Assembly: GCA_003612585.1 (NCBI GenBank)
Contig: RAZH01000002.1
Coordinates: 1-64,000, forward strand
Reading direction: 5' to 3'
Length of the DNA stretch: 64,000 nt
Source of the DNA: a bacterium 1XD42-54
GTDB taxonomy: Bacteria > Bacillota > Clostridia > Lachnospirales > Lachnospiraceae
In this document: positions 1 through 64,000 of the stretch, piece by piece
Layout of the letters: each line of letters opens with the position of its first letter
Position numbering within the stretch: the first letter of the stretch is position 1
The notes under the pieces: model-generated
The model's input: only the letters and a program-made list of their open reading frames with translations
What the model was told of the DNA's origin: nothing
Database searches by the model: none
Made by a program: the position numbers and the translations under genes

Positions 1-43
1 GGATTTTATATTCCATGTCGTATTTCCGTTGTTTTTTTGCCAT
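1..43 (-). CDS. Probable IS3-type transposase OrfA, N-terminal fragment cut by window edge
   Basis: Read on the minus strand, an ATG at 43-41 follows a strong AAGGAGG site (complement of about 53-59) and opens MAKKQRKYDMEYKI before the window ends. A short basic start with a KYxxEYKI-like segment is typical of the helix-turn-helix OrfA subunit of IS3-family transposases, which binds the element ends. Only 14 codons are visible, so the family call is inference from this start and from the mobile character of the neighbouring DNA. The stretch at about 98-115 (TGTCAACTAAAATGATAC) resembles the outer end of such an element, but the other end is not in the window. Confidence 0.45.
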   Translation of the reverse strand, partial: MAKKQRKYDMEYKI

Positions 44-240
44 TGTAGTTGCCTCCTTATTTCTCTTTGATGATACATCAAATCCTTGAGTGTAAGGTGT
101 CAACTAAAATGATACAACATCATTCCTGTTCCTGCATGAAAATTTTACACCCAAATCCATTGCTGGCTGTGTCCTAATCGGAATAGGAACATTGCTTATG
201 GTACTGTAATCTTTGCTTACGGCCAAAAGGATGATTTGAC
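44..240. other. Non-coding spacer, possible insertion-sequence end
   Basis: No credible gene. It holds the ribosome binding site of the divergent partial transposase and, at 98-115, a sequence resembling IS3-type terminal repeats. Nothing else is recognisable before the candidate Pho box. Confidence 0.3.
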
Positions 241-246
241 ATAGAT

Positions 247-286
247 TTTACAAAAGGTTTCTTTTTCATTTTACATTCGGTTGCTA
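247..286 (+). promoter_or_regulatory. Candidate Pho box upstream of pstS
   Basis: Four TT-rich hexamers lie at near 11-bp spacing: TTTACA (247-252), TTTCTT (258-263), TTTACA (270-275) and TTGCTA (281-286). Firmicute PhoP sites are direct TTAACA-like repeats with about 11-bp period, so this is a plausible site for the response regulator encoded at 4294-4968. An extended -10-like TATCATAAT follows at 285-293. The two TTTACA copies are close to consensus; the other two are weak. Confidence 0.45.
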
Positions 287-340
287 TCATAATAGACGTA
301 GGCTACAAAAATAAGTGTAAATCAGAAAGGAATCTTAGTT

Positions 341-1150
341 ATGAAGAAAATCGCAATTTTTTTTGTTTTGGCAGTAATGACTGCCAGCATTTTTGCAGGC
401 TGTGGGCAGAAAAGTGATAGCGGAACAGTTTCGACAGACGGCTCCACATCTATGGAAAAGGTAATTGGAGCGTTGGGGGAAGCCTTTGAACAGGAATATG
501 ACAGTGTAACTTTTACATATAACCCAACAGGTTCCGGCACAGGCATACAAGCTGTTTCCGAGGGAAGATGTGACATCGGTCTTTCCTCCAGAAATTTGAA
601 AGATGAAGAAAAAGAGCAGGGGCTTAGCGAAACGGTTCTGGCTTATGACGGAATTGCTGTTATTGTGAATCCCGAAAATGATGTAAGCGATTTAAGCGTT
701 GAAGACATTGCCAAAATCTATAAAGGTGAAATTACAAACTGGAAGGATGTAGGTGGAAAAGATGGGGAGATTGTCCCCATTGGACGTGAAGCAGGAAGCG
801 GCACAAGGGACGGTTTTGAGTCCATTACAAAAACAGAAGACGCTTGCAAATACCATCAGGAACTTACATCAACAGGAGATGTAATTACAACAGTGGGAGG
901 TAATCCAAACGCTATTGGTTATGCATCGCTGGCATCTGTGTCAGACAGTGTAAAAGCAGTATCTGTAAACGGAGTAACACCAAGTGAGGAAACTGTAAAA
1001 GATGGAAGCTATGTTGTACAGCGTCCGTTTGTTCTGGTAACAAAGGAAGATAAAAAACTTTCAGGAACTGCTCAGAAATTTTTTGATTATGTTACATCAA
1101 GTGATGCGTCAGACATTATTTCAAAAGCAGGGGTTGTTCCTGCAAAGTAA
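341..1150 (+). CDS. pstS: Phosphate ABC transporter substrate-binding lipoprotein
   Basis: PstS captures inorganic phosphate outside the membrane and passes it to the PstC/PstA channel. The 269-residue product starts with a lipoprotein signal peptide ending in F-A-G-C with the lipid-carrying cysteine at residue 21. It then shows the DGSTSMEK phosphate-binding loop near residue 33 and GREAGSGTRDGFE near residue 150, both typical of PstS. The ATG at 341 has an AAAGGA site about 8 bases upstream. It is the first gene of a compact pst-pho operon: pstC follows after 12 bases and its ribosome binding site overlaps the pstS stop. Expression is probably induced at low phosphate through the upstream Pho box. 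Length is normal for Gram-positive PstS. Confidence 0.95.
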   Translation: MKKIAIFFVLAVMTASIFAGCGQKSDSGTVSTDGSTSMEKVIGALGEAFEQEYDSVTFTYNPTGSGTGIQAVSEGRCDIGLSSRNLKDEEKEQGLSETVLAYDGIAVIVNPENDVSDLSVEDIAKIYKGEITNWKDVGGKDGEIVPIGREAGSGTRDGFESITKTEDACKYHQELTSTGDVITTVGGNPNAIGYASLASVSDSVKAVSVNGVTPSEETVKDGSYVVQRPFVLVTKEDKKLSGTAQKFFDYVTSSDASDIISKAGVVPAK

Positions 1151-1162
1151 AGGAGCCTTGCT

Positions 1163-2029
1163 ATGAAGAATAAAAAAGCGTTTGAAAATATGATTCATGG
1201 CATATTCCTTATGCTTGGCTTGATTGCTGTAGGCTGTGTTTTGCTAATCACTGTTTATTTGGTTATAGCGGGAATTCCTGCCATACGGGAAATAGGCTTG
1301 TTTAAGTTTTTATTCGGAAAGACGTGGGAATCTACATCGGCAAATCCGTCTTATGGAATACTGCCATTTATATTGACGAGTATATATGGAACAGCAGGCG
1401 CTATCATAATAGGAGTTCCGATTGGTTTTTTGACGGCGGTTTATCTGTCAAAAATAGCACCACAAAAAATAAAGGCGGCAGTTGGGACAGCAGTAAGCCT
1501 GCTCGCGGGAATTCCGTCGGTAGTATATGGATTGGTTGGTATGCTTGTCCTTGTGCCTGGAATCCGTGAGATTTTTCATTTGGCGGACGGAGCAAGCCTT
1601 CTGGCAGCAATAATTGTTCTTGCCATCATGATACTGCCATCAATTATAAAAGTATCAGTTACGGCACTTGACGCAGTTCCAAAAGAATATGAAGATGCTT
1701 CTCTTGCTTTAGGGGCAACTCCAGTTGAAACCTATTTTAAGGTTTCCGTTCCAGCGGCAAAAAGCGGTATTGCAGCCGCTGTTGTGCTTGGCATCGGCAG
1801 AGCTATTGGTGAGGCAATGGCTGTAATGATGGTATCGGGAAATGTTGCAAATATGCCGGGGTTATTTCAAAGTGTCAGGTTTTTGACAACTGCAGTGGCA
1901 AGTGAAATGTCCTATTCAAGTGGCCTTCAAAGACAGGCGTTATTCTCAATCGCACTTGTGCTGTTTTTATTTATCATGCTTATCAATGCGACTTTGAATT
2001 TCTTCCTGAAGGGCAAAAAGGGGGATTAA
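1163..2029 (+). CDS. pstC: Phosphate ABC transporter permease PstC
   Basis: One of two membrane subunits forming the phosphate channel. The 288-residue protein has an N-terminal hydrophobic segment at about 14-36, a long extracellular loop containing GKTWESTSANPSYGILP, and further membrane spans. The LxAGIPSVVYGLVG stretch near 112 and the EDASLALGATPVETYFKV cytoplasmic loop near 178 (the EAA-type contact for the ATPase) are hallmark PstC features. It is followed directly by pstA after two bases. The strong similarity in layout to the next gene is the usual PstC/PstA paralogy. Confidence 0.95.
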   Translation: MKNKKAFENMIHGIFLMLGLIAVGCVLLITVYLVIAGIPAIREIGLFKFLFGKTWESTSANPSYGILPFILTSIYGTAGAIIIGVPIGFLTAVYLSKIAPQKIKAAVGTAVSLLAGIPSVVYGLVGMLVLVPGIREIFHLADGASLLAAIIVLAIMILPSIIKVSVTALDAVPKEYEDASLALGATPVETYFKVSVPAAKSGIAAAVVLGIGRAIGEAMAVMMVSGNVANMPGLFQSVRFLTTAVASEMSYSSGLQRQALFSIALVLFLFIMLINATLNFFLKGKKGD

Positions 2030-2031
2030 AT

Positions 2032-2895
2032 ATGCAGAACAGCAAAATTTCTAAAGCACGAAAAGCATATATAAGCATTATGAAAGCACTTATGTGGCTT
2101 TCTGTTGCAGTTACCTGTTCGTTAGTGGCATTTCTCATCATTTATGTATTTGTAAAAGGGATTCCTAATATTTCATGGGGACTGTTATCTGAAAAGCCGA
2201 GTTATTTATCAGGGAAGATTGGGATTCTGCCCGATATTTTAAATACAGTGTATATTGTAATAGCTACATTGCTTATTGTTCTTCCTATAGGAGTTGGGGC
2301 AGCAATCTATTTAACCGAATATGCACAAAATAAAAAATTAGTGAACATTATTGAATATGCCGCAGAAACACTTTCAGGTATCCCGTCAATTATTTATGGA
2401 TTGGTAGGAATGTTGTTCTTTTGTCAGTTTTTGAATATGAAAACGTCTCTCTTAGCAGGTGCATTGACTTTGGTCATCATGAACCTTCCGACAATTATGC
2501 GTACCACACAGGAAAGTCTGAAAACTGTGCCACAAAGTTATCGCGAGGGAGCTTTCGGTCTTGGTGCAGGCAAATGGCGTGTTATCCATACAGTGGTTCT
2601 TCCAGGTTGTGTTGATGGAATAATAACAGGCTGTATTTTGTCAGTGGGCAGAATTTTGGGAGAATCGGCGGCACTTTTGTTCACTGCGGGATTTGCCCAT
2701 GCGCTGAACGGAATAATTGATGGGCTTTCAAGTTCCGGTTGTACACTTACGGTTGCGTTATATGTATATGCGAAAGAACAAGGAGAATTTGGGATAGCGT
2801 TTGCAATAGCAGCTATTTTAATGATACTGACTTTAATTATAAATTTGTCTGCAATGCTTGTAGAAAAGTATTTCAGAAAAAGGAGAAACGTATGA
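2032..2895 (+). CDS. pstA: Phosphate ABC transporter permease PstA
   Basis: Second channel subunit of the Pst importer, 287 residues. It has an N-terminal membrane segment at about 18-42, the [19 protein letters not shown] motif near 112, and the [22 protein letters not shown]-type loop near 170. The start lies two bases after the pstC stop with a G-rich ribosome binding site inside pstC. Its TGA stop overlaps the ATG of pstB (ATGA), which argues for translational coupling. Confidence 0.95.
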
Positions 2896-3647
2896 GCAAT
2901 ATCATAACAGTAAAAGATATGTGTCTGTGGTATGGGGAGCATCAGGCGCTTAAAGATATAAATATAGACATTCCGTCAAAAAGTATTACCGCTTTCATAG
3001 GACCGTCAGGCTGCGGAAAATCCACTTTTTTGAAAAGCCTGAACAGAATGAACGATCTGATACCAAGTGTAAAGATTACAGGCGATGTTAAGTATAACGG
3101 TAAAAATATTTTTGGATCTTCTGTGGATGTAAATGAACTTCGCAGAGAGATAGGAATGGTTTTTCAAAAACCAAATCCGTTTCCTATGAGTATTTATGAC
3201 AACGTTGCCTATGGTCCGCGTACACACGGTGTTAAAAGTAAAGCAAAGCTTGATGATATCGTTGAGCAATCGTTGAAAGATGCCGCCATTTGGGAGGAAG
3301 TAAAAGACAGGCTTAAAAAGAATGCCTTAGGTTTATCAGGCGGCCAGCAGCAAAGGCTTTGTATAGCAAGGGCTTTAGCCGTAAAGCCTGCCGTTCTGCT
3401 TATGGACGAACCTACATCGGCTCTCGATCCAATATCGACATCTAAAATTGAGGAATTAACTATCAAACTGAAAGAAAACTATACAATCATTATGGTAACA
3501 CATAATATGCAACAGGCAGTGCGTATCTCAGACCAGACAGCATTTTTCCTTTTAGGAGAACTTGTTGAGTATGGAAATACAGAAACTCTGTTCTCTACTC
3601 CAAAAGATAAAAGAACAGAAGATTATATTACAGGGAGGTTTGGATAA
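2892..3647 (+). CDS. pstB: Phosphate ABC transporter ATPase PstB
   Basis: ATP-hydrolysing subunit that powers phosphate import, 251 residues. Walker A is GPSGCGKST at residues 37-45, the signature is [15 protein letters not shown], and Walker B is [13 protein letters not shown], followed by a His switch in VTHNMQQ. The reading frame is open further upstream, but the ATG at 2892 is chosen because it gives the standard PstB length, follows AAAAAGGAG, and overlaps the pstA stop as ATGA. The stop TAA shares one base with the phoU ATG. Confidence 0.96.
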
Positions 3648-4291
3648 TGAGGAGCAGATTTGACGAGCAGCTTGCAATTTTAAATAAAGAAATGATTGAA
3701 ATGGGTGCTTTGTGCGAAGAAATAATTTCTAAGGTTTTGAAAGCATTAACCGATGAAGACAAAGATTTTTTGAATGGTATTTCGACTGCTGGTACTGAAA
3801 TTGACCGTAAAGAGCGTACAATAGAAACTCTTTGTTTAAAACTTCTGCTTCAGCAGCAGCCAGTGGCAAAAGATTTAAGACAGATTTCGTCAGCTCTTAA
3901 AATGATAACAGATATGGAGCGCATCGGCGACCAGGCTGAAGATATCGCAGAAATAATACCATTTGTTGAAAACCGTCCTGAAATGGCAGATACCCTTTTA
4001 CACGAAATGGCAAAGGCAAGCATTAAAATGGTGACTGACAGCGTTGACGCGTTTGTTGAACATGATGTTGAACTGGCAAAAAAAGTTGTGTCGGACGATG
4101 ATATTGTTGATAAATATTTTGACCTTATAAAACAGGAAATAATCCGTGAAATTATATCAAATCCAAAAGACGGCGAATGTTCTATTGACCTCTTGATGAT
4201 TGCTAAATATTTTGAACGAATCGGAGACCATGCCACTAATATTGCAGAATGGGTAGTCTTTTCTGTTACTGGTATTCATAAGGAGGGTTAA
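3647..4291 (+). CDS. phoU: Phosphate transport system regulator PhoU
   Basis: PhoU links Pst transporter activity to the PhoR kinase and keeps the Pho response off when phosphate is plentiful. The 214-residue product is all alpha-helical in character with two similar halves. The acidic metal-binding helices appear as SALKMITDMERIGDQAEDIAE near 80-100 and LLMIAKYFERIGDHATNIAEW near 183-203, which is the signature of the family. It overlaps pstB by one base and is followed three bases later by the response regulator, so transporter, PhoU and two-component system are one transcription unit. Confidence 0.95.
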   Translation: MRSRFDEQLAILNKEMIEMGALCEEIISKVLKALTDEDKDFLNGISTAGTEIDRKERTIETLCLKLLLQQQPVAKDLRQISSALKMITDMERIGDQAEDIAEIIPFVENRPEMADTLLHEMAKASIKMVTDSVDAFVEHDVELAKKVVSDDDIVDKYFDLIKQEIIREIISNPKDGECSIDLLMIAKYFERIGDHATNIAEWVVFSVTGIHKEG

Positions 4292-4293
4292 AT

Positions 4294-4968
4294 ATGATTT
4301 GGTGTGTAGAGGATGATGCCAGCATAAGAGATATTGAAGTTTATGCTTTACAGTCAACAGGCTTTGAAGCCCGTGGCTATGAAGATGGAAATACTTTTTG
4401 GCAGGAACTTCAGAGTGAGAAGCCGGAACTTGTTGTCCTGGATATTATGCTGCCTGGAATGGATGGAATCCAAATACTAAAGAAAATGAGGGAAAATAAA
4501 GAATTTCAAGCTATTCCGGTTATCATGGCTACCGCCAAAGGTGAGGAATACGATAAAATACATGGACTTGATCTTGGAGCTGATTATTATTTGGCAAAGC
4601 CGTTCGGTGTTATGGAATTGGTTTCCTGTGTCAAAGCTGTTCTCAGAAGATGCCAGCCTAAAAGAATCGATCATCTGCTTAAGACAGGAAATTTGATCGT
4701 GAATTTAGATGAACATACAGTAACTGCAAACGGCGAACGCATATTGCTTACATTTAAGGAATTTGAAATCCTGCGGCTGTTTCTTTCCCATCCAGGTATG
4801 GTGTACACCCGTGACCAGCTTTTTAATGATATATGGGGTATGGATTATTGTGGTGAAACGAGAACTGTGGATATGCATATCCGTACCTTAAGGCAGAAAC
4901 TTGGGATTTATGGAAAAATGATAGAAACAGTGAGAGGGGTAGGATACCGTTTGGAGGCAATAGAATGA
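4294..4968 (+). CDS. phoB: PhoB/PhoP-type response regulator
   Basis: OmpR-family DNA-binding regulator of 224 residues, probably activating the pst operon on phosphate limitation. The receiver domain spans about 1-115, with the acidic pocket in CVEDD, the phospho-acceptor Asp50 in VVLDIMLPGMDG and the conserved Lys in LAKPF near 103. The winged-helix output domain spans about 128-222, with LTFKEFEILRLFLSHPG and the recognition region TVDMHIRTLRQKLG. AAGGAGG precedes the ATG by 8 bases and overlaps the end of phoU. Its end overlaps the kinase gene by four bases (ATGA). The specific name is inferred from operon context. Confidence 0.9.
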   Translation: MIWCVEDDASIRDIEVYALQSTGFEARGYEDGNTFWQELQSEKPELVVLDIMLPGMDGIQILKKMRENKEFQAIPVIMATAKGEEYDKIHGLDLGADYYLAKPFGVMELVSCVKAVLRRCQPKRIDHLLKTGNLIVNLDEHTVTANGERILLTFKEFEILRLFLSHPGMVYTRDQLFNDIWGMDYCGETRTVDMHIRTLRQKLGIYGKMIETVRGVGYRLEAIE

Positions 4969-6617
4969 CAAGAAAAATATTTAATTCTATTATCATAGTG
5001 GCAGGAACGATTTTACTTTCAAGTGTTATTATCATTATGGGATGCTTATACAATTATTTTGAAGATGTAAGGGAACGTGGCCTAAAAGATGAACTGAAAC
5101 TATCAATGGCTGCCGTAGAAGATGACGGAGTCCACTATTTAGAGAAAGTTAAGTCTGACCGTTACCGTATTACCTGGATTGCAGCTGATGGAACTGTCAT
5201 ATATGATACAGCTGCAAACAGTGAGGAACACGAAAATCATCTGGAACGCATGGAAGTTAAGAGTGCATTGGAAAATGGAGAGGGGGAAAGTAACCGTTAC
5301 TCTGATACGCTGTTTGAAAAGACAATGTATTATGCAAAGCGGATGAATGACGGCAGTGTACTGCGTATTTCTACAAGCAGTGCAACTGTGGGATTACTGG
5401 TTCTTGGTATGCTGCAGCCTATTTTGATAGTGGTTGTTATAGCTTTGATTATGTCAGGTATATTAGCGGGCAGACTTTCAAAAAGGATTGTTAAGCCGCT
5501 GAATGACTTGAATCTGGAGAAACCGCTGGAAAATGATACATATGAAGAGATATCTCCCCTGTTACTCCGTATAAGCAGACAGAACAAAGAAATTAAAGCG
5601 CAAGTTAAGGCGATTCAGCAGAGAGCTGCAGAATTTGAACAGATTACAGGCTGCATGAATGAGGGTCTTGTTTTGATGGACAAGGACGGAATCATACTAA
5701 GCATAAACCCGGCAGCAAATAGGATTTTTTCATTAGATGAAAGCTGTGTGGGCAGGGATTTCCTCACGGTTTACCGTGACCATGAAATGAATCTATGTAT
5801 AAAAAACGCAATAGAGTCAGGGCATTGTGAAATACAACAGACGAGATTTGGAAGGGAATATCAGTTCGATGCCAGCCGTATAGAATCAGACGACGAAATG
5901 ATTGGAATTATTCTCCTGATATTTGATATTACCGAAAGGGTTCAGGCAGAGCGTAACAGACGTGAGTTTACAGCTAATGTTTCACACGAGCTTAAAACAC
6001 CGCTTCAGGGTATTATCGGCAGTGCAGAACTTATCGAAAACGGTATGGTAAAGCAGGAAGATTTGCCACGTTTTATTGGACATATACGAAAAGAAGCTTC
6101 AAGACTTGTTATACTTGTTGGAGATATCATACGCCTCTCGCAGCTTGATGAAAAAGCAGAGCTTATAAAAGAAGAAATTAATCTTTTACAACTGGTGGAA
6201 GAAACAACTGAAAATTTAAAGGACATTGCAAAAGATAAAAATATTGAAATCAGTATTGACGGAAAGCAGGTTATAATTTATGGTGTTAGAAAATTACTGT
6301 ATGAAATCATATACAATTTATGTGATAACGCTATAAAATACAATATCTACGGTGGCAATATAAAAATTTCTATTACAAAAAATAACCAAAATGCGGTACT
6401 AACTGTTGCAGACACAGGCATTGGTATTCCACAGGAACATCTTGACAGAGTGTTTGAACGTTTTTACAGAGTTGATAAAAGCCATTCAAAGGAAACGGGA
6501 GGAACAGGGCTTGGGCTTTCTATTGTAAAACATGCAGTGGCATACCATCATGGAAAAATTGATATAGAAAGCAAGGTGAACAATGGTACAACCATCACAA
6601 TCAAATTTCCGATGTAA
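4965..6617 (+). CDS. phoR: PhoR-type phosphate sensor histidine kinase
   Basis: Membrane sensor kinase partner of the preceding regulator, 550 residues. Two membrane segments at about 7-30 and 143-168 flank an extracytoplasmic domain. HAMP-like and PAS regions follow (PAS about 218-320). The HisKA motif FTANVSHELKTPLQG has the phospho-acceptor His341. The ATPase domain shows the N box (NLCDNAIKYN), the G1 box (DTGIGIP) and the G2 box (GGTGLGLSIVKH). Its ATG overlaps the stop of the regulator. No terminator is visible right after it; the next gene lies 67 bases downstream. Confidence 0.93.
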   Translation: MTRKIFNSIIIVAGTILLSSVIIIMGCLYNYFEDVRERGLKDELKLSMAAVEDDGVHYLEKVKSDRYRITWIAADGTVIYDTAANSEEHENHLERMEVKSALENGEGESNRYSDTLFEKTMYYAKRMNDGSVLRISTSSATVGLLVLGMLQPILIVVVIALIMSGILAGRLSKRIVKPLNDLNLEKPLENDTYEEISPLLLRISRQNKEIKAQVKAIQQRAAEFEQITGCMNEGLVLMDKDGIILSINPAANRIFSLDESCVGRDFLTVYRDHEMNLCIKNAIESGHCEIQQTRFGREYQFDASRIESDDEMIGIILLIFDITERVQAERNRREFTANVSHELKTPLQGIIGSAELIENGMVKQEDLPRFIGHIRKEASRLVILVGDIIRLSQLDEKAELIKEEINLLQLVEETTENLKDIAKDKNIEISIDGKQVIIYGVRKLLYEIIYNLCDNAIKYNIYGGNIKISITKNNQNAVLTVADTGIGIPQEHLDRVFERFYRVDKSHSKETGGTGLGLSIVKHAVAYHHGKIDIESKVNNGTTITIKFPM

Positions 6618-6668
6618 TGTAAGGAATACCGAACATAAGTTTTGATGAAAATAATGTGTGGCATCTAT

Positions 6669-6687
6669 TAGGGGGTGATAAGCTATT
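6669..6687 (+). promoter_or_regulatory. Extended Shine-Dalgarno with apparent AUU start
   Basis: TAGGGGGTGAT (6669-6679) matches the extended anti-Shine-Dalgarno complement AAGGAGGTGAT almost fully. Nine bases after the G run lies ATT (6685-6687), in frame with the winged-helix gene. The in-frame TAA at 6679-6681 rules out any longer start, while the later GTG at 6742 and ATG at 6745 have no ribosome binding site. Confidence 0.5.
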
Positions 6688-7128
6688 GGACGGTTATTAA
6701 TAGCAGAATTTTCGGAGAAAGATAATTCTGTTTTTGATGAAGTGATGGAATTTCTCAACCAATATCCATGTTTTGAGCATTTACGAATAAAAGATGAACC
6801 GATGGTTTCGCTTCCGGGTCTGGAGATTTACCCCAATCGGCACAAAATATACCGTGACAGGCGGGAAATCAATCTGACAGCAAAAGAGTATGAGATACTG
6901 GCGCTGCTTGTAGCAAACAAAGGCCGTGTACTCACCTATGACCAGATATACCAAAAGGTTTGGGGCGAAGAAGGGTTTGGCAGCGAGAATAACACGGTGG
7001 GATGCCAGGTTCGTAATCTTCGTGAAAAACTGTACGAGGCAGAACCGGACGCACCATTTTCAATCCGTTGTGTGCGTGAGGTTGGCTATTGTTTTGAAAT
7101 AAATTCAGAGGAAAAAGATGCTACATAA
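6685..7128 (+). CDS. Stand-alone winged-helix (OmpR-type) DNA-binding protein
   Basis: 147 residues if started at the AUU at 6685, 128 if started at the GTG at 6742. The C-terminal 95 residues form a complete OmpR/PhoB-type winged helix: INLTAKEYEILALLVANKGRVL, then TYDQIYQKVWGEE, then NTVGCQVRNLREKL and a wing ending in VREVGYCFEI. There is no receiver domain; the N-terminal 45 residues are too short and lack the phosphorylation pocket. Such lone winged-helix proteins recur beside integrative elements in gut Clostridia. Its target is unknown. It follows phoR by 67 bases in the same direction and ends at a terminator, so it may be co-transcribed with the pho operon. Confidence 0.7.
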   Translation: MGRLLIAEFSEKDNSVFDEVMEFLNQYPCFEHLRIKDEPMVSLPGLEIYPNRHKIYRDRREINLTAKEYEILALLVANKGRVLTYDQIYQKVWGEEGFGSENNTVGCQVRNLREKLYEAEPDAPFSIRCVREVGYCFEINSEEKDAT

Positions 7129-7129
7129 T

Positions 7130-7163
7130 AACGGCTTGGGAAACTGAGCCGTTTCTTTTTTTT
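7130..7163 (+). terminator. Intrinsic terminator after the winged-helix gene
   Basis: Stem AACGGCT (7130-7136) and AGCCGTT (7147-7153) with a 10-base loop, followed by a T-rich run to 7163. It overlaps the stop of the gene and closes the pst-pho transcription unit. Confidence 0.85.
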
Positions 7164-7444
7164 GCGTATCATAAACCGTTAAATTCTGTATATTCTCCCA
7201 AAATCAGATTTTGTACATCATTTTTCATTGTACCATGTCGTAACTTGCGGTTTCCTACTGCATTTCTACTGTTTGTCTACCGTTGTTCTACTGTTACGTT
7301 TTGTATAATTTCCCCCACAGACAAGCTGTCAGGGGAAGGCTGTACTGAAGGCTGCGTATCCCCGGAAAGGGGACATCATGCATAAAATACGGACAGGGAC
7401 AAGATGTCCGCCGACGCTAATCATACATATTTTTTTAATACAAA

Positions 7445-7477
7445 CCGTAGTCTTTGAGGGGACTGCGGACTTTTTTT
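7445..7477 (+). terminator. Terminator-like hairpin in leader
   Basis: CCGTAGTC (7445-7452) pairs with GACTGCGG (7461-7468) with one G-U pair, and seven T follow at 7471-7477. Being upstream of a gene on the same strand, it may attenuate rather than end transcription. Confidence 0.7.
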
Positions 7478-7538
7478 ATTCGACAAAGTTATTTCCATCT
7501 CTTGTACATATTCCAAAATCCAATCATATTTTTAATAC

Positions 7539-7573
7539 AAGCGCATCTGCCTTACGGTGGGTGCGCTTTTTCT
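7539..7573 (+). terminator. Second terminator-like hairpin in leader
   Basis: AAGCGCA (7539-7545) pairs with TGCGCTT (7562-7568), with weaker pairing inside, and a T run follows. It is the last hairpin before the sigma-like gene at 7676. Confidence 0.65.
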
Positions 7574-7675
7574 TTGTCATAAAATGTCTGTTCCTGACAT
7601 CTTATCGTTCCCGCGCACCACCCTTTGGTCTTGAATTTTTAACTTTCAAAAATCTCAAGACTGGAGGAAATCAAA

Positions 7676-8023
7676 ATGAAAATTAAATATGAGTTTGCAG
7701 ACGGAACGGTGTCAGAGGTCGAGGTGGAGGAATCTGTCGGTGCTGTCATCGTCGAGTCCAGGCGCAAGGAGGACAACCTGTCACGCAAGGAACGCTACCA
7801 TTGCTATTCCCTGGACTCAGCACAGTTTGAGGGTATGGACTTTCCGCAGCGGGAAAGGAGGCAATTCTCTTTGTTTGTGATTTTCAACAAACTTTGTTGT
7901 TTTTTGCCGAAAAAAGAAAAAAAGAGATCTGTAAAAAGCAACGGGAAACTGGAAAGCAGGGCTTGTAAGAAAGGACCGCGCACACTGGAGATTCAGTGTG
8001 GCGGTCCCATTTTTGAATTATAG
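7676..8023 (+). pseudogene. Truncated sigma-70-like gene of a Tn1549-type element
   Basis: The first 58 or so residues (MKIKYEFADGTVSEVEVEES onward, through RKERYHCYSLDSAQFEGMDF) match my recollection of the small sigma-like helix-turn-helix proteins of Tn1549-type conjugative elements. After about position 7850 the frame runs into low-quality sequence rich in Lys and Cys, crosses the terminator hairpin at 7973-8007 and stops only at 8023. A real gene would not end inside a terminator, so this is a 5' fragment fused to unrelated DNA, with the helix-turn-helix part missing. The start codon has GGAGG 8 bases upstream. It marks the deleted right edge of the acquired region. Confidence 0.65.
7973..8012. 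terminator. Strong hairpin, likely terminator of aspA (minus strand)
   Basis: GGACCGC-g-CACACTG (7973-7987) and CAGTGTG-GCGGTCC (7994-8007) form a 14-bp stem with a 6-base loop. T runs flank it in both directions (TTTTT on plus, TTTCTT on minus). It lies about 40 bases past the aspA stop. Confidence 0.8.
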
Positions 8024-8046
8024 AAAGTTTGTTGTTTCTAAATTGG

Positions 8047-9486
8047 TTAGTTGCCTTTTTTGAGCAGCAGTTCTTTGCCGGAAATGCCGGGTTCTGTCAT
8101 ATGTATCGGATCGAGGATACCTTCGAGGTCTTCCTCGGACATGATACCCTCCTGAAGAATCAGGTTCCGTACGGATTCTCCTGTCTTAAGCGCTTTCTTT
8201 GCAATATCGGCAGCTTTCTGATAACCGACATGCGGGCAGATTGCGGTGATGATGCCGACGCTGTTCTCCACGAGATAACGGCAGCGTGTTTCATTGGCCG
8301 TGATACCGAGTACGCAGTTGTCGATAAAGGTCTGTACGGCATAAGCCAGTGTGTCGATGGACTGGAACATGCAGTAGAAGACGATCGGTTCGAAAGCGTT
8401 CAGCTCAAGCTGTCCGGCTTCCGCAGCCATTGTAATCGTCACGTCGTTGCCGATGATATTAAAGGCAACCTGATTTACAACCTCCGGGATAACCGGGTTT
8501 ACTTTTCCCGGCATAATGGAAGAGCCGTTCTGCTTTGCAGGGAGGTTGATTTCGTTAAAGCCTGCTCTCGGTCCGGAGGACATCAGCCGCAGGTCATTTG
8601 CGATTTTGGACAGAGTAACGGCACACGCTTTAATTGCACCGGAGACAGCCACGAACGGGTCGAGGTTCTGTGTTGCGTCGATCAGGTCGAAAGCCTGTAC
8701 GAAATTCATGTTTGACACTTCGCTTAAGTTCGGAACGATGCGGAGCAGGTATGTTTCATCAGCGTTGATGCCCGTTCCGATAGCGGTACCGCCCATATTA
8801 AGGGCGCGCATTTCGTCCATGGCTTTATCCATACGGTGAATGTCGCGCATGATGGCTACCGAGTACGCGCGGAACTCCTGGCCGAGACGAATCGGGACAG
8901 CATCCTGCATCTGGGTACGGCCCATTTTGATGATGTGATCAAATTCGTCAGCTTTCATGGAGAGTGCTTCATGGAGGCGGAGCAGTTCTTTTTTCAGATT
9001 CGCAAGAAGCCGCAGGGACGTCATTTTACCGGCAGTCGGGATTACGTCGTTTGTGGACTGTCCACAGTTTACGTGATCGTTCGGGTGTACGATTGAGTAA
9101 TCGCCCTTCTGGCCGCCGAGAATTTCGATGGCACGGTTGGCGATAACCTCGTTTGCATTCATATTGAGGGAGGTGCCGGCGCCTCCCTGGATCGGATCTA
9201 CAATAAAGTCATTGTGGAATTTTCCGCCGATAATCTCATCACATGCCTGCACAATCGCATTTGCTTTTTTCTTATCAAGCAGGCCGATTTCACAGTTTGT
9301 GATCGCGGCAGCTTTTTTGATATACGCAAGGCTGTTGATGATCTCCGGGTGCATATTCAGCCCCGTAATGTGAAAATTTTCTGCTGCACGCAAGGTCTGT
9401 ACGCCATAGTATACGTCTTCTGGTATGTTTTTGGCTCCGATGGAGTCTTTTTCTGTACGAAAATCAGGTGTTTTTTTCTCTTCCAT
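8047..9486 (-). CDS. aspA: Aspartate ammonia-lyase (aspartase)
   Basis: Catalyses reversible deamination of L-aspartate to fumarate and ammonia in the cytoplasm. The 479-residue protein belongs to the class II fumarase/aspartase family. The signature loop GSSIMPGKVNPVIPE, with the catalytic serine, is intact. GGAGTSLNMNANEVIANRA and HPNDHVNCGQSTNDVIPTA match the substrate-binding segments of aspartases. The start at 9486 (MEEKKTPDFRTEKD) is preferred over an upstream in-frame ATG because GAGGGAG lies 9 bases before it. It has its own promoter (9547-9575) and a strong terminator. Fumarase is the main alternative; the length and the N-terminal RTEKDSIG segment favour aspartase. Confidence 0.92.
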   Translation of the reverse strand: MEEKKTPDFRTEKDSIGAKNIPEDVYYGVQTLRAAENFHITGLNMHPEIINSLAYIKKAAAITNCEIGLLDKKKANAIVQACDEIIGGKFHNDFIVDPIQGGAGTSLNMNANEVIANRAIEILGGQKGDYSIVHPNDHVNCGQSTNDVIPTAGKMTSLRLLANLKKELLRLHEALSMKADEFDHIIKMGRTQMQDAVPIRLGQEFRAYSVAIMRDIHRMDKAMDEMRALNMGGTAIGTGINADETYLLRIVPNLSEVSNMNFVQAFDLIDATQNLDPFVAVSGAIKACAVTLSKIANDLRLMSSGPRAGFNEINLPAKQNGSSIMPGKVNPVIPEVVNQVAFNIIGNDVTITMAAEAGQLELNAFEPIVFYCMFQSIDTLAYAVQTFIDNCVLGITANETRCRYLVENSVGIITAICPHVGYQKAADIAKKALKTGESVRNLILQEGIMSEEDLEGILDPIHMTEPGISGKELLLKKGN

Positions 9487-9546
9487 GTGTAAATTCTCCC
9501 TCATTTTATAAATGTGTTTCAAAATCTGTACATTAACGTTATTGCT

Positions 9547-9575
9547 ATTATATGCAAAGTGTAAATCAGATTCAA
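9547..9575 (-). promoter_or_regulatory. Promoter of aspA
   Basis: On the minus strand TTGAAT, a 17-base spacer and a perfect TATAAT (complement of 9547-9552), about 60 bases upstream of the start codon. Confidence 0.7.
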
Positions 9576-9847
9576 ATACAAATATGCGTATGACAGTTAT
9601 AGACGTTTGTCTATATGTATGTAATTACTATAGCTGTTTGGCTATGTCATCTGATTTTTCAATTCAGGAAAGGAGAGGAACTTTGCCAGAAATGTGCAGC
9701 TATTACTGGAGTAAGATATAACCTGGGAGTATAAACTGATAAACAAATAAAGACTTCTGTAAAAGCTCGAATATGTTTATATTATGAAAGAAAAATTAAG
9801 AAAAAGTATTTAAGAGAATGCAGATCTTCCGGAGTGATCAGGATGAA

Positions 9848-9964
9848 ATGTTAACGTTGAATTTTTTAGGGTATTTGCACACTGGCTTTTATCTTAGCCG
9901 GCTGTTTCGAAAGAAAATGGGAATGACAGCGGGGGAAATGAAAGAATATTTACAAATGCTGTGA
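9848..9964 (+). pseudogene. C-terminal remnant of an AraC-family regulator
   Basis: A 38-codon frame ends in YLSRLFRKKMGMTAGEMKEY, which fits the last helix of an AraC/XylS DNA-binding domain (consensus FSRLFKKxxGxTPxEYR). The rest of the domain and any sensor part are missing upstream, where no matching frame is seen. It is most likely a decayed gene end retained with its terminator. A short real peptide cannot be excluded, as an ATG with a weak GGATGA site lies at its start. Confidence 0.45.
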
Positions 9965-9967
9965 AGA

Positions 9968-10018
9968 CTGCCGCAAAATAGATGAAAGTATTCGACATCT
10001 ATTTTGCGGCAGCTCTTT
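9968..10018. terminator. Long perfect hairpin after AraC remnant
   Basis: CTGCCGCAAAATAGATG (9968-9984) is perfectly complementary to 9996-10012, a 17-bp stem with an 11-base loop and a short T-rich tail. The 15-mer GCAAAATAGATGAAA recurs exactly in the hairpin at 36386-36429. Confidence 0.7.
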
Positions 10019-10024
10019 GTTTGA

Positions 10025-10053
10025 TTGACTTTTATTTTCATTTTTTTTATAAT
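10025..10053 (+). promoter_or_regulatory. Promoter of the hybrid sensor kinase gene
   Basis: TTGACT (10025-10030), 17-base spacer, perfect TATAAT (10048-10053), about 60 bases upstream of the start codon. Confidence 0.75.
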
Positions 10054-10113
10054 AAAAGTATTATTTTGGATTGAAAAGAGAATAAATATTCAGGAAATGA
10101 GGAGGAGAGAGGC

Positions 10114-12909
10114 ATGTATCATTGCCATATTCAATTCTATTTCGTGGGAAAGTCATGCAGGGTATTTGAATGCATAAAAACACTACAGCCTCAGGAGCAT
10201 TTTACACATGCATTTTCAAAAAGCAGTCAACCAGAGCAGACATTGACAGCCAAAGCAGACGTGATCGTAGTTAATTTGCAGGATGCGGATGAAAAACAGT
10301 TGTTGAGGACGCTGATTCGGGAAAAATCTGAAAAAGCCGAGCTTTTTGTGCTTGCTGAGAAAGAGCAAATCATGCTTTTGGCAGATGTGCTTCCGGAGAT
10401 AAAGGATATATGGGTGTGGCCAATGTCTGATGAAGAGATAAGCTTTCGTTTATTGAGATGGCAGCAGACTTACAAGATGAGTAAGGATTACTGGCAGACC
10501 AGCCATTATCTGGAGGCAACTATCAATAACGTCCCAAATCTGATCTGGTATAAGGATAAAAACGGGATACATGAGAAAGTAAATGACAGTTTCTGTAAGA
10601 CCGTAAATAAGACCAAGCAGCAGGTAGAGGGACGCGGCCACGCTTATATATGGGATGTAGAGCAGGATGATCCGGCCTGTATAGAGTCAGAGCATAAGGT
10701 TATGACCCGGAAAGAAACCTTTACGTCGGAGGAAATCATCAGGGCTGGGGAGGGCATGAGGACCCTTATGACTTACAAATCTCCGCTGTATGATCTTGAC
10801 GGGAGCGTCATGGGAACGGTAGGCGTAGCGATTGATGTGACGCAGGAGCGGGCCTACGAACAGGAGATCATGCAGAAAAAGAGAACGCTGGAAACGTTGT
10901 TTACGACGATGGACTGTGGAATTATGTGCCATACTATGGATGGTTCACGTATTATCAGCATCAACAGAGCTGCTCTTGAGATTCTTGGCTATGATTCTCA
11001 GGAAGAGATGATGTTAGACGGATTTGACATGATTGCTGCTTCTGTTGCCGAGGAAGATAAAGAAAAGCTGCGAGCTTGCATTCAGAAGCTTAAAAAGGAG
11101 GGGGACACAGTCAATCTGGAATACTGCGTCAATAACAAGTCAGGGGAAATCCGTCATGTAATGGGAAATATCAAGCTCATAAAAGAAAACGGCGAGTTGC
11201 TTTGTCAGCGTTTTCTTCTCGACTGTACTGCGCAGAAGCTGAAAGAAAAGGAGAAGGAGAGGCAGCAGGCGGAACTGATCTATGCGCTGAGTATTGACTA
11301 CAATTTTGTATATTTTCTGGATTTGAATACCGGCTATGGGACACAGCTGCGGCTGGATGAAGAGAACGAGTGTCTGTTTGGAAATATCTTTAATGAAGAA
11401 CTTCTATTTGAAGAAAATATGGAGCGTTACATAAATATTTTTGTCTGTGATGAGGACAAAGACCAGCTTAAGCAGGCGGTTTCCTGCGACTGGATGCGAA
11501 AAGAACTGTCCGAGCGAAAACAATGTCATGTAAATTATCGTACCGAAAAGGACGGAGAAATGAGATATTTTCAGATGAAGCTGGTGCGCACAGGGGTCTG
11601 GGATGAAACTGGGCGCGGTGTTGTTTTGGGCTTTCGCAGTGTAGACGAAGAGATTCGCAATGAAATGGAACAAAAGAGCCTGCTGGAGGATGCGCTTTTT
11701 GAGGCAAACCGTGCGAGCCAGGCAAAAAGTGTCTTCCTTTCGAACATGTCGCATGATATTCGGACGCCGATGAATGCGATTGTAGGTTTTACGGCGCTGG
11801 CGATCAGCCATATTGATCAGAAGGAGCGGGTGGAGACTTATCTTGAGAAGATAAAAACATCGGGCAATCATTTGCTAAGCCTGATTAATGATGTTCTGGA
11901 CATGAGCCGTATTGAAAGCGGAAAGATGCGCTTGCAGGAACAGTGTTGCAATCTTCCGGAGCTTTTGAACGGACTTCAGAACATTGTACAGGCAGATGTC
12001 CACGCAAAGCATCAGCAGTTGTCGGTGGATGCGTCAAATATTCGCAATCAGGAAGTTTACTGTGATAAACTGAGGCTGAACCAGGTGCTATTGAACCTTG
12101 TCGGGAATGCCGTCAAATATACGGAAGAAGGCGGCTCAATCTCGCTGAAAGTCACGGAAAGAACAGGCGCGGCAAAAGGGTGCGCAAGTTATGATTTCTG
12201 TGTGAGAGATACGGGGATTGGTATGAGCGAGACATTTGTGGCGCATATTTTTGAACCGTTTGAGCGAGAAAAGAATACAACGATCAGCGGCATTCAAGGA
12301 ACCGGTCTTGGAATGTCAATCACAAAAAGTATTGTGGAAATGATGGACGGTTCGATTGAAATAAAGAGTAAACAGGGAGTCGGGTCAGAGTTTACGGTTT
12401 CTTTCACTTTCCAGTTAGTAGCAGGGCCAGAGTCTTTGGCAGATCCGAATAGTTTGTATTTTGATATCATAGAAAAAAAGGTTTTGCAGGAGGATGAACA
12501 GGAGGAAGATACAAAACAGGCAGAAGCTGGTCAGAGACGTATTCTGCTCACCGAGGATAATGAGCTGAATCAGGAGATTGCCGTTGAGATTTTGAGCGGC
12601 GCAGGATTTTATACGGAGGTTGCGGAGAACGGGAAGGTTGCCGTGGATATGTTGCGGAGATCGAAGCCGGGCTATTATCAGCTGGTGCTGATGGATATTC
12701 AGATGCCGGTCATGAATGGCTATGAGGCGACACGGGCGATTCGGGCTTTGGAGGATCGGGAGCTTTCTTCCATACCGATTTTGGCGATGACGGCGAATGC
12801 ATTTGAGGAGGACCGGCAAAAAGCGTTGATGAGCGGGATGAATGGACATATTGCGAAGCCGATTGATATAGATCGTTTACTGGATACTCTGGGACAGATC
12901 TTAAAGTAA
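10114..12909 (+). CDS. Soluble hybrid sensor histidine kinase with C-terminal receiver
   Basis: 931 residues without membrane segments, so probably a cytoplasmic sensor. The first 120 residues look like a degenerate receiver-type fold. PAS domains follow at about 128-250 (LEATINNVPNLIWYKDKNG) and 255-380, with a third PAS-like region to about 520. HisKA carries SNMSHDIRTPMNAI with phospho-acceptor His547. The ATPase domain has NLVGNAVKYT, DTGIGMS and GTGLGMSIT. The receiver at about 808-930 has Asp861 in LVLMDIQMPVMNG. This phosphorelay layout, with no Hpt domain or output regulator nearby, is common in gut Lachnospiraceae. The signal and target are unknown. GGAGGAGAGAGG precedes the ATG. No terminator is visible after it. 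Confidence 0.88.
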   Translation: MYHCHIQFYFVGKSCRVFECIKTLQPQEHFTHAFSKSSQPEQTLTAKADVIVVNLQDADEKQLLRTLIREKSEKAELFVLAEKEQIMLLADVLPEIKDIWVWPMSDEEISFRLLRWQQTYKMSKDYWQTSHYLEATINNVPNLIWYKDKNGIHEKVNDSFCKTVNKTKQQVEGRGHAYIWDVEQDDPACIESEHKVMTRKETFTSEEIIRAGEGMRTLMTYKSPLYDLDGSVMGTVGVAIDVTQERAYEQEIMQKKRTLETLFTTMDCGIMCHTMDGSRIISINRAALEILGYDSQEEMMLDGFDMIAASVAEEDKEKLRACIQKLKKEGDTVNLEYCVNNKSGEIRHVMGNIKLIKENGELLCQRFLLDCTAQKLKEKEKERQQAELIYALSIDYNFVYFLDLNTGYGTQLRLDEENECLFGNIFNEELLFEENMERYINIFVCDEDKDQLKQAVSCDWMRKELSERKQCHVNYRTEKDGEMRYFQMKLVRTGVWDETGRGVVLGFRSVDEEIRNEMEQKSLLEDALFEANRASQAKSVFLSNMSHDIRTPMNAIVGFTALAISHIDQKERVETYLEKIKTSGNHLLSLINDVLDMSRIESGKMRLQEQCCNLPELLNGLQNIVQADVHAKHQQLSVDASNIRNQEVYCDKLRLNQVLLNLVGNAVKYTEEGGSISLKVTERTGAAKGCASYDFCVRDTGIGMSETFVAHIFEPFEREKNTTISGIQGTGLGMSITKSIVEMMDGSIEIKSKQGVGSEFTVSFTFQLVAGPESLADPNSLYFDIIEKKVLQEDEQEEDTKQAEAGQRRILLTEDNELNQEIAVEILSGAGFYTEVAENGKVAVDMLRRSKPGYYQLVLMDIQMPVMNGYEATRAIRALEDRELSSIPILAMTANAFEEDRQKALMSGMNGHIAKPIDIDRLLDTLGQILK

Positions 12910-13082
12910 AGAGTAAAAAAAGATAATTTTGAGGATTAATTTGGAAATGATTGATAATCGTGATTTATGTCACTGATAAAAAGGGAAAAATAAGAGATAA
13001 TGCAGCTATCAAAGCAATACAGGCCTAAATTGCGTGATAAAACAACGTATATTTTAAAGTTTAGAGAAAGAAGGTAAAAAAT

Positions 13083-14204
13083 ATGAAAAAAGCTTTAGCT
13101 ACAGTTCTCACTGCCGGTATGGTATGCTCTATGGTATCTCCTGTAACAGCATTTGCTGCACTGGAAGATTATAATATTGTAACATCTGCTGATACGCACA
13201 AAGTTATCTTTGATACGGATATGGGTTATTTTCAGGATGATACGTATGCGCTGTTTATGCTTCTTCAGGCAGATGCAGCAGGATATCTTGACCTGCTGGG
13301 CGTGACATCTGTTGGTGGAAACGTAACAATCGCAGAAGGAACAACAGGTATTCTGAATCAGCTGGAAGCAGTTGGAAGAGAAGATATCCCGGTATACATG
13401 GGAACAGATATTCCGATCATGGGTCTGCATGATGACGAGACAATTGCAGCAAACGGACTGAAGAGAATCAAGAGTATGGAGAAAGTTCTGAAATACGGCG
13501 ATACAATTTCCTATGACAACCTTGGCGAGCTTGAGAACGAGACATGGGGCTACAGCAGCCTGAAGCCGCAGGAAGACAAAGCATGGGAGTTCATGGTTCA
13601 GGCAGTAAAAGAGAATCCGGGCCAGGTTACAATCATCGCAGTAGGCGCTTGTACAAACGTAGCACTTGCAATTATGAACGATCCGACATTCGCAGAGAAC
13701 ACAGCTGGTATCTACTACATGGGCGGCGCAATCGACGTTCCTGGAAACGATACACCGTGTGCTGAGCGTAACTGGTACTACGATCCGGAATCTGTAGATA
13801 TCTGTCTGCAGGCTGATTTCCCGGTACAGGTAGTTGTTCCGCACGACATTTCCTACAATCAGGTTCTTACAAAAGACCTCGTAGAAAAGCTTATGGATGG
13901 CGAGACTGTTTACAACAAGCTGGTTGAAGAGCATGCATATCCGACATTCGTTGAGGATCCGGAGCGCCGTCAGAGACTGTGGGATGCACAGGTTCCTGGT
14001 ATCTTCCTTTGCCCGGATCTTATCTCCAAGTCAGATGTACGTGACATCGCAATGGTAGCAGATATGGGATACGCATACGGCGAATCTGTAGCATGGGCAG
14101 AGGGTACTGGCCCGGCTAAATCTACAACATGTACAGTTGTATATGATGTAGACGGAGAAGCATACTGGAACTTCGTAGCAGATCTGTTTAGTGCTCAGTT
14201 CTAA
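13083..14204 (+). CDS. Secreted nucleoside hydrolase-like protein
   Basis: 373 residues with a clear signal peptide (about residues 1-25, ending TAFA) and no lipobox, so probably exported. The mature part matches inosine/uridine-preferring nucleoside hydrolases, which split nucleosides into base and ribose. The Ca-binding Asp cluster is DTD at 44-46 and DD at 52-53, spaced as in the subfamily with five residues between. VIFDTDMGYFQDDTYALFML, then ITIIAVGACTNVALA-type and YYMGGAIDVPGN segments follow in family order. Extracellular location suggests nucleoside scavenging. AGAAGG lies about 8 bases before the ATG and a strong terminator follows. Substrate preference cannot be read from the sequence. 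Confidence 0.82.
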   Translation: MKKALATVLTAGMVCSMVSPVTAFAALEDYNIVTSADTHKVIFDTDMGYFQDDTYALFMLLQADAAGYLDLLGVTSVGGNVTIAEGTTGILNQLEAVGREDIPVYMGTDIPIMGLHDDETIAANGLKRIKSMEKVLKYGDTISYDNLGELENETWGYSSLKPQEDKAWEFMVQAVKENPGQVTIIAVGACTNVALAIMNDPTFAENTAGIYYMGGAIDVPGNDTPCAERNWYYDPESVDICLQADFPVQVVVPHDISYNQVLTKDLVEKLMDGETVYNKLVEEHAYPTFVEDPERRQRLWDAQVPGIFLCPDLISKSDVRDIAMVADMGYAYGESVAWAEGTGPAKSTTCTVVYDVDGEAYWNFVADLFSAQF

Positions 14205-14264
14205 TTCAGGTTTTTCATTTAGTTTCACTTAAGATACATGTTTTTCATTAAAAACTCCTAATGG

Positions 14265-14307
14265 CTGTCGTCCGGTTAGTGACCTTTAACCGGGCGGCAG
14301 TTTTTTT
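14265..14307 (+). terminator. Terminator of the nucleoside hydrolase gene
   Basis: CTGTCGTCCGGTTA (14265-14278) pairs with TAACCGGGCGGCAG (14287-14300) with one G-U pair, followed by seven T. Confidence 0.92.
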
Positions 14308-14383
14308 GTTCTTTTTATAATGATAAAAAAATATGCTTTGAAATAAATATTCTGAAAATAACTACAAAAAATTGCCCCAAGTA

Positions 14384-14412
14384 TTGAAAAATCAGGAATG
14401 AAATGGTACGAT
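14384..14412 (+). promoter_or_regulatory. Candidate promoter of the giant surface protein gene
   Basis: TTGAAA (14384-14389), 17-base spacer and TACGAT (14407-14412), about 105 bases upstream of the chosen ATG. The rest of 14308-14520 is A+T-rich with no other feature. Confidence 0.5.
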
Positions 14413-14520
14413 ATAAGGTGATAGTAAATTCATCGAATTGATATGGAACATATAAAATATCGATTGGATTTTGGTAGATTTTATAAAATAAGAGTAATAA
14501 AAAAGAGAGGGGAAAAAGTA

Positions 14521-17500
14521 ATGAAAAAAAAGTGGTGGACGAGGTTCGACAGAGGCATAGAAGTGCTTTTGGCTGTTTCATTGTTCATGACGCAGACTGC
14601 GGTTCCGGCGTTTCCGGTGGCAGCCGAGACATCCATAATAACTGAGCAGATCGAAGAGGTGCAGATAAATGAGGGGATTTCTGCATCAGGGGAAGATGAT
14701 ACGCTGATTGTTGAACCGTCTGGTGATCAGACGGATATTATTGTGGATGGAGACGTTCCAGAAGGCGGAGATGACCTTGTAATCAGCGAGGTGGAAGAAA
14801 TTTTGATTGAGCCGGATAATGCAGAACCGGAAACCGTTTTTGAGACAGAGACTGCAGATTCAGAAGTACCTGATCTTTCAGGCGCAGATCTGATGGTTGA
14901 GAGTATGGAGGAGATGACATATGCTTTAGGCCTGGAGGACAGGGCGGGTAGTATTGAAGAGCATCCGGTGAACTTTTATTATTCTTATATCAATGGTGGT
15001 ACGGTTGTGACGGACGTTAACGGAAATCCTGTGCGCAACCAGGCGTTGCTCGGACATGGGGAGCACAATGCGGTTACACTTGATTTAACGGCGTCTTCGC
15101 AGCTGGGTTCTGGTGAAGGCCGCGGCATGTTTTTTGAGATGGATCTTCCTTATTTATATTATGATGATAATGGGGCATTGCGCATTACGCACAATGTGTT
15201 GGACGTGCCAAGCGATCAGCTGCCGGAAAACAATCCGAATGCGATGTATGTTGGGGCGCGGATTTCGCCTCCCGAGGGCTGGGAAGAAGACATTGACAGC
15301 GATACGGTATACTATGGAAAGAACCGGTTCCATGCCAGCGATATCAGCATTACGGACGCAAAATCCATCACACTAAGAGCGCAGATTTTCCTGGTGGGAA
15401 AAATCCCTGAGAACACGGAGATGACGATCTGGCTGGGCGGTGGCTATGATGTATATGTGGATGCGAACGGCAAGGAAGGGAACGACTACTATTTTGAGCC
15501 TGGTGCGAAAGATGAATATATTTATCATCTGATCTGTTCGAATCTGCAGTGGAATCCTGCGATTAAGGCCGTCACACCGAAAAATGTCAAATGGGACAGA
15601 TATAATTATCTTGTATATAAGGCGACTGTGGAAAATACTTCGACGGATGATGCCAGCCATATCAAGGAGGTTGACCCTCTTAGTGTGAAGCTTCCTTCCT
15701 GGGAGGATGACTCGACAGGCTGGGGTGTTCGTACGGAGGATATCATGCGCTGGCGTTATAATCCGGATGGTGAGCCGACCGAGAATACGGATTATTCAGA
15801 CCTTGCAAAAGAGGAATCCTATATCGGTATTCCGGGGAATGGCGGAGCACTGATTTATGATGTGACCGGTATTTCTGATGAAACTTTGGCGAAATGGGAT
15901 CTGTCGTCCTTTGATAATATTGTAAATGATGAGGGGCAGAAGCTAGAGCCGCTTCCGTACCATTTTACATCAGACTGTCGTGTATCGTTTCCGACGGGGG
16001 AGCATGCGATTCATATGAATGAGAAGCGGGAATATTATTTTGCGATTCCACTTGGAACCGATACGCAGGAGACAATTATTTCCGCACAGCTTCTTGCCAA
16101 TGTAAAGTTTGGTGCAAACTACGGCTGGACAAAGTTTGCCACGGATCTGACGAATGGTTTCGTGGCCCCTGAGATCGGAGCAACACACAACCATTACCTG
16201 TTGGACGGAGACGGAAACAAAATCAGAGAAAAGACAGTGGCGATTGGTTCGAAAGTCGATCACCATCTGAGTGGTTTTGGCAATACCAGTAATGTGCCAG
16301 TATTTAATTTCTCTGCGACCGAGGCGCTTGACGAGCATTTTATTTATGATGGCGTTTCTATTTTAATGAACCATGAGGAAGACGAAAGCGTTGCATTAAC
16401 AGACTGGTTCCGAGAGAATGGTACGGCAGAGTTTGAGTTTACGATTACGGATGCACAGGGAAAAAAGACAACAAAATTTGTACCGCTCGGTGCGTTTTCA
16501 CCGGATGCAGACCGTACGACATCAACGTGCACTGCATGGTCTATGGATGCGCAGCCGGTAAAGGATTACATTGCGGCAAATACGTCAAAAACACAGTCCT
16601 GTACTTTTACGAACCGTGTGAGAATTCGTTTCAAGGATCGAATCAGCGCCAATACTGCATTTGACGGAGAGATTATTGTCACCGGACTGGCAAATGAAAG
16701 CCGTACGTACACGAATAATCTGGGTACTTACTATGAGAACTGGACATGGCTTCCGAATGAAGGAGACTACTTAAAGACAGGACATGATCTGCCGACAATT
16801 CCGGTAAAGATTGTTGCAGCAGCAGCGACGCCAACGGTTGTGACGGATGTATTCCACAACGAAGACGGAAAACTGGTATACAATGATCCGCTGTCTGTTC
16901 CGGTAAACACGCCGGGCGTAGGATTCCGTTACAGGCTTTACAATGATAGTATTTCCACATTGATTCCGGGTGTATTTAAATCCGGTGATCTGGCAAAGGG
17001 AACGATTGACGAACCAGAAGGCTTGATTGTAGAGCATGTTGTGCTGTCATCAAAATTGCTTGCGGACAGTATACCGGAGAGTATTACCTTCCAGACGCTG
17101 TTTGGCGAAAAGGTTGTGATCGACGGTGATGAGTTTGCAGCTTTGCTGGCTGGTGCTATGGCGGCTTCGCAAGATTTGGTATTTTCTTCAGAACTGTGGG
17201 AGGAGTACGGCGCACTGCATGATTTCAAAGTAGTGTTCAAATCTTTCTCGGAGAATACAAAGCTTGATGCTGATCGTTGTATAAAAGTGGATGGCCAGGT
17301 AAATGTGGTGAAAACCCAGAAACCTGTCGGCGTATTTTCTACTGATTATGAAAATCCTGATCTGAACAGAGAGTCAAAGGATGAGGCTGTGATGAATGTC
17401 ACATCTATTCAGCCGGTATTGACCGGATACAGCTATCAGGATGATACAAAGTCTGCGATCAATACAGCGAATAGCACGCAGGCACAGCAGAAAGTGAATT

Positions 17501-20500
17501 CTCTGACAGTTCCGAACAAGCAGGAACATACGGGATATGAGTTTGAACTGACGAATAAGGCCGTGGCTTCTGTCGGAGAGATGAAGATCCGGATTGATCT
17601 TCCGTCCGTTGCGAATAAGTCTGGGGATGACAGCAAGCCGATTGTCAAAGGATTTGACACGGAGCGTATTTTACTCTCTGGTTTTAAGGTGGGAGATAAG
17701 GTGGTGGCAGACATTAAGGCCATCCATATCTATGACTGGAATCACTCGCCTGATTCAGATAATCCGGACGCTGTGATTCCTGCTTCTGCGATTATACCGG
17801 AAGCAGATGGAACATTCACGATTGAAAAAAGTGCGCTTGTGGATGCCGATGGCAATCCGGTGAAGCTTACGATGATCCGTTCCATTGTATTTGACTGCAA
17901 CGAGTTTAATGGAAATAAAGCGGGCAGCATGACGATTCGGCTGGACGGAAAGACAGACTGGTTTGATGATCTCGATGCAAAGCTGACATTTGCACCGGAA
18001 AATGAGACTATGAAAAACTGTACGACGGTGTTGACAAACCGCCTGCATGTCGATCGGCCTGTGCTGTCTGTACACGGTGATGTCGAATACTTTGCAAACA
18101 ACAAATCCGTAAGCTCTACCTATACGGCAAATACGGATCAGAATCTGATGTCTTTGGCTGTTCCGTATGACAGAGATTTTAGCTATCTTGTAAATGTGGA
18201 GAATACCGGTGTATCGGTACTGGATGACGTGGATTTAAAGGTCACACTTCCGATTAATGACAGCTCTGCAGGAGCAGAGGCAAATACAGGTTTCCACACG
18301 ACAGGCATTGAGATCAGCCGTGCACTTTTGGAGCAGTTCCAGGAGATCGAGTCAATTACTTTCTGCGATGCAGATGACACGGCAGGAAAGAAATTTATTT
18401 ATACAAAAGCGGATGGTGCGACATCCGGCGAATTTGTTCTGGAAAACGGAACTGCATCATTTGGAAGCGGCAGCGGAGATATTGCGCTTGCTGAGGCAGA
18501 CCTGATTGCCTGGTGTGGTATTCATAATCTGCGTTCTATTTTGATTACGGGAAAGAAATTTCAAGTCACAGGGGCAACAAAAGAACTGTGGATCAAATTC
18601 CATGGCTTTTCTGATTCCGTGTTCGGTACGACCAATACCATGGTGATCGATGGTATAAACTATCTTGACGGGCTGCGCGATGTGGCGGCTTTTGCGAGCA
18701 AGACCATTGACCGGGCAAATGCTTATGTCAGCAAAATGTATTTTGACACTACGATCGCAGCCGGTTATACGACTGAGACCTCGACAAACCGCTTTGAGCG
18801 CGTGAGTACCGCGTGGGAGCATGTGAAAATACATCGGCCTTATGGAGGAGATACGCCATACTGGGATGACAACTCAGAGCTGGATATCGGCTATAAGGCA
18901 CTGGGTTCTTATATGATAGATTTCCGTCAGTATCTCAATGTTGGAAGGTCCTATCCGGCTATGCCTGTGCGAGGCGTATACAGCCAGGAACACCAGGATA
19001 TGAGCTATGTGTATACCGAGTCATTAAATACCGCAGCCAAGGTAGCGCTGCATATGACGCTTCCGGCGGATGCGTTTGATGCCTACTATCTGAAGATTGA
19101 TCCGAGGGCCAAAGATTATATCCAGTCCATTCGGGTTACGAGGGCAGACGGCACAGTGCAGACCATTTTGCCGGATGAGTGGCAGGACAATTCCGTGGCC
19201 AATGCGGCCGATGGAAGGAAATACTTCCGCGTTGATCTTGTGGAAGGCGGAGAAGAAGCCGCAGAAGGCGAAACAGGGGATGCGGGTGATACAGGGGATA
19301 CGGGCGATACAGTGGCCGAGTATTACAAGAGTCCTGACGCTGACTATACGGCAGAAAACCCGGTGACCAAAGTTGAAGTGGAGCTTGACATCAATGAAAT
19401 TGGCGATGATGGAAAAAATGCGTTAAATCCGGATTACGGTACGTGGTACCATGCAAATGACCAGAAGACCATGTATATGTTTGAGGTCACGGGAAGATTC
19501 TATAAAGCTGGAAATTATACGGCTTCAGTGACGTCTGACCTTGAGGTTGGAGGAAGCACGAGAGACGGTGTAACGGCAGTTGCGAAGGTCAGAACTCAGA
19601 CGGGAGCAACGACGGCCCGCTCAGAATGGTCTTTCCACAACTACTATCAGTACTGGTGGTACAGCGGCTGGTACTGGCACAGCGACTGGGCTGAGTATGA
19701 TGCGAGAGGGTTACAGTCCTCTACAAAGGTGAGCGTTTATAAAGAGAATAATGCAGTATTAAAGGGCGTTCATACGAATCCGAACCAGACCGGGGATAAC
19801 AGTGTCACCTTTGGTACGTATAATGAATTTGCGGTTGGCTTTTACCAGGGAATTCAGGGATCTTCACATGATTATCTGAACGGTGTGGGTTCTAACTGGG
19901 TGTACCAGGATTACTTTGATTGGACCGGAAAACATGCGCATACAGATACCGTTATTCTGACAGATACGCTGCCTGAGATCCGGCCTGACAGTGAGATGAA
20001 ATACTATGGTTTCCGTACAGAAGATATCTACCTGTCGTCACAGCTTTATGAGTATCTGGATTACGTAGAGATCACCAAAAAGAAAGTGACGCGCGACGAG
20101 GGAGAGACAGAGACCTATACCACTACGGTTTTGTCAGATAAAGCAGATCTTGTAAAGATTACCAAGGAAGAGCTTCAAAAGGCGACGGGAAGCCATGCTG
20201 GTTTCTATCATATTCCGGTGATTTATCCGGAGAAGGAAGAAGAGCCGGAGACGGAAACAGAGACAGAGACGGAAACAGAGACGGAAACAGAAACAGAGAC
20301 ACCGGAAAGCGGTGAAACACCACCGGAAAAGGGCAGTGTTGTCCTAGGAGAGGATGAGTTTGTTTACAGCTATACCATTCATCTGAAAAATATTTACGGA
20401 CACGGTGATTACGCATCTGAGTTGAGTGATCGGAAGAGTGAACTGAAGACCTGGACGAATCAGGGCGCAAATACAGACTGTGATATCTTTGTAGGTGGCG

Positions 20501-23500
20501 GTGTGTATATCGTTAGACCTGCCAATAATACGGTCCCGAAGGATGCTTATAACAACCTGAACGCTTCTTCTTATATGGAGAGTGTGGAGAGTACCTATTA
20601 TTCTCAAAAAGATGACGCGTACATGATGGGATATCGTCTTCCATTTCAGGCAGGCCATCTGATTGATGCAAATCCGGGCGGTTATATCTGGGATTATAAG
20701 GCAGATAATCATGAGGCTACGGTAGCTCCGTTTGAGGTGAAAATCTGGAACCGTGCTGATACCAACACGTCAACCGGAAAGTCGGCACGCATTAGCAAAG
20801 CAGTGACGACAAACACGATGAATGCCAGCTATCGTCTGAAACATATTTATATTCCGGAAGAGTTTATTGAGGGAACCTGGTACAATCTCCATACACTGAC
20901 GATGAAATATGGTTCCGGAGGAAAACATACGGTTACCATGAGCCTGGAGAATCTGAAAACCGGCGGCACGTATGCAAAATATATGACGAAGGACGCCGCA
21001 AAAAACAGATATGTGTTTGATGTGAATCAGTTCTTGATCGATCATATTGAGGAGCTTGAAACGTATACGGTGAGCAACCAGGATGCGGGGGATCTGTATG
21101 TAAAGGAATTTGTACATTCATTTACCATGGATTTACGTGCCGTATCCCCGAAAGACGACGGACTCGACGGAGGAGAATACTTAAGTGCCACAAAGGCAAA
21201 TCTTCCGGCCTATACGTATGACGGCGTGTACGTAGACCGTACGAAGGAAGATATGAAAGAAGACGAGTGGACTCTGAAATCGAGGCCCACGGTTCTGTAT
21301 TCGGCGGGGTATGATTACTGGGATGATACATGGTATCGGAATTATCTGGAGGTAAGCTTTACCTCTTCCGATGTAAATGCAGAGAATTACCAGGGTGACT
21401 TGAGCGGAACGACGACGGAAGATTATTATCAGATTAAAAATCTTGTCGGAAATATGCAGGTTGGTATGAGCAGAACAACTGCGCTTTCCGATACGCTCTC
21501 TTCATTTGCATACGATGTTGATCTCGATGCAGACGGCAATAATCAAAAGCTGGGAGTGGATGAGGCGCATCTTTTGCCGAATGACTATATTGAATACCAT
21601 CTGACGATCGGCGCGGCGGATGACAGTGCGCTTCCGATTTATCGACCAGAGCTGCGTTTCACGGTTCCGGATGGACAGAGAATCATTGGCTGGAAGATTG
21701 GAAGCAGATCAGATAAACTGGATATCAAAGATGAAGATATCACTGCTACCGCGATTGCAAAAGGCGAGACACAGCCTGTTGTAATGAATCGTGATAAGCT
21801 GTACGCGCTGGAGGAAGAAACGACTCCAGCTCCGGGCGGAGATATTCTGCCGGAGGAGCCGGAAGCTACGGAACGCATTGGCGAGAAGACAAATTATAAA
21901 AGAATTGATCTGGTAATCGGTACGCTCAAGGATCGCGAGACAGATATGGATGCATCCGTTGCTTCAAATTCTTTTGACAAAGGGGAGCGGCTTGAGATTA
22001 TCGTACTTACACAGCTTACGGATGAGCTGGAACCTTCTGAGGGAAAAAAGACAGGTGAGGCGCGTTATTATGCGGCGGCTCAGCCGATTCACACGTATTC
22101 GGACTACAAGATCAATGGAAACGCCAGAAATAACGGCGGTGCATCCTCTTCCTCCCGTTATACAACCTCCCAGAATGCGGATTATTACCGTTATGTGGGC
22201 AGTTACTGGGGAAGAACCGGAGAGCAGACATATCTGTCGGATATCCGCAGCAGTGTGACGTTCTATGACAGCCGGAATCTCTCAGTTGTGGCAGCTTATG
22301 ATAATCTGGCGCATCAGTATGACAGCCAGCCAATGACGATAAAGGTGACAGGAGCAGATGGAGCAAACGCGGAAAATGACGCGCTGCATACGCTGGATGA
22401 AGCCACTTATACGCTGGCTTTCCTGTCAAAAGCAGGTGCAAAGTGGTTTAAAGGTTTTGACCTCACAGAGAAACCGGAGTTTTCCTATCCGGCAAATATG
22501 GATGCATCAGCCGCAAGGCCGATTAAAGTGGAATATTGCTATTTCGGCAATATTGGCACCAAAATCGGAAGCTATACGGAAGCTGAAATGAAGAATGAGA
22601 TCTGGCTGGAGGATGAGGAAGTTACCCTTTCAGATGGTACAACCTGCAACCGGATTGTGGCAGATGCAAAAGAGCTGACGCAGGAGCAGAAGGACGCGGG
22701 ATGCCGGCTTCTGAAAGATGCAGTAAAGATTCGCTGGACTTATTATGATATTCCAGCATACGGGACAGATGGCAACCGGGTTGTGTTTGCATCCAAGGGA
22801 GATGAGTTTACCCTCCACGGGCTTGCACGCTACCGGGACATCCGAACAGATGCAGAGCGTCAGACAAAGGTGATTGCAGACCGTTTTGACATTCTGATCA
22901 GTGCCGATGTTGTGTTGAAACACAAGCATCATGAGATGGTGGCGAATTCATTGACCGGAGATGACGCGGCAGATGTGGCTGAGGAACAGGAGTTTCAGGA
23001 GGTATCGAAGCTTCTGGGTACAGGAAGCGTGGGAGCAAAAGCGGCGCTGGAACGTCCGGTTCTGAATCTGCATACACAGATTTTTGAGGAGGAGACGCAG
23101 GCACAGACACCGTATGATGCGGCGGCAAAGCAGCAGCTTGGTTATCGACCGGGGGATACGGTATGGTTTAAGACAAGCATCTCAAATATACCGGCGGCAA
23201 ATGCCGCGGTTGGCATGCAGGGAGCACTTCTGGAGCCGGTTATTTTCGATAAGATTCCGCAGTATATTACAGCCTGCGGTCTCGATGGTGCAGCTGGTAT
23301 TACCGGAGCAGGCGATGGTGCGGAAGACCCTGATGTGGCGGCTGGAATCCATGTAGTATGGTACGATAAGGACGGAAATCCGAAACCGGATGTTCCGGAT
23401 TATACGGTAGCTCTTTCTGATACGTTTGAAGATATACCGGATTATGGCGGCGATATGGTGACTGTCAAGGCAGACAATGACGGAGTCGGAATGGGAACCG

Positions 23501-26500
23501 GCCATGCGTTTGCTGATATTGTGCTAAGTGGAAACAATAAGAATACGGAATGTACAGAGATTTCTTATAATCTTTATACCATTTCGTTTGCGGCGAATAC
23601 GCGTCTGGAGATCGGAGAGCGTATTGAGGTATGGTATGCGGCGAGAATTGACGAGGAAAATCTTCCGCTTGCGTATACAACCAGAAGCGGAAAGACCTTC
23701 ATGGACTACTATCCGAAGATGGGAGAGTATTATCAGGTCGGCGTCGGGTACAGCAGCTCCACTGGCTATACAGCGGCTTCCTATCCTTATGCGGGAAGAC
23801 TGAGCTACCATGATAACGCTTCAGAGGGAATTACCGCTGGGGATGAATATTACAGCTTCCGCAAACAGTTCCAGAATTCTGCGAACATGATGGATATGAA
23901 TTTCCTCTGTCACGACGTAGGTGTGAGCGGTACGAGAAATTCAGGTATTGACCGTTATGATTATCTGAAGGACTCTACGGTATATATGCCAGGAAACGGT
24001 GTCGATAACGATGCCTATGGCGGTTCAAACGGTGTATTGAAGGATTATGATATCAATACGGCGCACAACCAGCAGCAGGCGAAGTATGTACCGACAATGA
24101 CACGAGAGCAGTTTGACGAGCTTCCGGTGAGTGAGCAGTATGTTCATACAACAAGTGGAAGAAACAGGGATTATTTCCGATTGTTGCTTGCATACCGCAA
24201 CCGAAGTGCAGACTGGCAGAAAGCAGAGGCAGAAGGCGGACATGAAGATGCCGTAATTTGGGCACAGGCCCGTATTCATCTGCAGACAGCCTGGCTGGCG
24301 ACAAGCTCCAGAATGTACGGTCTGGAAAGCGATTATTTCCAGAACACGGAATACCTGCCGACGGCATACTGGAATATGAGAACAGACCCGCATCAGGAAC
24401 GCTGTCCGAGCGGACTGAGTTATTATGCGGACAGTGGCGTGTTGCGCTGGCGAACAGCGCTGTATAACGATGACAGCATTACTGCTCTGGAATATGACCA
24501 GAATTTTATGGCACAGATCGGTGCGTATAACTACGGTGACTGGGATCTGACGGATGGTGTGGAATTCATTTATGTCATGCCGGAAGGCGTTGAGCCATCA
24601 GATCTTGGAAATGTGCAGGCATATTTGATGACAGGCGGTGATTCCAAGACTCCGCAGTATACTGCGGTTGACGGGGCAGAGGTATCTGTACTGCAAAGTC
24701 CTGGAGGCGGCGGGTATCTGACACCGAATATTATGAGAGACCCGCTTCTGAGCAATTCTGCTCTGAACCGTACGGGAGACAGCTATGTCGGAAAGAATCC
24801 TTACCAGGGAAGTAATTCCTACGTGCTTCGTATCACTGTAAAACAGCCTCTGAAAAAGTGGTTTAACAGAGGCAGTGATAAGGGCTATATGATGCTGGTA
24901 AATATCCCGGCACATGTGTATGCAACGCCGGCAAATGGTTACTGGTATGATGAGGTAATGGCGCGTCCGCTTGATACTGAAGCGGAGGACAGCAGATATT
25001 ATCAGATTTATGATATTACGACGCTGTGGGGCAATAATTATCTCCTGGCTCTCTCCGCAGGGCTGCAGACGAGCACACAGTACTGTGGCATGGATTATCT
25101 GTGGAACAGTTATTATCGTCAGAACTGGAACGGCTATGTGAACAACAACCGTTATGGAATTGAGGACGGCAGGTATTATCTGAACGGCTCGCCGAATATG
25201 CCATATATTAACGGAATGAACATCTCAAATCTTGAGGTGTCCGCACAGGGAAGTGTGGATGACAGCGGTGGAAGAGAGAAGTTCATGAGCGGAAAACGTA
25301 CAACATACGCAAGTACGGGAACGAGGGCACATATGCGCAGGCCATTCATCCGTACATGGACGACGGTAGGAGAAAACAATCTGGAGGGCTCGGCCGGAGA
25401 TTGTTATTATCTTGATTCACAGGGTGATTCTTCTACTATGAATGTGATTGTGGAGAATAAGTACTGGCTGCATCAGCTTGCTCCAAACCGTCGGTATGAT
25501 ATCAACGGCGACGATATTTACCAGTACTACAAACATTATCACAATTATGCGACAGACGGCGGAAATAAGGGAACGCTTTACTATCCGGTTGTGACAGACG
25601 TGCTTCCGCAGGGAATTGTGCCGATTGACTCAGAAGGACTGCGTTTTACGCAGGACAATGCGTACAATGCAACCAGAACGCTCGACTGGAGCATGTATAC
25701 GGCAGCTTACAGCGCTGCAACCAGTTCTACATTTGCACTTGCAGAAGATGAAAAAGCACTGTACCAGGCAATCGTAGAATATGTTGTACTTGAGAGTGAC
25801 GGCGGGGAGCCGCAGGGCCGTTATCAGATTACCTTTATGCAAAAGGAGACACCATCCATTGGAAATGCCGTAAAAGCGAAGATTTCTTCAGAGCAGAGAC
25901 GATGCTTTTCCTTTAAGTTTGTTACGATGGGACCACCGGATGCAACGACGAAGGATGGAGATATTGATGGACGCCTGACGACACAGTATGGAAAAAATCA
26001 TGTATTTGTAAGCAGTCAGCTTCCAAATTATCGCTTCCTGCTGGACGATGAAATCACTGAAAACCCATACTGGGTAGGAAACACACAGGTAACAAACTAT
26101 CAGAACTGGGCTTATCAGAAATATGTAAATGGTACAAATTATGATGCGCGCCGGGACGTGGCAGGTCTTGTGCTTCCATGGGTACCTGTGTTGAATGATG
26201 TAGGCACGCAGTCGGCGATTGATCCGACGGATGTGGGCGGAAATAAACGTTATTCCGAAGCAGAGCCGATTGAGTTGGAGGATTACCCGACAATCAGATG
26301 GAGCCAGAAGCTGGCAAGTCAGAATTTCAATAAAAATGGAATAAGTACGGAAGTCGGTGTGCATGCCACAAACAGAATCCGTATCAGCTATCCGTCAATC
26401 GAAAATCAGAGTTATGTGTCAAATCATGAAGCAGGGACGATTACAGATCTTGGCGGACGTTCACCAGACGGTTTGGCGGGCACATACACGTATTATCCGG

Positions 26501-29500
26501 ACAGCAGCGATAAATCGAAGACGGTACAGTATGGAGACAGGCTGTATTACAACGTCAGAATCAGCAGCAGTGCGTCGGCTAACAATTATCTGTATCACGG
26601 AGATATTGACCATGCAGTGATTCGTGCGACAATCGTGTTGCCGAAGATCGTCAGCTATTATGAGCAACAGGATGCTGACGGTAATTTTGCAGGACCTTTC
26701 TATCTGTATTATCAGAAAGGCGGAACGACAAAGCGGTATACGTTTGAGGAACTTGCCGAAGCAGGTTACCAGGTTGAACTGGAACAGCACCATGAAAATG
26801 AAGATGGAACAGAGACACTGGTATTTAAGATCCTCACTGCTGGAGACAATCTTAAGAATCCGACTTTTGTCGACGATTACCTGACAAACAAGAGAAGGCT
26901 GCCAGGTTCCTTTGAATACGGTGATGTACTGGTATTTGGTATAGAGACAGAGTTAGACTGTGCAGGTGAAGCGGACAGCATTTTGGAGGGAGACGACTAC
27001 TGGGATCAGGCATATAAGGCAGATACGTACGTGACCCTTGATGATGTGAGCGGCGAATATCTGCAAGAGATGTATCCAGATGGTGGTTTTGAAGAGCTTG
27101 CCGAATACGATGAATCTAAGATCGGATGGACACGTAAAACGAGTGACAGCGAAGAGGACAAGATTGACTGGGATGAGGACGGCGTATATGAGGATAGTTA
27201 TACGCAGGATGTTTCGGCCGTGGTGACTGTGAGAAAGCCGGGAGCCATTGTCCGCGTTGATACTTCGGTGCAGCGTGTACAGATTATTAATCCGGACTTG
27301 ACCGGCGGAACAACTACCGTAGTGGAAGACCCGTCTGTTAAGGGCGCGGAACGTATGAAGATCTATGTGGATCAGGTCGTAAACACAGGCAGCGCTGTTT
27401 CGGATTTTGTTTTGGATTACCGAGTGCCGTACCGTGGAACAGATGACGGAACGCGAGAGGAAGCTCCTGCGGACGGTAAGCAAGTAGAGAGTAATGTATA
27501 TGCAATTGGTACAGGTGTATGGGAAATGCCTGGAGATCCGACCTCTCCTGAGTATCAGGCCTATATGGATAAGCTTAAGCTTCATGTATATGCACTGTGC
27601 AGTAAGAGCAGTCGTGGACCAGCAGAAGAAAATGCACCTTATGAAGAACCAGGAAGTGACGTTGCATCAGATGTTGCCGATTGGGTTGATCTGACGGCGC
27701 TGATGGGAGCGAAGGATGGCCTGAGCCTGACTGAGAATCATATTATTGATGTGACGGCTCTGTCCCGTACAGAGAGGAATCTGAACCGCCGTATCTATCA
27801 AATTCGGTTTTTGATTTCCTCGGGTGACCGGGCATATCCGGTACCGGAGGGCTTCCGCCTCGCAATAGATGCAGATCCGGATACTGACGGCAATCAGGAA
27901 ATGGATGTGATTGATCCAAAACATCAAAATCTGAATCCGCTTCCAGATTCGATTACATCAACGATAGGTTTCGGTGATGGAAATATTATTGATCCAGACC
28001 AAACAGAGACAGGAAGTGCAGCGTTTGTCATGGTAACAATGATAAACAGCAATGACCGGAAACAACACGTAAATCATTTTGCAGCAGCCTGGGCGAAGTT
28101 TGACAGCAACGATGCGCATGTGGGTCAGACCTCAGAGCGTTCCCGTGCCGGGTATTATATCAGCCGTGAGATGCCTGTGCTTCAGGTAGACCTGGAGGCG
28201 AAATACTTTAAACGCCAGCAGATTGGAAAGGATGAAAACGGAAAACCGATATACGGCTATAAGTGGGACAGTGACCTGACGATCACGGATTCAAGCCAGA
28301 TGCTGAAATACAGGGCATCTATTTCCGACCTTTCAGAAAAAGCGATTGAAGATGCAGGTCTGGAGGCAACGGCAGACAATGCAACACACGTACAGATTTC
28401 AACAGTGCTTCCATATATCCAGGCGATTGATTCGTCAGTGGAGGATCCGGATGCAGAAGAACCGGTATATCCGAAGTATCCGTATACGACGTACGAAGAG
28501 GATACTCCGGTACATGGAGAGTACAGCTCATCGACAAGGTTGTATCCGGAGCAGGCACAGTGGAGCTGGTATGTGGAACGCGAAGACGGCACCATTGCAA
28601 AATCGCACGGTATTGATAATGTGTCGATTGTAATGTACGATAAGGTTACTGACCTCAACAGTCAGCTACAGCGCCGCGTTATGACATGGACTGCAGATGG
28701 ATATCTGGAGCCAGGACAGAAGCTGGTTATCGAGTACCTCGTGCCGGTTAATACAGAAAGTTCAGGACTCGACAGCTCAGACCTTCTGACGTGTAAGGCG
28801 TATGCGTTTAAGCCAGGCGCTTTTATGCCGCATATTCCGGTTGTAGAGGGAAGTTATGCGACGTATGCATTTGAGCTTGACAAGCGTGATATCAACAACA
28901 ATGGGTTGAAAAACAGCGAAAATACGCTGGTAAAAACAGTTGGAGGTATTGGATTCGGAACAGGACGAAGTCTGACGCGTATGAAAATATCGCGTTCAGA
29001 ATATGGAAGCGGATTAAACGCGGAGGGTAATAATGACAAGCACCCGTCGCTGGTACCGGAAGGTTCGGAGTATTCCTTTGCTTCAACGGCGCTGAATCCG
29101 ACAGAGACAACGTTTGACCAGCCGGTTATCTACGATGTGCTTCCATATGTGGGAGATACGGCGATTATGCCAAGAAATGCAGAGCATACGCAGGCAAACC
29201 CCAGAGGTACCAAATGGAGCGGTATCTTAAATCTGGATTCGGTACAGGTATTACTTGGAAGTAAAGCACTCACAGATGGCAAAGATGTGACAATCTGGGT
29301 CGGACCGTTTAATTACGGGGCAAACGGAGTAGGTATTGTCAAGATACCAAAAGAATCCCTGCCAGGTCTCAGTGATACGTGGAACAAGGCCTTCTATGAT
29401 AACCTTCGTAAGACAGATGCGGCAAAGCGAAAATATTTTGTAAAACTGAGTGATCTGAAAAAACTGAAGGGAACAGACACATATGAAGATCTGGAACGTT

Positions 29501-32500
29501 ATGTGCAGGCGATCTATGTAGAACCAAAGGCAGGCTTTGAGCTTGGCATGATGACGAAGCTGGCACTGTCGTACCAGATGAAGGCACCGTTGAACCTGCC
29601 AATGTATCCAGGTTATACGCCGGAGAGCAGTCCGGGCGCGGTACTTTCAAGTGCAGTAAAAGAATTTTGTTCGTTCAACAGCTTTGTAGTACAGGCGCAG
29701 GGAGAAGAACCCACAGAGTCCGCATTTGTCGGTGTGTATCTTGATGCGCCGGGGGACAAAGGATATATCGGACATTATGTGTGGATGGATGAGGATTACA
29801 GTGCGAAATTTACGGATGACGCGGAATACGTGCAACGAGACGGCCGGTGGATCCGGTCAGGCGGCGCAGACCCCGGAATCAATGGTGTAAAAGTAGAGCT
29901 TCTTTCTGAAAACGGATATCCGGTTAACCGCCTTGGAGAACCGGTGGTAGAGTATGGCGGAAAGTACTGTCTGGTAAATGAAGAGACAGGAGAATTGCAG
30001 CTCGATACTTCAGATAATCCGATCTACACGCTTTATGGACCTGAGTATTATATTACGGAAAATGATGCATACGGAAATCAGGGTTACTACGTACTGTCCA
30101 ATCTGACGCCGGGCAATTACAAACTGCGCTTTACCTTCCCGGAAGGCGTTTACGATGAGCATGCAATCACGACAAGGCTGCTCGGAATGACGCAGACGGG
30201 CGTACAGGTATTCCGGCCGAATGACAGGCTTCCGGATCTTGGGACAAAGGGAAGCGGTGTCGTACCGTCTGACAATGCAGAGGTAAAGAGTCTGACAGTT
30301 CAGATGAAAGCTGCAGTACGTGTTGATGCGATCGGAACTGATCCGTCTACGTATGCGGACTATGATGAAAGAATGACTTCCTATGATCTTGGTATTGCAC
30401 CGGCCTATATTTATGGCGGATATGCATGGAAGGATGAAGGAGAAAAAGTAGATGGCAAAGGAGGAACAAACGGATATATTGACAGCAATGAAGAGCGCCT
30501 TGAAAAAGTCCGGCTGAATATTTATGAGATTCTTTCGGACGGAACGAGAACGCTAACCTACGATGGTGACGGTGAATTGACCGAGGATATTTTGACAGAT
30601 AAGAACGGATTCTTCCAGGTTTCGTTGTATCCATATCGCAGCTACGTTATTGTAGCTGATACCGGGCTTTTGGATACCGTATATGAACCGACTCCGGTTA
30701 CACACAGTACGTATCCGATGGAAATGTCAAACGATAACGACCTGGTGTTCAAGACGACGGAGATGGAGATGGCGACATCGATGTTTACGTCGGGGCCGGT
30801 GTACAAAGACGATAAACCGATCATGAATGACAAAGGAAGCCACGGGCCATTTTTGAGTATTGGTCTCGGATTTGTCGAAGTCGGAAAAGGTTATATCGGA
30901 AAATATATTTTCAACGATAAGAACTATGACGGTCTTCGGAATATGTACATCAACGATGAAGGCTATCCGGCTACAGAGCCTGGAGTTGACAGCGTTCGTC
31001 TGGTACTGGAGCAGTATTATTACGACAATGGCGAGTGGAAGTTTATAGACGATATACAGGAACAGTTCAGTGATGGTTCTTCTTATATCTTCTCCGGTGT
31101 TACTACAACGTATACAGCAGGAAAGAAGAAATATCTTGCAGGCTACCGGGTTAAGATAGATCTGAACAGTTTGCCGGAGGACTTTGTTCCGTCAAAGTAT
31201 TGGATGGGAAATGGAACATCGGACAGCGATCTTCCGACCGTTGATTTAGGCAAGGAGCCCAATCAGGGATCGCTCAGCAGTGAAGAGGGTGGCGATTACC
31301 GGTATATGAATCAGCAAATTCTGGTTATTTCGGATTTCGCGACAGATGATACGCTGGAAGAGTACAAGCTGACAGTAGAAGGTGTGACCTATGATCTTTC
31401 TAAAGCGCGGACCGTACTTGATACAGATGCTGCTTTGGCTACTGTGGATTATGCAGTAATTGAAGGCGTCATTTGGGACGATAAGAATTATGACGGCCAG
31501 CGGGGAACGTACAAGGATGAGGACGGAAATGAGGTGTCTGAACCTGGTATGACCGGAATTAGTTTACAGCTTGTGCCGTACGTATATGATGGAGGCAGCT
31601 GGAAGCTGCTGCGGTCAAAAGATCTGGATGATCCGGATGAGTATGGCCGTTACGTGCCAATGACCGTAACAGGCGGAGATGGCGCTTATGTGTTCGATCA
31701 TGTGGTTTCAACCGCATACGTTGGTGGAAAGCGACTGCTGACAGGATATCGGGTTCAGATCATAACAAACTTTGCAGGTAAGTGGTACGGAATTACAAAA
31801 TACCGTCAGGGCAATCCTGAGACCGACAATGATCTGCGCAAAGAGAATGGAGCATTGATGTTTGGTGAGTCTGACGAGATTATCGTTGTGGCGCGCCAGG
31901 TTAAGGAGAGCGATCTGCGCAAAGAGTACGGAGATATAGCGCTTCGCAATCAGGAGCAGATGGTAATTCAGAATGCGCTTGGCTATTTTGATGTCAATAA
32001 AGTGGTTGACGATCAAAAGGGTGGCGATGCAGGCTTGACAAAGCTTCGTCGTAATTCAATATCAGGCCGCGTATGGGAGGATACAAATTATAATGGTATT
32101 CTTGATACCGAAAAAGGAACGGACAGCGAGCCGGAAAAGGGAATAGAAGGCATTGAGGTAAGCATTCGCCGCTACTATCTGAAAAAGGTACAGAGCAGTG
32201 AGGAAGCTGGTACCTGGATGGAAGATACCGAGTTTAATGATGAAGACAGGACCGTTACAACAGATGCGGACGGAGCTTATTGCTTCGAAGATCTGGAGGC
32301 ACAGGTTTACAGAGAAGGTATCTATTATCTTGCAGGTTATAAAGTCTTTGTAAAAGAACATCCGGATTTGTCTGTCTATGCAATTACGCGTTACCGACAG
32401 GCAAAAGAGGAGGGGCAGATTGACAGCGACCTCAGACCGGATCGCAGTATGAATGAGGAAAAAGAATACATTATACTGTCAGAGTCATACAGCGAGGCAG

Positions 32501-35500
32501 AAGCCCAGGCAATGCTGAAGTACAGCACCTATATGGTAAAACACGGAGATCGTTATTATGATATGGTGACTGCGCTTCCAAGAGGTGGATATGATGCCGG
32601 ATACCATAAATATCCGATGTCCAGTATTTCCGGATTTGTATTTGAGGATCTGAATTATGATGGTGTCCGCAATACAGACACGGGGGACCCGTTGCAGGAG
32701 GAAGGATATTCTGAACAACTGCGTAAGGTGCTGAAAGATACGGGAGAACAGATCGTTGTGACAGCAGTCGGTTATTACTATAATGATGGCTGGAAGCTGT
32801 ATCTGGATGAAGATGGCAATCAGGCAGAGTATACGGCGGAGATTGGGCCGGAAAGTGACGGTACGTATAAACTTGAGGTTCCTACGAAATATCACGTAGA
32901 TGGTGTAAATTATCTGGCCGGTTATAAGATTACTGTGAACCAGGTTCCGGAAGGTTATCATACAACCAGGTATATGAGCAATAAAGGGAAAGAAAATGAC
33001 AGTGCGCTGCTGCGGTTTGGCAAGAATGATTACCGCCTGACAAAGACCGATAAAAAGCAGGTGTACCGTGGTACTTCCCAGGAAGAGCTGAAAGGGTTTG
33101 CAGTGCCAAGTGCGGCATTCAAAGAGGAAGAGGCCAAAACAAGCTTTAATATGTCAGCCGGATATGATATGGCAGCAGACCGGCCGCTGTACCATTACAA
33201 CATGGGTTATAAAGAATGTAAGCCTTCGTCGATTGAAGGAATTGCCTTCTTTGATAAGACAGATAATGGTCAGTATGATGCGGTGCCTGAAGAGGGCGCC
33301 GGAAACGGGGTTTATGATGCGCCGATGGCAGGAATCCGGATTGGTCTGAAGCGTTATTTGTGGGATGCGACGAATGACACATGGGAACTGGCGCAGGACG
33401 AGCCGACGGACCCGGACGATCCGGATCAAGCGTATTTCCTGATTACAGAAACAGCAGATGACGGAAGCTATTGCTTTGAGGAGCTGCTGATTCATGAGGA
33501 TATCGGAGACCGAAGCGAATTCACATCTTTGTACGGTTATGAGATCTGGCTTCTTGATATGCCAGAGGATGAAGAGGGCCGACAGATGGCGGCCACGTAC
33601 TATCAGACGAATGAAAACAGTCTGGACAGTGCTCTGGTGGCAGGAAACTGTCAGGTAGTTAAACGCCAGGGAAGCGCAAGCCTGGCAAATGGTGAGTGGA
33701 AAGCAGGATTTATCATGCTTGCTTCGCAGATCACAGAGGATATGGAAGAGTATGAGTATTCTTATCTCATAGACGGATATGACTGTGTTGGAGCAGAAGT
33801 GCGTGATGGCTACAATCTTGGCTTTATCCGGTACCAGGAAGGAAGCATTTCCGGAAATGTCTTTGACGATGTGGATTATGACGGTATCCGTGGCAGCGGA
33901 GACGGCAGCTTTGCGGATGTGGAAATCGGCCTGAAGCGGTATTATTATAATGCTGCGAAGCATAGCTGGGTTCAGGATCATCCGGAAGACAAGGAATACT
34001 TTGAGACTGTCAAAACGGATCAATCCGGCAATTATCGCTTTGAAGGCTTAAGTACCTACAAACATGTAGATGGTACGAATTGTCTGTATGGCTATGAGCT
34101 GTGGATGGTTCATGGAATCGAGGAAAAGGGCGGCTATGCAGTTACGCGGTACCAGGAACAGAAGGGTGTTGCGGACAGCGCACTTACGCAGGATCGCCGG
34201 ATTATAAAAGCAGATACGAGTCTGGAAGAAATGAAGGATGGTATGCTGGTGGTAGCCAGAAAAGCGGACCCGGAAGAAGAAGGCGTGGATAAAATTTATC
34301 TTGTGGAGGGCTACGATATTGTAAGGTCTCGGAGCCTGAAAGATTACAACGCCGGTTATACTGCATATAAGCCAGGAAGTATTGAAGGAATTGTCTTTGA
34401 GGATGTGGACTACGATGGTGTTTACACGCCGGGTGTAGACCGACCGGCAGCGAATGCGCATATCGGTATCAAACGGTTCTACTACGATGAGGCAGCGCGC
34501 AGCTGGATCCAGGAGCTTCCGGAAGATGAAACAGAGACGGAGGAAACGGAAGACCAGACGGAAGAGACAACGGAGAAAGAAACCGAGAAAGAGACGGAAA
34601 AAGAAACGGAAAAAGAAACCGAAATAGAAACAGAGGGAGCAACCGAAGTCGAAACGGAAACTGATACGGAAGACCAGAGTGAAACCCTGACAGAGGGATC
34701 GAGAATCCGGATGCAAGAAGATACAATATTGCAGATGCAGGTACAGGCAGGAAGTCGGAAGGCTGAGACAGAGGATATGAAAGAGTATATTCTGGATGTA
34801 TATACAGACCAGAACGGACGGTACAGGATTACTGATCTTCCGGTATTTATGGATCAGCCTGAAACCGAGGAACCGGAAACAGACGAAACCGGCGAGACCG
34901 AAGAAGTCCATTCGAAGCGACAGGAAGATATACCTGCGGGACATTATCTGTATGGCTATGAGCTCTACCTGCTGGATGATGAGCGTTATGCGACAAAGTA
35001 TCAGATTGGAGAAGGAACAGAAAGTGCTCTCAAACCGGAAAATCGTCAGATAATCAAAAGTGACACGGAACTTCCGGAAATGAAGAATCAGCTTATTGTG
35101 CTGGGGGAGCGGACAGAGGAGCAGAAGAATCCAAATCTGCCGTATATTGTGGACCATTATGATTATGTTAAAGGTACACAGCTGAGTCAGTACAATGCAG
35201 GTATTGTTCCGGAGATGCTGCACAGCATCAGCGGTATTGTCTGGGAGGATAAAGATCAGAATGGTATCCATGATGAGGATCGGCCGATGGCAGGGATTAC
35301 TCTGAAGCTGGAGCGTCTGTACTATCAGAATGGCTACTGGCAGCAGATGGATGAAAAGGAAGATCTGGAAGCAGTCACAGACGCTGCCGGGCGCTATTCC
35401 TTTGACGGGCTGAAAGCAGTCGAACGGAAAGAAGACCAGACCATCGTCTATGGTTATCGACTGAAGCTTGAGGAACTTCCGCCGCAATACGGCGTAACAC

Positions 35501-36378
35501 AGTTCCGGGCAGACCGCGGAAACAATGACAACAGCCTGAATGAAAAGACAGGATATCTGGAAGATGTTGAGGCTCCGTTTGTGCTGGCAGACCGCGCTGA
35601 TTCAACGACTCCGGCTCTGTATATTGTAGGTGGCTATAACGTTTCACACGGGCATTCAAAAGGGAATATGGATGCAGGTCTTGTTCCTTATGGAGCAGGA
35701 AGTATTGAGGGAATCGTTTTTGATGATGAAAACGGAAATGGAATCTTCGATAAAGGGGAGACCGTGTTGAAGGGCGAAACGGTTTATCTGGACTATGTGG
35801 TTGCAGGTACTCAGGGAGCCCGAAATGCCGGAGATGGCTTTGAGTCCTATAATGGCATGGCTGTAAAGACGGACAAGAATGGAAAATTCCGTTTTAAGGC
35901 ACTTCCGATTGTCAATGAGGAGAATGAACCTTATCAGTACAGACTGCGTATGAACAAGCCGTCAGATACGAACTTTACGAAAGTATTTTCTCTGGAAGAA
36001 GGCTGTAAGCAAAAGGCAAATGTTCTTTCGGCAGAAGGTGGAAATAAGGATTCCGAAGTGGGAGTGAGCCCGTCCCTTCAGCTGGCACAGGCAAGAGCAG
36101 AAGAGAACTATTATGAACTCAGATGGCAGCTTGCAGGCCAGGAATACGAAGATGTCTGCATTGGCTATAGTAGACAGAAGCAGACAGAGGACGACAACAC
36201 GCACGACGAGATAAAAAATGACACAAACAATGACATCATGGTTGAAGACAGCGGAAGCGGTGTGAAAACAGGCGATGAAACGCCAATTCTGCTCTATCTT
36301 CTGCTTCTGGCCCTCTCTGTGGCAGGTATGCTTGGCACTGCACGATATGCCGGAAAACGAAAGAGAAATGACGAGTAG
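14521..36378 (+). CDS. Giant repeat-containing cell-wall-anchored surface protein
   Basis: One uninterrupted frame of about 7,285 residues. The ATG at 14521 is chosen over 14443 because GAGAGGGG precedes it and it opens a signal peptide (MKKKWWTRFDRG, then a hydrophobic core to about residue 33). Residues 40-140 are acidic. Residues 140-5000 are beta-rich, with adhesin or DUF11-like segments and phrases such as LSDTLSSFAYDVDLDAD. A Trp/Tyr-rich patch lies near 1701-1727 and Thr/Glu stretches at about 1906-1935 and 6667-6727. Eleven SdrD_B-like repeats fill about 5081-7200. The C-terminus has VKTGDETP at 7248-7255, a membrane span and KRKR, a sortase-type anchor lacking a canonical LPxTG. It probably acts in adhesion or as a long surface fibre; ligand unknown. 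It is monocistronic between two terminators. Confidence 0.85.
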   Translation: MKKKWWTRFDRGIEVLLAVSLFMTQTAVPAFPVAAETSIITEQIEEVQINEGISASGEDDTLIVEPSGDQTDIIVDGDVPEGGDDLVISEVEEILIEPDNAEPETVFETETADSEVPDLSGADLMVESMEEMTYALGLEDRAGSIEEHPVNFYYSYINGGTVVTDVNGNPVRNQALLGHGEHNAVTLDLTASSQLGSGEGRGMFFEMDLPYLYYDDNGALRITHNVLDVPSDQLPENNPNAMYVGARISPPEGWEEDIDSDTVYYGKNRFHASDISITDAKSITLRAQIFLVGKIPENTEMTIWLGGGYDVYVDANGKEGNDYYFEPGAKDEYIYHLICSNLQWNPAIKAVTPKNVKWDRYNYLVYKATVENTSTDDASHIKEVDPLSVKLPSWEDDSTGWGVRTEDIMRWRYNPDGEPTENTDYSDLAKEESYIGIPGNGGALIYDVTGISDETLAKWDLSSFDNIVNDEGQKLEPLPYHFTSDCRVSFPTGEHAIHMNEKREYYFAIPLGTDTQETIISAQLLANVKFGANYGWTKFATDLTNGFVAPEIGATHNHYLLDGDGNKIREKTVAIGSKVDHHLSGFGNTSNVPVFNFSATEALDEHFIYDGVSILMNHEEDESVALTDWFRENGTAEFEFTITDAQGKKTTKFVPLGAFSPDADRTTSTCTAWSMDAQPVKDYIAANTSKTQSCTFTNRVRIRFKDRISANTAFDGEIIVTGLANESRTYTNNLGTYYENWTWLPNEGDYLKTGHDLPTIPVKIVAAAATPTVVTDVFHNEDGKLVYNDPLSVPVNTPGVGFRYRLYNDSISTLIPGVFKSGDLAKGTIDEPEGLIVEHVVLSSKLLADSIPESITFQTLFGEKVVIDGDEFAALLAGAMAASQDLVFSSELWEEYGALHDFKVVFKSFSENTKLDADRCIKVDGQVNVVKTQKPVGVFSTDYENPDLNRESKDEAVMNVTSIQPVLTGYSYQDDTKSAINTANSTQAQQKVNSLTVPNKQEHTGYEFELTNKAVASVGEMKIRIDLPSVANKSGDDSKPIVKGFDTERILLSGFKVGDKVVADIKAIHIYDWNHSPDSDNPDAVIPASAIIPEADGTFTIEKSALVDADGNPVKLTMIRSIVFDCNEFNGNKAGSMTIRLDGKTDWFDDLDAKLTFAPENETMKNCTTVLTNRLHVDRPVLSVHGDVEYFANNKSVSSTYTANTDQNLMSLAVPYDRDFSYLVNVENTGVSVLDDVDLKVTLPINDSSAGAEANTGFHTTGIEISRALLEQFQEIESITFCDADDTAGKKFIYTKADGATSGEFVLENGTASFGSGSGDIALAEADLIAWCGIHNLRSILITGKKFQVTGATKELWIKFHGFSDSVFGTTNTMVIDGINYLDGLRDVAAFASKTIDRANAYVSKMYFDTTIAAGYTTETSTNRFERVSTAWEHVKIHRPYGGDTPYWDDNSELDIGYKALGSYMIDFRQYLNVGRSYPAMPVRGVYSQEHQDMSYVYTESLNTAAKVALHMTLPADAFDAYYLKIDPRAKDYIQSIRVTRADGTVQTILPDEWQDNSVANAADGRKYFRVDLVEGGEEAAEGETGDAGDTGDTGDTVAEYYKSPDADYTAENPVTKVEVELDINEIGDDGKNALNPDYGTWYHANDQKTMYMFEVTGRFYKAGNYTASVTSDLEVGGSTRDGVTAVAKVRTQTGATTARSEWSFHNYYQYWWYSGWYWHSDWAEYDARGLQSSTKVSVYKENNAVLKGVHTNPNQTGDNSVTFGTYNEFAVGFYQGIQGSSHDYLNGVGSNWVYQDYFDWTGKHAHTDTVILTDTLPEIRPDSEMKYYGFRTEDIYLSSQLYEYLDYVEITKKKVTRDEGETETYTTTVLSDKADLVKITKEELQKATGSHAGFYHIPVIYPEKEEEPETETETETETETETETETPESGETPPEKGSVVLGEDEFVYSYTIHLKNIYGHGDYASELSDRKSELKTWTNQGANTDCDIFVGGGVYIVRPANNTVPKDAYNNLNASSYMESVESTYYSQKDDAYMMGYRLPFQAGHLIDANPGGYIWDYKADNHEATVAPFEVKIWNRADTNTSTGKSARISKAVTTNTMNASYRLKHIYIPEEFIEGTWYNLHTLTMKYGSGGKHTVTMSLENLKTGGTYAKYMTKDAAKNRYVFDVNQFLIDHIEELETYTVSNQDAGDLYVKEFVHSFTMDLRAVSPKDDGLDGGEYLSATKANLPAYTYDGVYVDRTKEDMKEDEWTLKSRPTVLYSAGYDYWDDTWYRNYLEVSFTSSDVNAENYQGDLSGTTTEDYYQIKNLVGNMQVGMSRTTALSDTLSSFAYDVDLDADGNNQKLGVDEAHLLPNDYIEYHLTIGAADDSALPIYRPELRFTVPDGQRIIGWKIGSRSDKLDIKDEDITATAIAKGETQPVVMNRDKLYALEEETTPAPGGDILPEEPEATERIGEKTNYKRIDLVIGTLKDRETDMDASVASNSFDKGERLEIIVLTQLTDELEPSEGKKTGEARYYAAAQPIHTYSDYKINGNARNNGGASSSSRYTTSQNADYYRYVGSYWGRTGEQTYLSDIRSSVTFYDSRNLSVVAAYDNLAHQYDSQPMTIKVTGADGANAENDALHTLDEATYTLAFLSKAGAKWFKGFDLTEKPEFSYPANMDASAARPIKVEYCYFGNIGTKIGSYTEAEMKNEIWLEDEEVTLSDGTTCNRIVADAKELTQEQKDAGCRLLKDAVKIRWTYYDIPAYGTDGNRVVFASKGDEFTLHGLARYRDIRTDAERQTKVIADRFDILISADVVLKHKHHEMVANSLTGDDAADVAEEQEFQEVSKLLGTGSVGAKAALERPVLNLHTQIFEEETQAQTPYDAAAKQQLGYRPGDTVWFKTSISNIPAANAAVGMQGALLEPVIFDKIPQYITACGLDGAAGITGAGDGAEDPDVAAGIHVVWYDKDGNPKPDVPDYTVALSDTFEDIPDYGGDMVTVKADNDGVGMGTGHAFADIVLSGNNKNTECTEISYNLYTISFAANTRLEIGERIEVWYAARIDEENLPLAYTTRSGKTFMDYYPKMGEYYQVGVGYSSSTGYTAASYPYAGRLSYHDNASEGITAGDEYYSFRKQFQNSANMMDMNFLCHDVGVSGTRNSGIDRYDYLKDSTVYMPGNGVDNDAYGGSNGVLKDYDINTAHNQQQAKYVPTMTREQFDELPVSEQYVHTTSGRNRDYFRLLLAYRNRSADWQKAEAEGGHEDAVIWAQARIHLQTAWLATSSRMYGLESDYFQNTEYLPTAYWNMRTDPHQERCPSGLSYYADSGVLRWRTALYNDDSITALEYDQNFMAQIGAYNYGDWDLTDGVEFIYVMPEGVEPSDLGNVQAYLMTGGDSKTPQYTAVDGAEVSVLQSPGGGGYLTPNIMRDPLLSNSALNRTGDSYVGKNPYQGSNSYVLRITVKQPLKKWFNRGSDKGYMMLVNIPAHVYATPANGYWYDEVMARPLDTEAEDSRYYQIYDITTLWGNNYLLALSAGLQTSTQYCGMDYLWNSYYRQNWNGYVNNNRYGIEDGRYYLNGSPNMPYINGMNISNLEVSAQGSVDDSGGREKFMSGKRTTYASTGTRAHMRRPFIRTWTTVGENNLEGSAGDCYYLDSQGDSSTMNVIVENKYWLHQLAPNRRYDINGDDIYQYYKHYHNYATDGGNKGTLYYPVVTDVLPQGIVPIDSEGLRFTQDNAYNATRTLDWSMYTAAYSAATSSTFALAEDEKALYQAIVEYVVLESDGGEPQGRYQITFMQKETPSIGNAVKAKISSEQRRCFSFKFVTMGPPDATTKDGDIDGRLTTQYGKNHVFVSSQLPNYRFLLDDEITENPYWVGNTQVTNYQNWAYQKYVNGTNYDARRDVAGLVLPWVPVLNDVGTQSAIDPTDVGGNKRYSEAEPIELEDYPTIRWSQKLASQNFNKNGISTEVGVHATNRIRISYPSIENQSYVSNHEAGTITDLGGRSPDGLAGTYTYYPDSSDKSKTVQYGDRLYYNVRISSSASANNYLYHGDIDHAVIRATIVLPKIVSYYEQQDADGNFAGPFYLYYQKGGTTKRYTFEELAEAGYQVELEQHHENEDGTETLVFKILTAGDNLKNPTFVDDYLTNKRRLPGSFEYGDVLVFGIETELDCAGEADSILEGDDYWDQAYKADTYVTLDDVSGEYLQEMYPDGGFEELAEYDESKIGWTRKTSDSEEDKIDWDEDGVYEDSYTQDVSAVVTVRKPGAIVRVDTSVQRVQIINPDLTGGTTTVVEDPSVKGAERMKIYVDQVVNTGSAVSDFVLDYRVPYRGTDDGTREEAPADGKQVESNVYAIGTGVWEMPGDPTSPEYQAYMDKLKLHVYALCSKSSRGPAEENAPYEEPGSDVASDVADWVDLTALMGAKDGLSLTENHIIDVTALSRTERNLNRRIYQIRFLISSGDRAYPVPEGFRLAIDADPDTDGNQEMDVIDPKHQNLNPLPDSITSTIGFGDGNIIDPDQTETGSAAFVMVTMINSNDRKQHVNHFAAAWAKFDSNDAHVGQTSERSRAGYYISREMPVLQVDLEAKYFKRQQIGKDENGKPIYGYKWDSDLTITDSSQMLKYRASISDLSEKAIEDAGLEATADNATHVQISTVLPYIQAIDSSVEDPDAEEPVYPKYPYTTYEEDTPVHGEYSSSTRLYPEQAQWSWYVEREDGTIAKSHGIDNVSIVMYDKVTDLNSQLQRRVMTWTADGYLEPGQKLVIEYLVPVNTESSGLDSSDLLTCKAYAFKPGAFMPHIPVVEGSYATYAFELDKRDINNNGLKNSENTLVKTVGGIGFGTGRSLTRMKISRSEYGSGLNAEGNNDKHPSLVPEGSEYSFASTALNPTETTFDQPVIYDVLPYVGDTAIMPRNAEHTQANPRGTKWSGILNLDSVQVLLGSKALTDGKDVTIWVGPFNYGANGVGIVKIPKESLPGLSDTWNKAFYDNLRKTDAAKRKYFVKLSDLKKLKGTDTYEDLERYVQAIYVEPKAGFELGMMTKLALSYQMKAPLNLPMYPGYTPESSPGAVLSSAVKEFCSFNSFVVQAQGEEPTESAFVGVYLDAPGDKGYIGHYVWMDEDYSAKFTDDAEYVQRDGRWIRSGGADPGINGVKVELLSENGYPVNRLGEPVVEYGGKYCLVNEETGELQLDTSDNPIYTLYGPEYYITENDAYGNQGYYVLSNLTPGNYKLRFTFPEGVYDEHAITTRLLGMTQTGVQVFRPNDRLPDLGTKGSGVVPSDNAEVKSLTVQMKAAVRVDAIGTDPSTYADYDERMTSYDLGIAPAYIYGGYAWKDEGEKVDGKGGTNGYIDSNEERLEKVRLNIYEILSDGTRTLTYDGDGELTEDILTDKNGFFQVSLYPYRSYVIVADTGLLDTVYEPTPVTHSTYPMEMSNDNDLVFKTTEMEMATSMFTSGPVYKDDKPIMNDKGSHGPFLSIGLGFVEVGKGYIGKYIFNDKNYDGLRNMYINDEGYPATEPGVDSVRLVLEQYYYDNGEWKFIDDIQEQFSDGSSYIFSGVTTTYTAGKKKYLAGYRVKIDLNSLPEDFVPSKYWMGNGTSDSDLPTVDLGKEPNQGSLSSEEGGDYRYMNQQILVISDFATDDTLEEYKLTVEGVTYDLSKARTVLDTDAALATVDYAVIEGVIWDDKNYDGQRGTYKDEDGNEVSEPGMTGISLQLVPYVYDGGSWKLLRSKDLDDPDEYGRYVPMTVTGGDGAYVFDHVVSTAYVGGKRLLTGYRVQIITNFAGKWYGITKYRQGNPETDNDLRKENGALMFGESDEIIVVARQVKESDLRKEYGDIALRNQEQMVIQNALGYFDVNKVVDDQKGGDAGLTKLRRNSISGRVWEDTNYNGILDTEKGTDSEPEKGIEGIEVSIRRYYLKKVQSSEEAGTWMEDTEFNDEDRTVTTDADGAYCFEDLEAQVYREGIYYLAGYKVFVKEHPDLSVYAITRYRQAKEEGQIDSDLRPDRSMNEEKEYIILSESYSEAEAQAMLKYSTYMVKHGDRYYDMVTALPRGGYDAGYHKYPMSSISGFVFEDLNYDGVRNTDTGDPLQEEGYSEQLRKVLKDTGEQIVVTAVGYYYNDGWKLYLDEDGNQAEYTAEIGPESDGTYKLEVPTKYHVDGVNYLAGYKITVNQVPEGYHTTRYMSNKGKENDSALLRFGKNDYRLTKTDKKQVYRGTSQEELKGFAVPSAAFKEEEAKTSFNMSAGYDMAADRPLYHYNMGYKECKPSSIEGIAFFDKTDNGQYDAVPEEGAGNGVYDAPMAGIRIGLKRYLWDATNDTWELAQDEPTDPDDPDQAYFLITETADDGSYCFEELLIHEDIGDRSEFTSLYGYEIWLLDMPEDEEGRQMAATYYQTNENSLDSALVAGNCQVVKRQGSASLANGEWKAGFIMLASQITEDMEEYEYSYLIDGYDCVGAEVRDGYNLGFIRYQEGSISGNVFDDVDYDGIRGSGDGSFADVEIGLKRYYYNAAKHSWVQDHPEDKEYFETVKTDQSGNYRFEGLSTYKHVDGTNCLYGYELWMVHGIEEKGGYAVTRYQEQKGVADSALTQDRRIIKADTSLEEMKDGMLVVARKADPEEEGVDKIYLVEGYDIVRSRSLKDYNAGYTAYKPGSIEGIVFEDVDYDGVYTPGVDRPAANAHIGIKRFYYDEAARSWIQELPEDETETEETEDQTEETTEKETEKETEKETEKETEIETEGATEVETETDTEDQSETLTEGSRIRMQEDTILQMQVQAGSRKAETEDMKEYILDVYTDQNGRYRITDLPVFMDQPETEEPETDETGETEEVHSKRQEDIPAGHYLYGYELYLLDDERYATKYQIGEGTESALKPENRQIIKSDTELPEMKNQLIVLGERTEEQKNPNLPYIVDHYDYVKGTQLSQYNAGIVPEMLHSISGIVWEDKDQNGIHDEDRPMAGITLKLERLYYQNGYWQQMDEKEDLEAVTDAAGRYSFDGLKAVERKEDQTIVYGYRLKLEELPPQYGVTQFRADRGNNDNSLNEKTGYLEDVEAPFVLADRADSTTPALYIVGGYNVSHGHSKGNMDAGLVPYGAGSIEGIVFDDENGNGIFDKGETVLKGETVYLDYVVAGTQGARNAGDGFESYNGMAVKTDKNGKFRFKALPIVNEENEPYQYRLRMNKPSDTNFTKVFSLEEGCKQKANVLSAEGGNKDSEVGVSPSLQLAQARAEENYYELRWQLAGQEYEDVCIGYSRQKQTEDDNTHDEIKNDTNNDIMVEDSGSGVKTGDETPILLYLLLLALSVAGMLGTARYAGKRKRNDE
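19621..19701 (+). other. Trp/Tyr-rich patch within the giant surface protein
   Basis: Residues 1701-1727 contain HNYYQYWWYSGWYWHSDW, with six Trp and six Tyr in 18 residues. Such density is unusual in a beta-rich surface protein and could form a carbohydrate- or aromatic-binding face. Confidence 0.6.
20236..20335 (+). repeat. Thr/Glu low-complexity stretch 1 in giant protein
   Basis: GAGACGGAAACA-type hexamer repeats encode alternating Glu and Thr (residues about 1906-1930), then a Pro-containing end. Probably an extended, charged linker between domains; the DNA repeat could vary in length by slippage. Confidence 0.85.
29761..36100 (+). repeat. Eleven SdrD_B-like repeats in giant protein
   Basis: Repeat starts near 29761, 30405, 30889, 31453, 32053, 32620, 33226, 33841, 34375, 35221 and 35698, mostly 480-610 bases apart. 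Each opens like GSIxGxVFxDxxYDGxxx, a beta strand followed by a Ca-loop-like DxxYDG, as in SdrD/Cna B domains. Most also share three later marks: a LxGYxxxx strand, a TxYRQ-like segment ending DSxL, and a GYDxxxxxxxxxYNAGY end. The first two copies lack a clear Ca loop. The ninth copy carries the second Thr/Glu insertion. The copies are diverged at DNA level. Confidence 0.8.
34519..34701 (+). repeat. Thr/Glu/Lys low-complexity stretch 2 in giant protein
   Basis: Residues about 6667-6727, with repeated KETE units followed by IETEGATEVETETDTE. It interrupts the ninth SdrD_B-like repeat, between its strand RSWIQELPED and the segment DVYTDQNGRYRITDLPVF, rather than lying between repeats. Confidence 0.8.
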
Positions 36379-36385
36379 TAAAATG

Positions 36386-36434
36386 GGAGCGTTGCAAAAT
36401 AGATGAAATCATCTATGGAGCAACGCTCCATTTT
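36386..36434 (+). terminator. Two-part hairpin terminating the giant gene
   Basis: GGAGCGTTGC (36386-36395) pairs with GCAACGCTCC (36420-36429). Inside it ATAGATG pairs with CATCTAT, giving a near-continuous stem, followed by ATTTT. It shares GCAAAATAGATGAAA with the hairpin at 9968-10012. Confidence 0.75.
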
Positions 36435-36460
36435 GTACCAGGCAGACAGCAGACAATAGA

Positions 36461-36515
36461 AACGGGTGAATTGCTCCATGATCAAAATAGATCATAAAAC
36501 GATTCACCCGTTTTT
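36461..36515. terminator. Bidirectional terminator between giant gene and arsR-type gene
   Basis: AACGGGTGAAT (36461-36471) pairs with ATTCACCCGTT (36502-36512), with ATGATC/GATCAT inside and a T run on the plus side. It lies between two convergent genes. Confidence 0.75.
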
Positions 36516-36547
36516 ACAGTTCAGAATTTTATAACATTTCAAAATAT

Positions 36548-36856
36548 TTATTCACATACGTGCTCCAGGCCCTGCATGAGGATGGTCGCTACGTGGTCGT
36601 CCGCAAGAGAGTAGTAGATGGTCTTTCCGTCGCGCCGGAATTTTACGAGTGCGGACTGCTTCAGGATCCGGAGCTGGTGAGAGATAGCACTCTGTGTCAT
36701 TTCAAGTCCATCTGCAATATCCTGTACGCATAATTCTTTGTCTGAAAGCAGATGGAGAATCCGAATCCGTGTCGGGTCACCAAAGATTTTAAATAGTTCG
36801 GCAACGCGGTACAGAGTTTCCTCATCGGCAAGGCAAGTCGTATTTGAAGTAATCAT
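36548..36856 (-). CDS. ArsR/SmtB-family zinc-type metal-sensing repressor
   Basis: 102-residue winged-helix repressor that should release DNA when it binds metal. The core is LFKIFGDPTRIRILHLL, then the recognition helix MTQSAISHQLRILK and the wing FRRDGKTIYYSL. The C-terminal helix reads DDHVATILMQGLEHVCE, which fits D-x-H-x10-H-x2-E exactly, the alpha-5 zinc site of SmtB/CzrA. The alpha-3 region has ELCVQD, where only one of the usual cysteines remains. Zinc or cobalt sensing is therefore more likely than arsenic or cadmium. AGGAG lies 6 bases before the ATG. It lies downstream of the metal ATPase gene on the same strand with its own likely promoter. Confidence 0.88.
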   Translation of the reverse strand: MITSNTTCLADEETLYRVAELFKIFGDPTRIRILHLLSDKELCVQDIADGLEMTQSAISHQLRILKQSALVKFRRDGKTIYYSLADDHVATILMQGLEHVCE

Positions 36857-36924
36857 AAGTTTCTCCTATTCGTTCCATTCAGCGAAGAACCTGGTATCAG
36901 AATGTATTTTTGCTTTACCGATAT

Positions 36925-36953
36925 ATTTTAGCGGAAAAATATAAAATGGTCAA
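36925..36953 (-). promoter_or_regulatory. Candidate separate promoter of the metal repressor gene
   Basis: Minus strand TTGACC, 17-base spacer, TAAAAT in the gap between the ATPase stop and the repressor start. It suggests the regulator can be made independently of the ATPase. Confidence 0.5.
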
Positions 36954-36988
36954 GGGTAAGACCGGATTTAAGTTTTGGCAGGATATTT

Positions 36989-39382
36989 TTATTTTTTATA
37001 GAGAATCCGGATTGAGTTCAGTACGCAGAGCATAGCCACTCCAGTGTCTGCAAATACGGCCATCCACATATTTGCGAATCCGGCAAGACCGAGTGCAATT
37101 ACAATCAGTTTGATGATCAATGCAAATACTACATTTTGCATGGCAATCCGGCTGGTTGAACGCGCGATGAAAATCGAATCGGGGATTGCTTCCATGGCAG
37201 AAGTCATAAAGACTGCGTCTGCCGCTTCGATGGCTGCGTCTGCGCCACTACCCATGGCAGCACCTACATCGGCGCCTGCGAGCACCGGAGCGTCATTGAT
37301 GCCGTCGCCGACGAACATAACGGCGCCGTGTGCTGTTCTTACCTGAGAAAGAAGCTGCAGTTTATCCTGTGGCAGAAGCTTTGCGTGTACTTCATCAATC
37401 CCGGTTTCACGAGCTACGGCGTCAGCTGTGGCCTGGGAATCTCCGGTCAGCATGACGGTATGAAGTCCCTGCGCTTTCAGCTTTCGAATAGCGGAAATTG
37501 CATCAGGCTTGATCGTATCTGAGATTACCATACAGCCCGCAGGTGTTCCGTTGATTGCAAGGAAGACTTCCGCACCGTAGGAGGCTTCAGGCATTTTCGT
37601 CAGATCAATATGAAAACGTTCCATCAGCTTACGATTACCGCACAGTACATGACCTTCCGCTACCGTGGCGCTGATACCATGGCCTGCGATTTCCTCAAGC
37701 GTTTCTGGTACGGCAAATACAATTCCTTTTTCCTTCGCTGCTGCTACGATGCTGACTGCAATTGGGTGAGAAGAATTCTGTTCGCAGCCTGCGCAGATGC
37801 GAAGCAGATCATCTTCACTCCAGGTACTGCACGTTGTAATGCGTTGCAGTCGGAAATCCCCTTTTGTGACGGTTCCGGTTTTATCCATTACAACAGAGTG
37901 AACAGAACCAAGCGCCTCGATTGAGACACCGCCTTTAAACAGGATTCCTTTTTTAGAGCCGGCACCGATTCCGGAGAAAAATGCCAGAGGCACGCTGAGA
38001 ACCAGAGCACACGGACAGCTCATAACGAGGAAGGAAATTGCAGTGTAAATCCAGTAATGCCAGTTTCCGGTGAACAAAGAAGGTAGGATGGCAACTGCTA
38101 TTGCGCCAAACACAACACACGGAGTATAGACTTTGGCAAATTTTGTAATAAAACGGTCAATTTTTGGTTTGCTGGCAGCAGCGTTTTCCACGGAATCAAG
38201 AATGCGCGTGACCATAGATTCCGCAAGCGGTTTTTCTACCCGGATTTTTAGCTGGCCGGAGGTGTTGACACATCCGGAAATAACTTCGTCTCCGCTATTT
38301 ACCGTAACCGGAACAGGTTCACCGGTAATCGGTGATGTATCAATACGGCTGCTTCCTTCGAGAATTGTTCCGTCGAGCGGAATGCGATCACCTGGACGGA
38401 CAAGAAGAATGTCTCCCGGCTGTGCATCCCGGGCGGGAATAATCTTTGAACCTGTCTCGGAAACAAGATTTACAGTTTCCGGTCTCATATCAACAGCGCC
38501 CATGATCTGACTGCGGCTTCGCTCTACTGCCTTATGTTCAAAAAATTCTCCCACACGATAGAAGAGCATGACACCGACTGCTTCCGGATAATCCCGGATT
38601 GCAAAAGCCCCAAGTGTGGCGATGCTCATCAGGAAATTTTCGTCAAAAATCTGACCGTGCGAAATGTTTCGCGCAGCTTCCAGCAGGATGGGTCCACCGA
38701 GAATCAGATAGGCAATCACAAACACAGGAAGCCGGAACGGTTCACTAGATCCGGGGATGAAATGCTCTGTGAGGACACCGGCAAGAAAAAGTACAGCTCC
38801 GGCGATAATCCCGGCCAGTTCGAGAAGTTCTTTTTTCGTTTCTTTTTTTACAGAATGCTCATTGTCAGCAATATCGTGTGTATGCGATAAATTCGATCGG
38901 CCAGCAGTTCCCTCCGGTTCATTTTTTCGTACAATCACCTGCGATTCAATAGAAGTACAGATCTGCTGAATCTGAGGCAGCAGTGCGTCCGGATTCGGCG
39001 CATTTAAGCGCAGCTGCTTTGTGGCGTATGTAATCGTTGCAGATTCAACACCATTCAGCGCATTAATTTTTTCTTCCATTTTAGAAGCGCAGTGCGCACA
39101 GCTGAGGTTTTCCAGTACATAAACGGCCTTTGCGGGTATAAGACTGTTGGCGGTTGCACGTGGTTCGGCAGAATGTTTATGGTTGTGATCGCAGTCGTGT
39201 CCATGGTGTTCATGGCCGCAGTCACAGTCGTGTTCATGGTGTTCATGGCCGCAGTCACAGTCGTGTTCATGGTGTTCATGGCCGCAGTCACAGTCGTGTT
39301 CATGATGTTCATGACTGCCGCCACAGCTACAGTCATCGGCGTGGAAGAAAGGAATTTTTGTATTTTTGAAAATAGCGTTCAT
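36989..39382 (-). CDS. Zinc/cadmium-exporting P1B-type ATPase with His-rich N-terminus
   Basis: 797-residue heavy-metal efflux ATPase of the ZntA/CadA group. The N-terminus has DCSCGG followed by four HEHHEHDCDCG repeats (about residues 20-64), then an HMA domain with C95-x-x-C98 (LSCAHC). Membrane spans follow, with the metal-binding CPC at 456-458. The phosphorylation motif DKTGTVTKG has Asp500, and the hinge GDGINDAPVLAGADVG is present. CPC together with the His-rich tail and the SmtB-type partner points to Zn/Cd/Pb rather than copper. AAAGGAG precedes the ATG. Expression should be controlled by the operator at 39397-39416. Often such genes are named cadA or zntA; the exact metal is not proven here. 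Confidence 0.92.
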   Translation of the reverse strand: MNAIFKNTKIPFFHADDCSCGGSHEHHEHDCDCGHEHHEHDCDCGHEHHEHDCDCGHEHHGHDCDHNHKHSAEPRATANSLIPAKAVYVLENLSCAHCASKMEEKINALNGVESATITYATKQLRLNAPNPDALLPQIQQICTSIESQVIVRKNEPEGTAGRSNLSHTHDIADNEHSVKKETKKELLELAGIIAGAVLFLAGVLTEHFIPGSSEPFRLPVFVIAYLILGGPILLEAARNISHGQIFDENFLMSIATLGAFAIRDYPEAVGVMLFYRVGEFFEHKAVERSRSQIMGAVDMRPETVNLVSETGSKIIPARDAQPGDILLVRPGDRIPLDGTILEGSSRIDTSPITGEPVPVTVNSGDEVISGCVNTSGQLKIRVEKPLAESMVTRILDSVENAAASKPKIDRFITKFAKVYTPCVVFGAIAVAILPSLFTGNWHYWIYTAISFLVMSCPCALVLSVPLAFFSGIGAGSKKGILFKGGVSIEALGSVHSVVMDKTGTVTKGDFRLQRITTCSTWSEDDLLRICAGCEQNSSHPIAVSIVAAAKEKGIVFAVPETLEEIAGHGISATVAEGHVLCGNRKLMERFHIDLTKMPEASYGAEVFLAINGTPAGCMVISDTIKPDAISAIRKLKAQGLHTVMLTGDSQATADAVARETGIDEVHAKLLPQDKLQLLSQVRTAHGAVMFVGDGINDAPVLAGADVGAAMGSGADAAIEAADAVFMTSAMEAIPDSIFIARSTSRIAMQNVVFALIIKLIVIALGLAGFANMWMAVFADTGVAMLCVLNSIRILYKK
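39194..39325 (-). repeat. 33-bp tandem repeats encoding the His/Cys tail
   Basis: Four consecutive 33-bp units (39194-39226, 39227-39259, 39260-39292 and a diverged 39293-39325) encode HEHHEHDCDCG-like 11-mers. The middle copies are identical at DNA level, implying recent duplication and possible copy-number variation between strains. Confidence 0.92.
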
Positions 39383-39396
39383 AATAGCTCTCCTTT

Positions 39397-39416
39397 ATAT
39401 GAATAAATGCTCATAT
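39397..39416 (-). promoter_or_regulatory. SmtB/CzrA-type operator at the metal ATPase promoter
   Basis: ATATGA-N8-TCATAT (ATATGAATAAATGCTCATAT on plus) is close to the known SmtB/CzrA operator form ATATGAACAAATATTCATAT. It starts a few bases downstream of the -10 and abuts the ribosome binding site, a position that suits repression by the neighbouring regulator. Confidence 0.7.
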
Positions 39417-39420
39417 GAAG

Positions 39421-39449
39421 ATTTAAACACATGAAAGGCGGTTTGTCAA
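39421..39449 (-). promoter_or_regulatory. Promoter of the metal ATPase gene
   Basis: Minus strand perfect TTGACA (complement of 39444-39449), 17-base spacer, TTAAAT (complement of 39421-39426). Confidence 0.75.
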
Positions 39450-39516
39450 TAAAAATTTATGAAATACAAAGACTTTTCATGTTTGGGAATCAGGTGGAAA
39501 AGGATAATTGATTGGA

Positions 39517-39545
39517 TTGACAGAGATAATGGGAAAGTTTATACT
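39517..39545 (+). promoter_or_regulatory. Promoter of the SorC-family regulator gene
   Basis: Perfect TTGACA (39517-39522), 17-base spacer, TATACT (39540-39545), about 50 bases before the start codon. Confidence 0.75.
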
Positions 39546-39593
39546 GATTAAGATGAAAAACGAGAGATTAGAAATGAGAAAGGAAGATGGGGG

Positions 39594-40568
39594 ATGGGAA
39601 AGCGTGGTGGATCTGTAAGGGAGGATAAGCTGGCTATTTACTCACAGGTTGCCCATATGTATTATGAACTGGGGATGATGCAGCCGGAGATAGCTGAGAA
39701 GTTATATTTTTCGAGATCAAAGGTAAGCAGGATACTTCAGAAAGCCCAGGAACTTGGTATTGTAGATATTAAGGTAAAACATTATTTATCCCGCGTTCAT
39801 TCTTATGAAAATGAATTGAAGGAAAAGTTTGGGATCAGCAATCCGATTGTTTTGACCAGCTTTGAAGGGGATCGGACGTCGAACGCCATTGAAGGGCTGA
39901 CAAACTATGCAGCATTATATATTTCGGATAAATTAAAGGGAGACTGCGTGTTTGGGATCACCGGAAGTCATAATGTGACGGGGACGGTACATATGTTGAG
40001 AAAACAACATGACTGTAACTTAAAGGTGGTACAGACCATTGGGGCGAGCATCAACCAGGATATGTCAGCAGAGCTTGTAGATTTTCTGGCGAATACATTT
40101 GACGGCAAAGCCTATTTTTTGAATACGCCGGTCTATGTGGACGATCTTGGCGTGAAAGATGAATTGATGAAAGACGCTTCAGTGGCAGAGGCTTTGGCTC
40201 TGATGAAAAAATGCGATCTGATGCTGATGAGTATCGGAACGTTCGACGTCAATGGCAATATGCCGATCTGGTGGGGATATATGACGGAGCAGCATCGGAT
40301 TGAGCTGGAACAGTTGGGAGCAGTGGGAAGCATATGTGCGCAATTCTTTGATATAAATGGGAATTGGCTGGATTGTGATTGGAATCGTAAATGCATCAGT
40401 ATTCCATGGGAATATCTGAAGGTAGCGGAAGAAAAAATTGCGATTGCGCACGGTCCCTCAAAGGTAAGCGGAATTCTCGGAGCGCTGCGGGGAAAGCTGA
40501 TAGACGTTCTGATCACGGATACGATAACGGCTGCCGCCGTACTGGAAAAGCAGGACAAATTGTTATAA
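39594..40568 (+). CDS. SorC/DeoR-family sugar-sensing transcriptional regulator
   Basis: 324 residues. The N-terminal helix-turn-helix is YYELGMMQPEIAEKLYFSRSKVSRILQKA (read here as about residues 22-50). The C-terminal 260 residues form the SorC-type sugar-phosphate-binding domain, with VFGITGSHNV, VVQTIGASIN and the late IAIAHGPSKVSGILGALRGK segment. Members such as LsrR, SorC and CggR bind phosphorylated sugars and usually control adjacent uptake operons. It has its own promoter and terminator, and the operon promoter lies 200 bases downstream, so it very likely regulates 40869-47756. The effector is not known. Confidence 0.9.
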   Translation: MGKRGGSVREDKLAIYSQVAHMYYELGMMQPEIAEKLYFSRSKVSRILQKAQELGIVDIKVKHYLSRVHSYENELKEKFGISNPIVLTSFEGDRTSNAIEGLTNYAALYISDKLKGDCVFGITGSHNVTGTVHMLRKQHDCNLKVVQTIGASINQDMSAELVDFLANTFDGKAYFLNTPVYVDDLGVKDELMKDASVAEALALMKKCDLMLMSIGTFDVNGNMPIWWGYMTEQHRIELEQLGAVGSICAQFFDINGNWLDCDWNRKCISIPWEYLKVAEEKIAIAHGPSKVSGILGALRGKLIDVLITDTITAAAVLEKQDKLL

Positions 40569-40596
40569 ATAGATAGAAAGAGGAACGAAGAACGAA

Positions 40597-40622
40597 AGGC
40601 TGGCTTATGCCGGTCTTTTTTT
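40597..40622 (+). terminator. Terminator of the SorC-family gene
   Basis: AGGCTGGC (40597-40604), loop TTAT, GCCGGTCT (40609-40616) with two G-U pairs, then a T run. The remaining 40623-40762 is A+T-rich with nothing recognised. Confidence 0.85.
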
Positions 40623-40762
40623 GTGCCATAGCATACGCTTTAGAATACATTTTTGAGCATTCTTTTTAAGTTTGCGTTTGGAAGAAATATGATAAAAATG
40701 AAATTATGACACAAAAATAATGATAAAATAGTTTTAAAATAATAAAATTGCACATAATTTCA

Positions 40763-40791
40763 TTGACTGAGGAAAAGTGATATGGTATACT
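40763..40791 (+). promoter_or_regulatory. Promoter of the lactonase-transporter operon
   Basis: TTGACT (40763-40768), 17-base spacer, TATACT (40786-40791). TATAC-tac-GTATA (40786-40798) forms a small palindrome over the -10 that could be part of an operator. Confidence 0.7.
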
Positions 40792-40825
40792 ACGTATAAA
40801 CTTCAGGACAAATGGGGTATGGAAG

Positions 40826-40849
40826 GTGACAAAATAATCATTGTATCAC
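40826..40849 (+). promoter_or_regulatory. Candidate SorC-type operator
   Basis: Imperfect inverted repeat GTGACAAAAT...ATTGTATCAC (7 of 10 matching) between the promoter and the first start codon. Its role as operator is inferred from position only. Confidence 0.3.
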
Positions 40850-40868
40850 AAGATTGGAGGAGGGTTTT

Positions 40869-41960
40869 ATGAGCGCATTTGATGAAAAAGTGGCAATCCG
40901 TCGTTACGAGGATACTGTTCCAGACAGCAAGGGAACGGGAGTGCCACGTAAGATGACCAGAGAAATCTGGCTGGAGGAATGTTTTCCGGAATGGCATTGC
41001 ATGCTGAACCAGCAAATTGAGGAAGCGCAGTTTCCGGAAGGAGCTTTTGGCTTGTGGATGTTAGGCGGGCCGAGCTGGGCTTACAAATCAGCAGGAGGGG
41101 CTACCTTTCTGGTTGATAATTATTCAGGATCTTCTTTATGCAGCAACTATGAATATTGCGGTGTCTGCCGTACGACCGGGGCGCCAAAGCTGCATTGGCT
41201 GAGAATTAATCCGCATGTCATTGACCCGTGGAAATTAAAGACTCTGGATTACGTCTTTGCGACGCACCACCATCAGGACCATGCAGATTACTATACGGTT
41301 CAGGCAACGTTGCAGACAACGGACTGTAAATTTGTAGGACCGAAAAACACCTGCAAATTATTCAGACAGTGGGGCGTACCGGAAGAACGCATCCTTGAGG
41401 TAAAACCGGGCGACCGGTTCCAGTGCAAAGACGTCACGGTGAAGGTAGAACGCAACTACGACAGCATGGCCTGTATGACCGGCGATTATCAGCCGGGCGA
41501 TCCGCTGGATTTTGATTCGAATGCGGTATCTTTTATTTTTGATACAGGTGAGCATTCCGTTATTTTCCTGGGTGATACGCTCTACAATGACGGATATAAG
41601 GCTGTGGGTCAGAGAAATAAGATTGACGTTGTTATTACAGATATGGGGTACAATGCACCTGGCGGAACCGATAAGATGAACCCGTGGGATGTTATGAGAG
41701 TAACGGAAAATCTTGGCGCAAAGGTGGTTATTCCGGATCATTATGAAAACTGGGCGAGCAGCGAAATTGACCCGCATCAGCTCCAGCGTATTGTTCAGGA
41801 AAATCATCTGGGAATGGTTGCCTGCGTTATGAAAAGCGGTGGTCTGTATGAATATCCGAGAGACGCTTCTATGTGGGAATACAAGTATCCGGACTGGCAG
41901 GAACGGTATGACTGGGAGAAGAGCTATGTCTATGGAAACGCAGGCAAAGAAGAGGTGTAA
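40869..41960 (+). CDS. UlaG-like metallo-beta-lactamase-fold lactonase
   Basis: 363 residues. The fold and length match UlaG, the Mn-dependent L-ascorbate-6-phosphate lactonase. The metal motif HxHxDH is HHHQDH at 133-138, with later ligands in VIFLGDTLYNDG and VVIPDHYENW. UlaG normally acts after a PTS that phosphorylates ascorbate. Here the neighbours are an ABC importer and no sugar kinase or other ula gene is present, so the true substrate may differ. The ATG at 40869, preceded by GGAGGAGGG, is chosen; an in-frame TTG at 40854 would use part of that site as codons. It is the first gene of the operon, 62 bases before the binding-protein gene. Confidence 0.8.
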   Translation: MSAFDEKVAIRRYEDTVPDSKGTGVPRKMTREIWLEECFPEWHCMLNQQIEEAQFPEGAFGLWMLGGPSWAYKSAGGATFLVDNYSGSSLCSNYEYCGVCRTTGAPKLHWLRINPHVIDPWKLKTLDYVFATHHHQDHADYYTVQATLQTTDCKFVGPKNTCKLFRQWGVPEERILEVKPGDRFQCKDVTVKVERNYDSMACMTGDYQPGDPLDFDSNAVSFIFDTGEHSVIFLGDTLYNDGYKAVGQRNKIDVVITDMGYNAPGGTDKMNPWDVMRVTENLGAKVVIPDHYENWASSEIDPHQLQRIVQENHLGMVACVMKSGGLYEYPRDASMWEYKYPDWQERYDWEKSYVYGNAGKEEV

Positions 41961-42022
41961 AAGGTATCTAAACGAAGAACCTATCCGGTAAAACGGAGAA
42001 AAATAAAAGGAGGGTTTACTTT

Positions 42023-43111
42023 ATGAAGAAATTAATAGCAATTGCCGCAGCGTCGATGATACTTACCACACCCGTCATTGCAATGGCAGAACCGGTTGCT
42101 TTCAACGATCCGGCTGCGCAGAGACCGGAGAGCATCGAGTATCCGGTTCAGGGACTTTCCTGGAATGTGACGACAGACCTTAAAGCCAATGAAGAATACA
42201 CGATTGCCATGATCGTGAAAAATAATACGAATCCGTTTATGAACGGCGTATTGAACGGCTTTCATAAAGCAGCAGAGGATATTGGGTTTGAAGCAGTGTT
42301 GCTTTCTCCGCAGACTGCGGACAGCAACGAGGACCAGGTCCGTCTGGTAGAGGATATGATTCAGCGCGGGGTTGATGCAATCTGTATCCATCCGGTAGAT
42401 TCAAATGGTATCGTTCCGGCTCTGGAAAAAGCATGGGACGCGGGAATTCCGGTGCTGGTACAGGGGACGAAGGCCAATACAGATAAGATTTACGGCTGGT
42501 ACGGAACCAAATATGCGGACGAGGCGACGCTGATTGCAGAATATCTGGCAGAAAAGCTGGACTATAAGGGAAATGTTATTTACATTACAGGCCCGCAGCA
42601 GGCACAGAATGCAATTGATGAGATCAATGCCACGCATGCTGTGTTTGAGAAATATCCGGATCTGAACCTGATCGAAGAGCAGCCGGGGAATTTCAACCGC
42701 GCGACCAGCATGAGTGTTATGGAGAATCTGACACAGAAGTACAGCGAGGATGAAATTGACTGGGTAATCGGCGGAAATGACGAATGTGCTATGGGCGCAA
42801 TTGCAGCAATGGAAAATGCAGGCTGGCAGCTTGGCTTTGAAGACGGCGGCATTGGCGTATCTGGCATTGACTGTAACAAAGATGCTTCCTACGCAATGCA
42901 GGAAGGAACACTGACGGTTTCAATCAATCCGGACCCGGTATCCCTGGGCTATATCGGAGGAGCGTTCCTGGTGAAGTACCTGAACGACGGCGATCTGTTC
43001 CCGGAATACGTGGCATGGCCGGATTTCATGAATGCGGAGGACGTTGTGAATGATGCATCCACAATTGATAATTATATTGAGAATATGGCATGGTGGATGG
43101 ATGCTAAGTAA
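42023..43111 (+). CDS. Sugar-type ABC transporter substrate-binding protein
   Basis: 362-residue periplasmic-binding-protein-like (RbsB/LsrB class) protein that should capture a sugar-like ligand outside the cell. The signal peptide ends A20-M21-A22 with no cysteine, so it is not a typical lipoprotein. The mature part opens with YTIAMIVKNNTNPFMNGVLN and contains GVDAICIHPVDSNGIVPAL, ITGPQQAQNA and WVIGGNDECAMGAIAAMENAG, all in family order. AAAGGAGGG precedes the ATG. A 99-bp hairpin-ended element separates it from the ATPase gene. Confidence 0.9.
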   Translation: MKKLIAIAAASMILTTPVIAMAEPVAFNDPAAQRPESIEYPVQGLSWNVTTDLKANEEYTIAMIVKNNTNPFMNGVLNGFHKAAEDIGFEAVLLSPQTADSNEDQVRLVEDMIQRGVDAICIHPVDSNGIVPALEKAWDAGIPVLVQGTKANTDKIYGWYGTKYADEATLIAEYLAEKLDYKGNVIYITGPQQAQNAIDEINATHAVFEKYPDLNLIEEQPGNFNRATSMSVMENLTQKYSEDEIDWVIGGNDECAMGAIAAMENAGWQLGFEDGGIGVSGIDCNKDASYAMQEGTLTVSINPDPVSLGYIGGAFLVKYLNDGDLFPEYVAWPDFMNAEDVVNDASTIDNYIENMAWWMDAK

Positions 43112-43127
43112 TTTTAAATGAGCAGAT

Positions 43128-43226
43128 GGGGCTGTTGCAAAACGGCGAATCCATACATGATATGGCAAAGATACAAAAAACATCGAAGCCATATGCTGTT
43201 GGAACGCTGCCTTTTGCAGCAGCCCC
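43128..43226 (+). mobile_element. 99-bp MITE-like element with 15-bp inverted ends
   Basis: GGGGCTGTTGCAAAA (43128-43142) and TTTTGCAGCAGCCCC (43212-43226) are inverted repeats with one G-U-compatible mismatch. The inside holds a second imperfect pairing (ATATGGC/GCCATAT). It carries no gene. GGGGCTGTTGCAAAA-type ends are common among bacterial insertion sequences, so it may be a miniature derivative. As RNA it would form a large hairpin in the spacer between the binding-protein and ATPase genes, and may lower expression of the downstream genes. No clear target duplication longer than AT is seen. Confidence 0.5.
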
Positions 43227-43260
43227 ATATTTTAATATGCTTCAGAAGGGGGAAATGCAT

Positions 43261-44763
43261 ATGATGCCATTGATGAAACTGGAACACATAGACAAACAAT
43301 TTCCAGGTGTGAAGGCATTAAGCGATGTGAGTATTGAGTTTTACTCCGGAGAGATTCATGCATTAGTTGGAGAAAACGGTGCCGGAAAGTCGACAATGAT
43401 TAAGATGATCCTAAGCGCTTACAAACCGACCTCAGGTAAAATCTATATGGAGGGGAAAGAAATTCAGCTGGCTAGTCCGCTGGAGGCTTCAAAGGCCGGA
43501 ATAGAAGCAGTCCATCAGGAACTGATGCTGGTGCCGTGGCTGAGTGTGGCGCGCAATATTTTTCTGAATCATGAGCTTAGGCTTCCGGGGACAAGGCTGT
43601 TTGACATCCGGCAGATGGAGGTGCGTTCTAAAGAGCTGCTGGATAGTTTTGGAATCCATATTGATGTGACGCGTCCGGTGAAGGAATTCAGCGCCTCGGT
43701 CTGGAAAATGATTGATATTGCCCGGGTGGTGAATCTGAAACCAAAACTGATTATTTTTGACGAACCTACTGCAATTTTATCCGAGCGGGAGGTAGAGAGC
43801 TTGATGAAAAAAATTCTGGAGTTAAAAGCACAGGGAGTTGCTGTGATCTACATATCCCACCGATTGCAGGAAATTGAAAAACTGGCGGACAAAATCTCTG
43901 TTTTGCGTGACGGACATCATGTGGGGACGATGTCTGGCGAAGGAATGAATGAAGATGAAATTGTCAAATGTATGGTGGGGCGTGATGTCTCCAGTTTTTA
44001 CAGCAGGAATATCAATGCTCCGGGAGAGGAACTGCTTCGCATGGAGCATCTGAATCTGAAAAAAGGTCAGAGAGACATTTCTCTGAGTGTCCACAGAGGG
44101 GAGATTGTCGGGCTGGCAGGGCTTGTCGGGTCAGGGCGTACCGAAGTGGCGGAAAGTCTTTTCGGAATGAACCAGATTTTATCCGGCTCTATTTATTACA
44201 AGGGTGAAAAAATCAAACCACGTTCGGTGTCCTCTATGATTGACCGCGGCGCTTATCTGGTTCCGGAAAACAGAAAATACGAGGGTCTGATTTTACGTTT
44301 CAGCGTGGCTTCCAATATCGCATTGAGCGCGTTCAGGCATTGGAGCCGTTTTTTCTATAACCGGAAAAAAGAAGGAGAGTATGCGCAGCGGATGATCAAG
44401 GCTCTGTCCATTAAGACGCCCGGACGGGCGCAGCTGGTCGGGAATCTGTCCGGCGGAAATCAGCAGAAGGTCGTAATCGGCAAGGCGATGGTAACAGAAT
44501 CAGAGTTTCTGATTTTTGATGAACCCACGGTTGGCGTAGACGTAGGCGCAAAAGAAGAAATCCATAATCTGATGGATGATTTTGTGCAAAAGAACGGAGG
44601 AATCCTGATGATTTCCAGTGATCTGCCGGAAATCATCGGCATGTGTGACCGGGTGTATATTATGTATGAGGGCAGTATTGTCAAGGAACTGAAACGGGAA
44701 GAGCTGTCGGATAAAAACATTGCAGATTATATGCTGGGATCGAAAGGCGGGGATAGACAATGA
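43261..44763 (+). CDS. Sugar ABC transporter double-domain ATPase (RbsA/MglA type)
   Basis: 500 residues with two fused ATPase domains, as in RbsA, MglA and LsrA. The first has Walker A GENGAGKST at 37-45 and Walker B LIIFDEPTAIL. The second has GLAGLVGSGRTEVAESLFG in place of a classic Walker A, a normal trait of this family, and the signature NLSGGNQQKVVIGKAM with FLIFDEPTVGVDVG. The frame is open back to 43126 through the hairpin element, but the ATG at 43261 gives the usual family length and has GGGGG 8 bases upstream. Its end overlaps the first permease gene by four bases. Confidence 0.9.
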   Translation: MMPLMKLEHIDKQFPGVKALSDVSIEFYSGEIHALVGENGAGKSTMIKMILSAYKPTSGKIYMEGKEIQLASPLEASKAGIEAVHQELMLVPWLSVARNIFLNHELRLPGTRLFDIRQMEVRSKELLDSFGIHIDVTRPVKEFSASVWKMIDIARVVNLKPKLIIFDEPTAILSEREVESLMKKILELKAQGVAVIYISHRLQEIEKLADKISVLRDGHHVGTMSGEGMNEDEIVKCMVGRDVSSFYSRNINAPGEELLRMEHLNLKKGQRDISLSVHRGEIVGLAGLVGSGRTEVAESLFGMNQILSGSIYYKGEKIKPRSVSSMIDRGAYLVPENRKYEGLILRFSVASNIALSAFRHWSRFFYNRKKEGEYAQRMIKALSIKTPGRAQLVGNLSGGNQQKVVIGKAMVTESEFLIFDEPTVGVDVGAKEEIHNLMDDFVQKNGGILMISSDLPEIIGMCDRVYIMYEGSIVKELKREELSDKNIADYMLGSKGGDRQ

Positions 44764-45722
44764 AAAATAAGAAACCGCGAAAAGGCGCGCTTCAGATCGT
44801 CGGAAGTATTGAGCCGGTTATCTGGATGCTTGCGATTATCATTATTACCTTTTCTTTTACGGGAGAGAAGTTTCTTTCATGGGGAAATACAATCAATATC
44901 ATCAAACAGGCTTCCCCGTTTCTGATACTGGCTCTGGCGGAAACAATGGCTGTGCTAGTCGGGCAGATTGATCTGTCGGTTGGCAACAATATGGCTTTTT
45001 GTACGGTAATTATCGCCCTGCTGATGAGAAGCGGAATGCCGGTATGGCTTTGTGCGGTAGCCGGGGTACTGACCGGGGCGTGCTGCGGCCTTTTAAACGG
45101 CATATTTATCGCGAGATTTAAAGTGCCCGCCTATATCACGACGTTTGGCTTCGGCACGATGTTTTACGGCGTGGGTTCTCTGATTACGGGCGGCGTTTCG
45201 ATTCCGGCGATGGAAGACCATTTCCGCTTCCTGGCAGACGGCAGCGTGTTCGGAATTCCGATGGTTATGATCATTGCGCTGCTTGTATTTGGGGTGGTAT
45301 GGCTTCTCGTGTATCGAACGTCGTTCGGGAGAAACATGTATGGTCTTGGAGGCAATCGCGAGGCGCTGTTCTTGGGAGGCGTTGATCCGGTAAAAGCGGA
45401 AGTCATCATCTTTACGATTATCGGTGTTCTGGTTGGAACGGCTGGTATCCTGTTTGCCGCACGCTCCGCGTCGGGACATCCTGATTACGGAAAACAGTGG
45501 GAATTCAATGCAATTGCGGCTACGATCATCGGCGGAAATTCGTTTTCAGAAGGAAACGGAAATATTTTCAAAACCATGCTGGGCGTACTGTTTATCCAGA
45601 TATTGAAGACAGGACTGAATATTTCAGGGGTTTCGCCCCAGTCGCAGTCCTTTCTGTTAGGCCTGATTGTTGTTGTGGCCATCTCTACGGATGTGCTTTT
45701 GAAAGCGAGAAAGGAGGCGTAA
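44760..45722 (+). CDS. Sugar ABC transporter permease 1 (RbsC type)
   Basis: 320-residue multi-span membrane protein of the RbsC/LsrC class. It has IDLSVGNNMAFCTVIIALLM, a glycine-rich GLLNGIFIARFKVPAYITT loop and the cytoplasmic YRTSFGRNMYGLGGNREAL segment, then FNAIAATIIGGNSFSEGNG. The ATG overlaps the ATPase stop as ATGA, so the two are probably coupled. It forms the membrane channel with the second, different permease. Confidence 0.9.
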   Translation: MKNKKPRKGALQIVGSIEPVIWMLAIIIITFSFTGEKFLSWGNTINIIKQASPFLILALAETMAVLVGQIDLSVGNNMAFCTVIIALLMRSGMPVWLCAVAGVLTGACCGLLNGIFIARFKVPAYITTFGFGTMFYGVGSLITGGVSIPAMEDHFRFLADGSVFGIPMVMIIALLVFGVVWLLVYRTSFGRNMYGLGGNREALFLGGVDPVKAEVIIFTIIGVLVGTAGILFAARSASGHPDYGKQWEFNAIAATIIGGNSFSEGNGNIFKTMLGVLFIQILKTGLNISGVSPQSQSFLLGLIVVVAISTDVLLKARKEA

Positions 45723-45727
45723 TCATT

Positions 45728-46705
45728 ATGGAGAAACGGAAAAAAGATTTTTTTGGTATCTTCTTTGAAACCGGTATATATCGGGTCGGCATCCTTATCG
45801 TTATGTGCGTGGTGATGTCGTTCATTTCCAGGGATTTCTTTAAGGTAAGTAATTTCCTGAATATTTTCCGCCAGTCCTCTGTCTTACTGGTGCTGGCTGC
45901 CTGTACGACGGGCTGTATCCTGACGCACGGTATCGACAACTCTATCGGCGGAGTGATGTCGCTGTGCGGGTGTGCGTGCGGCTATTTTCTGAACCATCAT
46001 GTTTCAATTTCAGTTGCGATCATACTGACTATCCTGATTGGCATGAGTTTTGGCTGTATCAACGGATTTCTTGTCGGCGTGGTGAAAATACCGCCCTTCG
46101 TGTCTACCTATGGAGTAAGCTACATAGCAAACGGCCTGGCGCTGATTCTGATGGGTTCGGATATTTTTTCCGGCTTCCCCAAAGAGTTCCGTATGCTGGC
46201 GTCCGGAAATGTCCTGGGCTTTCCGCTGATCACCATCATTGCTCTGGGCGTGACATTTTTGATGTATCAGCTGTTCCAGCGCAGCAAATTCGGGAAACAG
46301 GTGTACTGCGTGGGAGCAAATTACACAACGGCAAAGTACTCCGGCATTAATACGCTTCTGACTTTATTCCTTGTGTATATTATCAGCGGCTGCGGGGCTG
46401 CGATGGGAGGAATCCTCCAGGTTGCGCGCCAGAGCGCGGCGCAGGCCGGCATGGGAGATACTTTCCAGATGACGGCTATCGCTGCAATCGTAATCGGAGG
46501 CACATCAATGGCAGGAGGAGAGGGAAGCGTATTTGGCGCAGTGATCGGCGCGCTGATTCTGACACTGATTGTAAACGCTATGAATCTTCTGGGCGTGCCT
46601 GCGCTGGCTCAGTCGATTGTCACAGGAGCGATCATTGTACTGGCTGTACTGCTTGATGTGCAGATGAAAAAAATACAGGCGGCCCGGGCAGAGGCGACTG
46701 CCTGA
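45728..46705 (+). CDS. Sugar ABC transporter permease 2 (RbsC type)
   Basis: 325-residue paralogue of permease 1, with GIDNSIGGVMSLCGCACGYF, NGFLVGVVKIPPFVSTYGVS, FGKQVYCVGANYTTAKYSG and MTAIAAIVIGGTSMAGGEG in the same order. The frame is open further upstream to 45497, but the ATG at 45728 is chosen because AAAGGAGG lies about 10 bases before it and it gives family length. Two unlike permeases in one importer is the arrangement of Lsr and rhamnose transporters. Confidence 0.9.
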   Translation: MEKRKKDFFGIFFETGIYRVGILIVMCVVMSFISRDFFKVSNFLNIFRQSSVLLVLAACTTGCILTHGIDNSIGGVMSLCGCACGYFLNHHVSISVAIILTILIGMSFGCINGFLVGVVKIPPFVSTYGVSYIANGLALILMGSDIFSGFPKEFRMLASGNVLGFPLITIIALGVTFLMYQLFQRSKFGKQVYCVGANYTTAKYSGINTLLTLFLVYIISGCGAAMGGILQVARQSAAQAGMGDTFQMTAIAAIVIGGTSMAGGEGSVFGAVIGALILTLIVNAMNLLGVPALAQSIVTGAIIVLAVLLDVQMKKIQAARAEATA

Positions 46706-46727
46706 GCAGAAAAGGAGCGGAAAGAAA

Positions 46728-47756
46728 ATGAGAATTGATAAGCGTAAAATTGTTGACCTTCCAATGGTGTATGTGACAGGCGAGATATTCCTGCAGGGAA
46801 AGCGTTATCTTGCAGCAGTGAGCGAGGCGAGAGATGAGAAGGCCTATATCATTGATTCAGAGACAGGCGAATATGCGGAGCTCTGGCGGGGAGATACCGG
46901 AGTCATGAATGTGATTCAGATTCCGGGCAGGGAACAGTTACTGGCGATTGTGCGTTTCTATCCTGTTTTTCAGTCTAAAGAAGCGGCAGTCTGTCTGCTG
47001 GAGCCTGGGGAAAACGGTTATATGAGCCCCTGGAAAATGAGGGAGGTGCTGCCGCTTCCGTACTGCCATCGGATCGGGATTGTGGAAAACAGAAACGGGC
47101 TCTTTGTTCTGGGTTGTCAGTTATGTCGGGACAAGGATTTTCAGGAGGACTGGACAAAGCCGGGCGCTCTCTGGATGAGCCCGGTTCCGCAGCAGCCGGA
47201 CGGAGAATGGAAGTGGACAAAGCTGTTTGACGGTCTGACAAAAAACCATGGTCTATTCATTGAAAATGGAAATCAGGTCTATATCTGCGCGGAGAACGGC
47301 ATACTGCATTTTGACCTGTCCAGCTACTGTGAAGCAGAGACAGCAGTTCCGGAACTTCTGACAACGAGGCCCACGAGCGATATTTCCATTGCGGAAATAA
47401 ACGGACGGAAATATGCCGGCGTCATAGAGCCGTTTCACGGGGATACGGCCTCCGTATATCAGTTGTCGGACCAGTCTTATGAACGCCTGTACAGCTATGA
47501 TATTAATTTTGGCCATGTAATCTGGATCGGGGAGCTGTTTGGCAGGGGTTCTCTGATTGCGGGAAGCCGCGGAGGGGACAGGCAGATTGAGATCATTGAC
47601 CTGGAAACGGGAGTACGTACACTCATTGAATCGGAAGTGGGACCGACTCAGATCAGCGTATACGAGGAAGGCAAAACGGTTAAGATTTTTTCAGCGAACC
47701 ATGGGTCAGGAGAGGTAACCCTGTATACCTTATCGGAGGACAGTCAGGGGAAATAG
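46728..47756 (+). CDS. Unknown protein, probable beta-propeller
   Basis: 342 residues, not recognised as a named family. It has no signal peptide or membrane span and is built of short strands with repeated patterns ending in Asp or Gly turns (for example AAVSEARDEKAYIIDSETGE, YICAENGILHFDLSSY and ITIAEINGRKYAGVIEPF-like units), as expected for a beta-propeller. It is the last gene of the transporter operon, 22 bases after the second permease, with a ribosome binding site GGAGCGGAAAG. Position suggests an enzyme or binding protein acting on the imported compound, perhaps an epimerase- or lactonase-type propeller, but no catalytic motif is evident. Confidence 0.6.
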   Translation: MRIDKRKIVDLPMVYVTGEIFLQGKRYLAAVSEARDEKAYIIDSETGEYAELWRGDTGVMNVIQIPGREQLLAIVRFYPVFQSKEAAVCLLEPGENGYMSPWKMREVLPLPYCHRIGIVENRNGLFVLGCQLCRDKDFQEDWTKPGALWMSPVPQQPDGEWKWTKLFDGLTKNHGLFIENGNQVYICAENGILHFDLSSYCEAETAVPELLTTRPTSDISIAEINGRKYAGVIEPFHGDTASVYQLSDQSYERLYSYDINFGHVIWIGELFGRGSLIAGSRGGDRQIEIIDLETGVRTLIESEVGPTQISVYEEGKTVKIFSANHGSGEVTLYTLSEDSQGK

Positions 47757-47787
47757 GTATGGAACGGGAAACTGGCAGGAATTTTCC

Positions 47788-47816
47788 TTGCGAAAGCGTA
47801 ATGTTTGCCCTATAAT
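47788..47816 (+). promoter_or_regulatory. Promoter of the amidohydrolase gene
   Basis: TTGCGA (47788-47793), 17-base spacer, perfect TATAAT (47811-47816) in the 94-base gap after the propeller gene. The amidohydrolase can therefore be expressed on its own. Confidence 0.65.
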
Positions 47817-47850
47817 GTTGTGAAAAGAACGACAGAATGGGGAAGATAAA

Positions 47851-49044
47851 GTGACAGAAAAAGAAACAGAAAGAAAAAAAGAAACAGTTGGATCGCTGGA
47901 ATGGCTGAACAGGTACGAGGAGGAGCTGCGGGACATGCGCCATGAGCTGCACCGCTATCCGGAGCTTGCCATGCAGGAACAAAGGACAAGTCAGTATATT
48001 GTGCAGAAGCTGAAAGAGTTTGAAATTCCATGCCGGATGACCGGGGAGACGGGAGTGATTGCTGGGCTCACGGCAGGGGAAGACCTGCCGGTGTTTGTGG
48101 TGCGCGCTGAGATGGATGCACTGGCGATTGAGGAGAAGACGGGACTGCCGTTTTGCTCTGCATATCCGGGGCGGATGCATGCGTGCGGCCACGACGCCAA
48201 CACAGCAGTGCTGCTTTGCCTGGCCCATGTTTTGTCGCGGAATCGGGAAAAACTGCGATACAACGTACGTTTTATTTTTGAACCGGCGGAGGAGACAGGA
48301 GAAGGGGCGCAGTTTATGCTTGATCACGGAGCTTTGGAAAATCCGTGTCCTGCCGGTATTCTGATTTTTCATTTTGCGAATCAGGAGACGCGTGCGATGG
48401 AAATTCAGAAAAGTATATCAACGGCTGCGATTGGCGGCCTGCGGGTTGAAATCAAAGGCAAGGCAAGCCATTTCTTTCAGTATGAAGAGGGAATAGACGC
48501 GATGTACGCGGCATCAAGGCTTGTGGTTGCGGTCAGGGAAATCAACGATACCTTTTTGGGAGAGCATCCGTTTGTTCTTGCTTTCGGATGTATGCAGGCC
48601 GGAGCAGGGCGGAATATTGTTTCCGACCATGCGGTTCTGGAAGGGTCCTTACGGACATTTTCAAAAAAAGATTTTCAGGGGATTCTGGCTGTGCTGGAAA
48701 AAAGAATCAAAGAAATAGAGGCAGATACAGGAGCGGAAATTCACCTGGAAGTCACCGGGGAGATTCCTCCGTTTGTGAATGACCATGCACTTGTGGAGAA
48801 AGGAATGCCGATTGGCCGGAAGCTGTTTGGTGACAAATGTTACCTGGGAGAAAAGCCGTTTCTGGCAGCGGATAATGCTGCTTTATATGCTGAAATTGTT
48901 CCGGGAATGCGGGTGGTATTTCTGGCAGGAAAGGAAGGAGAGCAGGCTTATCCGGTACATAACCCGCGCTTCGATATCGACGAGGCCGTTATGCTGGATG
49001 CGGTGAAATTTCTTTTTGCATTTCTTACAAAGGACGGAGAATAA
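47851..49044 (+). CDS. M20-family amidohydrolase (M20D type)
   Basis: 397-residue cytoplasmic zinc amidohydrolase related to N-acyl amino acid and hippurate hydrolases. Metal and catalytic sites are MRHELHRYPELAMQE, MHACGHDANTA (C112, H114), EPAEETGEGA, FHFANQE and PVHNPRFDIDE near the C-terminus. The starting codon is GTG at 47851, with GGGGAAG upstream. The family usually removes acyl groups from amino acids or related amides. Its link to the upstream transporter is by proximity only, since it has its own promoter, and it ends at a terminator. Confidence 0.85.
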   Translation: MTEKETERKKETVGSLEWLNRYEEELRDMRHELHRYPELAMQEQRTSQYIVQKLKEFEIPCRMTGETGVIAGLTAGEDLPVFVVRAEMDALAIEEKTGLPFCSAYPGRMHACGHDANTAVLLCLAHVLSRNREKLRYNVRFIFEPAEETGEGAQFMLDHGALENPCPAGILIFHFANQETRAMEIQKSISTAAIGGLRVEIKGKASHFFQYEEGIDAMYAASRLVVAVREINDTFLGEHPFVLAFGCMQAGAGRNIVSDHAVLEGSLRTFSKKDFQGILAVLEKRIKEIEADTGAEIHLEVTGEIPPFVNDHALVEKGMPIGRKLFGDKCYLGEKPFLAADNAALYAEIVPGMRVVFLAGKEGEQAYPVHNPRFDIDEAVMLDAVKFLFAFLTKDGE

Positions 49045-49049
49045 AAGAG

Positions 49050-49086
49050 TTCCGGGTGCTTTTCAGAGAAAAGACCCGGAAATTTT
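49050..49086. terminator. Bidirectional terminator between convergent genes
   Basis: TTCCGGGT (49050-49057) pairs with ACCCGGAA (49074-49081), with a short pairing CTTTTC/GAAAAG inside. T runs lie on both sides. Confidence 0.8.
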
Positions 49087-49107
49087 TGGCTTTCTTTATC
49101 GCTAATT

Positions 49108-52100
49108 TTAACTCTTCAGGTTCTTGTTTGCAGTTGACAGCATCAGTTTGATGCGGTTGAGCTGATTGACTTCGCTTGCGCCCGGATCGTAGTCGATGGC
49201 TACAATGTTGGACATCGGATACTGCCTGCGCAGCTCTTTGATGACCCCTTTGCCGACCACATGGTTCGGCAGGCAACCAAACGGCTGCGTGCAGACGATA
49301 TTGTTGACGCCAGCGTGAATCAGTTCGAGCATTTCTCCGGTGAGGAACCAGCCTTCTCCGGTCTGGTTACCGAGGGAAACGATGTCTCTGGCCATTTCTC
49401 CGAGATGCTCAATGCGGGCCGGGGGATCAAAGCGGGTACTCTTTTCAAGTGCATCCGCAGCCGCGCCGCGCAATTTTTCCAGAACCATAATTCCGAAGTT
49501 TGCAATCATCGCAGACTTCTTTTTTGTTCCGAGATAATCGCTTTTAAAGTTCTGATTGTAAAAGCAGTAGAGCAGGAAATCCAGGAGGTCCGGAACAACC
49601 GCCTGAGCTCCTTCTGATTCAAGCAGCTCCACAAGATGATTGTTTGCTGCCGGCATGAACTTTACAAGGATCTCACCCACGACTCCCACCTTTGGCTTTT
49701 GTTCATCGGTGATCGGAAGTGTATCGAAATCCTGAACAATTTCCCGGCACATCTTTCGGAACTGGCTGTAGGAAGGCTTACCGGAGACAAACGTGCAGCA
49801 GCGGTCTTCCCACTGGTGAAACAGGGCGTTGGCAGAACCGGGCGTCTTTTCATAGGGGCGCACCCGGTAAAGGCAGCGCATGAAAATATCGCCAAATACG
49901 AGTGCAAACATGGCGCGTTTCACCATCTGATAGCTCAAAGAGAAGCCTGGATTGCTCTCTAGGCTGCTCAGGTTCAAAGAGATGACAGGAATATCCGGAA
50001 TCCCTGCTTTTTGCAGAGCGCGGCGGATAAAACCGACGTAATTCGAAGCACGGCAGCCGCCTCCCGTCTGTGTCATAATGACAGCAGTACGACTTAAGTC
50101 ATATTTACCGGAGAGCAGAGCTTCCATAACCTGACCGACTACCATCAGAGATGGATAGCAGGCATCATTGTTTACGTATTTCAGTCCTACGTCCACGGCT
50201 GTGCGGTTGTCGTTGCGCAGCAGCTCAATGTGGTAACCGGAAGCATTCAGTGCGGCTTCGACCATTTTAAAATGAATCGGCGACATCTGCGGGCAGAGGA
50301 TGGTATAATCTCTGCGCATTTCCTTTGTAAAGACAACGCGGTTTATGTTTGCCGGATGAATCTGGCGTGGCTCCCGGGCGCGCTCCTTGTGCGTACGGAT
50401 TGCAGCAATTAAGGAACGGATTCGGATCTTGGCGGCGCCGAGATTATTCACTTCGTCAATTTTCAGACAGGTGTAGATCTTGCCGGAGCCAGAAAGAATG
50501 TCATTTACCTCATCTGTGGTGACAGCATCCAGGCCGCAGCCAAACGAGTTAAGCTGAATCAGATCCAGGTCATCCCGTGTTTTGACGTAGTTTGCAGCAG
50601 CGTACAGGCGGCTGTGGTACATCCACTGATCAAGTACCATGAGCGGGCGTTCCACCGGTTTTAAATGTGAGATGGAATCCTCAGTCAGTACCGCCATGCC
50701 GAACGAATTAATCAGCTCAGGAATCCCGTGATTAATTTCCGGGTCAATATGATACGGACGGCCAGCCAGAACAATACCGTGACGGCCGGTTTCTTCGAGA
50801 TATTTCAGGGTTTCTTCACCCTTTTGATACATGGCTTCCCGTGTGCGCGTCAGTTCCTCCCAGCCAGCCTTGGCAGCAGCAACGACCTCCTGAGCGGGAA
50901 TATCCGGGAACGCAATTTTTAAACGGCTGGTCACGGTGTCCAGGTTTGTAAAAGCGATAAACGGATTTTCAAATCGAATTTGTTCGGTACGCAGGCCTTC
51001 TACGTTGTTTTTGATGTTTTCCGCGTAGGAGGTGACGATCGGACAGTTATAGTGGTTTGGCGCGTCCTGAAATTCCGTGCGTTCATATGGGATACACGGA
51101 TAGAAAATATATTTGATGCCCTTATGAATCAGCCATTCCACGTGGCCGTGCGCCAGTTTGGCAGGATAACATTCTGATTCGCTTGGAATGGATTCAATGC
51201 CAAGTTCATAAATTTTCCGCGTGCTGGACGGAGAGAGAATGACCCGGTATTTCAGCTCTGTGAAAAAACGGAACCAGAACGGATAATTCTCGTACATATT
51301 CAATACGCGCGGAATGCCTACAGTACCGCGCACGGCTTCATCTTCCGGCAGCGGTTCGTAGGAAAACAGCAGTTTGTTTTTAAATTCGAACAGGTTCGGC
51401 ACATGGTCTTTGTTGCGTGTTTTTCCGATACCACGTTCACAGCGGTTGCCGCTGATAAACTGGCGGCCTCCGGAGAAGCGGTTGATCGTCAGGCGACATT
51501 GATTCGTACAGCCCTTGCATTTGGCCATGGAAGTGGTGTATTCCAGAGAATTAATGCGGTCGATGGACAGCATGGTACTCACTGCGCCTTCCTGGTAGCG
51601 TTCTCTTGCAATCAGTGCAGCGCCAAAAGCGCCCATGATCCCGGCAATATCCGGCCGGATTGCTTCACAGCCGGCAATTTTTTCAAAACTGCGCAGAACA
51701 CCGTCGTTGTAGAATGTACCGCCCTGAACCACAATATGACGTCCAAGTTCGGAAGCATCTGCTACTTTTATTACCTTATATAATGCGTTTTTAATTACAG
51801 AGTAAGCCAGGCCGGCGGAAATATCAGAAACCTCCGCGCCTTCTTTTTGCGCCTGCTTTACTTTGGAATTCATGAATACGGTGCATCGGGTACCAAGATC
51901 AATCGGATGCTCGGCAAAGAGCGCCGCTTTTGCGAAATCCTGTACCGTATAGTTGAGGGATTTTGCAAATGTTTCGATAAAAGAACCGCAGCCGGAGGAG
52001 CATGCTTCATTGAGCTGTACGCTGTCAACGGTGTGGTTTTTGATTTTGATGCATTTCATATCCTGGCCGCCGATGTCGAGGATACAGTCAACCTCGGGAT

Positions 52101-53337
52101 CAAAAAAGGAAGCAGCATAATAATGTGAGACCGTTTCGACCTCCCCTTCGTCGAGCATTAGGGCAGCCTTGATCAGCGCTTCTCCATAGCCGGTGGAGCA
52201 GGACCATGCAATTCTGGCTTCAGAAGGAAGCTGATGGTATATGTCCTGGATGGCCGTAATGGTGGTGCCCAAAGGATTCCCATTGTTGTTACTGTAAAAG
52301 GAGTACAGCAAGGTACCGTCGTCACTGACAAGCGCCGCTTTTGTCGTTGTGGAGCCGGCGTCAATACCGAGGAAGCAGTCGCCTTTGTAGGTAGCGAGAC
52401 TTCGCGTTGCAACACGGTTACAGCTTTGCCTTGCAATAAAACGATCATAATCTTCTTTGGAAGAAAACAGCGGTTCCATACGGGCGACTTCAAATTCGAG
52501 ATGAATCGGATGAGACAGCTTTTCGTTTAAAATGCCAAGTGTGGTACATGCATTTTCCTTTGCGTTCAGGGCTGAACCAATCGCTGCAAAGAGGTGGGAA
52601 TTCTGCGGTATGATGGCATGTTCTTCATCGAGCTTCAGCGTACGTACAAAAGCTTCCCGCAGCTCGGAAAGAAAATGGAGCGGTCCGCCAAGGAAAGCGA
52701 CGTGGCCGCGGATTGGTTTGCCGCAGGCCAGGCCGCTGATGGTCTGGTTCACGACTGCCTGAAAAATAGAGGCAGACAGATCTTCTTTTGTTGCCCCCTC
52801 ATTGATCAGCGGCTGAATGTCCGATTTTGCAAAAACGCCGCAGCGGGCTGCAATCGGATAAAGGGAAGTATAATTCTTGGCATATTCATTCAATCCGGAA
52901 GCATCCGTCTGCAAAAGGGATGCCATCTGGTCAATAAAGGAACCCGTGCCGCCTGCACATACGCCGTTCATACGTTGCTCCACGCTGCCGTTCTCAAAAT
53001 AGATGATTTTGGCATCCTCACCGCCAAGTTCAATCGCAACATCTGTCTGTGGAACAAAATGTTCCAGGGAGGAAGCCACAGCGATCACTTCCTGCACAAA
53101 CGGGATCTCCAGATGATTGGCGAGTGTCAGCCCGCCGGAACCCGTAATCACAGGTAAAATTTCCAGATCACCGAGTTTTGTCGCAGCCTCAGATATGAGG
53201 GAAGAGAGTGTCTCCTGAATATTTGCAAAATGTCTTTTATAATCGGAAAACAAGAGCTCACGGTCCGGGCTAAGGACTGCAACCTTCACGGTAGTAGAAC
53301 CGATATCAATTCCAAGAGTATGTAAAGATTTTGCCAT
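49108..53337 (-). CDS. Acyl-CoA dehydratase activase-type fusion protein
   Basis: 1,409 residues, a typical length for this family. Residues about 1-270 and 320-590 are two activase modules of the ASKHA fold, each with a phosphate loop ([28 protein letters not shown]) and a Cys loop ([20 protein letters not shown]). A CKGCTNQC cluster near 605 may bind iron-sulfur. The C-terminal 800 residues resemble 2-hydroxyglutaryl-CoA dehydratase subunits ([45 protein letters not shown]). Activases of this class use ATP to drive a one-electron transfer to the dehydratase. The exact substrate is unknown; related fusion proteins are widespread in anaerobes. Its start site is unusual, see 53338-53370. It is transcribed alone, toward a terminator. 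Confidence 0.85.
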
Positions 53338-53370
53338 ATATATTCGCAGGGAATATCCCTGCGCCTCCTT
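53338..53370 (-). promoter_or_regulatory. Ribosome binding site with hairpin between SD and AUG
   Basis: On the minus strand AAGGAGG (53370-53364) is followed at once by an 8-bp perfect hairpin with a 3-base loop (CGCAGGGA/TCCCTGCG, 53363-53345), then 7 bases and the AUG at 53337. If the hairpin is folded out, the effective spacing is about 7 bases, near optimal. No other Shine-Dalgarno lies near the AUG. Confidence 0.75.
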
Positions 53371-53553
53371 TTACATGTGAATCTAAGTCTTATATGTCAT
53401 TCTATGTTCTACGATATGTTACTGTTTACATTGCGCACAGAAACTTTCGCAAATCCATCTGAGATTTCTTTCATGAATGAGATTCGCCCACACCGGAATT
53501 ATTTTCTCACGTATGTTGCAGTAAGTCAAAGTTCCTGGTGAACAGTAACTACG

Positions 53554-53582
53554 ATTATACGACAAAAAATACAAAATTTCAA
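53554..53582 (-). promoter_or_regulatory. Candidate promoter of the activase-type gene
   Basis: Minus strand TTGAAA, 17-base spacer, perfect TATAAT (complement of 53554-53559). It implies a 5' leader of about 210 bases, in which TTACTGTT and AACAGTAA (53541-53548 and 53419-53426) and GCGAATC/GATTTGC could pair. Confidence 0.6.
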
Positions 53583-53846
53583 ATTACTTGCATTATTAAA
53601 TATTTCCATATATACTTATATTCCTGAGGAAATTCAAATAGAAAAGTAAGTACGATGACGGGGACAAAGAGAAAATGGCAGATAATTCCAGGAAAAACAA
53701 AGATTAATTTTAAATTTTATTAAAGTGTGAAGAAAAAACAGTTAATATAGTAAAGATAAAATATTCATGGAAAATCTCTGGAAAATTTGTGGAATGTCAC
53801 TATTTCAACGATCCCGGTGTTTTCCGAATGCGAGGAGGAGCAAAGT
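53583..53846. other. A+T-rich spacer upstream of tgt
   Basis: No gene seen. It probably contains the tgt promoter; TTAATATAGT near 53742 is a weak -10 candidate without a clear -35. Confidence 0.3.
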
Positions 53847-54989
53847 ATGTATCGGATTATTACGCGTGACGGACTGGCAAAGCGTGCTGAGTTTACAACC
53901 GTGCATGGAACGGTTCAGACGCCTTTGTTTATGAATGTGGGTACGGCCGCAGCGATCAAGGGCGCAGTGGCAACGACAGATTTAAAAGAAATCGGGACAC
54001 AGGTGGAGCTTTCGAATACGTACCATCTTCATGTCCGTCCTGGAGACCATATTGTAAAACAGATGGGCGGGTTGCACAAATTTATGAACTGGGATCGCCC
54101 GATTTTGACGGATTCCGGCGGATTTCAGGTATTTTCCCTTGCCAGTCTTCGAAAGATCAAAGAAGAAGGCGTTTACTTTCAGTCACATATTGACGGGCGG
54201 AAAATTTTTATGGGTCCGGAGCAGAGTATGCAGATTCAGTCCAACCTGGCCTCCACAATTGCTATGGCGTTTGACGAGTGTCCTTCCAGTGTGGCAGACC
54301 GGCAGTATGTACAGAATTCCGTAGACCGGACAACCAGATGGCTTGTGCGTTGCAAGGACGAGATGAAGCGTCTGAACGCTCTGGAAGATACGATTAATCC
54401 ACATCAGCTTCTGTTCGGTATTAATCAGGGAGCCATTTATGATGATATCCGTATAGAACATGCAAAGCGCATCTCCGAGCTGGATCTTGACGGCTATGCG
54501 GTAGGAGGTCTGGCAGTGGGAGAAACCCATGAGGAGATGTACCGGATTCTTGACAGCGTTGTTCCTTATCTGCCCGCGGACAAGCCTACGTATCTGATGG
54601 GGGTGGGGACTCCGATCAATATTCTGGAAGCGGTAGAGCGCGGTGTGGATTTCTTTGACTGTGTATATCCGAGCCGGAATGGACGCCACGGGCATGTGTA
54701 CACGAATGACGGAAAACTGAATCTGTTTAATGCAAAATACGAGCTGGATCAACGTCCGATTGAGGAAGGATGCGGATGCCCCGCGTGCCGCAGTTACAGC
54801 AGGGGCTATATCCGACATCTGCTGAAGGCAAAAGAAATGCTCGGCATGAGGCTTTGCGTGCTGCACAATCTGTATTTTTACAATCACCTGATGGAGGAAA
54901 TCCGGGCAGCGATTGAGGCTGGCAATTACAGCCAGTTTAAAAAGGCAAAAATTGAGCGATATACACAAAATCAGGAAAAAAATGCTTGA
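53847..54989 (+). CDS. tgt: Queuine tRNA-ribosyltransferase
   Basis: 380-residue TIM-barrel enzyme that exchanges guanine 34 of tRNAs with GUN anticodons for a queuosine precursor. Substrate motifs PILTDSGGFQVFSL, GVGTPINILEAVERGVDFFDCVYPSRNGRHG and the zinc site CGCPACRSYSRGYIRHLLKA, with a late His in LHNLYFYNHLM, are all intact. The frame is open upstream to 53787, but ATG 53847 (MYRIITRDGLAKRAEF) is the family start and has GAGGAGGAG before it. It is followed by yajC, as often in Firmicutes. Confidence 0.97.
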   Translation: MYRIITRDGLAKRAEFTTVHGTVQTPLFMNVGTAAAIKGAVATTDLKEIGTQVELSNTYHLHVRPGDHIVKQMGGLHKFMNWDRPILTDSGGFQVFSLASLRKIKEEGVYFQSHIDGRKIFMGPEQSMQIQSNLASTIAMAFDECPSSVADRQYVQNSVDRTTRWLVRCKDEMKRLNALEDTINPHQLLFGINQGAIYDDIRIEHAKRISELDLDGYAVGGLAVGETHEEMYRILDSVVPYLPADKPTYLMGVGTPINILEAVERGVDFFDCVYPSRNGRHGHVYTNDGKLNLFNAKYELDQRPIEEGCGCPACRSYSRGYIRHLLKAKEMLGMRLCVLHNLYFYNHLMEEIRAAIEAGNYSQFKKAKIERYTQNQEKNA

Positions 54990-55014
54990 TTCAGGTAGAA
55001 GGATTGTGTATTAT
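54986..55014 (+). promoter_or_regulatory. Promoter of yajC overlapping end of tgt
   Basis: TTGATT (54986-54991), 17-base spacer, TATTAT (55009-55014), about 50 bases before the yajC start. The tgt stop lies inside the -35. Confidence 0.55.
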
Positions 55015-55065
55015 TAAAGATAGTTGTTTTGCAAGTTTATTATTTGAAAGCAGGAGGAAAGAAAC

Positions 55066-55377
55066 ATGCTGAATTTATTAGCAGAACAGGCGTCAGCAGG
55101 CGGAAGTATGATGCTTATGGTCGTTTATATTGTGATCATCGGCGGAGCGATGTACTTTTTCGCGATCCGGCCGCAGAAGAAGGAGCAGAAGAGAATGGCT
55201 GCCTTGCTTGCTGCAATGGAGGTAGGCGATACGGTTGTGACGACAAGCGGATTTTATGGTGTGGTGATCGACATTACAGATGAAGACTGTATCGTAGAGT
55301 TTGGAAGCAACAAAAACTGTCGTATCCCGATGAAAAAGGCTGCGATTGCAGAAGTGGAGAAGCCGGGACAGGAGTAA
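55066..55377 (+). CDS. yajC: Preprotein translocase accessory subunit YajC
   Basis: 103-residue single-span membrane protein that associates with SecDF in protein export. One membrane segment at about 15-35 is followed by the family motif FFAIRPQKKEQKRM and a small beta domain (VGDTVVTTSGFYGVVIDI). AGGAGGAAAG lies just before the ATG. secD and secF are not in the window. Confidence 0.93.
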   Translation: MLNLLAEQASAGGSMMLMVVYIVIIGGAMYFFAIRPQKKEQKRMAALLAAMEVGDTVVTTSGFYGVVIDITDEDCIVEFGSNKNCRIPMKKAAIAEVEKPGQE

Positions 55378-55422
55378 TATTCGGCCCGGGAAAATATGAC
55401 TTGTCGGAAAGGGCAGGAACAG

Positions 55423-55467
55423 TTTTCTGGAATCAAATTTTCTGAAATCAAATTTTCTGAAATCAAA
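55423..55467 (+). repeat. Three 15-bp tandem repeats after yajC
   Basis: TTTTCTGGAATCAAA once, then TTTTCTGAAATCAAA twice, head to tail. They lie in the 3' untranslated region between the yajC stop and its terminator. No function recognised. Confidence 0.9.
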
Positions 55468-55488
55468 GATGCAAAGACGCAGAGTATA

Positions 55489-55525
55489 CCCCACAGGATG
55501 GTGATAAGCCATCTTGTGGGGTTTT
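55489..55525 (+). terminator. Terminator of tgt-yajC
   Basis: CCCCACAGGATGG (55489-55501) pairs with CCATCTTGTGGGG (55509-55521) with one mismatch, then TTTT. Confidence 0.88.
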
Positions 55526-55551
55526 ATGTAAGACTTTACTTAATTAAACAG

Positions 55552-55580
55552 TTGAAATGTACGGGAAAATACATTATTAT
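55552..55580 (+). promoter_or_regulatory. Promoter of leuB-ilvD-ilvB cluster
   Basis: TTGAAA (55552-55557), 17-base spacer, TATTAT (55575-55580), about 60 bases before leuB. The leader is too short for a T-box and none is seen. Confidence 0.65.
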
Positions 55581-55640
55581 AGGTAGAACGAGAAATATGA
55601 GCGGCATATGGAGGATAGCCGCAGAAAGGACGATACAGAT

Positions 55641-56723
55641 ATGGAACATAAAATAGCAGTCATTCCAGGTGACGGCATCGGACCGGAAATTGTGGCGGAG
55701 GCATGTAAGGTACTGAATGCGGCAGCTGCAAAGTTTGGCTTTTGTCTGCATTATACAGAGCTTTTAATGGGAGGCGCCTCTATTGACGTGCATGGAGTGC
55801 CGCTGACGGATGAGACGATTGAGACAGCAAAAGCAAGCGAGGCTGTGCTGATGGGGTCCATCGGCGGCGACGCAAAGACCTCACCTTGGTACAAACTGGA
55901 GCCACAGCTTCGTCCGGAGGCTGGCCTTCTGAAGATCCGTAAAGCTCTGAATTTGTTTGCAAATCTTCGTCCGGCTTATCTGTACGACGAACTGCGGGCA
56001 GCGTGTCCGCTTCGGGATGAGATTATCGGCGAAGGGTTTGACATGATGATTATGCGCGAGCTGACCGGAGGGCTTTACTTCGGCGCGAGACAGACGGTTG
56101 AAGAAAACGGCGTGCGAAAGGCAACGGACACACTGGACTACAATGAGAATGAAATTCGCCGGATTGCGGTAAAAGGTTTTGAGATTGCCAGAAAACGCCG
56201 GAAAAAGGTATGCAGTGTAGATAAGGCAAATGTTCTGGACTCCTCCAGACTTTGGAGAGCAGTTGTGGAAGAGGTTGCAGGAGATTATCCGGATGTGGAG
56301 CTGTCCCATATGCTGGTCGATAACTGTGCGATGCAGCTTGTGAGAGACCCGGCACAGTTCGATGTGATTCTGACGGAAAATATGTTTGGCGATATTCTTT
56401 CTGATGAGGCGAGCATGGTGACTGGTTCCATCGGCATGCTTTCTTCTGCATCTTTAAATGAGACAAAATTTGGGCTGTATGAGCCGAGTCACGGCTCTGC
56501 ACCAGACATTGCGGGAAAAGGCATTGCAAACCCGATCGCAACGGTGCTGTCAGCTGCGATGATGCTGCGGTATTCTCTGGATTTGGATGAGGCGGCAGAT
56601 GCGATAGAAGCTGCTGTGAAACAGGTATTAAAAGAAGGGTACCGTACCGGTGATATTATGTCTGAAGGCTGCAGGCTTGTTGGCACAAAGGAGATGGGCG
56701 ATCTGATTGCAGCACGTGTGTGA
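55641..56723 (+). CDS. leuB: 3-isopropylmalate dehydrogenase
   Basis: 360-residue NAD-dependent enzyme of leucine synthesis that oxidises and decarboxylates 3-isopropylmalate. It opens with the family start [15 protein letters not shown] and holds [61 protein letters not shown] and the nucleotide loop [20 protein letters not shown]. The frame is open to 55608, but ATG 55641 has AGAAAGGA upstream and gives the standard start. It heads leuB-ilvD-ilvB; leuA, leuC, leuD, ilvC and ilvN are not in the window. Confidence 0.97.
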
Positions 56724-56798
56724 CAGGGACTTATAAAACTACAGAAGGAAATAAAAAGCAGCAGGATAAAGCAACACGGGTAAGAGGAGGAAAATGGT

Positions 56799-58490
56799 AT
56801 GAGAAGTGACGCAGTAAAAACAGGTATTCAACAGGCGCCGCATCGTTCTTTGTTTCATGCGCTTGGACTGACGGAAGAAGAGATGAAACGACCGCTGGTC
56901 GGAATCGTCAATTCCTATAATGAAGTAGTTCCGGGGCATATGAATCTGGACAAAATTACAGAGGCTGTAAAGATGGGTGTCGCCATGGCAGGAGGCGTGC
57001 CGCGAGAGTTTCCGGCGATTGCAGTCTGCGATGGTATTGCGATGGGACATGTCGGAATGAAATATTCTCTGGTGACGCGTGATCTGATTGCCGATTCAAC
57101 AGAGTGTATGGCAATGGCACACCAGTTTGATGCACTTGTGATGATTCCGAACTGTGATAAAAATGTGCCGGGACTTTTGATGGCAGCGGCTCGTCTCAAC
57201 ATACCGACAATTTTTGTCAGCGGCGGTCCGATGATGGCAGGTCATCTGAAAGGAAGAAAGAGGAGCCTTTCCAGCATGTTCGAGGCAGTGGGAGAGTACA
57301 CTGCCGGAAAGATGACAGCGGAAGAAGTGACCGAATACGAAGAAAAAGTCTGCCCGACCTGCGGTTCCTGCTCCGGTATGTATACGGCAAACAGCATGAA
57401 CTGCCTGACGGAAGTGCTTGGCATGGGACTTAAGGGGAACGGAACGATTCCGGCTGTTTATTCAGAGAGAATCCGCCTTGCAAAGTTGGCAGGTATGCAG
57501 GTGATGGAGCTCTGGAAAAAGAACATCCGTCCGCGCGATATCATGACAGAGAAAGCGTTTATGAACGCCCTCACCGTGGATATGGCGCTGGGATGCTCCA
57601 CAAACAGTATGCTGCATCTTCCGGCGATCGCACATGAGGCAGGTGTGGAGCTGGATGTGGACATTGCAAATGAGGTCAGTGCGCGCACGCCGAATTTGTG
57701 CCATCTGGCGCCGGCTGGTCCGACTTATATGGAGGATCTGAACGAGGCAGGCGGTGTGTATGCTGTCATGAATGAGCTGACAAAAAAAGATCTGCTGCAT
57801 CTGGACTGCATGACCGTAACCGGAAAGACTGTGGGTGAAAATATTGCAGGATGTACGAATCAGAATCCGGAGGTGATCCGTCCGGTGGAGAACCCGTACA
57901 GCGAGACCGGCGGTCTTGCGATCTTAAAGGGCAATCTTGCGCCGGATTCCGGCGTTGTAAAACGCTCTGCGGTAGTACCAGAGATGATGGTACATGAAGG
58001 ACCGGCGCGTGTCTTTGACTGTGAGGAGGATGCCATTGACGCAATTCTCGGAGGCAAGATCAAAGCAGGCGATGTGGTAGTAATCCGTTATGAGGGGCCC
58101 AAGGGCGGTCCCGGTATGAGGGAAATGCTCAATCCTACGTCTGCGATTGCAGGGATGGGACTTGGCTCAACGGTTGCGCTGATTACAGACGGCCGTTTCA
58201 GCGGCGCATCGAGAGGCGCGTCCATCGGCCACGTTTCTCCGGAAGCGGCAGTGGGTGGACCGATTGCATTGGTAGAAGAAGGAGATCTGATTCAGATTGA
58301 TATTCCGCAGTGCCGTCTGGATCTGAAAGTCAGTGAGGAAGAGCTGGAGAAGCGACGGGCGAACTGGCAGCCGAGAGAACCAAAGATCAAAACAGGCTAC
58401 CTCGCGCGGTACGCGTCACTCGTGACATCAGGAAATAAAGGTGCGGTTCTTGTGAATCCGCTTGATAAAACAGAGGGTGGTCAGGTATAG
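56799..58490 (+). CDS. ilvD: Dihydroxy-acid dehydratase
   Basis: 563-residue iron-sulfur enzyme that dehydrates dihydroxyvalerate and dihydroxymethylvalerate in valine and isoleucine synthesis. Cluster cysteines appear in [10 protein letters not shown] and [19 protein letters not shown]; the Mg and catalytic region includes [15 protein letters not shown] and [19 protein letters not shown] lies 9 bases before the ATG, and it lies 75 bases after leuB, so the two are probably co-transcribed. Length is normal. Confidence 0.97.
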
Positions 58491-58559
58491 TGCTCCTGTA
58501 CTCTCAGGATAAAAAAACGGCAGAAAGAAAAGACACTGTAAAGAGAAAGGGTTTTTAAT

Positions 58560-60233
58560 ATGAAGTTAAACGGTTCAGAAATTGTCATCGAGTGCCTGAA
58601 GGAGCAGGGCGTGGATACGGTGTTCGGATATCCGGGCGGAGCGATCCTGAATATTTATGACGAACTTTATAAACACAGCCATGAGATCCGCCATGTGCTG
58701 ACCTCCCATGAGCAGGGAGCCTCTCACGCAGCGGACGGGTATGCGCGTTCGACCGGAAAGGTCGGCGTGTGTATGGCTACCTCCGGTCCTGGAGCAACGA
58801 ATCTGGTGACTGGAATTGCGACTGCCTATATGGATTCCGTTCCGGTTGTGGCGATTACGGCAAATGTCGGCGTTTCGCTTCTCGGCAGAGACAGTTTTCA
58901 GGAAATTGATATCAGCGGTGTTACGATGCCGATCACAAAGCATAACTTTATTGTAAAGGATGTAACAAAGCTTGCAGATACGATTCGATGGGCCTTCCAC
59001 ATTGCGCAGGATGGCCGTCCGGGACCGGTCCTGATTGATATTCCGAAGGATGTAACGGCAGCGGTGACGGAGTATGAACCAAAGAAACCGGAGCCTGTAG
59101 TAAGAAGCACGGAATTTATCAAAGATTCAGACCTGGAAGAGGCAGTAAAGCTGATTCATAAGAGCAAAAAGCCGTTTATTTTAGTCGGCGGCGGCGCCGT
59201 AATTTCCGGTGCGCAGGAGGAACTGAAAGAGTTTGCAGAAAAGGTGCACGCTCCGGTGGCAGATTCGCTGATGGGAAAAGGCGCTTACGATGGAAACAGC
59301 GAACTCTATACAGGAATGCTGGGGATGCATGGTACGAAAGCAGCCAATCTCGGCGTGACGCAGTGTGACCTTCTGATTACGGTGGGCGCCCGGTTCAGCG
59401 ACCGTGTAGTAGGGCAGGCAAAAGCCTTTGCAAAGCGTGCAAAGATTATCCAGATAGACGTCGATGCAGCTGAGATCAACAAAAACATTATGGTAGACGC
59501 TGCGGTGATCGGCGACGTGAAGGAGGTTCTGAAGCGCCTGAATGAGCGCATTGAGGAACACCGCCACGATGAGTGGGACGCGGCAGTGAAAGAGCTGAAA
59601 GAAAAATATCCGCTGAAATACAATACAGAAGGCTTGAGCGGCCCGTATGTGGTGGAAGAGGTTTACCGTCAGACAAAAGGCGATGCGATCATTGTCACAG
59701 AGGTAGGGCAGCATCAGATGTGGGCAGCTCAGTATTACAAATATTCAAAACCGCGGACACTTTTGACATCCGGCGGACTTGGCACGATGGGGTACGGCCT
59801 TGGGGCAGCGCTTGGCGCAAAGATGGGAAACCCGGACAAAACCGTAATCAACATCGCAGGAGACGGATGTTTCCGTATGAATATGAACGAAATTGCAACA
59901 GCAGCGCGTTACAATATTCCGATTGTACAGGTAGTCATCAACAACCATGTTCTGGGAATGGTGCGTCAGTGGCAGACATTGTTTTATGAGAAGCGTTATG
60001 CAGCTACGGTGCTGGATGATAAGGTGGATTTTGTGAAACTGGCAGAAGCACTCGGAGCAACTGGAATCCGTGTGACGAAGAAAGAAGAGTTGGCGCCTGC
60101 GCTGGAAAAAGCGCTCTCACTTGGAAAGCCGGTGGTTGTAGACTGCGTGATTGACTGTGATGACAAGGTATTCCCGATGGTAGCGGCAGGCAAGCCGATT
60201 GATACTGTGTTTGATCAGGATGATCTGGATTAA
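58560..60233 (+). CDS. ilvB: Acetolactate synthase large subunit
   Basis: 557-residue thiamine diphosphate enzyme that condenses pyruvate in branched-chain amino acid synthesis. The N-terminal FGYPGGAILNIYDEL and catalytic Glu in TSHEQGASHAADGYAR are followed by ATSGPGATNLVTGIATAYMD. The FAD-associated mid domain and the C-terminal ThDP/Mg site GDGCFRMNMNEIATAARYN-IP are present. The anabolic form normally needs a small subunit, IlvN, which is not adjacent here. A catabolic AlsS is less likely given the ilvD/leuB context. AAAGG precedes the ATG, 69 bases after ilvD. Confidence 0.95.
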   Translation: MKLNGSEIVIECLKEQGVDTVFGYPGGAILNIYDELYKHSHEIRHVLTSHEQGASHAADGYARSTGKVGVCMATSGPGATNLVTGIATAYMDSVPVVAITANVGVSLLGRDSFQEIDISGVTMPITKHNFIVKDVTKLADTIRWAFHIAQDGRPGPVLIDIPKDVTAAVTEYEPKKPEPVVRSTEFIKDSDLEEAVKLIHKSKKPFILVGGGAVISGAQEELKEFAEKVHAPVADSLMGKGAYDGNSELYTGMLGMHGTKAANLGVTQCDLLITVGARFSDRVVGQAKAFAKRAKIIQIDVDAAEINKNIMVDAAVIGDVKEVLKRLNERIEEHRHDEWDAAVKELKEKYPLKYNTEGLSGPYVVEEVYRQTKGDAIIVTEVGQHQMWAAQYYKYSKPRTLLTSGGLGTMGYGLGAALGAKMGNPDKTVINIAGDGCFRMNMNEIATAARYNIPIVQVVINNHVLGMVRQWQTLFYEKRYAATVLDDKVDFVKLAEALGATGIRVTKKEELAPALEKALSLGKPVVVDCVIDCDDKVFPMVAAGKPIDTVFDQDDLD

Positions 60234-60338
60234 GAAATCTGTTAAAAATGCGTAATTGCAAATATCAGGAAAAAGCTGAATTATGACAGCATATTGATAT
60301 TTTTATAAAGAGGCAATGAGAAAGAGGAGGATGAAAAA

Positions 60339-61421
60339 ATGAGCAGAATTTACAATTTTTCAGCAGGTCCGGCGGTGCTGCCGGAATCTGTGCTTCGGGA
60401 AGCACAGGAGGAAATGATGGATTACCGTGGTTGCGGGATGTCTGTGATGGAGATGAGCCATCGTTCCAAGGTATTTGACGATTTGATTCAGGAGACGGAG
60501 GCAGATCTGCGCGATATTATGCAGATTCCGGACAATTATAAAGTATTGTTTTTGCAGGGCGGCGCAAGCCTTCAGTTTTCGATGATTCCGATGAATCTGA
60601 TGAAAAACCGTGTGGCAGATTATATTGTGACTGGCCAGTGGGCAAAGAAGGCATGGCAGGAGGCACAGAAATATGGCCAGGCGAATGCGATTGCATCCAG
60701 CGAGGACAAAACGTTCTCCTATATTCCGGATTGCAGCGATCTTCCGGTCAGCGAGAATGCAGATTATGTATATATCTGTGAAAATAATACAATTTACGGT
60801 ACAAAGTTCAAAAAGCTTCCGAATACAAAGGGAAAACTGCTTGTTTCAGACGTATCTTCCTGTTTCCTTTCTGAGCCGGTAAACGTATCAGACTATGGAA
60901 TTATTTACGGCGGCGTTCAGAAGAACATCGGTCCGGCAGGTATGGTGATCTCGATTGTCAGAGAAGATTTGATTACGGACGATGTCCTGGATTTCACGCC
61001 GACCATGATGAAGTTTAAGACACATGCAGACGCAGGCTCCATGTATAATACACCGAACTGCTACTGCATTTATATGTGTGGCAAAGTGTTCAAGTGGATT
61101 CGCGAAACCGGCGGTTTGCAGGCCATGAAGGAGCGCAATGAGGCAAAGGCAAAAGTACTCTATGATTTCCTGGATGCCAGCCATATGTTCAGCGGTACGG
61201 TTGTAAAAGAGGATCGTTCTCTGATGAATGTTCCGTTTGTAACAGGAAACAAGGAACTGGATGCCAAGTTTGTAAAAGAAGCTGAGGCAGCAGGCTTTGT
61301 GAATCTGAAAGGTCATCGCAGCGTAGGCGGAATGCGTGCGAGTATTTATAATGCGATGCCTGCTGAGGGTGTGGATGCCCTGGTTGCATTTATGAAGAAA
61401 TTTGAAGAGGTGAATGGCTGA
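60339..61421 (+). CDS. serC: Phosphoserine aminotransferase
   Basis: 360-residue pyridoxal phosphate enzyme of the serine pathway, converting 3-phosphohydroxypyruvate to phosphoserine. It begins with the family motif IYNFSAGPAVLPESVL and has GCGMSVMEMSHRSK, LFLQGGASLQFSM, the cofactor lysine in YGGVQKNIGPAG and a late VGGMRASIYNAMP. AGGAGGATG lies just upstream of the ATG. Its stop overlaps the serA start by one base (TGATG), so the two are translationally coupled. Confidence 0.97.
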   Translation: MSRIYNFSAGPAVLPESVLREAQEEMMDYRGCGMSVMEMSHRSKVFDDLIQETEADLRDIMQIPDNYKVLFLQGGASLQFSMIPMNLMKNRVADYIVTGQWAKKAWQEAQKYGQANAIASSEDKTFSYIPDCSDLPVSENADYVYICENNTIYGTKFKKLPNTKGKLLVSDVSSCFLSEPVNVSDYGIIYGGVQKNIGPAGMVISIVREDLITDDVLDFTPTMMKFKTHADAGSMYNTPNCYCIYMCGKVFKWIRETGGLQAMKERNEAKAKVLYDFLDASHMFSGTVVKEDRSLMNVPFVTGNKELDAKFVKEAEAAGFVNLKGHRSVGGMRASIYNAMPAEGVDALVAFMKKFEEVNG

Positions 61422-62578
61422 TGTACAAATACGCCTGTCTGAATCAGATTTCACAAGTAGGTCTGGATCGTTTCACAGATCAATACATACAGGTAGAAGA
61501 GATCAAAGATGCAGACGCCGTACTGGTGCGCAGTGCAAAGCTGCATGATATGGAATTTCCGGATTCTCTGCAGGCAATAGCCCGTGCAGGGGCCGGAGTA
61601 AACAACATTCCGCTGGAACGCTGTGCAGAGCAGGGAATCGTTGTATTCAATACACCGGGAGCAAATGCAAATGGCGTCAAAGAGCTTGTATTTGCGGGCA
61701 TGCTGATGGCTGCGCGGGACATTATCGGAGGCGCCAACTGGGTGCAGAGCCAGGTTGGAAACGCTGAGATTGCGGCAGCCACTGAGAAGGAAAAAAAGCG
61801 TTTTGCAGGGAGCGAATTACAGGATAAAAAGCTCGGAATCATTGGTCTGGGTGCAATCGGCGTGCAGGTAGCGAACGCTGCGACACACCTTGGCATGCAG
61901 GTATACGGTTATGATCCCTATATTTCTGTGGATGCAGCCTGGAATCTCTCAAGGAGCATCAAGCATATCAACTCCGTGGAACAGATTTATGAGGAGTGTG
62001 ATTACATTACAATTCATGTGCCGTTGCTGGATTCCACAAGAAAGATGATTGGCCGCGATGCGATTGCCAAAATGAAAAAGAATGCGGTAATTTTAAATTT
62101 TGCACGGGATCTGCTTGTGGATGAGGAAGCTGTGATTGAAGCAATTGAGGCCGGGAAGATCCACCGCTATGTTTCTGATTTTCCGAATCCGGTGACGATC
62201 GGGAAAAAGGGTGTGATTCTCACACCGCATCTTGGAGCGTCTACTGCGGAGTCCGAGGATAATTGTGCAGTTATGGCCGTGAAGGAGCTCAAAAATTTCC
62301 TGGAAAACGGAAATATCCGTAACTCTGTGAATTATCCGAACTGTGATCTTGGCGCCTGCAATGCTGAAGCACGCGTTGCAATTTATCACAAAAATATGAA
62401 AAAAATGATCGGGCGGTTTGCAGACATTCTGGCAGATACGAATATTAAAAATATGAGTAATACAAGCAAAGGCGATTATGCCTATACGCTGGTTGATCTG
62501 GACACCCAGGTGGAGCCGGATGTGATCGAGCAGCTTCGCGCGACAGAAGGCGTTGTGAAAGTGCGTGTGATTAAATAA
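61421..62578 (+). CDS. serA: D-3-phosphoglycerate dehydrogenase
   Basis: 385-residue NAD-dependent first enzyme of serine synthesis. The nucleotide loop is GLGAIGVQVANAA around residue 143, the catalytic Arg lies in LNFARDLLVDEEAV and the catalytic His in LTPHLGASTAESEDN. A C-terminal ACT-like domain (YAYTLVDLDTQVEPDVIEQL) of about 70 residues suggests amino-acid feedback control. It overlaps serC. A hairpin terminator lies 14 bases after the stop and may limit read-through to the DUF1015 gene. Confidence 0.95.
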   Translation: MYKYACLNQISQVGLDRFTDQYIQVEEIKDADAVLVRSAKLHDMEFPDSLQAIARAGAGVNNIPLERCAEQGIVVFNTPGANANGVKELVFAGMLMAARDIIGGANWVQSQVGNAEIAAATEKEKKRFAGSELQDKKLGIIGLGAIGVQVANAATHLGMQVYGYDPYISVDAAWNLSRSIKHINSVEQIYEECDYITIHVPLLDSTRKMIGRDAIAKMKKNAVILNFARDLLVDEEAVIEAIEAGKIHRYVSDFPNPVTIGKKGVILTPHLGASTAESEDNCAVMAVKELKNFLENGNIRNSVNYPNCDLGACNAEARVAIYHKNMKKMIGRFADILADTNIKNMSNTSKGDYAYTLVDLDTQVEPDVIEQLRATEGVVKVRVIK

Positions 62579-62592
62579 CAGGTGCAAAGGAA

Positions 62593-62625
62593 GGAGCTGT
62601 TTTGCAACAGCTCCGGATATTTTTT
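62593..62625 (+). terminator. Hairpin between serA and the DUF1015 gene
   Basis: GGAGCTGTT (62593-62601), 4-base loop, AACAGCTCC (62606-62614), followed by a T run. It contains GTTGCAAAA on the opposite strand, shared with the hairpins at 36386 and 43128. Confidence 0.75.
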
Positions 62626-62663
62626 CGGGAAATGAGAGAACTGAAAGAAGAAAGGAAAAGAAC

Positions 62664-63917
62664 ATGGCAGATATCAAACCGTTTCAGGGACTTTGTCCAG
62701 CAGATGCGTATGTATCACGAGTAGCAGCGCTTCCGTATGATGTATACAGCCGCGAAGAGGCGTATGTACAGGCAGCAAAAGACCGCCTTTCATTTTTGAA
62801 TATTGACCGTCCGGAGACACAGTTTGCGCCGGATGCGGATATGTATGCGCCGGAAGTGTATGAGAAAGCAGGCAGTATGCTTCAGGAGCAGATCAGGAAT
62901 GGAGTTTTTGTGCAGGAGGGGCAGGAGGTCTACTATCTTTATGAGCTGACGATGGACGGCCGTGCGCAGACCGGACTGGTGGCCTGCGCTTCTATTGATG
63001 ATTATATCGGCAATGTGATCAAAAAACACGAGAATACGAGAGCAGAAAAGGAGGCAGACCGCATCCGTCACGTGGATGTGTGCAGCGCACAGACTGGACC
63101 AATTTTTCTTGCTTATCGAAAAAATAAGATAATTCAGGCCGTGACCGAAACCAAAAAGGAGGAAGCTCCTGTTTTTGATTTTGTTTCAGAAGATGGAATA
63201 CGGCACAGGGGCTGGAAGATTGAGGATACACAGAGTATCGCGCAGATACGTGCGGCTTTTGCCGGGATTTCTGAGGTGTATATTGCAGACGGGCATCACC
63301 GGGCGGCATCTGCGGTCCGTGTCGGTCTGAAGCGGCGTGAGCAGCATCCGGGCTACAGCGGAAGCGAGGAGTTTAATTATTTTCTCTCTATTCTGTTTCC
63401 GGATGAAGAGCTGATGATTATGGACTATAACCGTGTAGTCAAAGATCTGAATGGTTTGTCCGAGCAGGAGTTCCTCAATAAAATTTCAGAAAAATGTACA
63501 GTCCGCAGCCTTGCGGCGGATGATTCCGCAAAAGAAACAAAGCCGGAAGAAAAGGGTGAGCTGATGATGTACCTCGGAGATACTTGGTATTATCTGACGA
63601 TCCGGGAAGAATACCGCAGTGCGGACCCGGTGGAGGGACTGGATGTATCAATTTTGCAAAAAGAGGTACTGGGCCCTATCCTTGGAATCGGAGACCCGCG
63701 GGTTGATGAAAGGATTGATTTTGTCGGAGGCATTCGCGGGTATGGGGAGCTTGAGCGAAGAGTACACTCGGACTGTGCCGTAGCATTTGCAATGTATCCG
63801 ACTGCTATTTCAGAACTGTTTGCAGTGGCAGATGCAGGGCTTTTGATGCCGCCGAAGTCAACCTGGTTTGAGCCGAAGCTTCGGAGTGGCCTGTTTATCC
63901 ATGAAATAGAAAAATGA
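62664..63917 (+). CDS. DUF1015 protein, serine-operon associated
   Basis: 417 residues, with the DUF1015 start FQGLCPADAYVSRVAALPYDVY and the conserved YIADGHHRAASAVRVG motif near 210. The DGHHRA segment resembles the ParB/Srx fold, in which the archaeal free serine kinase SerK is found; DUF1015 genes recur beside serA and serC in Clostridia. A role in phosphoserine or serine metabolism is thus inferred, not shown. No serB is present in the window. A ribosome binding site AAAGGAAAAG precedes the ATG, and a terminator follows. It lies behind a hairpin that separates it from serA. Confidence 0.85.
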   Translation: MADIKPFQGLCPADAYVSRVAALPYDVYSREEAYVQAAKDRLSFLNIDRPETQFAPDADMYAPEVYEKAGSMLQEQIRNGVFVQEGQEVYYLYELTMDGRAQTGLVACASIDDYIGNVIKKHENTRAEKEADRIRHVDVCSAQTGPIFLAYRKNKIIQAVTETKKEEAPVFDFVSEDGIRHRGWKIEDTQSIAQIRAAFAGISEVYIADGHHRAASAVRVGLKRREQHPGYSGSEEFNYFLSILFPDEELMIMDYNRVVKDLNGLSEQEFLNKISEKCTVRSLAADDSAKETKPEEKGELMMYLGDTWYYLTIREEYRSADPVEGLDVSILQKEVLGPILGIGDPRVDERIDFVGGIRGYGELERRVHSDCAVAFAMYPTAISELFAVADAGLLMPPKSTWFEPKLRSGLFIHEIEK

Positions 63918-63938
63918 AAATAAAAAATGAAAATAGAG

Positions 63939-63969
63939 AAGAGCTGGGCAGGAGTCCAGCTCTTTTTTT
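63939..63969 (+). terminator. Terminator of the serine cluster
   Basis: AAGAGCTGG (63939-63947) pairs with CCAGCTCTT (63956-63964), followed by seven T. Confidence 0.93.
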
Positions 63970-64000
63970 GTGTGAAAGTTGTGCGTGAAATAGAAAATAT

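What the first reader, a model, noticed from the sequence alone, without database searches (positions are those of the whole stretch)
14521..36378. Giant ~7,285-residue surface protein in a single uninterrupted frame
Sequence shows one frame of about 21.9 kb with signal peptide, beta-rich body, eleven SdrD_B-like repeats and a C-terminal KTGD-TM-KRKR tail. Bacterial surface proteins of this size are rare. It uses about a third of the window and is bounded by its own promoter and two terminators, so it is an independent, costly product. The frame without a stop over 7,000 codons argues it is under selection.
Basis: partly seen in the sequence, partly recalled or inferred. Interest (0 to 1): 0.72.

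Follow-up and report, generated by a model that had tools for sequence, protein, structure and literature searches.

The report
Giant fixed-head surface adhesin family
One unbroken gene in a bacterium that likely belongs to the family Lachnospiraceae encodes a 7,285-residue protein, under strong selection over the part that could be tested, that is predicted to be exported, likely fixed to the cell wall, and likely to act as a giant adhesin whose 4,900-residue head keeps its length while its stalk varies among relatives.

Summary
The frame is 14521-36378, 7,285 codons; an upstream in-frame ATG (14443) is not kept in a congeneric copy. It is no artefact: 54 database proteins match, 24 chosen ones of 5,788-7,990 aa align along its length at 32-49% identity, and dN/dS over the 3,042 codons that could be compared is 0.066. 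The protein has two parts. The head (about 4,900 residues) keeps its length across relatives (CV 3%); Pfam matches nothing in residues 1-4800, and no internal repeat was found between 1400 and 5070. Residues 140-1250 are predicted as a chain of Ig-like domains. The stalk has 11 SdrD_B-like units here and varies in relatives (CV 21%). A VKTGD tail, found at four places in the genome, suggests sortase anchoring. Best reading: a giant fibrillar adhesin, patchily distributed (2 of 47 congeneric genomes). Distant relatives reach 12,119 aa. In 5 of 7 giant genes with a readable 3' flank the next gene encodes a solute-binding-type protein without a lipobox, in 4 followed by a sortase; the window's copy lacks both. 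Ligand and function are untested.

The parts
14263..14302 (+). intrinsic terminator of the upstream nucleoside hydrolase gene, marking the giant gene as a separate unit
   Evidence: terminator scan, fold -27.2 kcal/mol, z -6.2; kept in L009
14384..14412 (+). promoter-like site TTGAAA-17-TACGAT with TG before the second hexamer
   Evidence: not above chance in number; sequence kept in congeneric L009
14521..36378 (+). giant surface protein gene, 7,285 codons plus stop
14521..14625 (+). signal-peptide-like start, residues 1-35
   Evidence: judged by eye from the sequence; most listed full-length homologues also start with a short basic and hydrophobic stretch
14938..18270 (+). head, residues 140-1250: predicted chain of Ig-like beta-sandwich domains; residues about 700-1380 are related repeats
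   Evidence: AlphaFold2 mean pLDDT 84.3; Foldseek and VIA-align matches to PrgB, pilins, AgI/II; profile self-comparison
18718..29730 (+). head core, residues 1400-5070: conserved, no internal repeat found
   Evidence: one 1,146-residue piece folded only at pLDDT 56
29746..36120 (+). stalk, residues 5076-7200: 11 SdrD_B-like units
   Evidence: Pfam PF17210, profile self-comparison, unit count
36262..36375 (+). sorting-signal-like tail: VKTGDETP, hydrophobic stretch, basic end
   Evidence: sequence; the motif pattern hits 4 places in the genome, the reversed control pattern 0
36380..36436 (+). first 3' hairpin, terminator-like
   Evidence: fold z -7.4; not listed by the pattern scan
36460..36520 (+). 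second 3' hairpin followed by a short T run
   Evidence: fold z -8.5; not listed by the pattern scan

Best explanation
The gene encodes one 7,285-residue protein with a signal-peptide-like start and a sorting-type tail that is predicted to be exported and likely anchored to the cell wall by a sortase, where a chain of SdrD_B-like stalk units would hold a conserved head of about 4,900 residues away from the cell as a likely giant adhesin. Shown: the open frame, purifying selection on the first 3,042 compared codons, a head of nearly constant length and a C-terminal part of variable length across relatives, and the tail motif at four places in the genome. Predicted: a chain of Ig-like domains for residues 140-1250. 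Inferred: export by Sec, anchoring by one of the genome's seven sortases, extension away from the cell, and binding of a ligand (host glycan or protein, food particle, or another bacterium) by the head. The constant, mostly non-repetitive head suggests that it is the working part, not mere spacer; the stalk is the adjustable spacer.
Against: No adhesive domain is recognised, so 'adhesin' rests on architecture. The head core (residues 1400-5070) has only a weak model for one piece (pLDDT 56). The Foldseek matches of the N-terminal piece are multi-domain, with low TM-scores (PrgB 0.16 and 0.23) and rmsd over 20, and the list also holds integrins, complement and axonemal proteins. The tail is not a canonical LPXTG, and no sortase lies beside the gene. 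Selection was measured only on the first 42% of the gene. The shorter stalks of P0011-like sequences could be repeat collapse in short-read assemblies. The distant 12,119-residue relative shows no SdrD_B unit by the family profile, so the stalk type is not shared by the whole superfamily.
Confidence: 0.62

Rival explanations
1. The giant is a structural surface filament or biofilm and aggregation scaffold (cell-cell glue by self-association of heads), not a ligand-binding adhesin.
For: The best Foldseek match of the N-terminal piece is the Ig-like region of PrgB, a conjugation adhesin that aids aggregation, and VIA-align ranks pilins first; no known ligand-binding domain was found.
Against: Shaft-like parts usually repeat; most of this head does not, and its core keeps 25-55% mean identity per 100-residue block against 24 relatives, which suggests specific interfaces.
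Confidence: 0.2
2. The head carries a hidden enzyme or nutrient-capture function, and the giant feeds the cell; the solute-binding-type gene beside relatives would receive what the head captures.
For: In 5 of 7 giant genes with a readable 3' flank the next gene encodes an SBP_bac_5 protein.
Against: No enzyme family matched residues 1-4800 or the first 6,347 residues of the largest relative; the five solute-binding-type proteins have no lipobox, and a crude motif scan found no oligopeptide ABC ATPase nearby; the window's copy has no such gene next to it.
Confidence: 0.1
3. The frame is an assembly or annotation artefact or a decaying gene.
For: Its unusual length; no long reads were available.
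Against: dN/dS 0.066; relatives of similar length; no long DNA tandem repeats in the window's stalk; 9 of 10 loci found by genome scans lie in frames over 7,000 codons, and the tenth runs off a 9.4-kb contig.
Confidence: 0.02

Closest known systems
Fibrillar adhesins of Gram-positive bacteria (PMC8286594, passages read)
   Same: N-terminal working part, tandem beta-domain stalk towards the C-terminus, sortase-type tail
   Different: The head is about 4,900 residues, larger than the stalk, colinear and mostly non-repetitive, with no recognised adhesive domain
Staphylococcal Sdr proteins (SdrC/D/E)
   Same: SdrD_B-type repeat units
   Different: Head matches none of their domains by Pfam, no serine-aspartate repeat, tail is not LPXTG; only the stalk unit is shared (features of Sdr proteins recalled)
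PrgB and antigen I/II Ig-like regions; pilin domains (PilB, CppA, BcpA)
   Same: Fold class of residues 140-1250
   Different: 9-15% sequence identity in the structural alignments, no sequence match of the first 5,000 residues to any PDB chain at E <= 0.1, far longer chain
Periscope Proteins (PMC9704523, passages read)
   Same: Relatives vary in stalk repeat number, one case between near-identical copies
   Different: The window's own stalk units are diverged, not highly identical
Giant1-5 of Apilactobacillus kunkeei (PMC12863079, abstract and a term search)
   Same: 3,000-8,000-residue extracellular proteins of a Gram-positive symbiont
   Different: Giant1-4 carry an N-terminal beta-solenoid; here a chain of Ig-like domains is predicted. 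The sequences were not compared

Membership tests
fibrillar adhesin | several stalk domains in tandem | tested here: met
   SdrD_B by Pfam, 4 stretches, E 1.4e-26; 11 unit starts
fibrillar adhesin | at least one adhesive domain | tested here: inconclusive
   Pfam finds none at E <= 0.05, but most of the head is uncharacterised
fibrillar adhesin | cell-wall anchor | tested here: inconclusive
   sorting-type tail VKTGDETP, hydrophobic, basic; not canonical LPXTG; anchoring itself not testable here
Sdr (SdrC/D/E) surface proteins | ligand-binding N2-N3 domains and serine-aspartate repeat (recalled) | tested here: not met
   no such Pfam family in the three pieces that cover the protein; no long SD repeat in the sequence
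Sdr (SdrC/D/E) surface proteins | B-type repeats | tested here: met
   PF17210
Periscope Proteins | highly identical tandem repeats in the stalk | tested here: not met
   apart from low complexity, the window protein shares a single 8-residue word between distant places, GSIEGIVF at residues 6619 and 7060; 7 of 8 relatives looked at do share 12-residue words at 161-169-residue spacing or twice that, P0011 shares none
Periscope Proteins | repeat number varies between closely related strains | tested here: inconclusive
   P0027 against P0011: 706 extra stalk residues, 7,203 of 7,223 identical elsewhere; short-read collapse not excluded; not tested for the window's own species

The most novel reading that the evidence does not exclude
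This is a superfamily of 7,000-12,000-residue wall proteins served by its own export-and-anchoring cassette: a membrane-tethered solute-binding-fold protein with no transporter acts as an extracytoplasmic holdase for the emerging giant chain, and a cassette-specific sortase then fixes it. The window's copy is a streamlined branch that lost the cassette and uses the genome's general sortase.
Probability: 0.2. Interest if true: 0.75.

Novelty: new variant of a known kind. Interest (0 to 1): 0.5.

Why it matters
It would add to the known fibrillar adhesins a class in which the head, not the stalk, is the giant part: about 4,900 residues kept colinear among relatives at 32-49% identity. That raises testable questions: what needs so large a conserved head, and how a 7,000-12,000-residue chain is exported and kept folded. 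The solute-binding-type plus sortase gene pair beside relatives is a concrete lead on the second question. Residues 1-4800 match no Pfam family, so a large conserved stretch of surface protein has no annotation at present.

Tried and rejected
Artefact or pseudogene: rejected. Whole protein as an SdrD-like repeat protein: rejected, since SdrD_B covers only the last 30%. Mobile element cargo: with a mid-head query no relative in IMG/VR by pattern scan (42 stretches matched a pattern, none confirmed) and none in 72,556 plasmid records; none in PHROGs for residues 1-4800; base composition and codon use resemble the neighbours. Empty-site test: not conclusive; 13 of 47 congeneric genomes have some match to the upstream nucleoside hydrolase, but the only close orthologue (96%) outside the own genome is in G736, which also carries the giant gene, so no flank-without-giant arrangement was found. 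Mid-head structure (residues 2840-3985): mean pLDDT 56, so its Foldseek list (integrins, AgI/II) is not used. Intramolecular isopeptide bonds: considered because pilin domains often have them (recalled), not testable without coordinates. PDB sequence search with the first 5,000 residues: no match at E <= 0.1. NCBIfam: only a weak IsdC match near the tail, E 0.043. Literature, judged from search listings: terms on giant surface proteins of gut bacteria with SdrD, Lachnospiraceae giant surface adhesins, giant genes, SdrD B-like domain with Lachnospiraceae, and sortase with solute-binding protein and giant gave no paper that looked to be on this family. One search listed PMC12679949 (ester bond crosslinks in adhesins), PrgB papers, one Listeria review; these were not opened. 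One search gave PMC11573180 and PMC12863079, another the fibrillar adhesin and Periscope papers.

Full report
1. The observation. The same stretch read in the other five frames holds 323, 518, 100, 370 and 235 stops. A terminator of the upstream gene lies at 14263-14302, and two strong hairpins follow the stop, though the pattern scan lists neither. The promoter-like site at 14384-14412 is not above chance by number but is kept in L009.

2. It is real and selected. The protein search returned 54 proteins. I aligned the window protein with 24 of these 54, leaving out near-duplicates, fragments and the most distant: they share 32-49% identity over 5,298-6,857 aligned residues. L009, a 9,422-base contig titled uncultured Lachnospiraceae MAG, is letter for letter contig C126 of the same-genus genome G736; this is why I place the window in Lachnospiraceae (inferred from that title). 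It covers the start of the gene: 3,042 codons could be compared (59 gap columns left out), 91.5% of residues are identical, and dN/dS is 0.066 overall and 0.026-0.12 in the eleven 300-codon blocks, the last of them short, with no stop.

3. Anatomy. Pfam finds nothing at E <= 0.05 in residues 1-4800. In the rest it finds SdrD_B (E 1.4e-26) and CarboxypepD_reg (E 1.2e-14, over its cut-off, no single stretch passing), a fold relative of such repeats as I recall it. PHROGs finds nothing in residues 1-4800, NCBIfam only a weak match near the tail. A profile self-comparison shows three zones: related repeats at about residues 700-1380; none above 40% probability between 1400 and 5070; and the strongly repeating stalk from 5076 to about 7200. 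I count 11 stalk unit starts, nine by a pattern that also hits twice in the head and two by eye. The tail is VKTGDETP, a hydrophobic stretch and KRKR. In the own genome a pattern for V[KR]TGD[DE]TP and near forms hits 4 places, the reversed control 0. All four are C-terminal tails: of this gene, of a 575-residue protein at C11 next to two sortases, of a 678-residue protein at C32 next to a sortase, and of a protein of at least 3,115 residues at C34. The genome has 7 sortase matches. Which one serves the giant is not known.

4. Fixed head, variable stalk. Measured on the alignment between equivalents of residues 205 and 5084, head length is 4,945 on average (4,727-5,320, CV 0.031); the C-terminal part is 2,212 (839-2,941, CV 0.213). 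This uses 24 of 25 rows; P0047 was dropped because its C-terminus is missing. A stalk profile finds 2 (P0044) to 14 (P0036) stretches, partial ones counted, in the 13 database relatives listed. In the more distant giants it finds 0 (G277), 2 (G094 C2) and 3 (G094 C1), so the stalk type is not shared by all. Of the 25 proteins P0011-P0035, 24 have 7,190-7,223 residues and one, P0027, has 7,929. Five of the 24 were aligned to P0027; P0011, for one, is identical at 7,203 of 7,223 aligned residues, and P0027 has 706 more in the stalk, with internal repeats at a 168-residue spacing. This is either true stalk variation or repeat collapse in the shorter assemblies. The window's own stalk units share only one 8-residue word, too little for such collapse (inferred).

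6. Distribution. By a 900-residue head query: 2 of 47 congeneric genomes, 3 of 299 in the family sample, 1 of 391 in the class sample, 1 of 398 in the phylum sample, 1 of 23 in the genus of G1019. The single match is the own genome; it is G1019. A first query with residues 1-1400 gave 1 of 41, the own genome; G736 was not in that sample. With a query from the relative G094: 6 of 392 in the order sample, own genome and G094 included. Samples overlap, and single-sequence queries miss distant relatives, so these are lower bounds. The ten loci found lie in open frames of 12,146, 10,213, 9,438, 7,950, 7,735, 7,418, 7,316, 7,251, 7,007 and 3,062 codons; the last runs off a 9.4-kb contig, and the 7,251 one runs off its contig too.

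7. Neighbours in relatives. Seven giant genes have a readable 3' flank: the window's, G277, G094 C2, G094 C1, G1019, G989 C96 and G989 C52. In 5 of 7 the next gene, same strand and at most 98 bases away, encodes an SBP_bac_5 protein (E 7e-26 or better). In 4 of 7 a sortase gene follows it. G1019's giant is P0027 itself, one of the full-length relatives. The five solute-binding-type proteins match one another in all ten pairs (BLAST E 6e-6 or better), all have an N-terminal hydrophobic stretch, and none has a lipobox by pattern. A motif scan for ABC ATPases in the five fetched stretches found one ORF, SbcC-like by eye, near G094 C2; the scan is crude, and one ABC-exporter-like ORF near G1019 (by eye) was missed by it. 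The window's giant has neither gene beside it: ArsR and a P-type ATPase follow on the other strand. G989 C52 has an NlpC/P60 protein instead. The best match of a cassette solute-binding protein in the own genome is weak (E 5.5e-5, 26% identity), so the partner is not needed in this lineage, or an ordinary protein replaces it. The four cassette sortases match three own sortases best (C28, C2 and C31, 26-37% identity), none of them beside the giant gene. G277's tail lacks a KTG-type motif.

8. Mechanism. Commitment: a giant fibrillar adhesin with a fixed head on an adjustable stalk. Export, anchoring, extension and ligand binding are inferred. With about 4 nm per 100 residues for Ig-like chains (recalled), the extended molecule would be of the order of 200-300 nm.

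9. Known or new. Huge bacterial surface proteins are known: PMC11573180 (passages read) names DUF11- or cadherin-containing proteins among bacterial proteins above 5,000 residues, and PMC12863079 (abstract and a term search) describes 3,000-8,000-residue proteins in a lactic acid bacterium. Fibrillar adhesins and Periscope Proteins are established classes (PMC8286594 and PMC9704523, passages read). My searches showed no paper that looked to be on this family (listings), in an open-access library only. I rate it a new variant of a known kind.

Noticed in passing
G277:C116:22684-59043 (L022-L023): A distant relative of 12,119 codons in one frame, with no Pfam match at E <= 0.01 in its first 6,347 residues and no SdrD_B-type unit by the family profile, followed by a tethered solute-binding-type gene and a sortase gene.
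   Followed up: partly
G094 C2 and C1 (L024-L026, L057-L059); G989 C96 and C52 (L051-L056): Two giant genes in each of these genomes (10,103 and 9,429; 7,406 and 7,725 codons).
   Followed up: partly
window 39192-39313: 33-base tandem repeat, 3.7 copies at 97% match, inside the P-type ATPase gene on the - strand; read by hand it gives a Cys/His-rich 11-residue repeat, likely metal-binding.
   Followed up: no
window 6742-7128: A 128-codon frame that matches only the C-terminal, DNA-binding half of OmpR-type response regulators; possibly a remnant.
   Followed up: no
window 341-6617: Phosphate-type ABC transporter set with PhoU, a response regulator and a histidine kinase.
   Followed up: no
window 10114-12909: Hybrid histidine kinase with PAS domains and a receiver domain.
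   Followed up: no
window 49108-53337: 1,409-residue CoA enzyme activase-type protein (BcrAD_BadFG, DUF2229 and a weak HGD-D match).
   Followed up: no
G000:C11:603908-622994 (L027, L028): Pilus-like locus of the same genome: a 4,506-residue protein and a 576-residue protein with LPSTG tails, two sortases and a VRTGDETP-tailed protein.
   Followed up: partly
G000:C34:142652-151999 (L063): Another large surface-type protein, at least 3,115 residues, with the SVKTGDETP tail.
   Followed up: no
G000:C11:454441-459829: Cluster of nucleoside hydrolase genes related to the one upstream of the giant gene, including two copies with equal scores.
   Followed up: no
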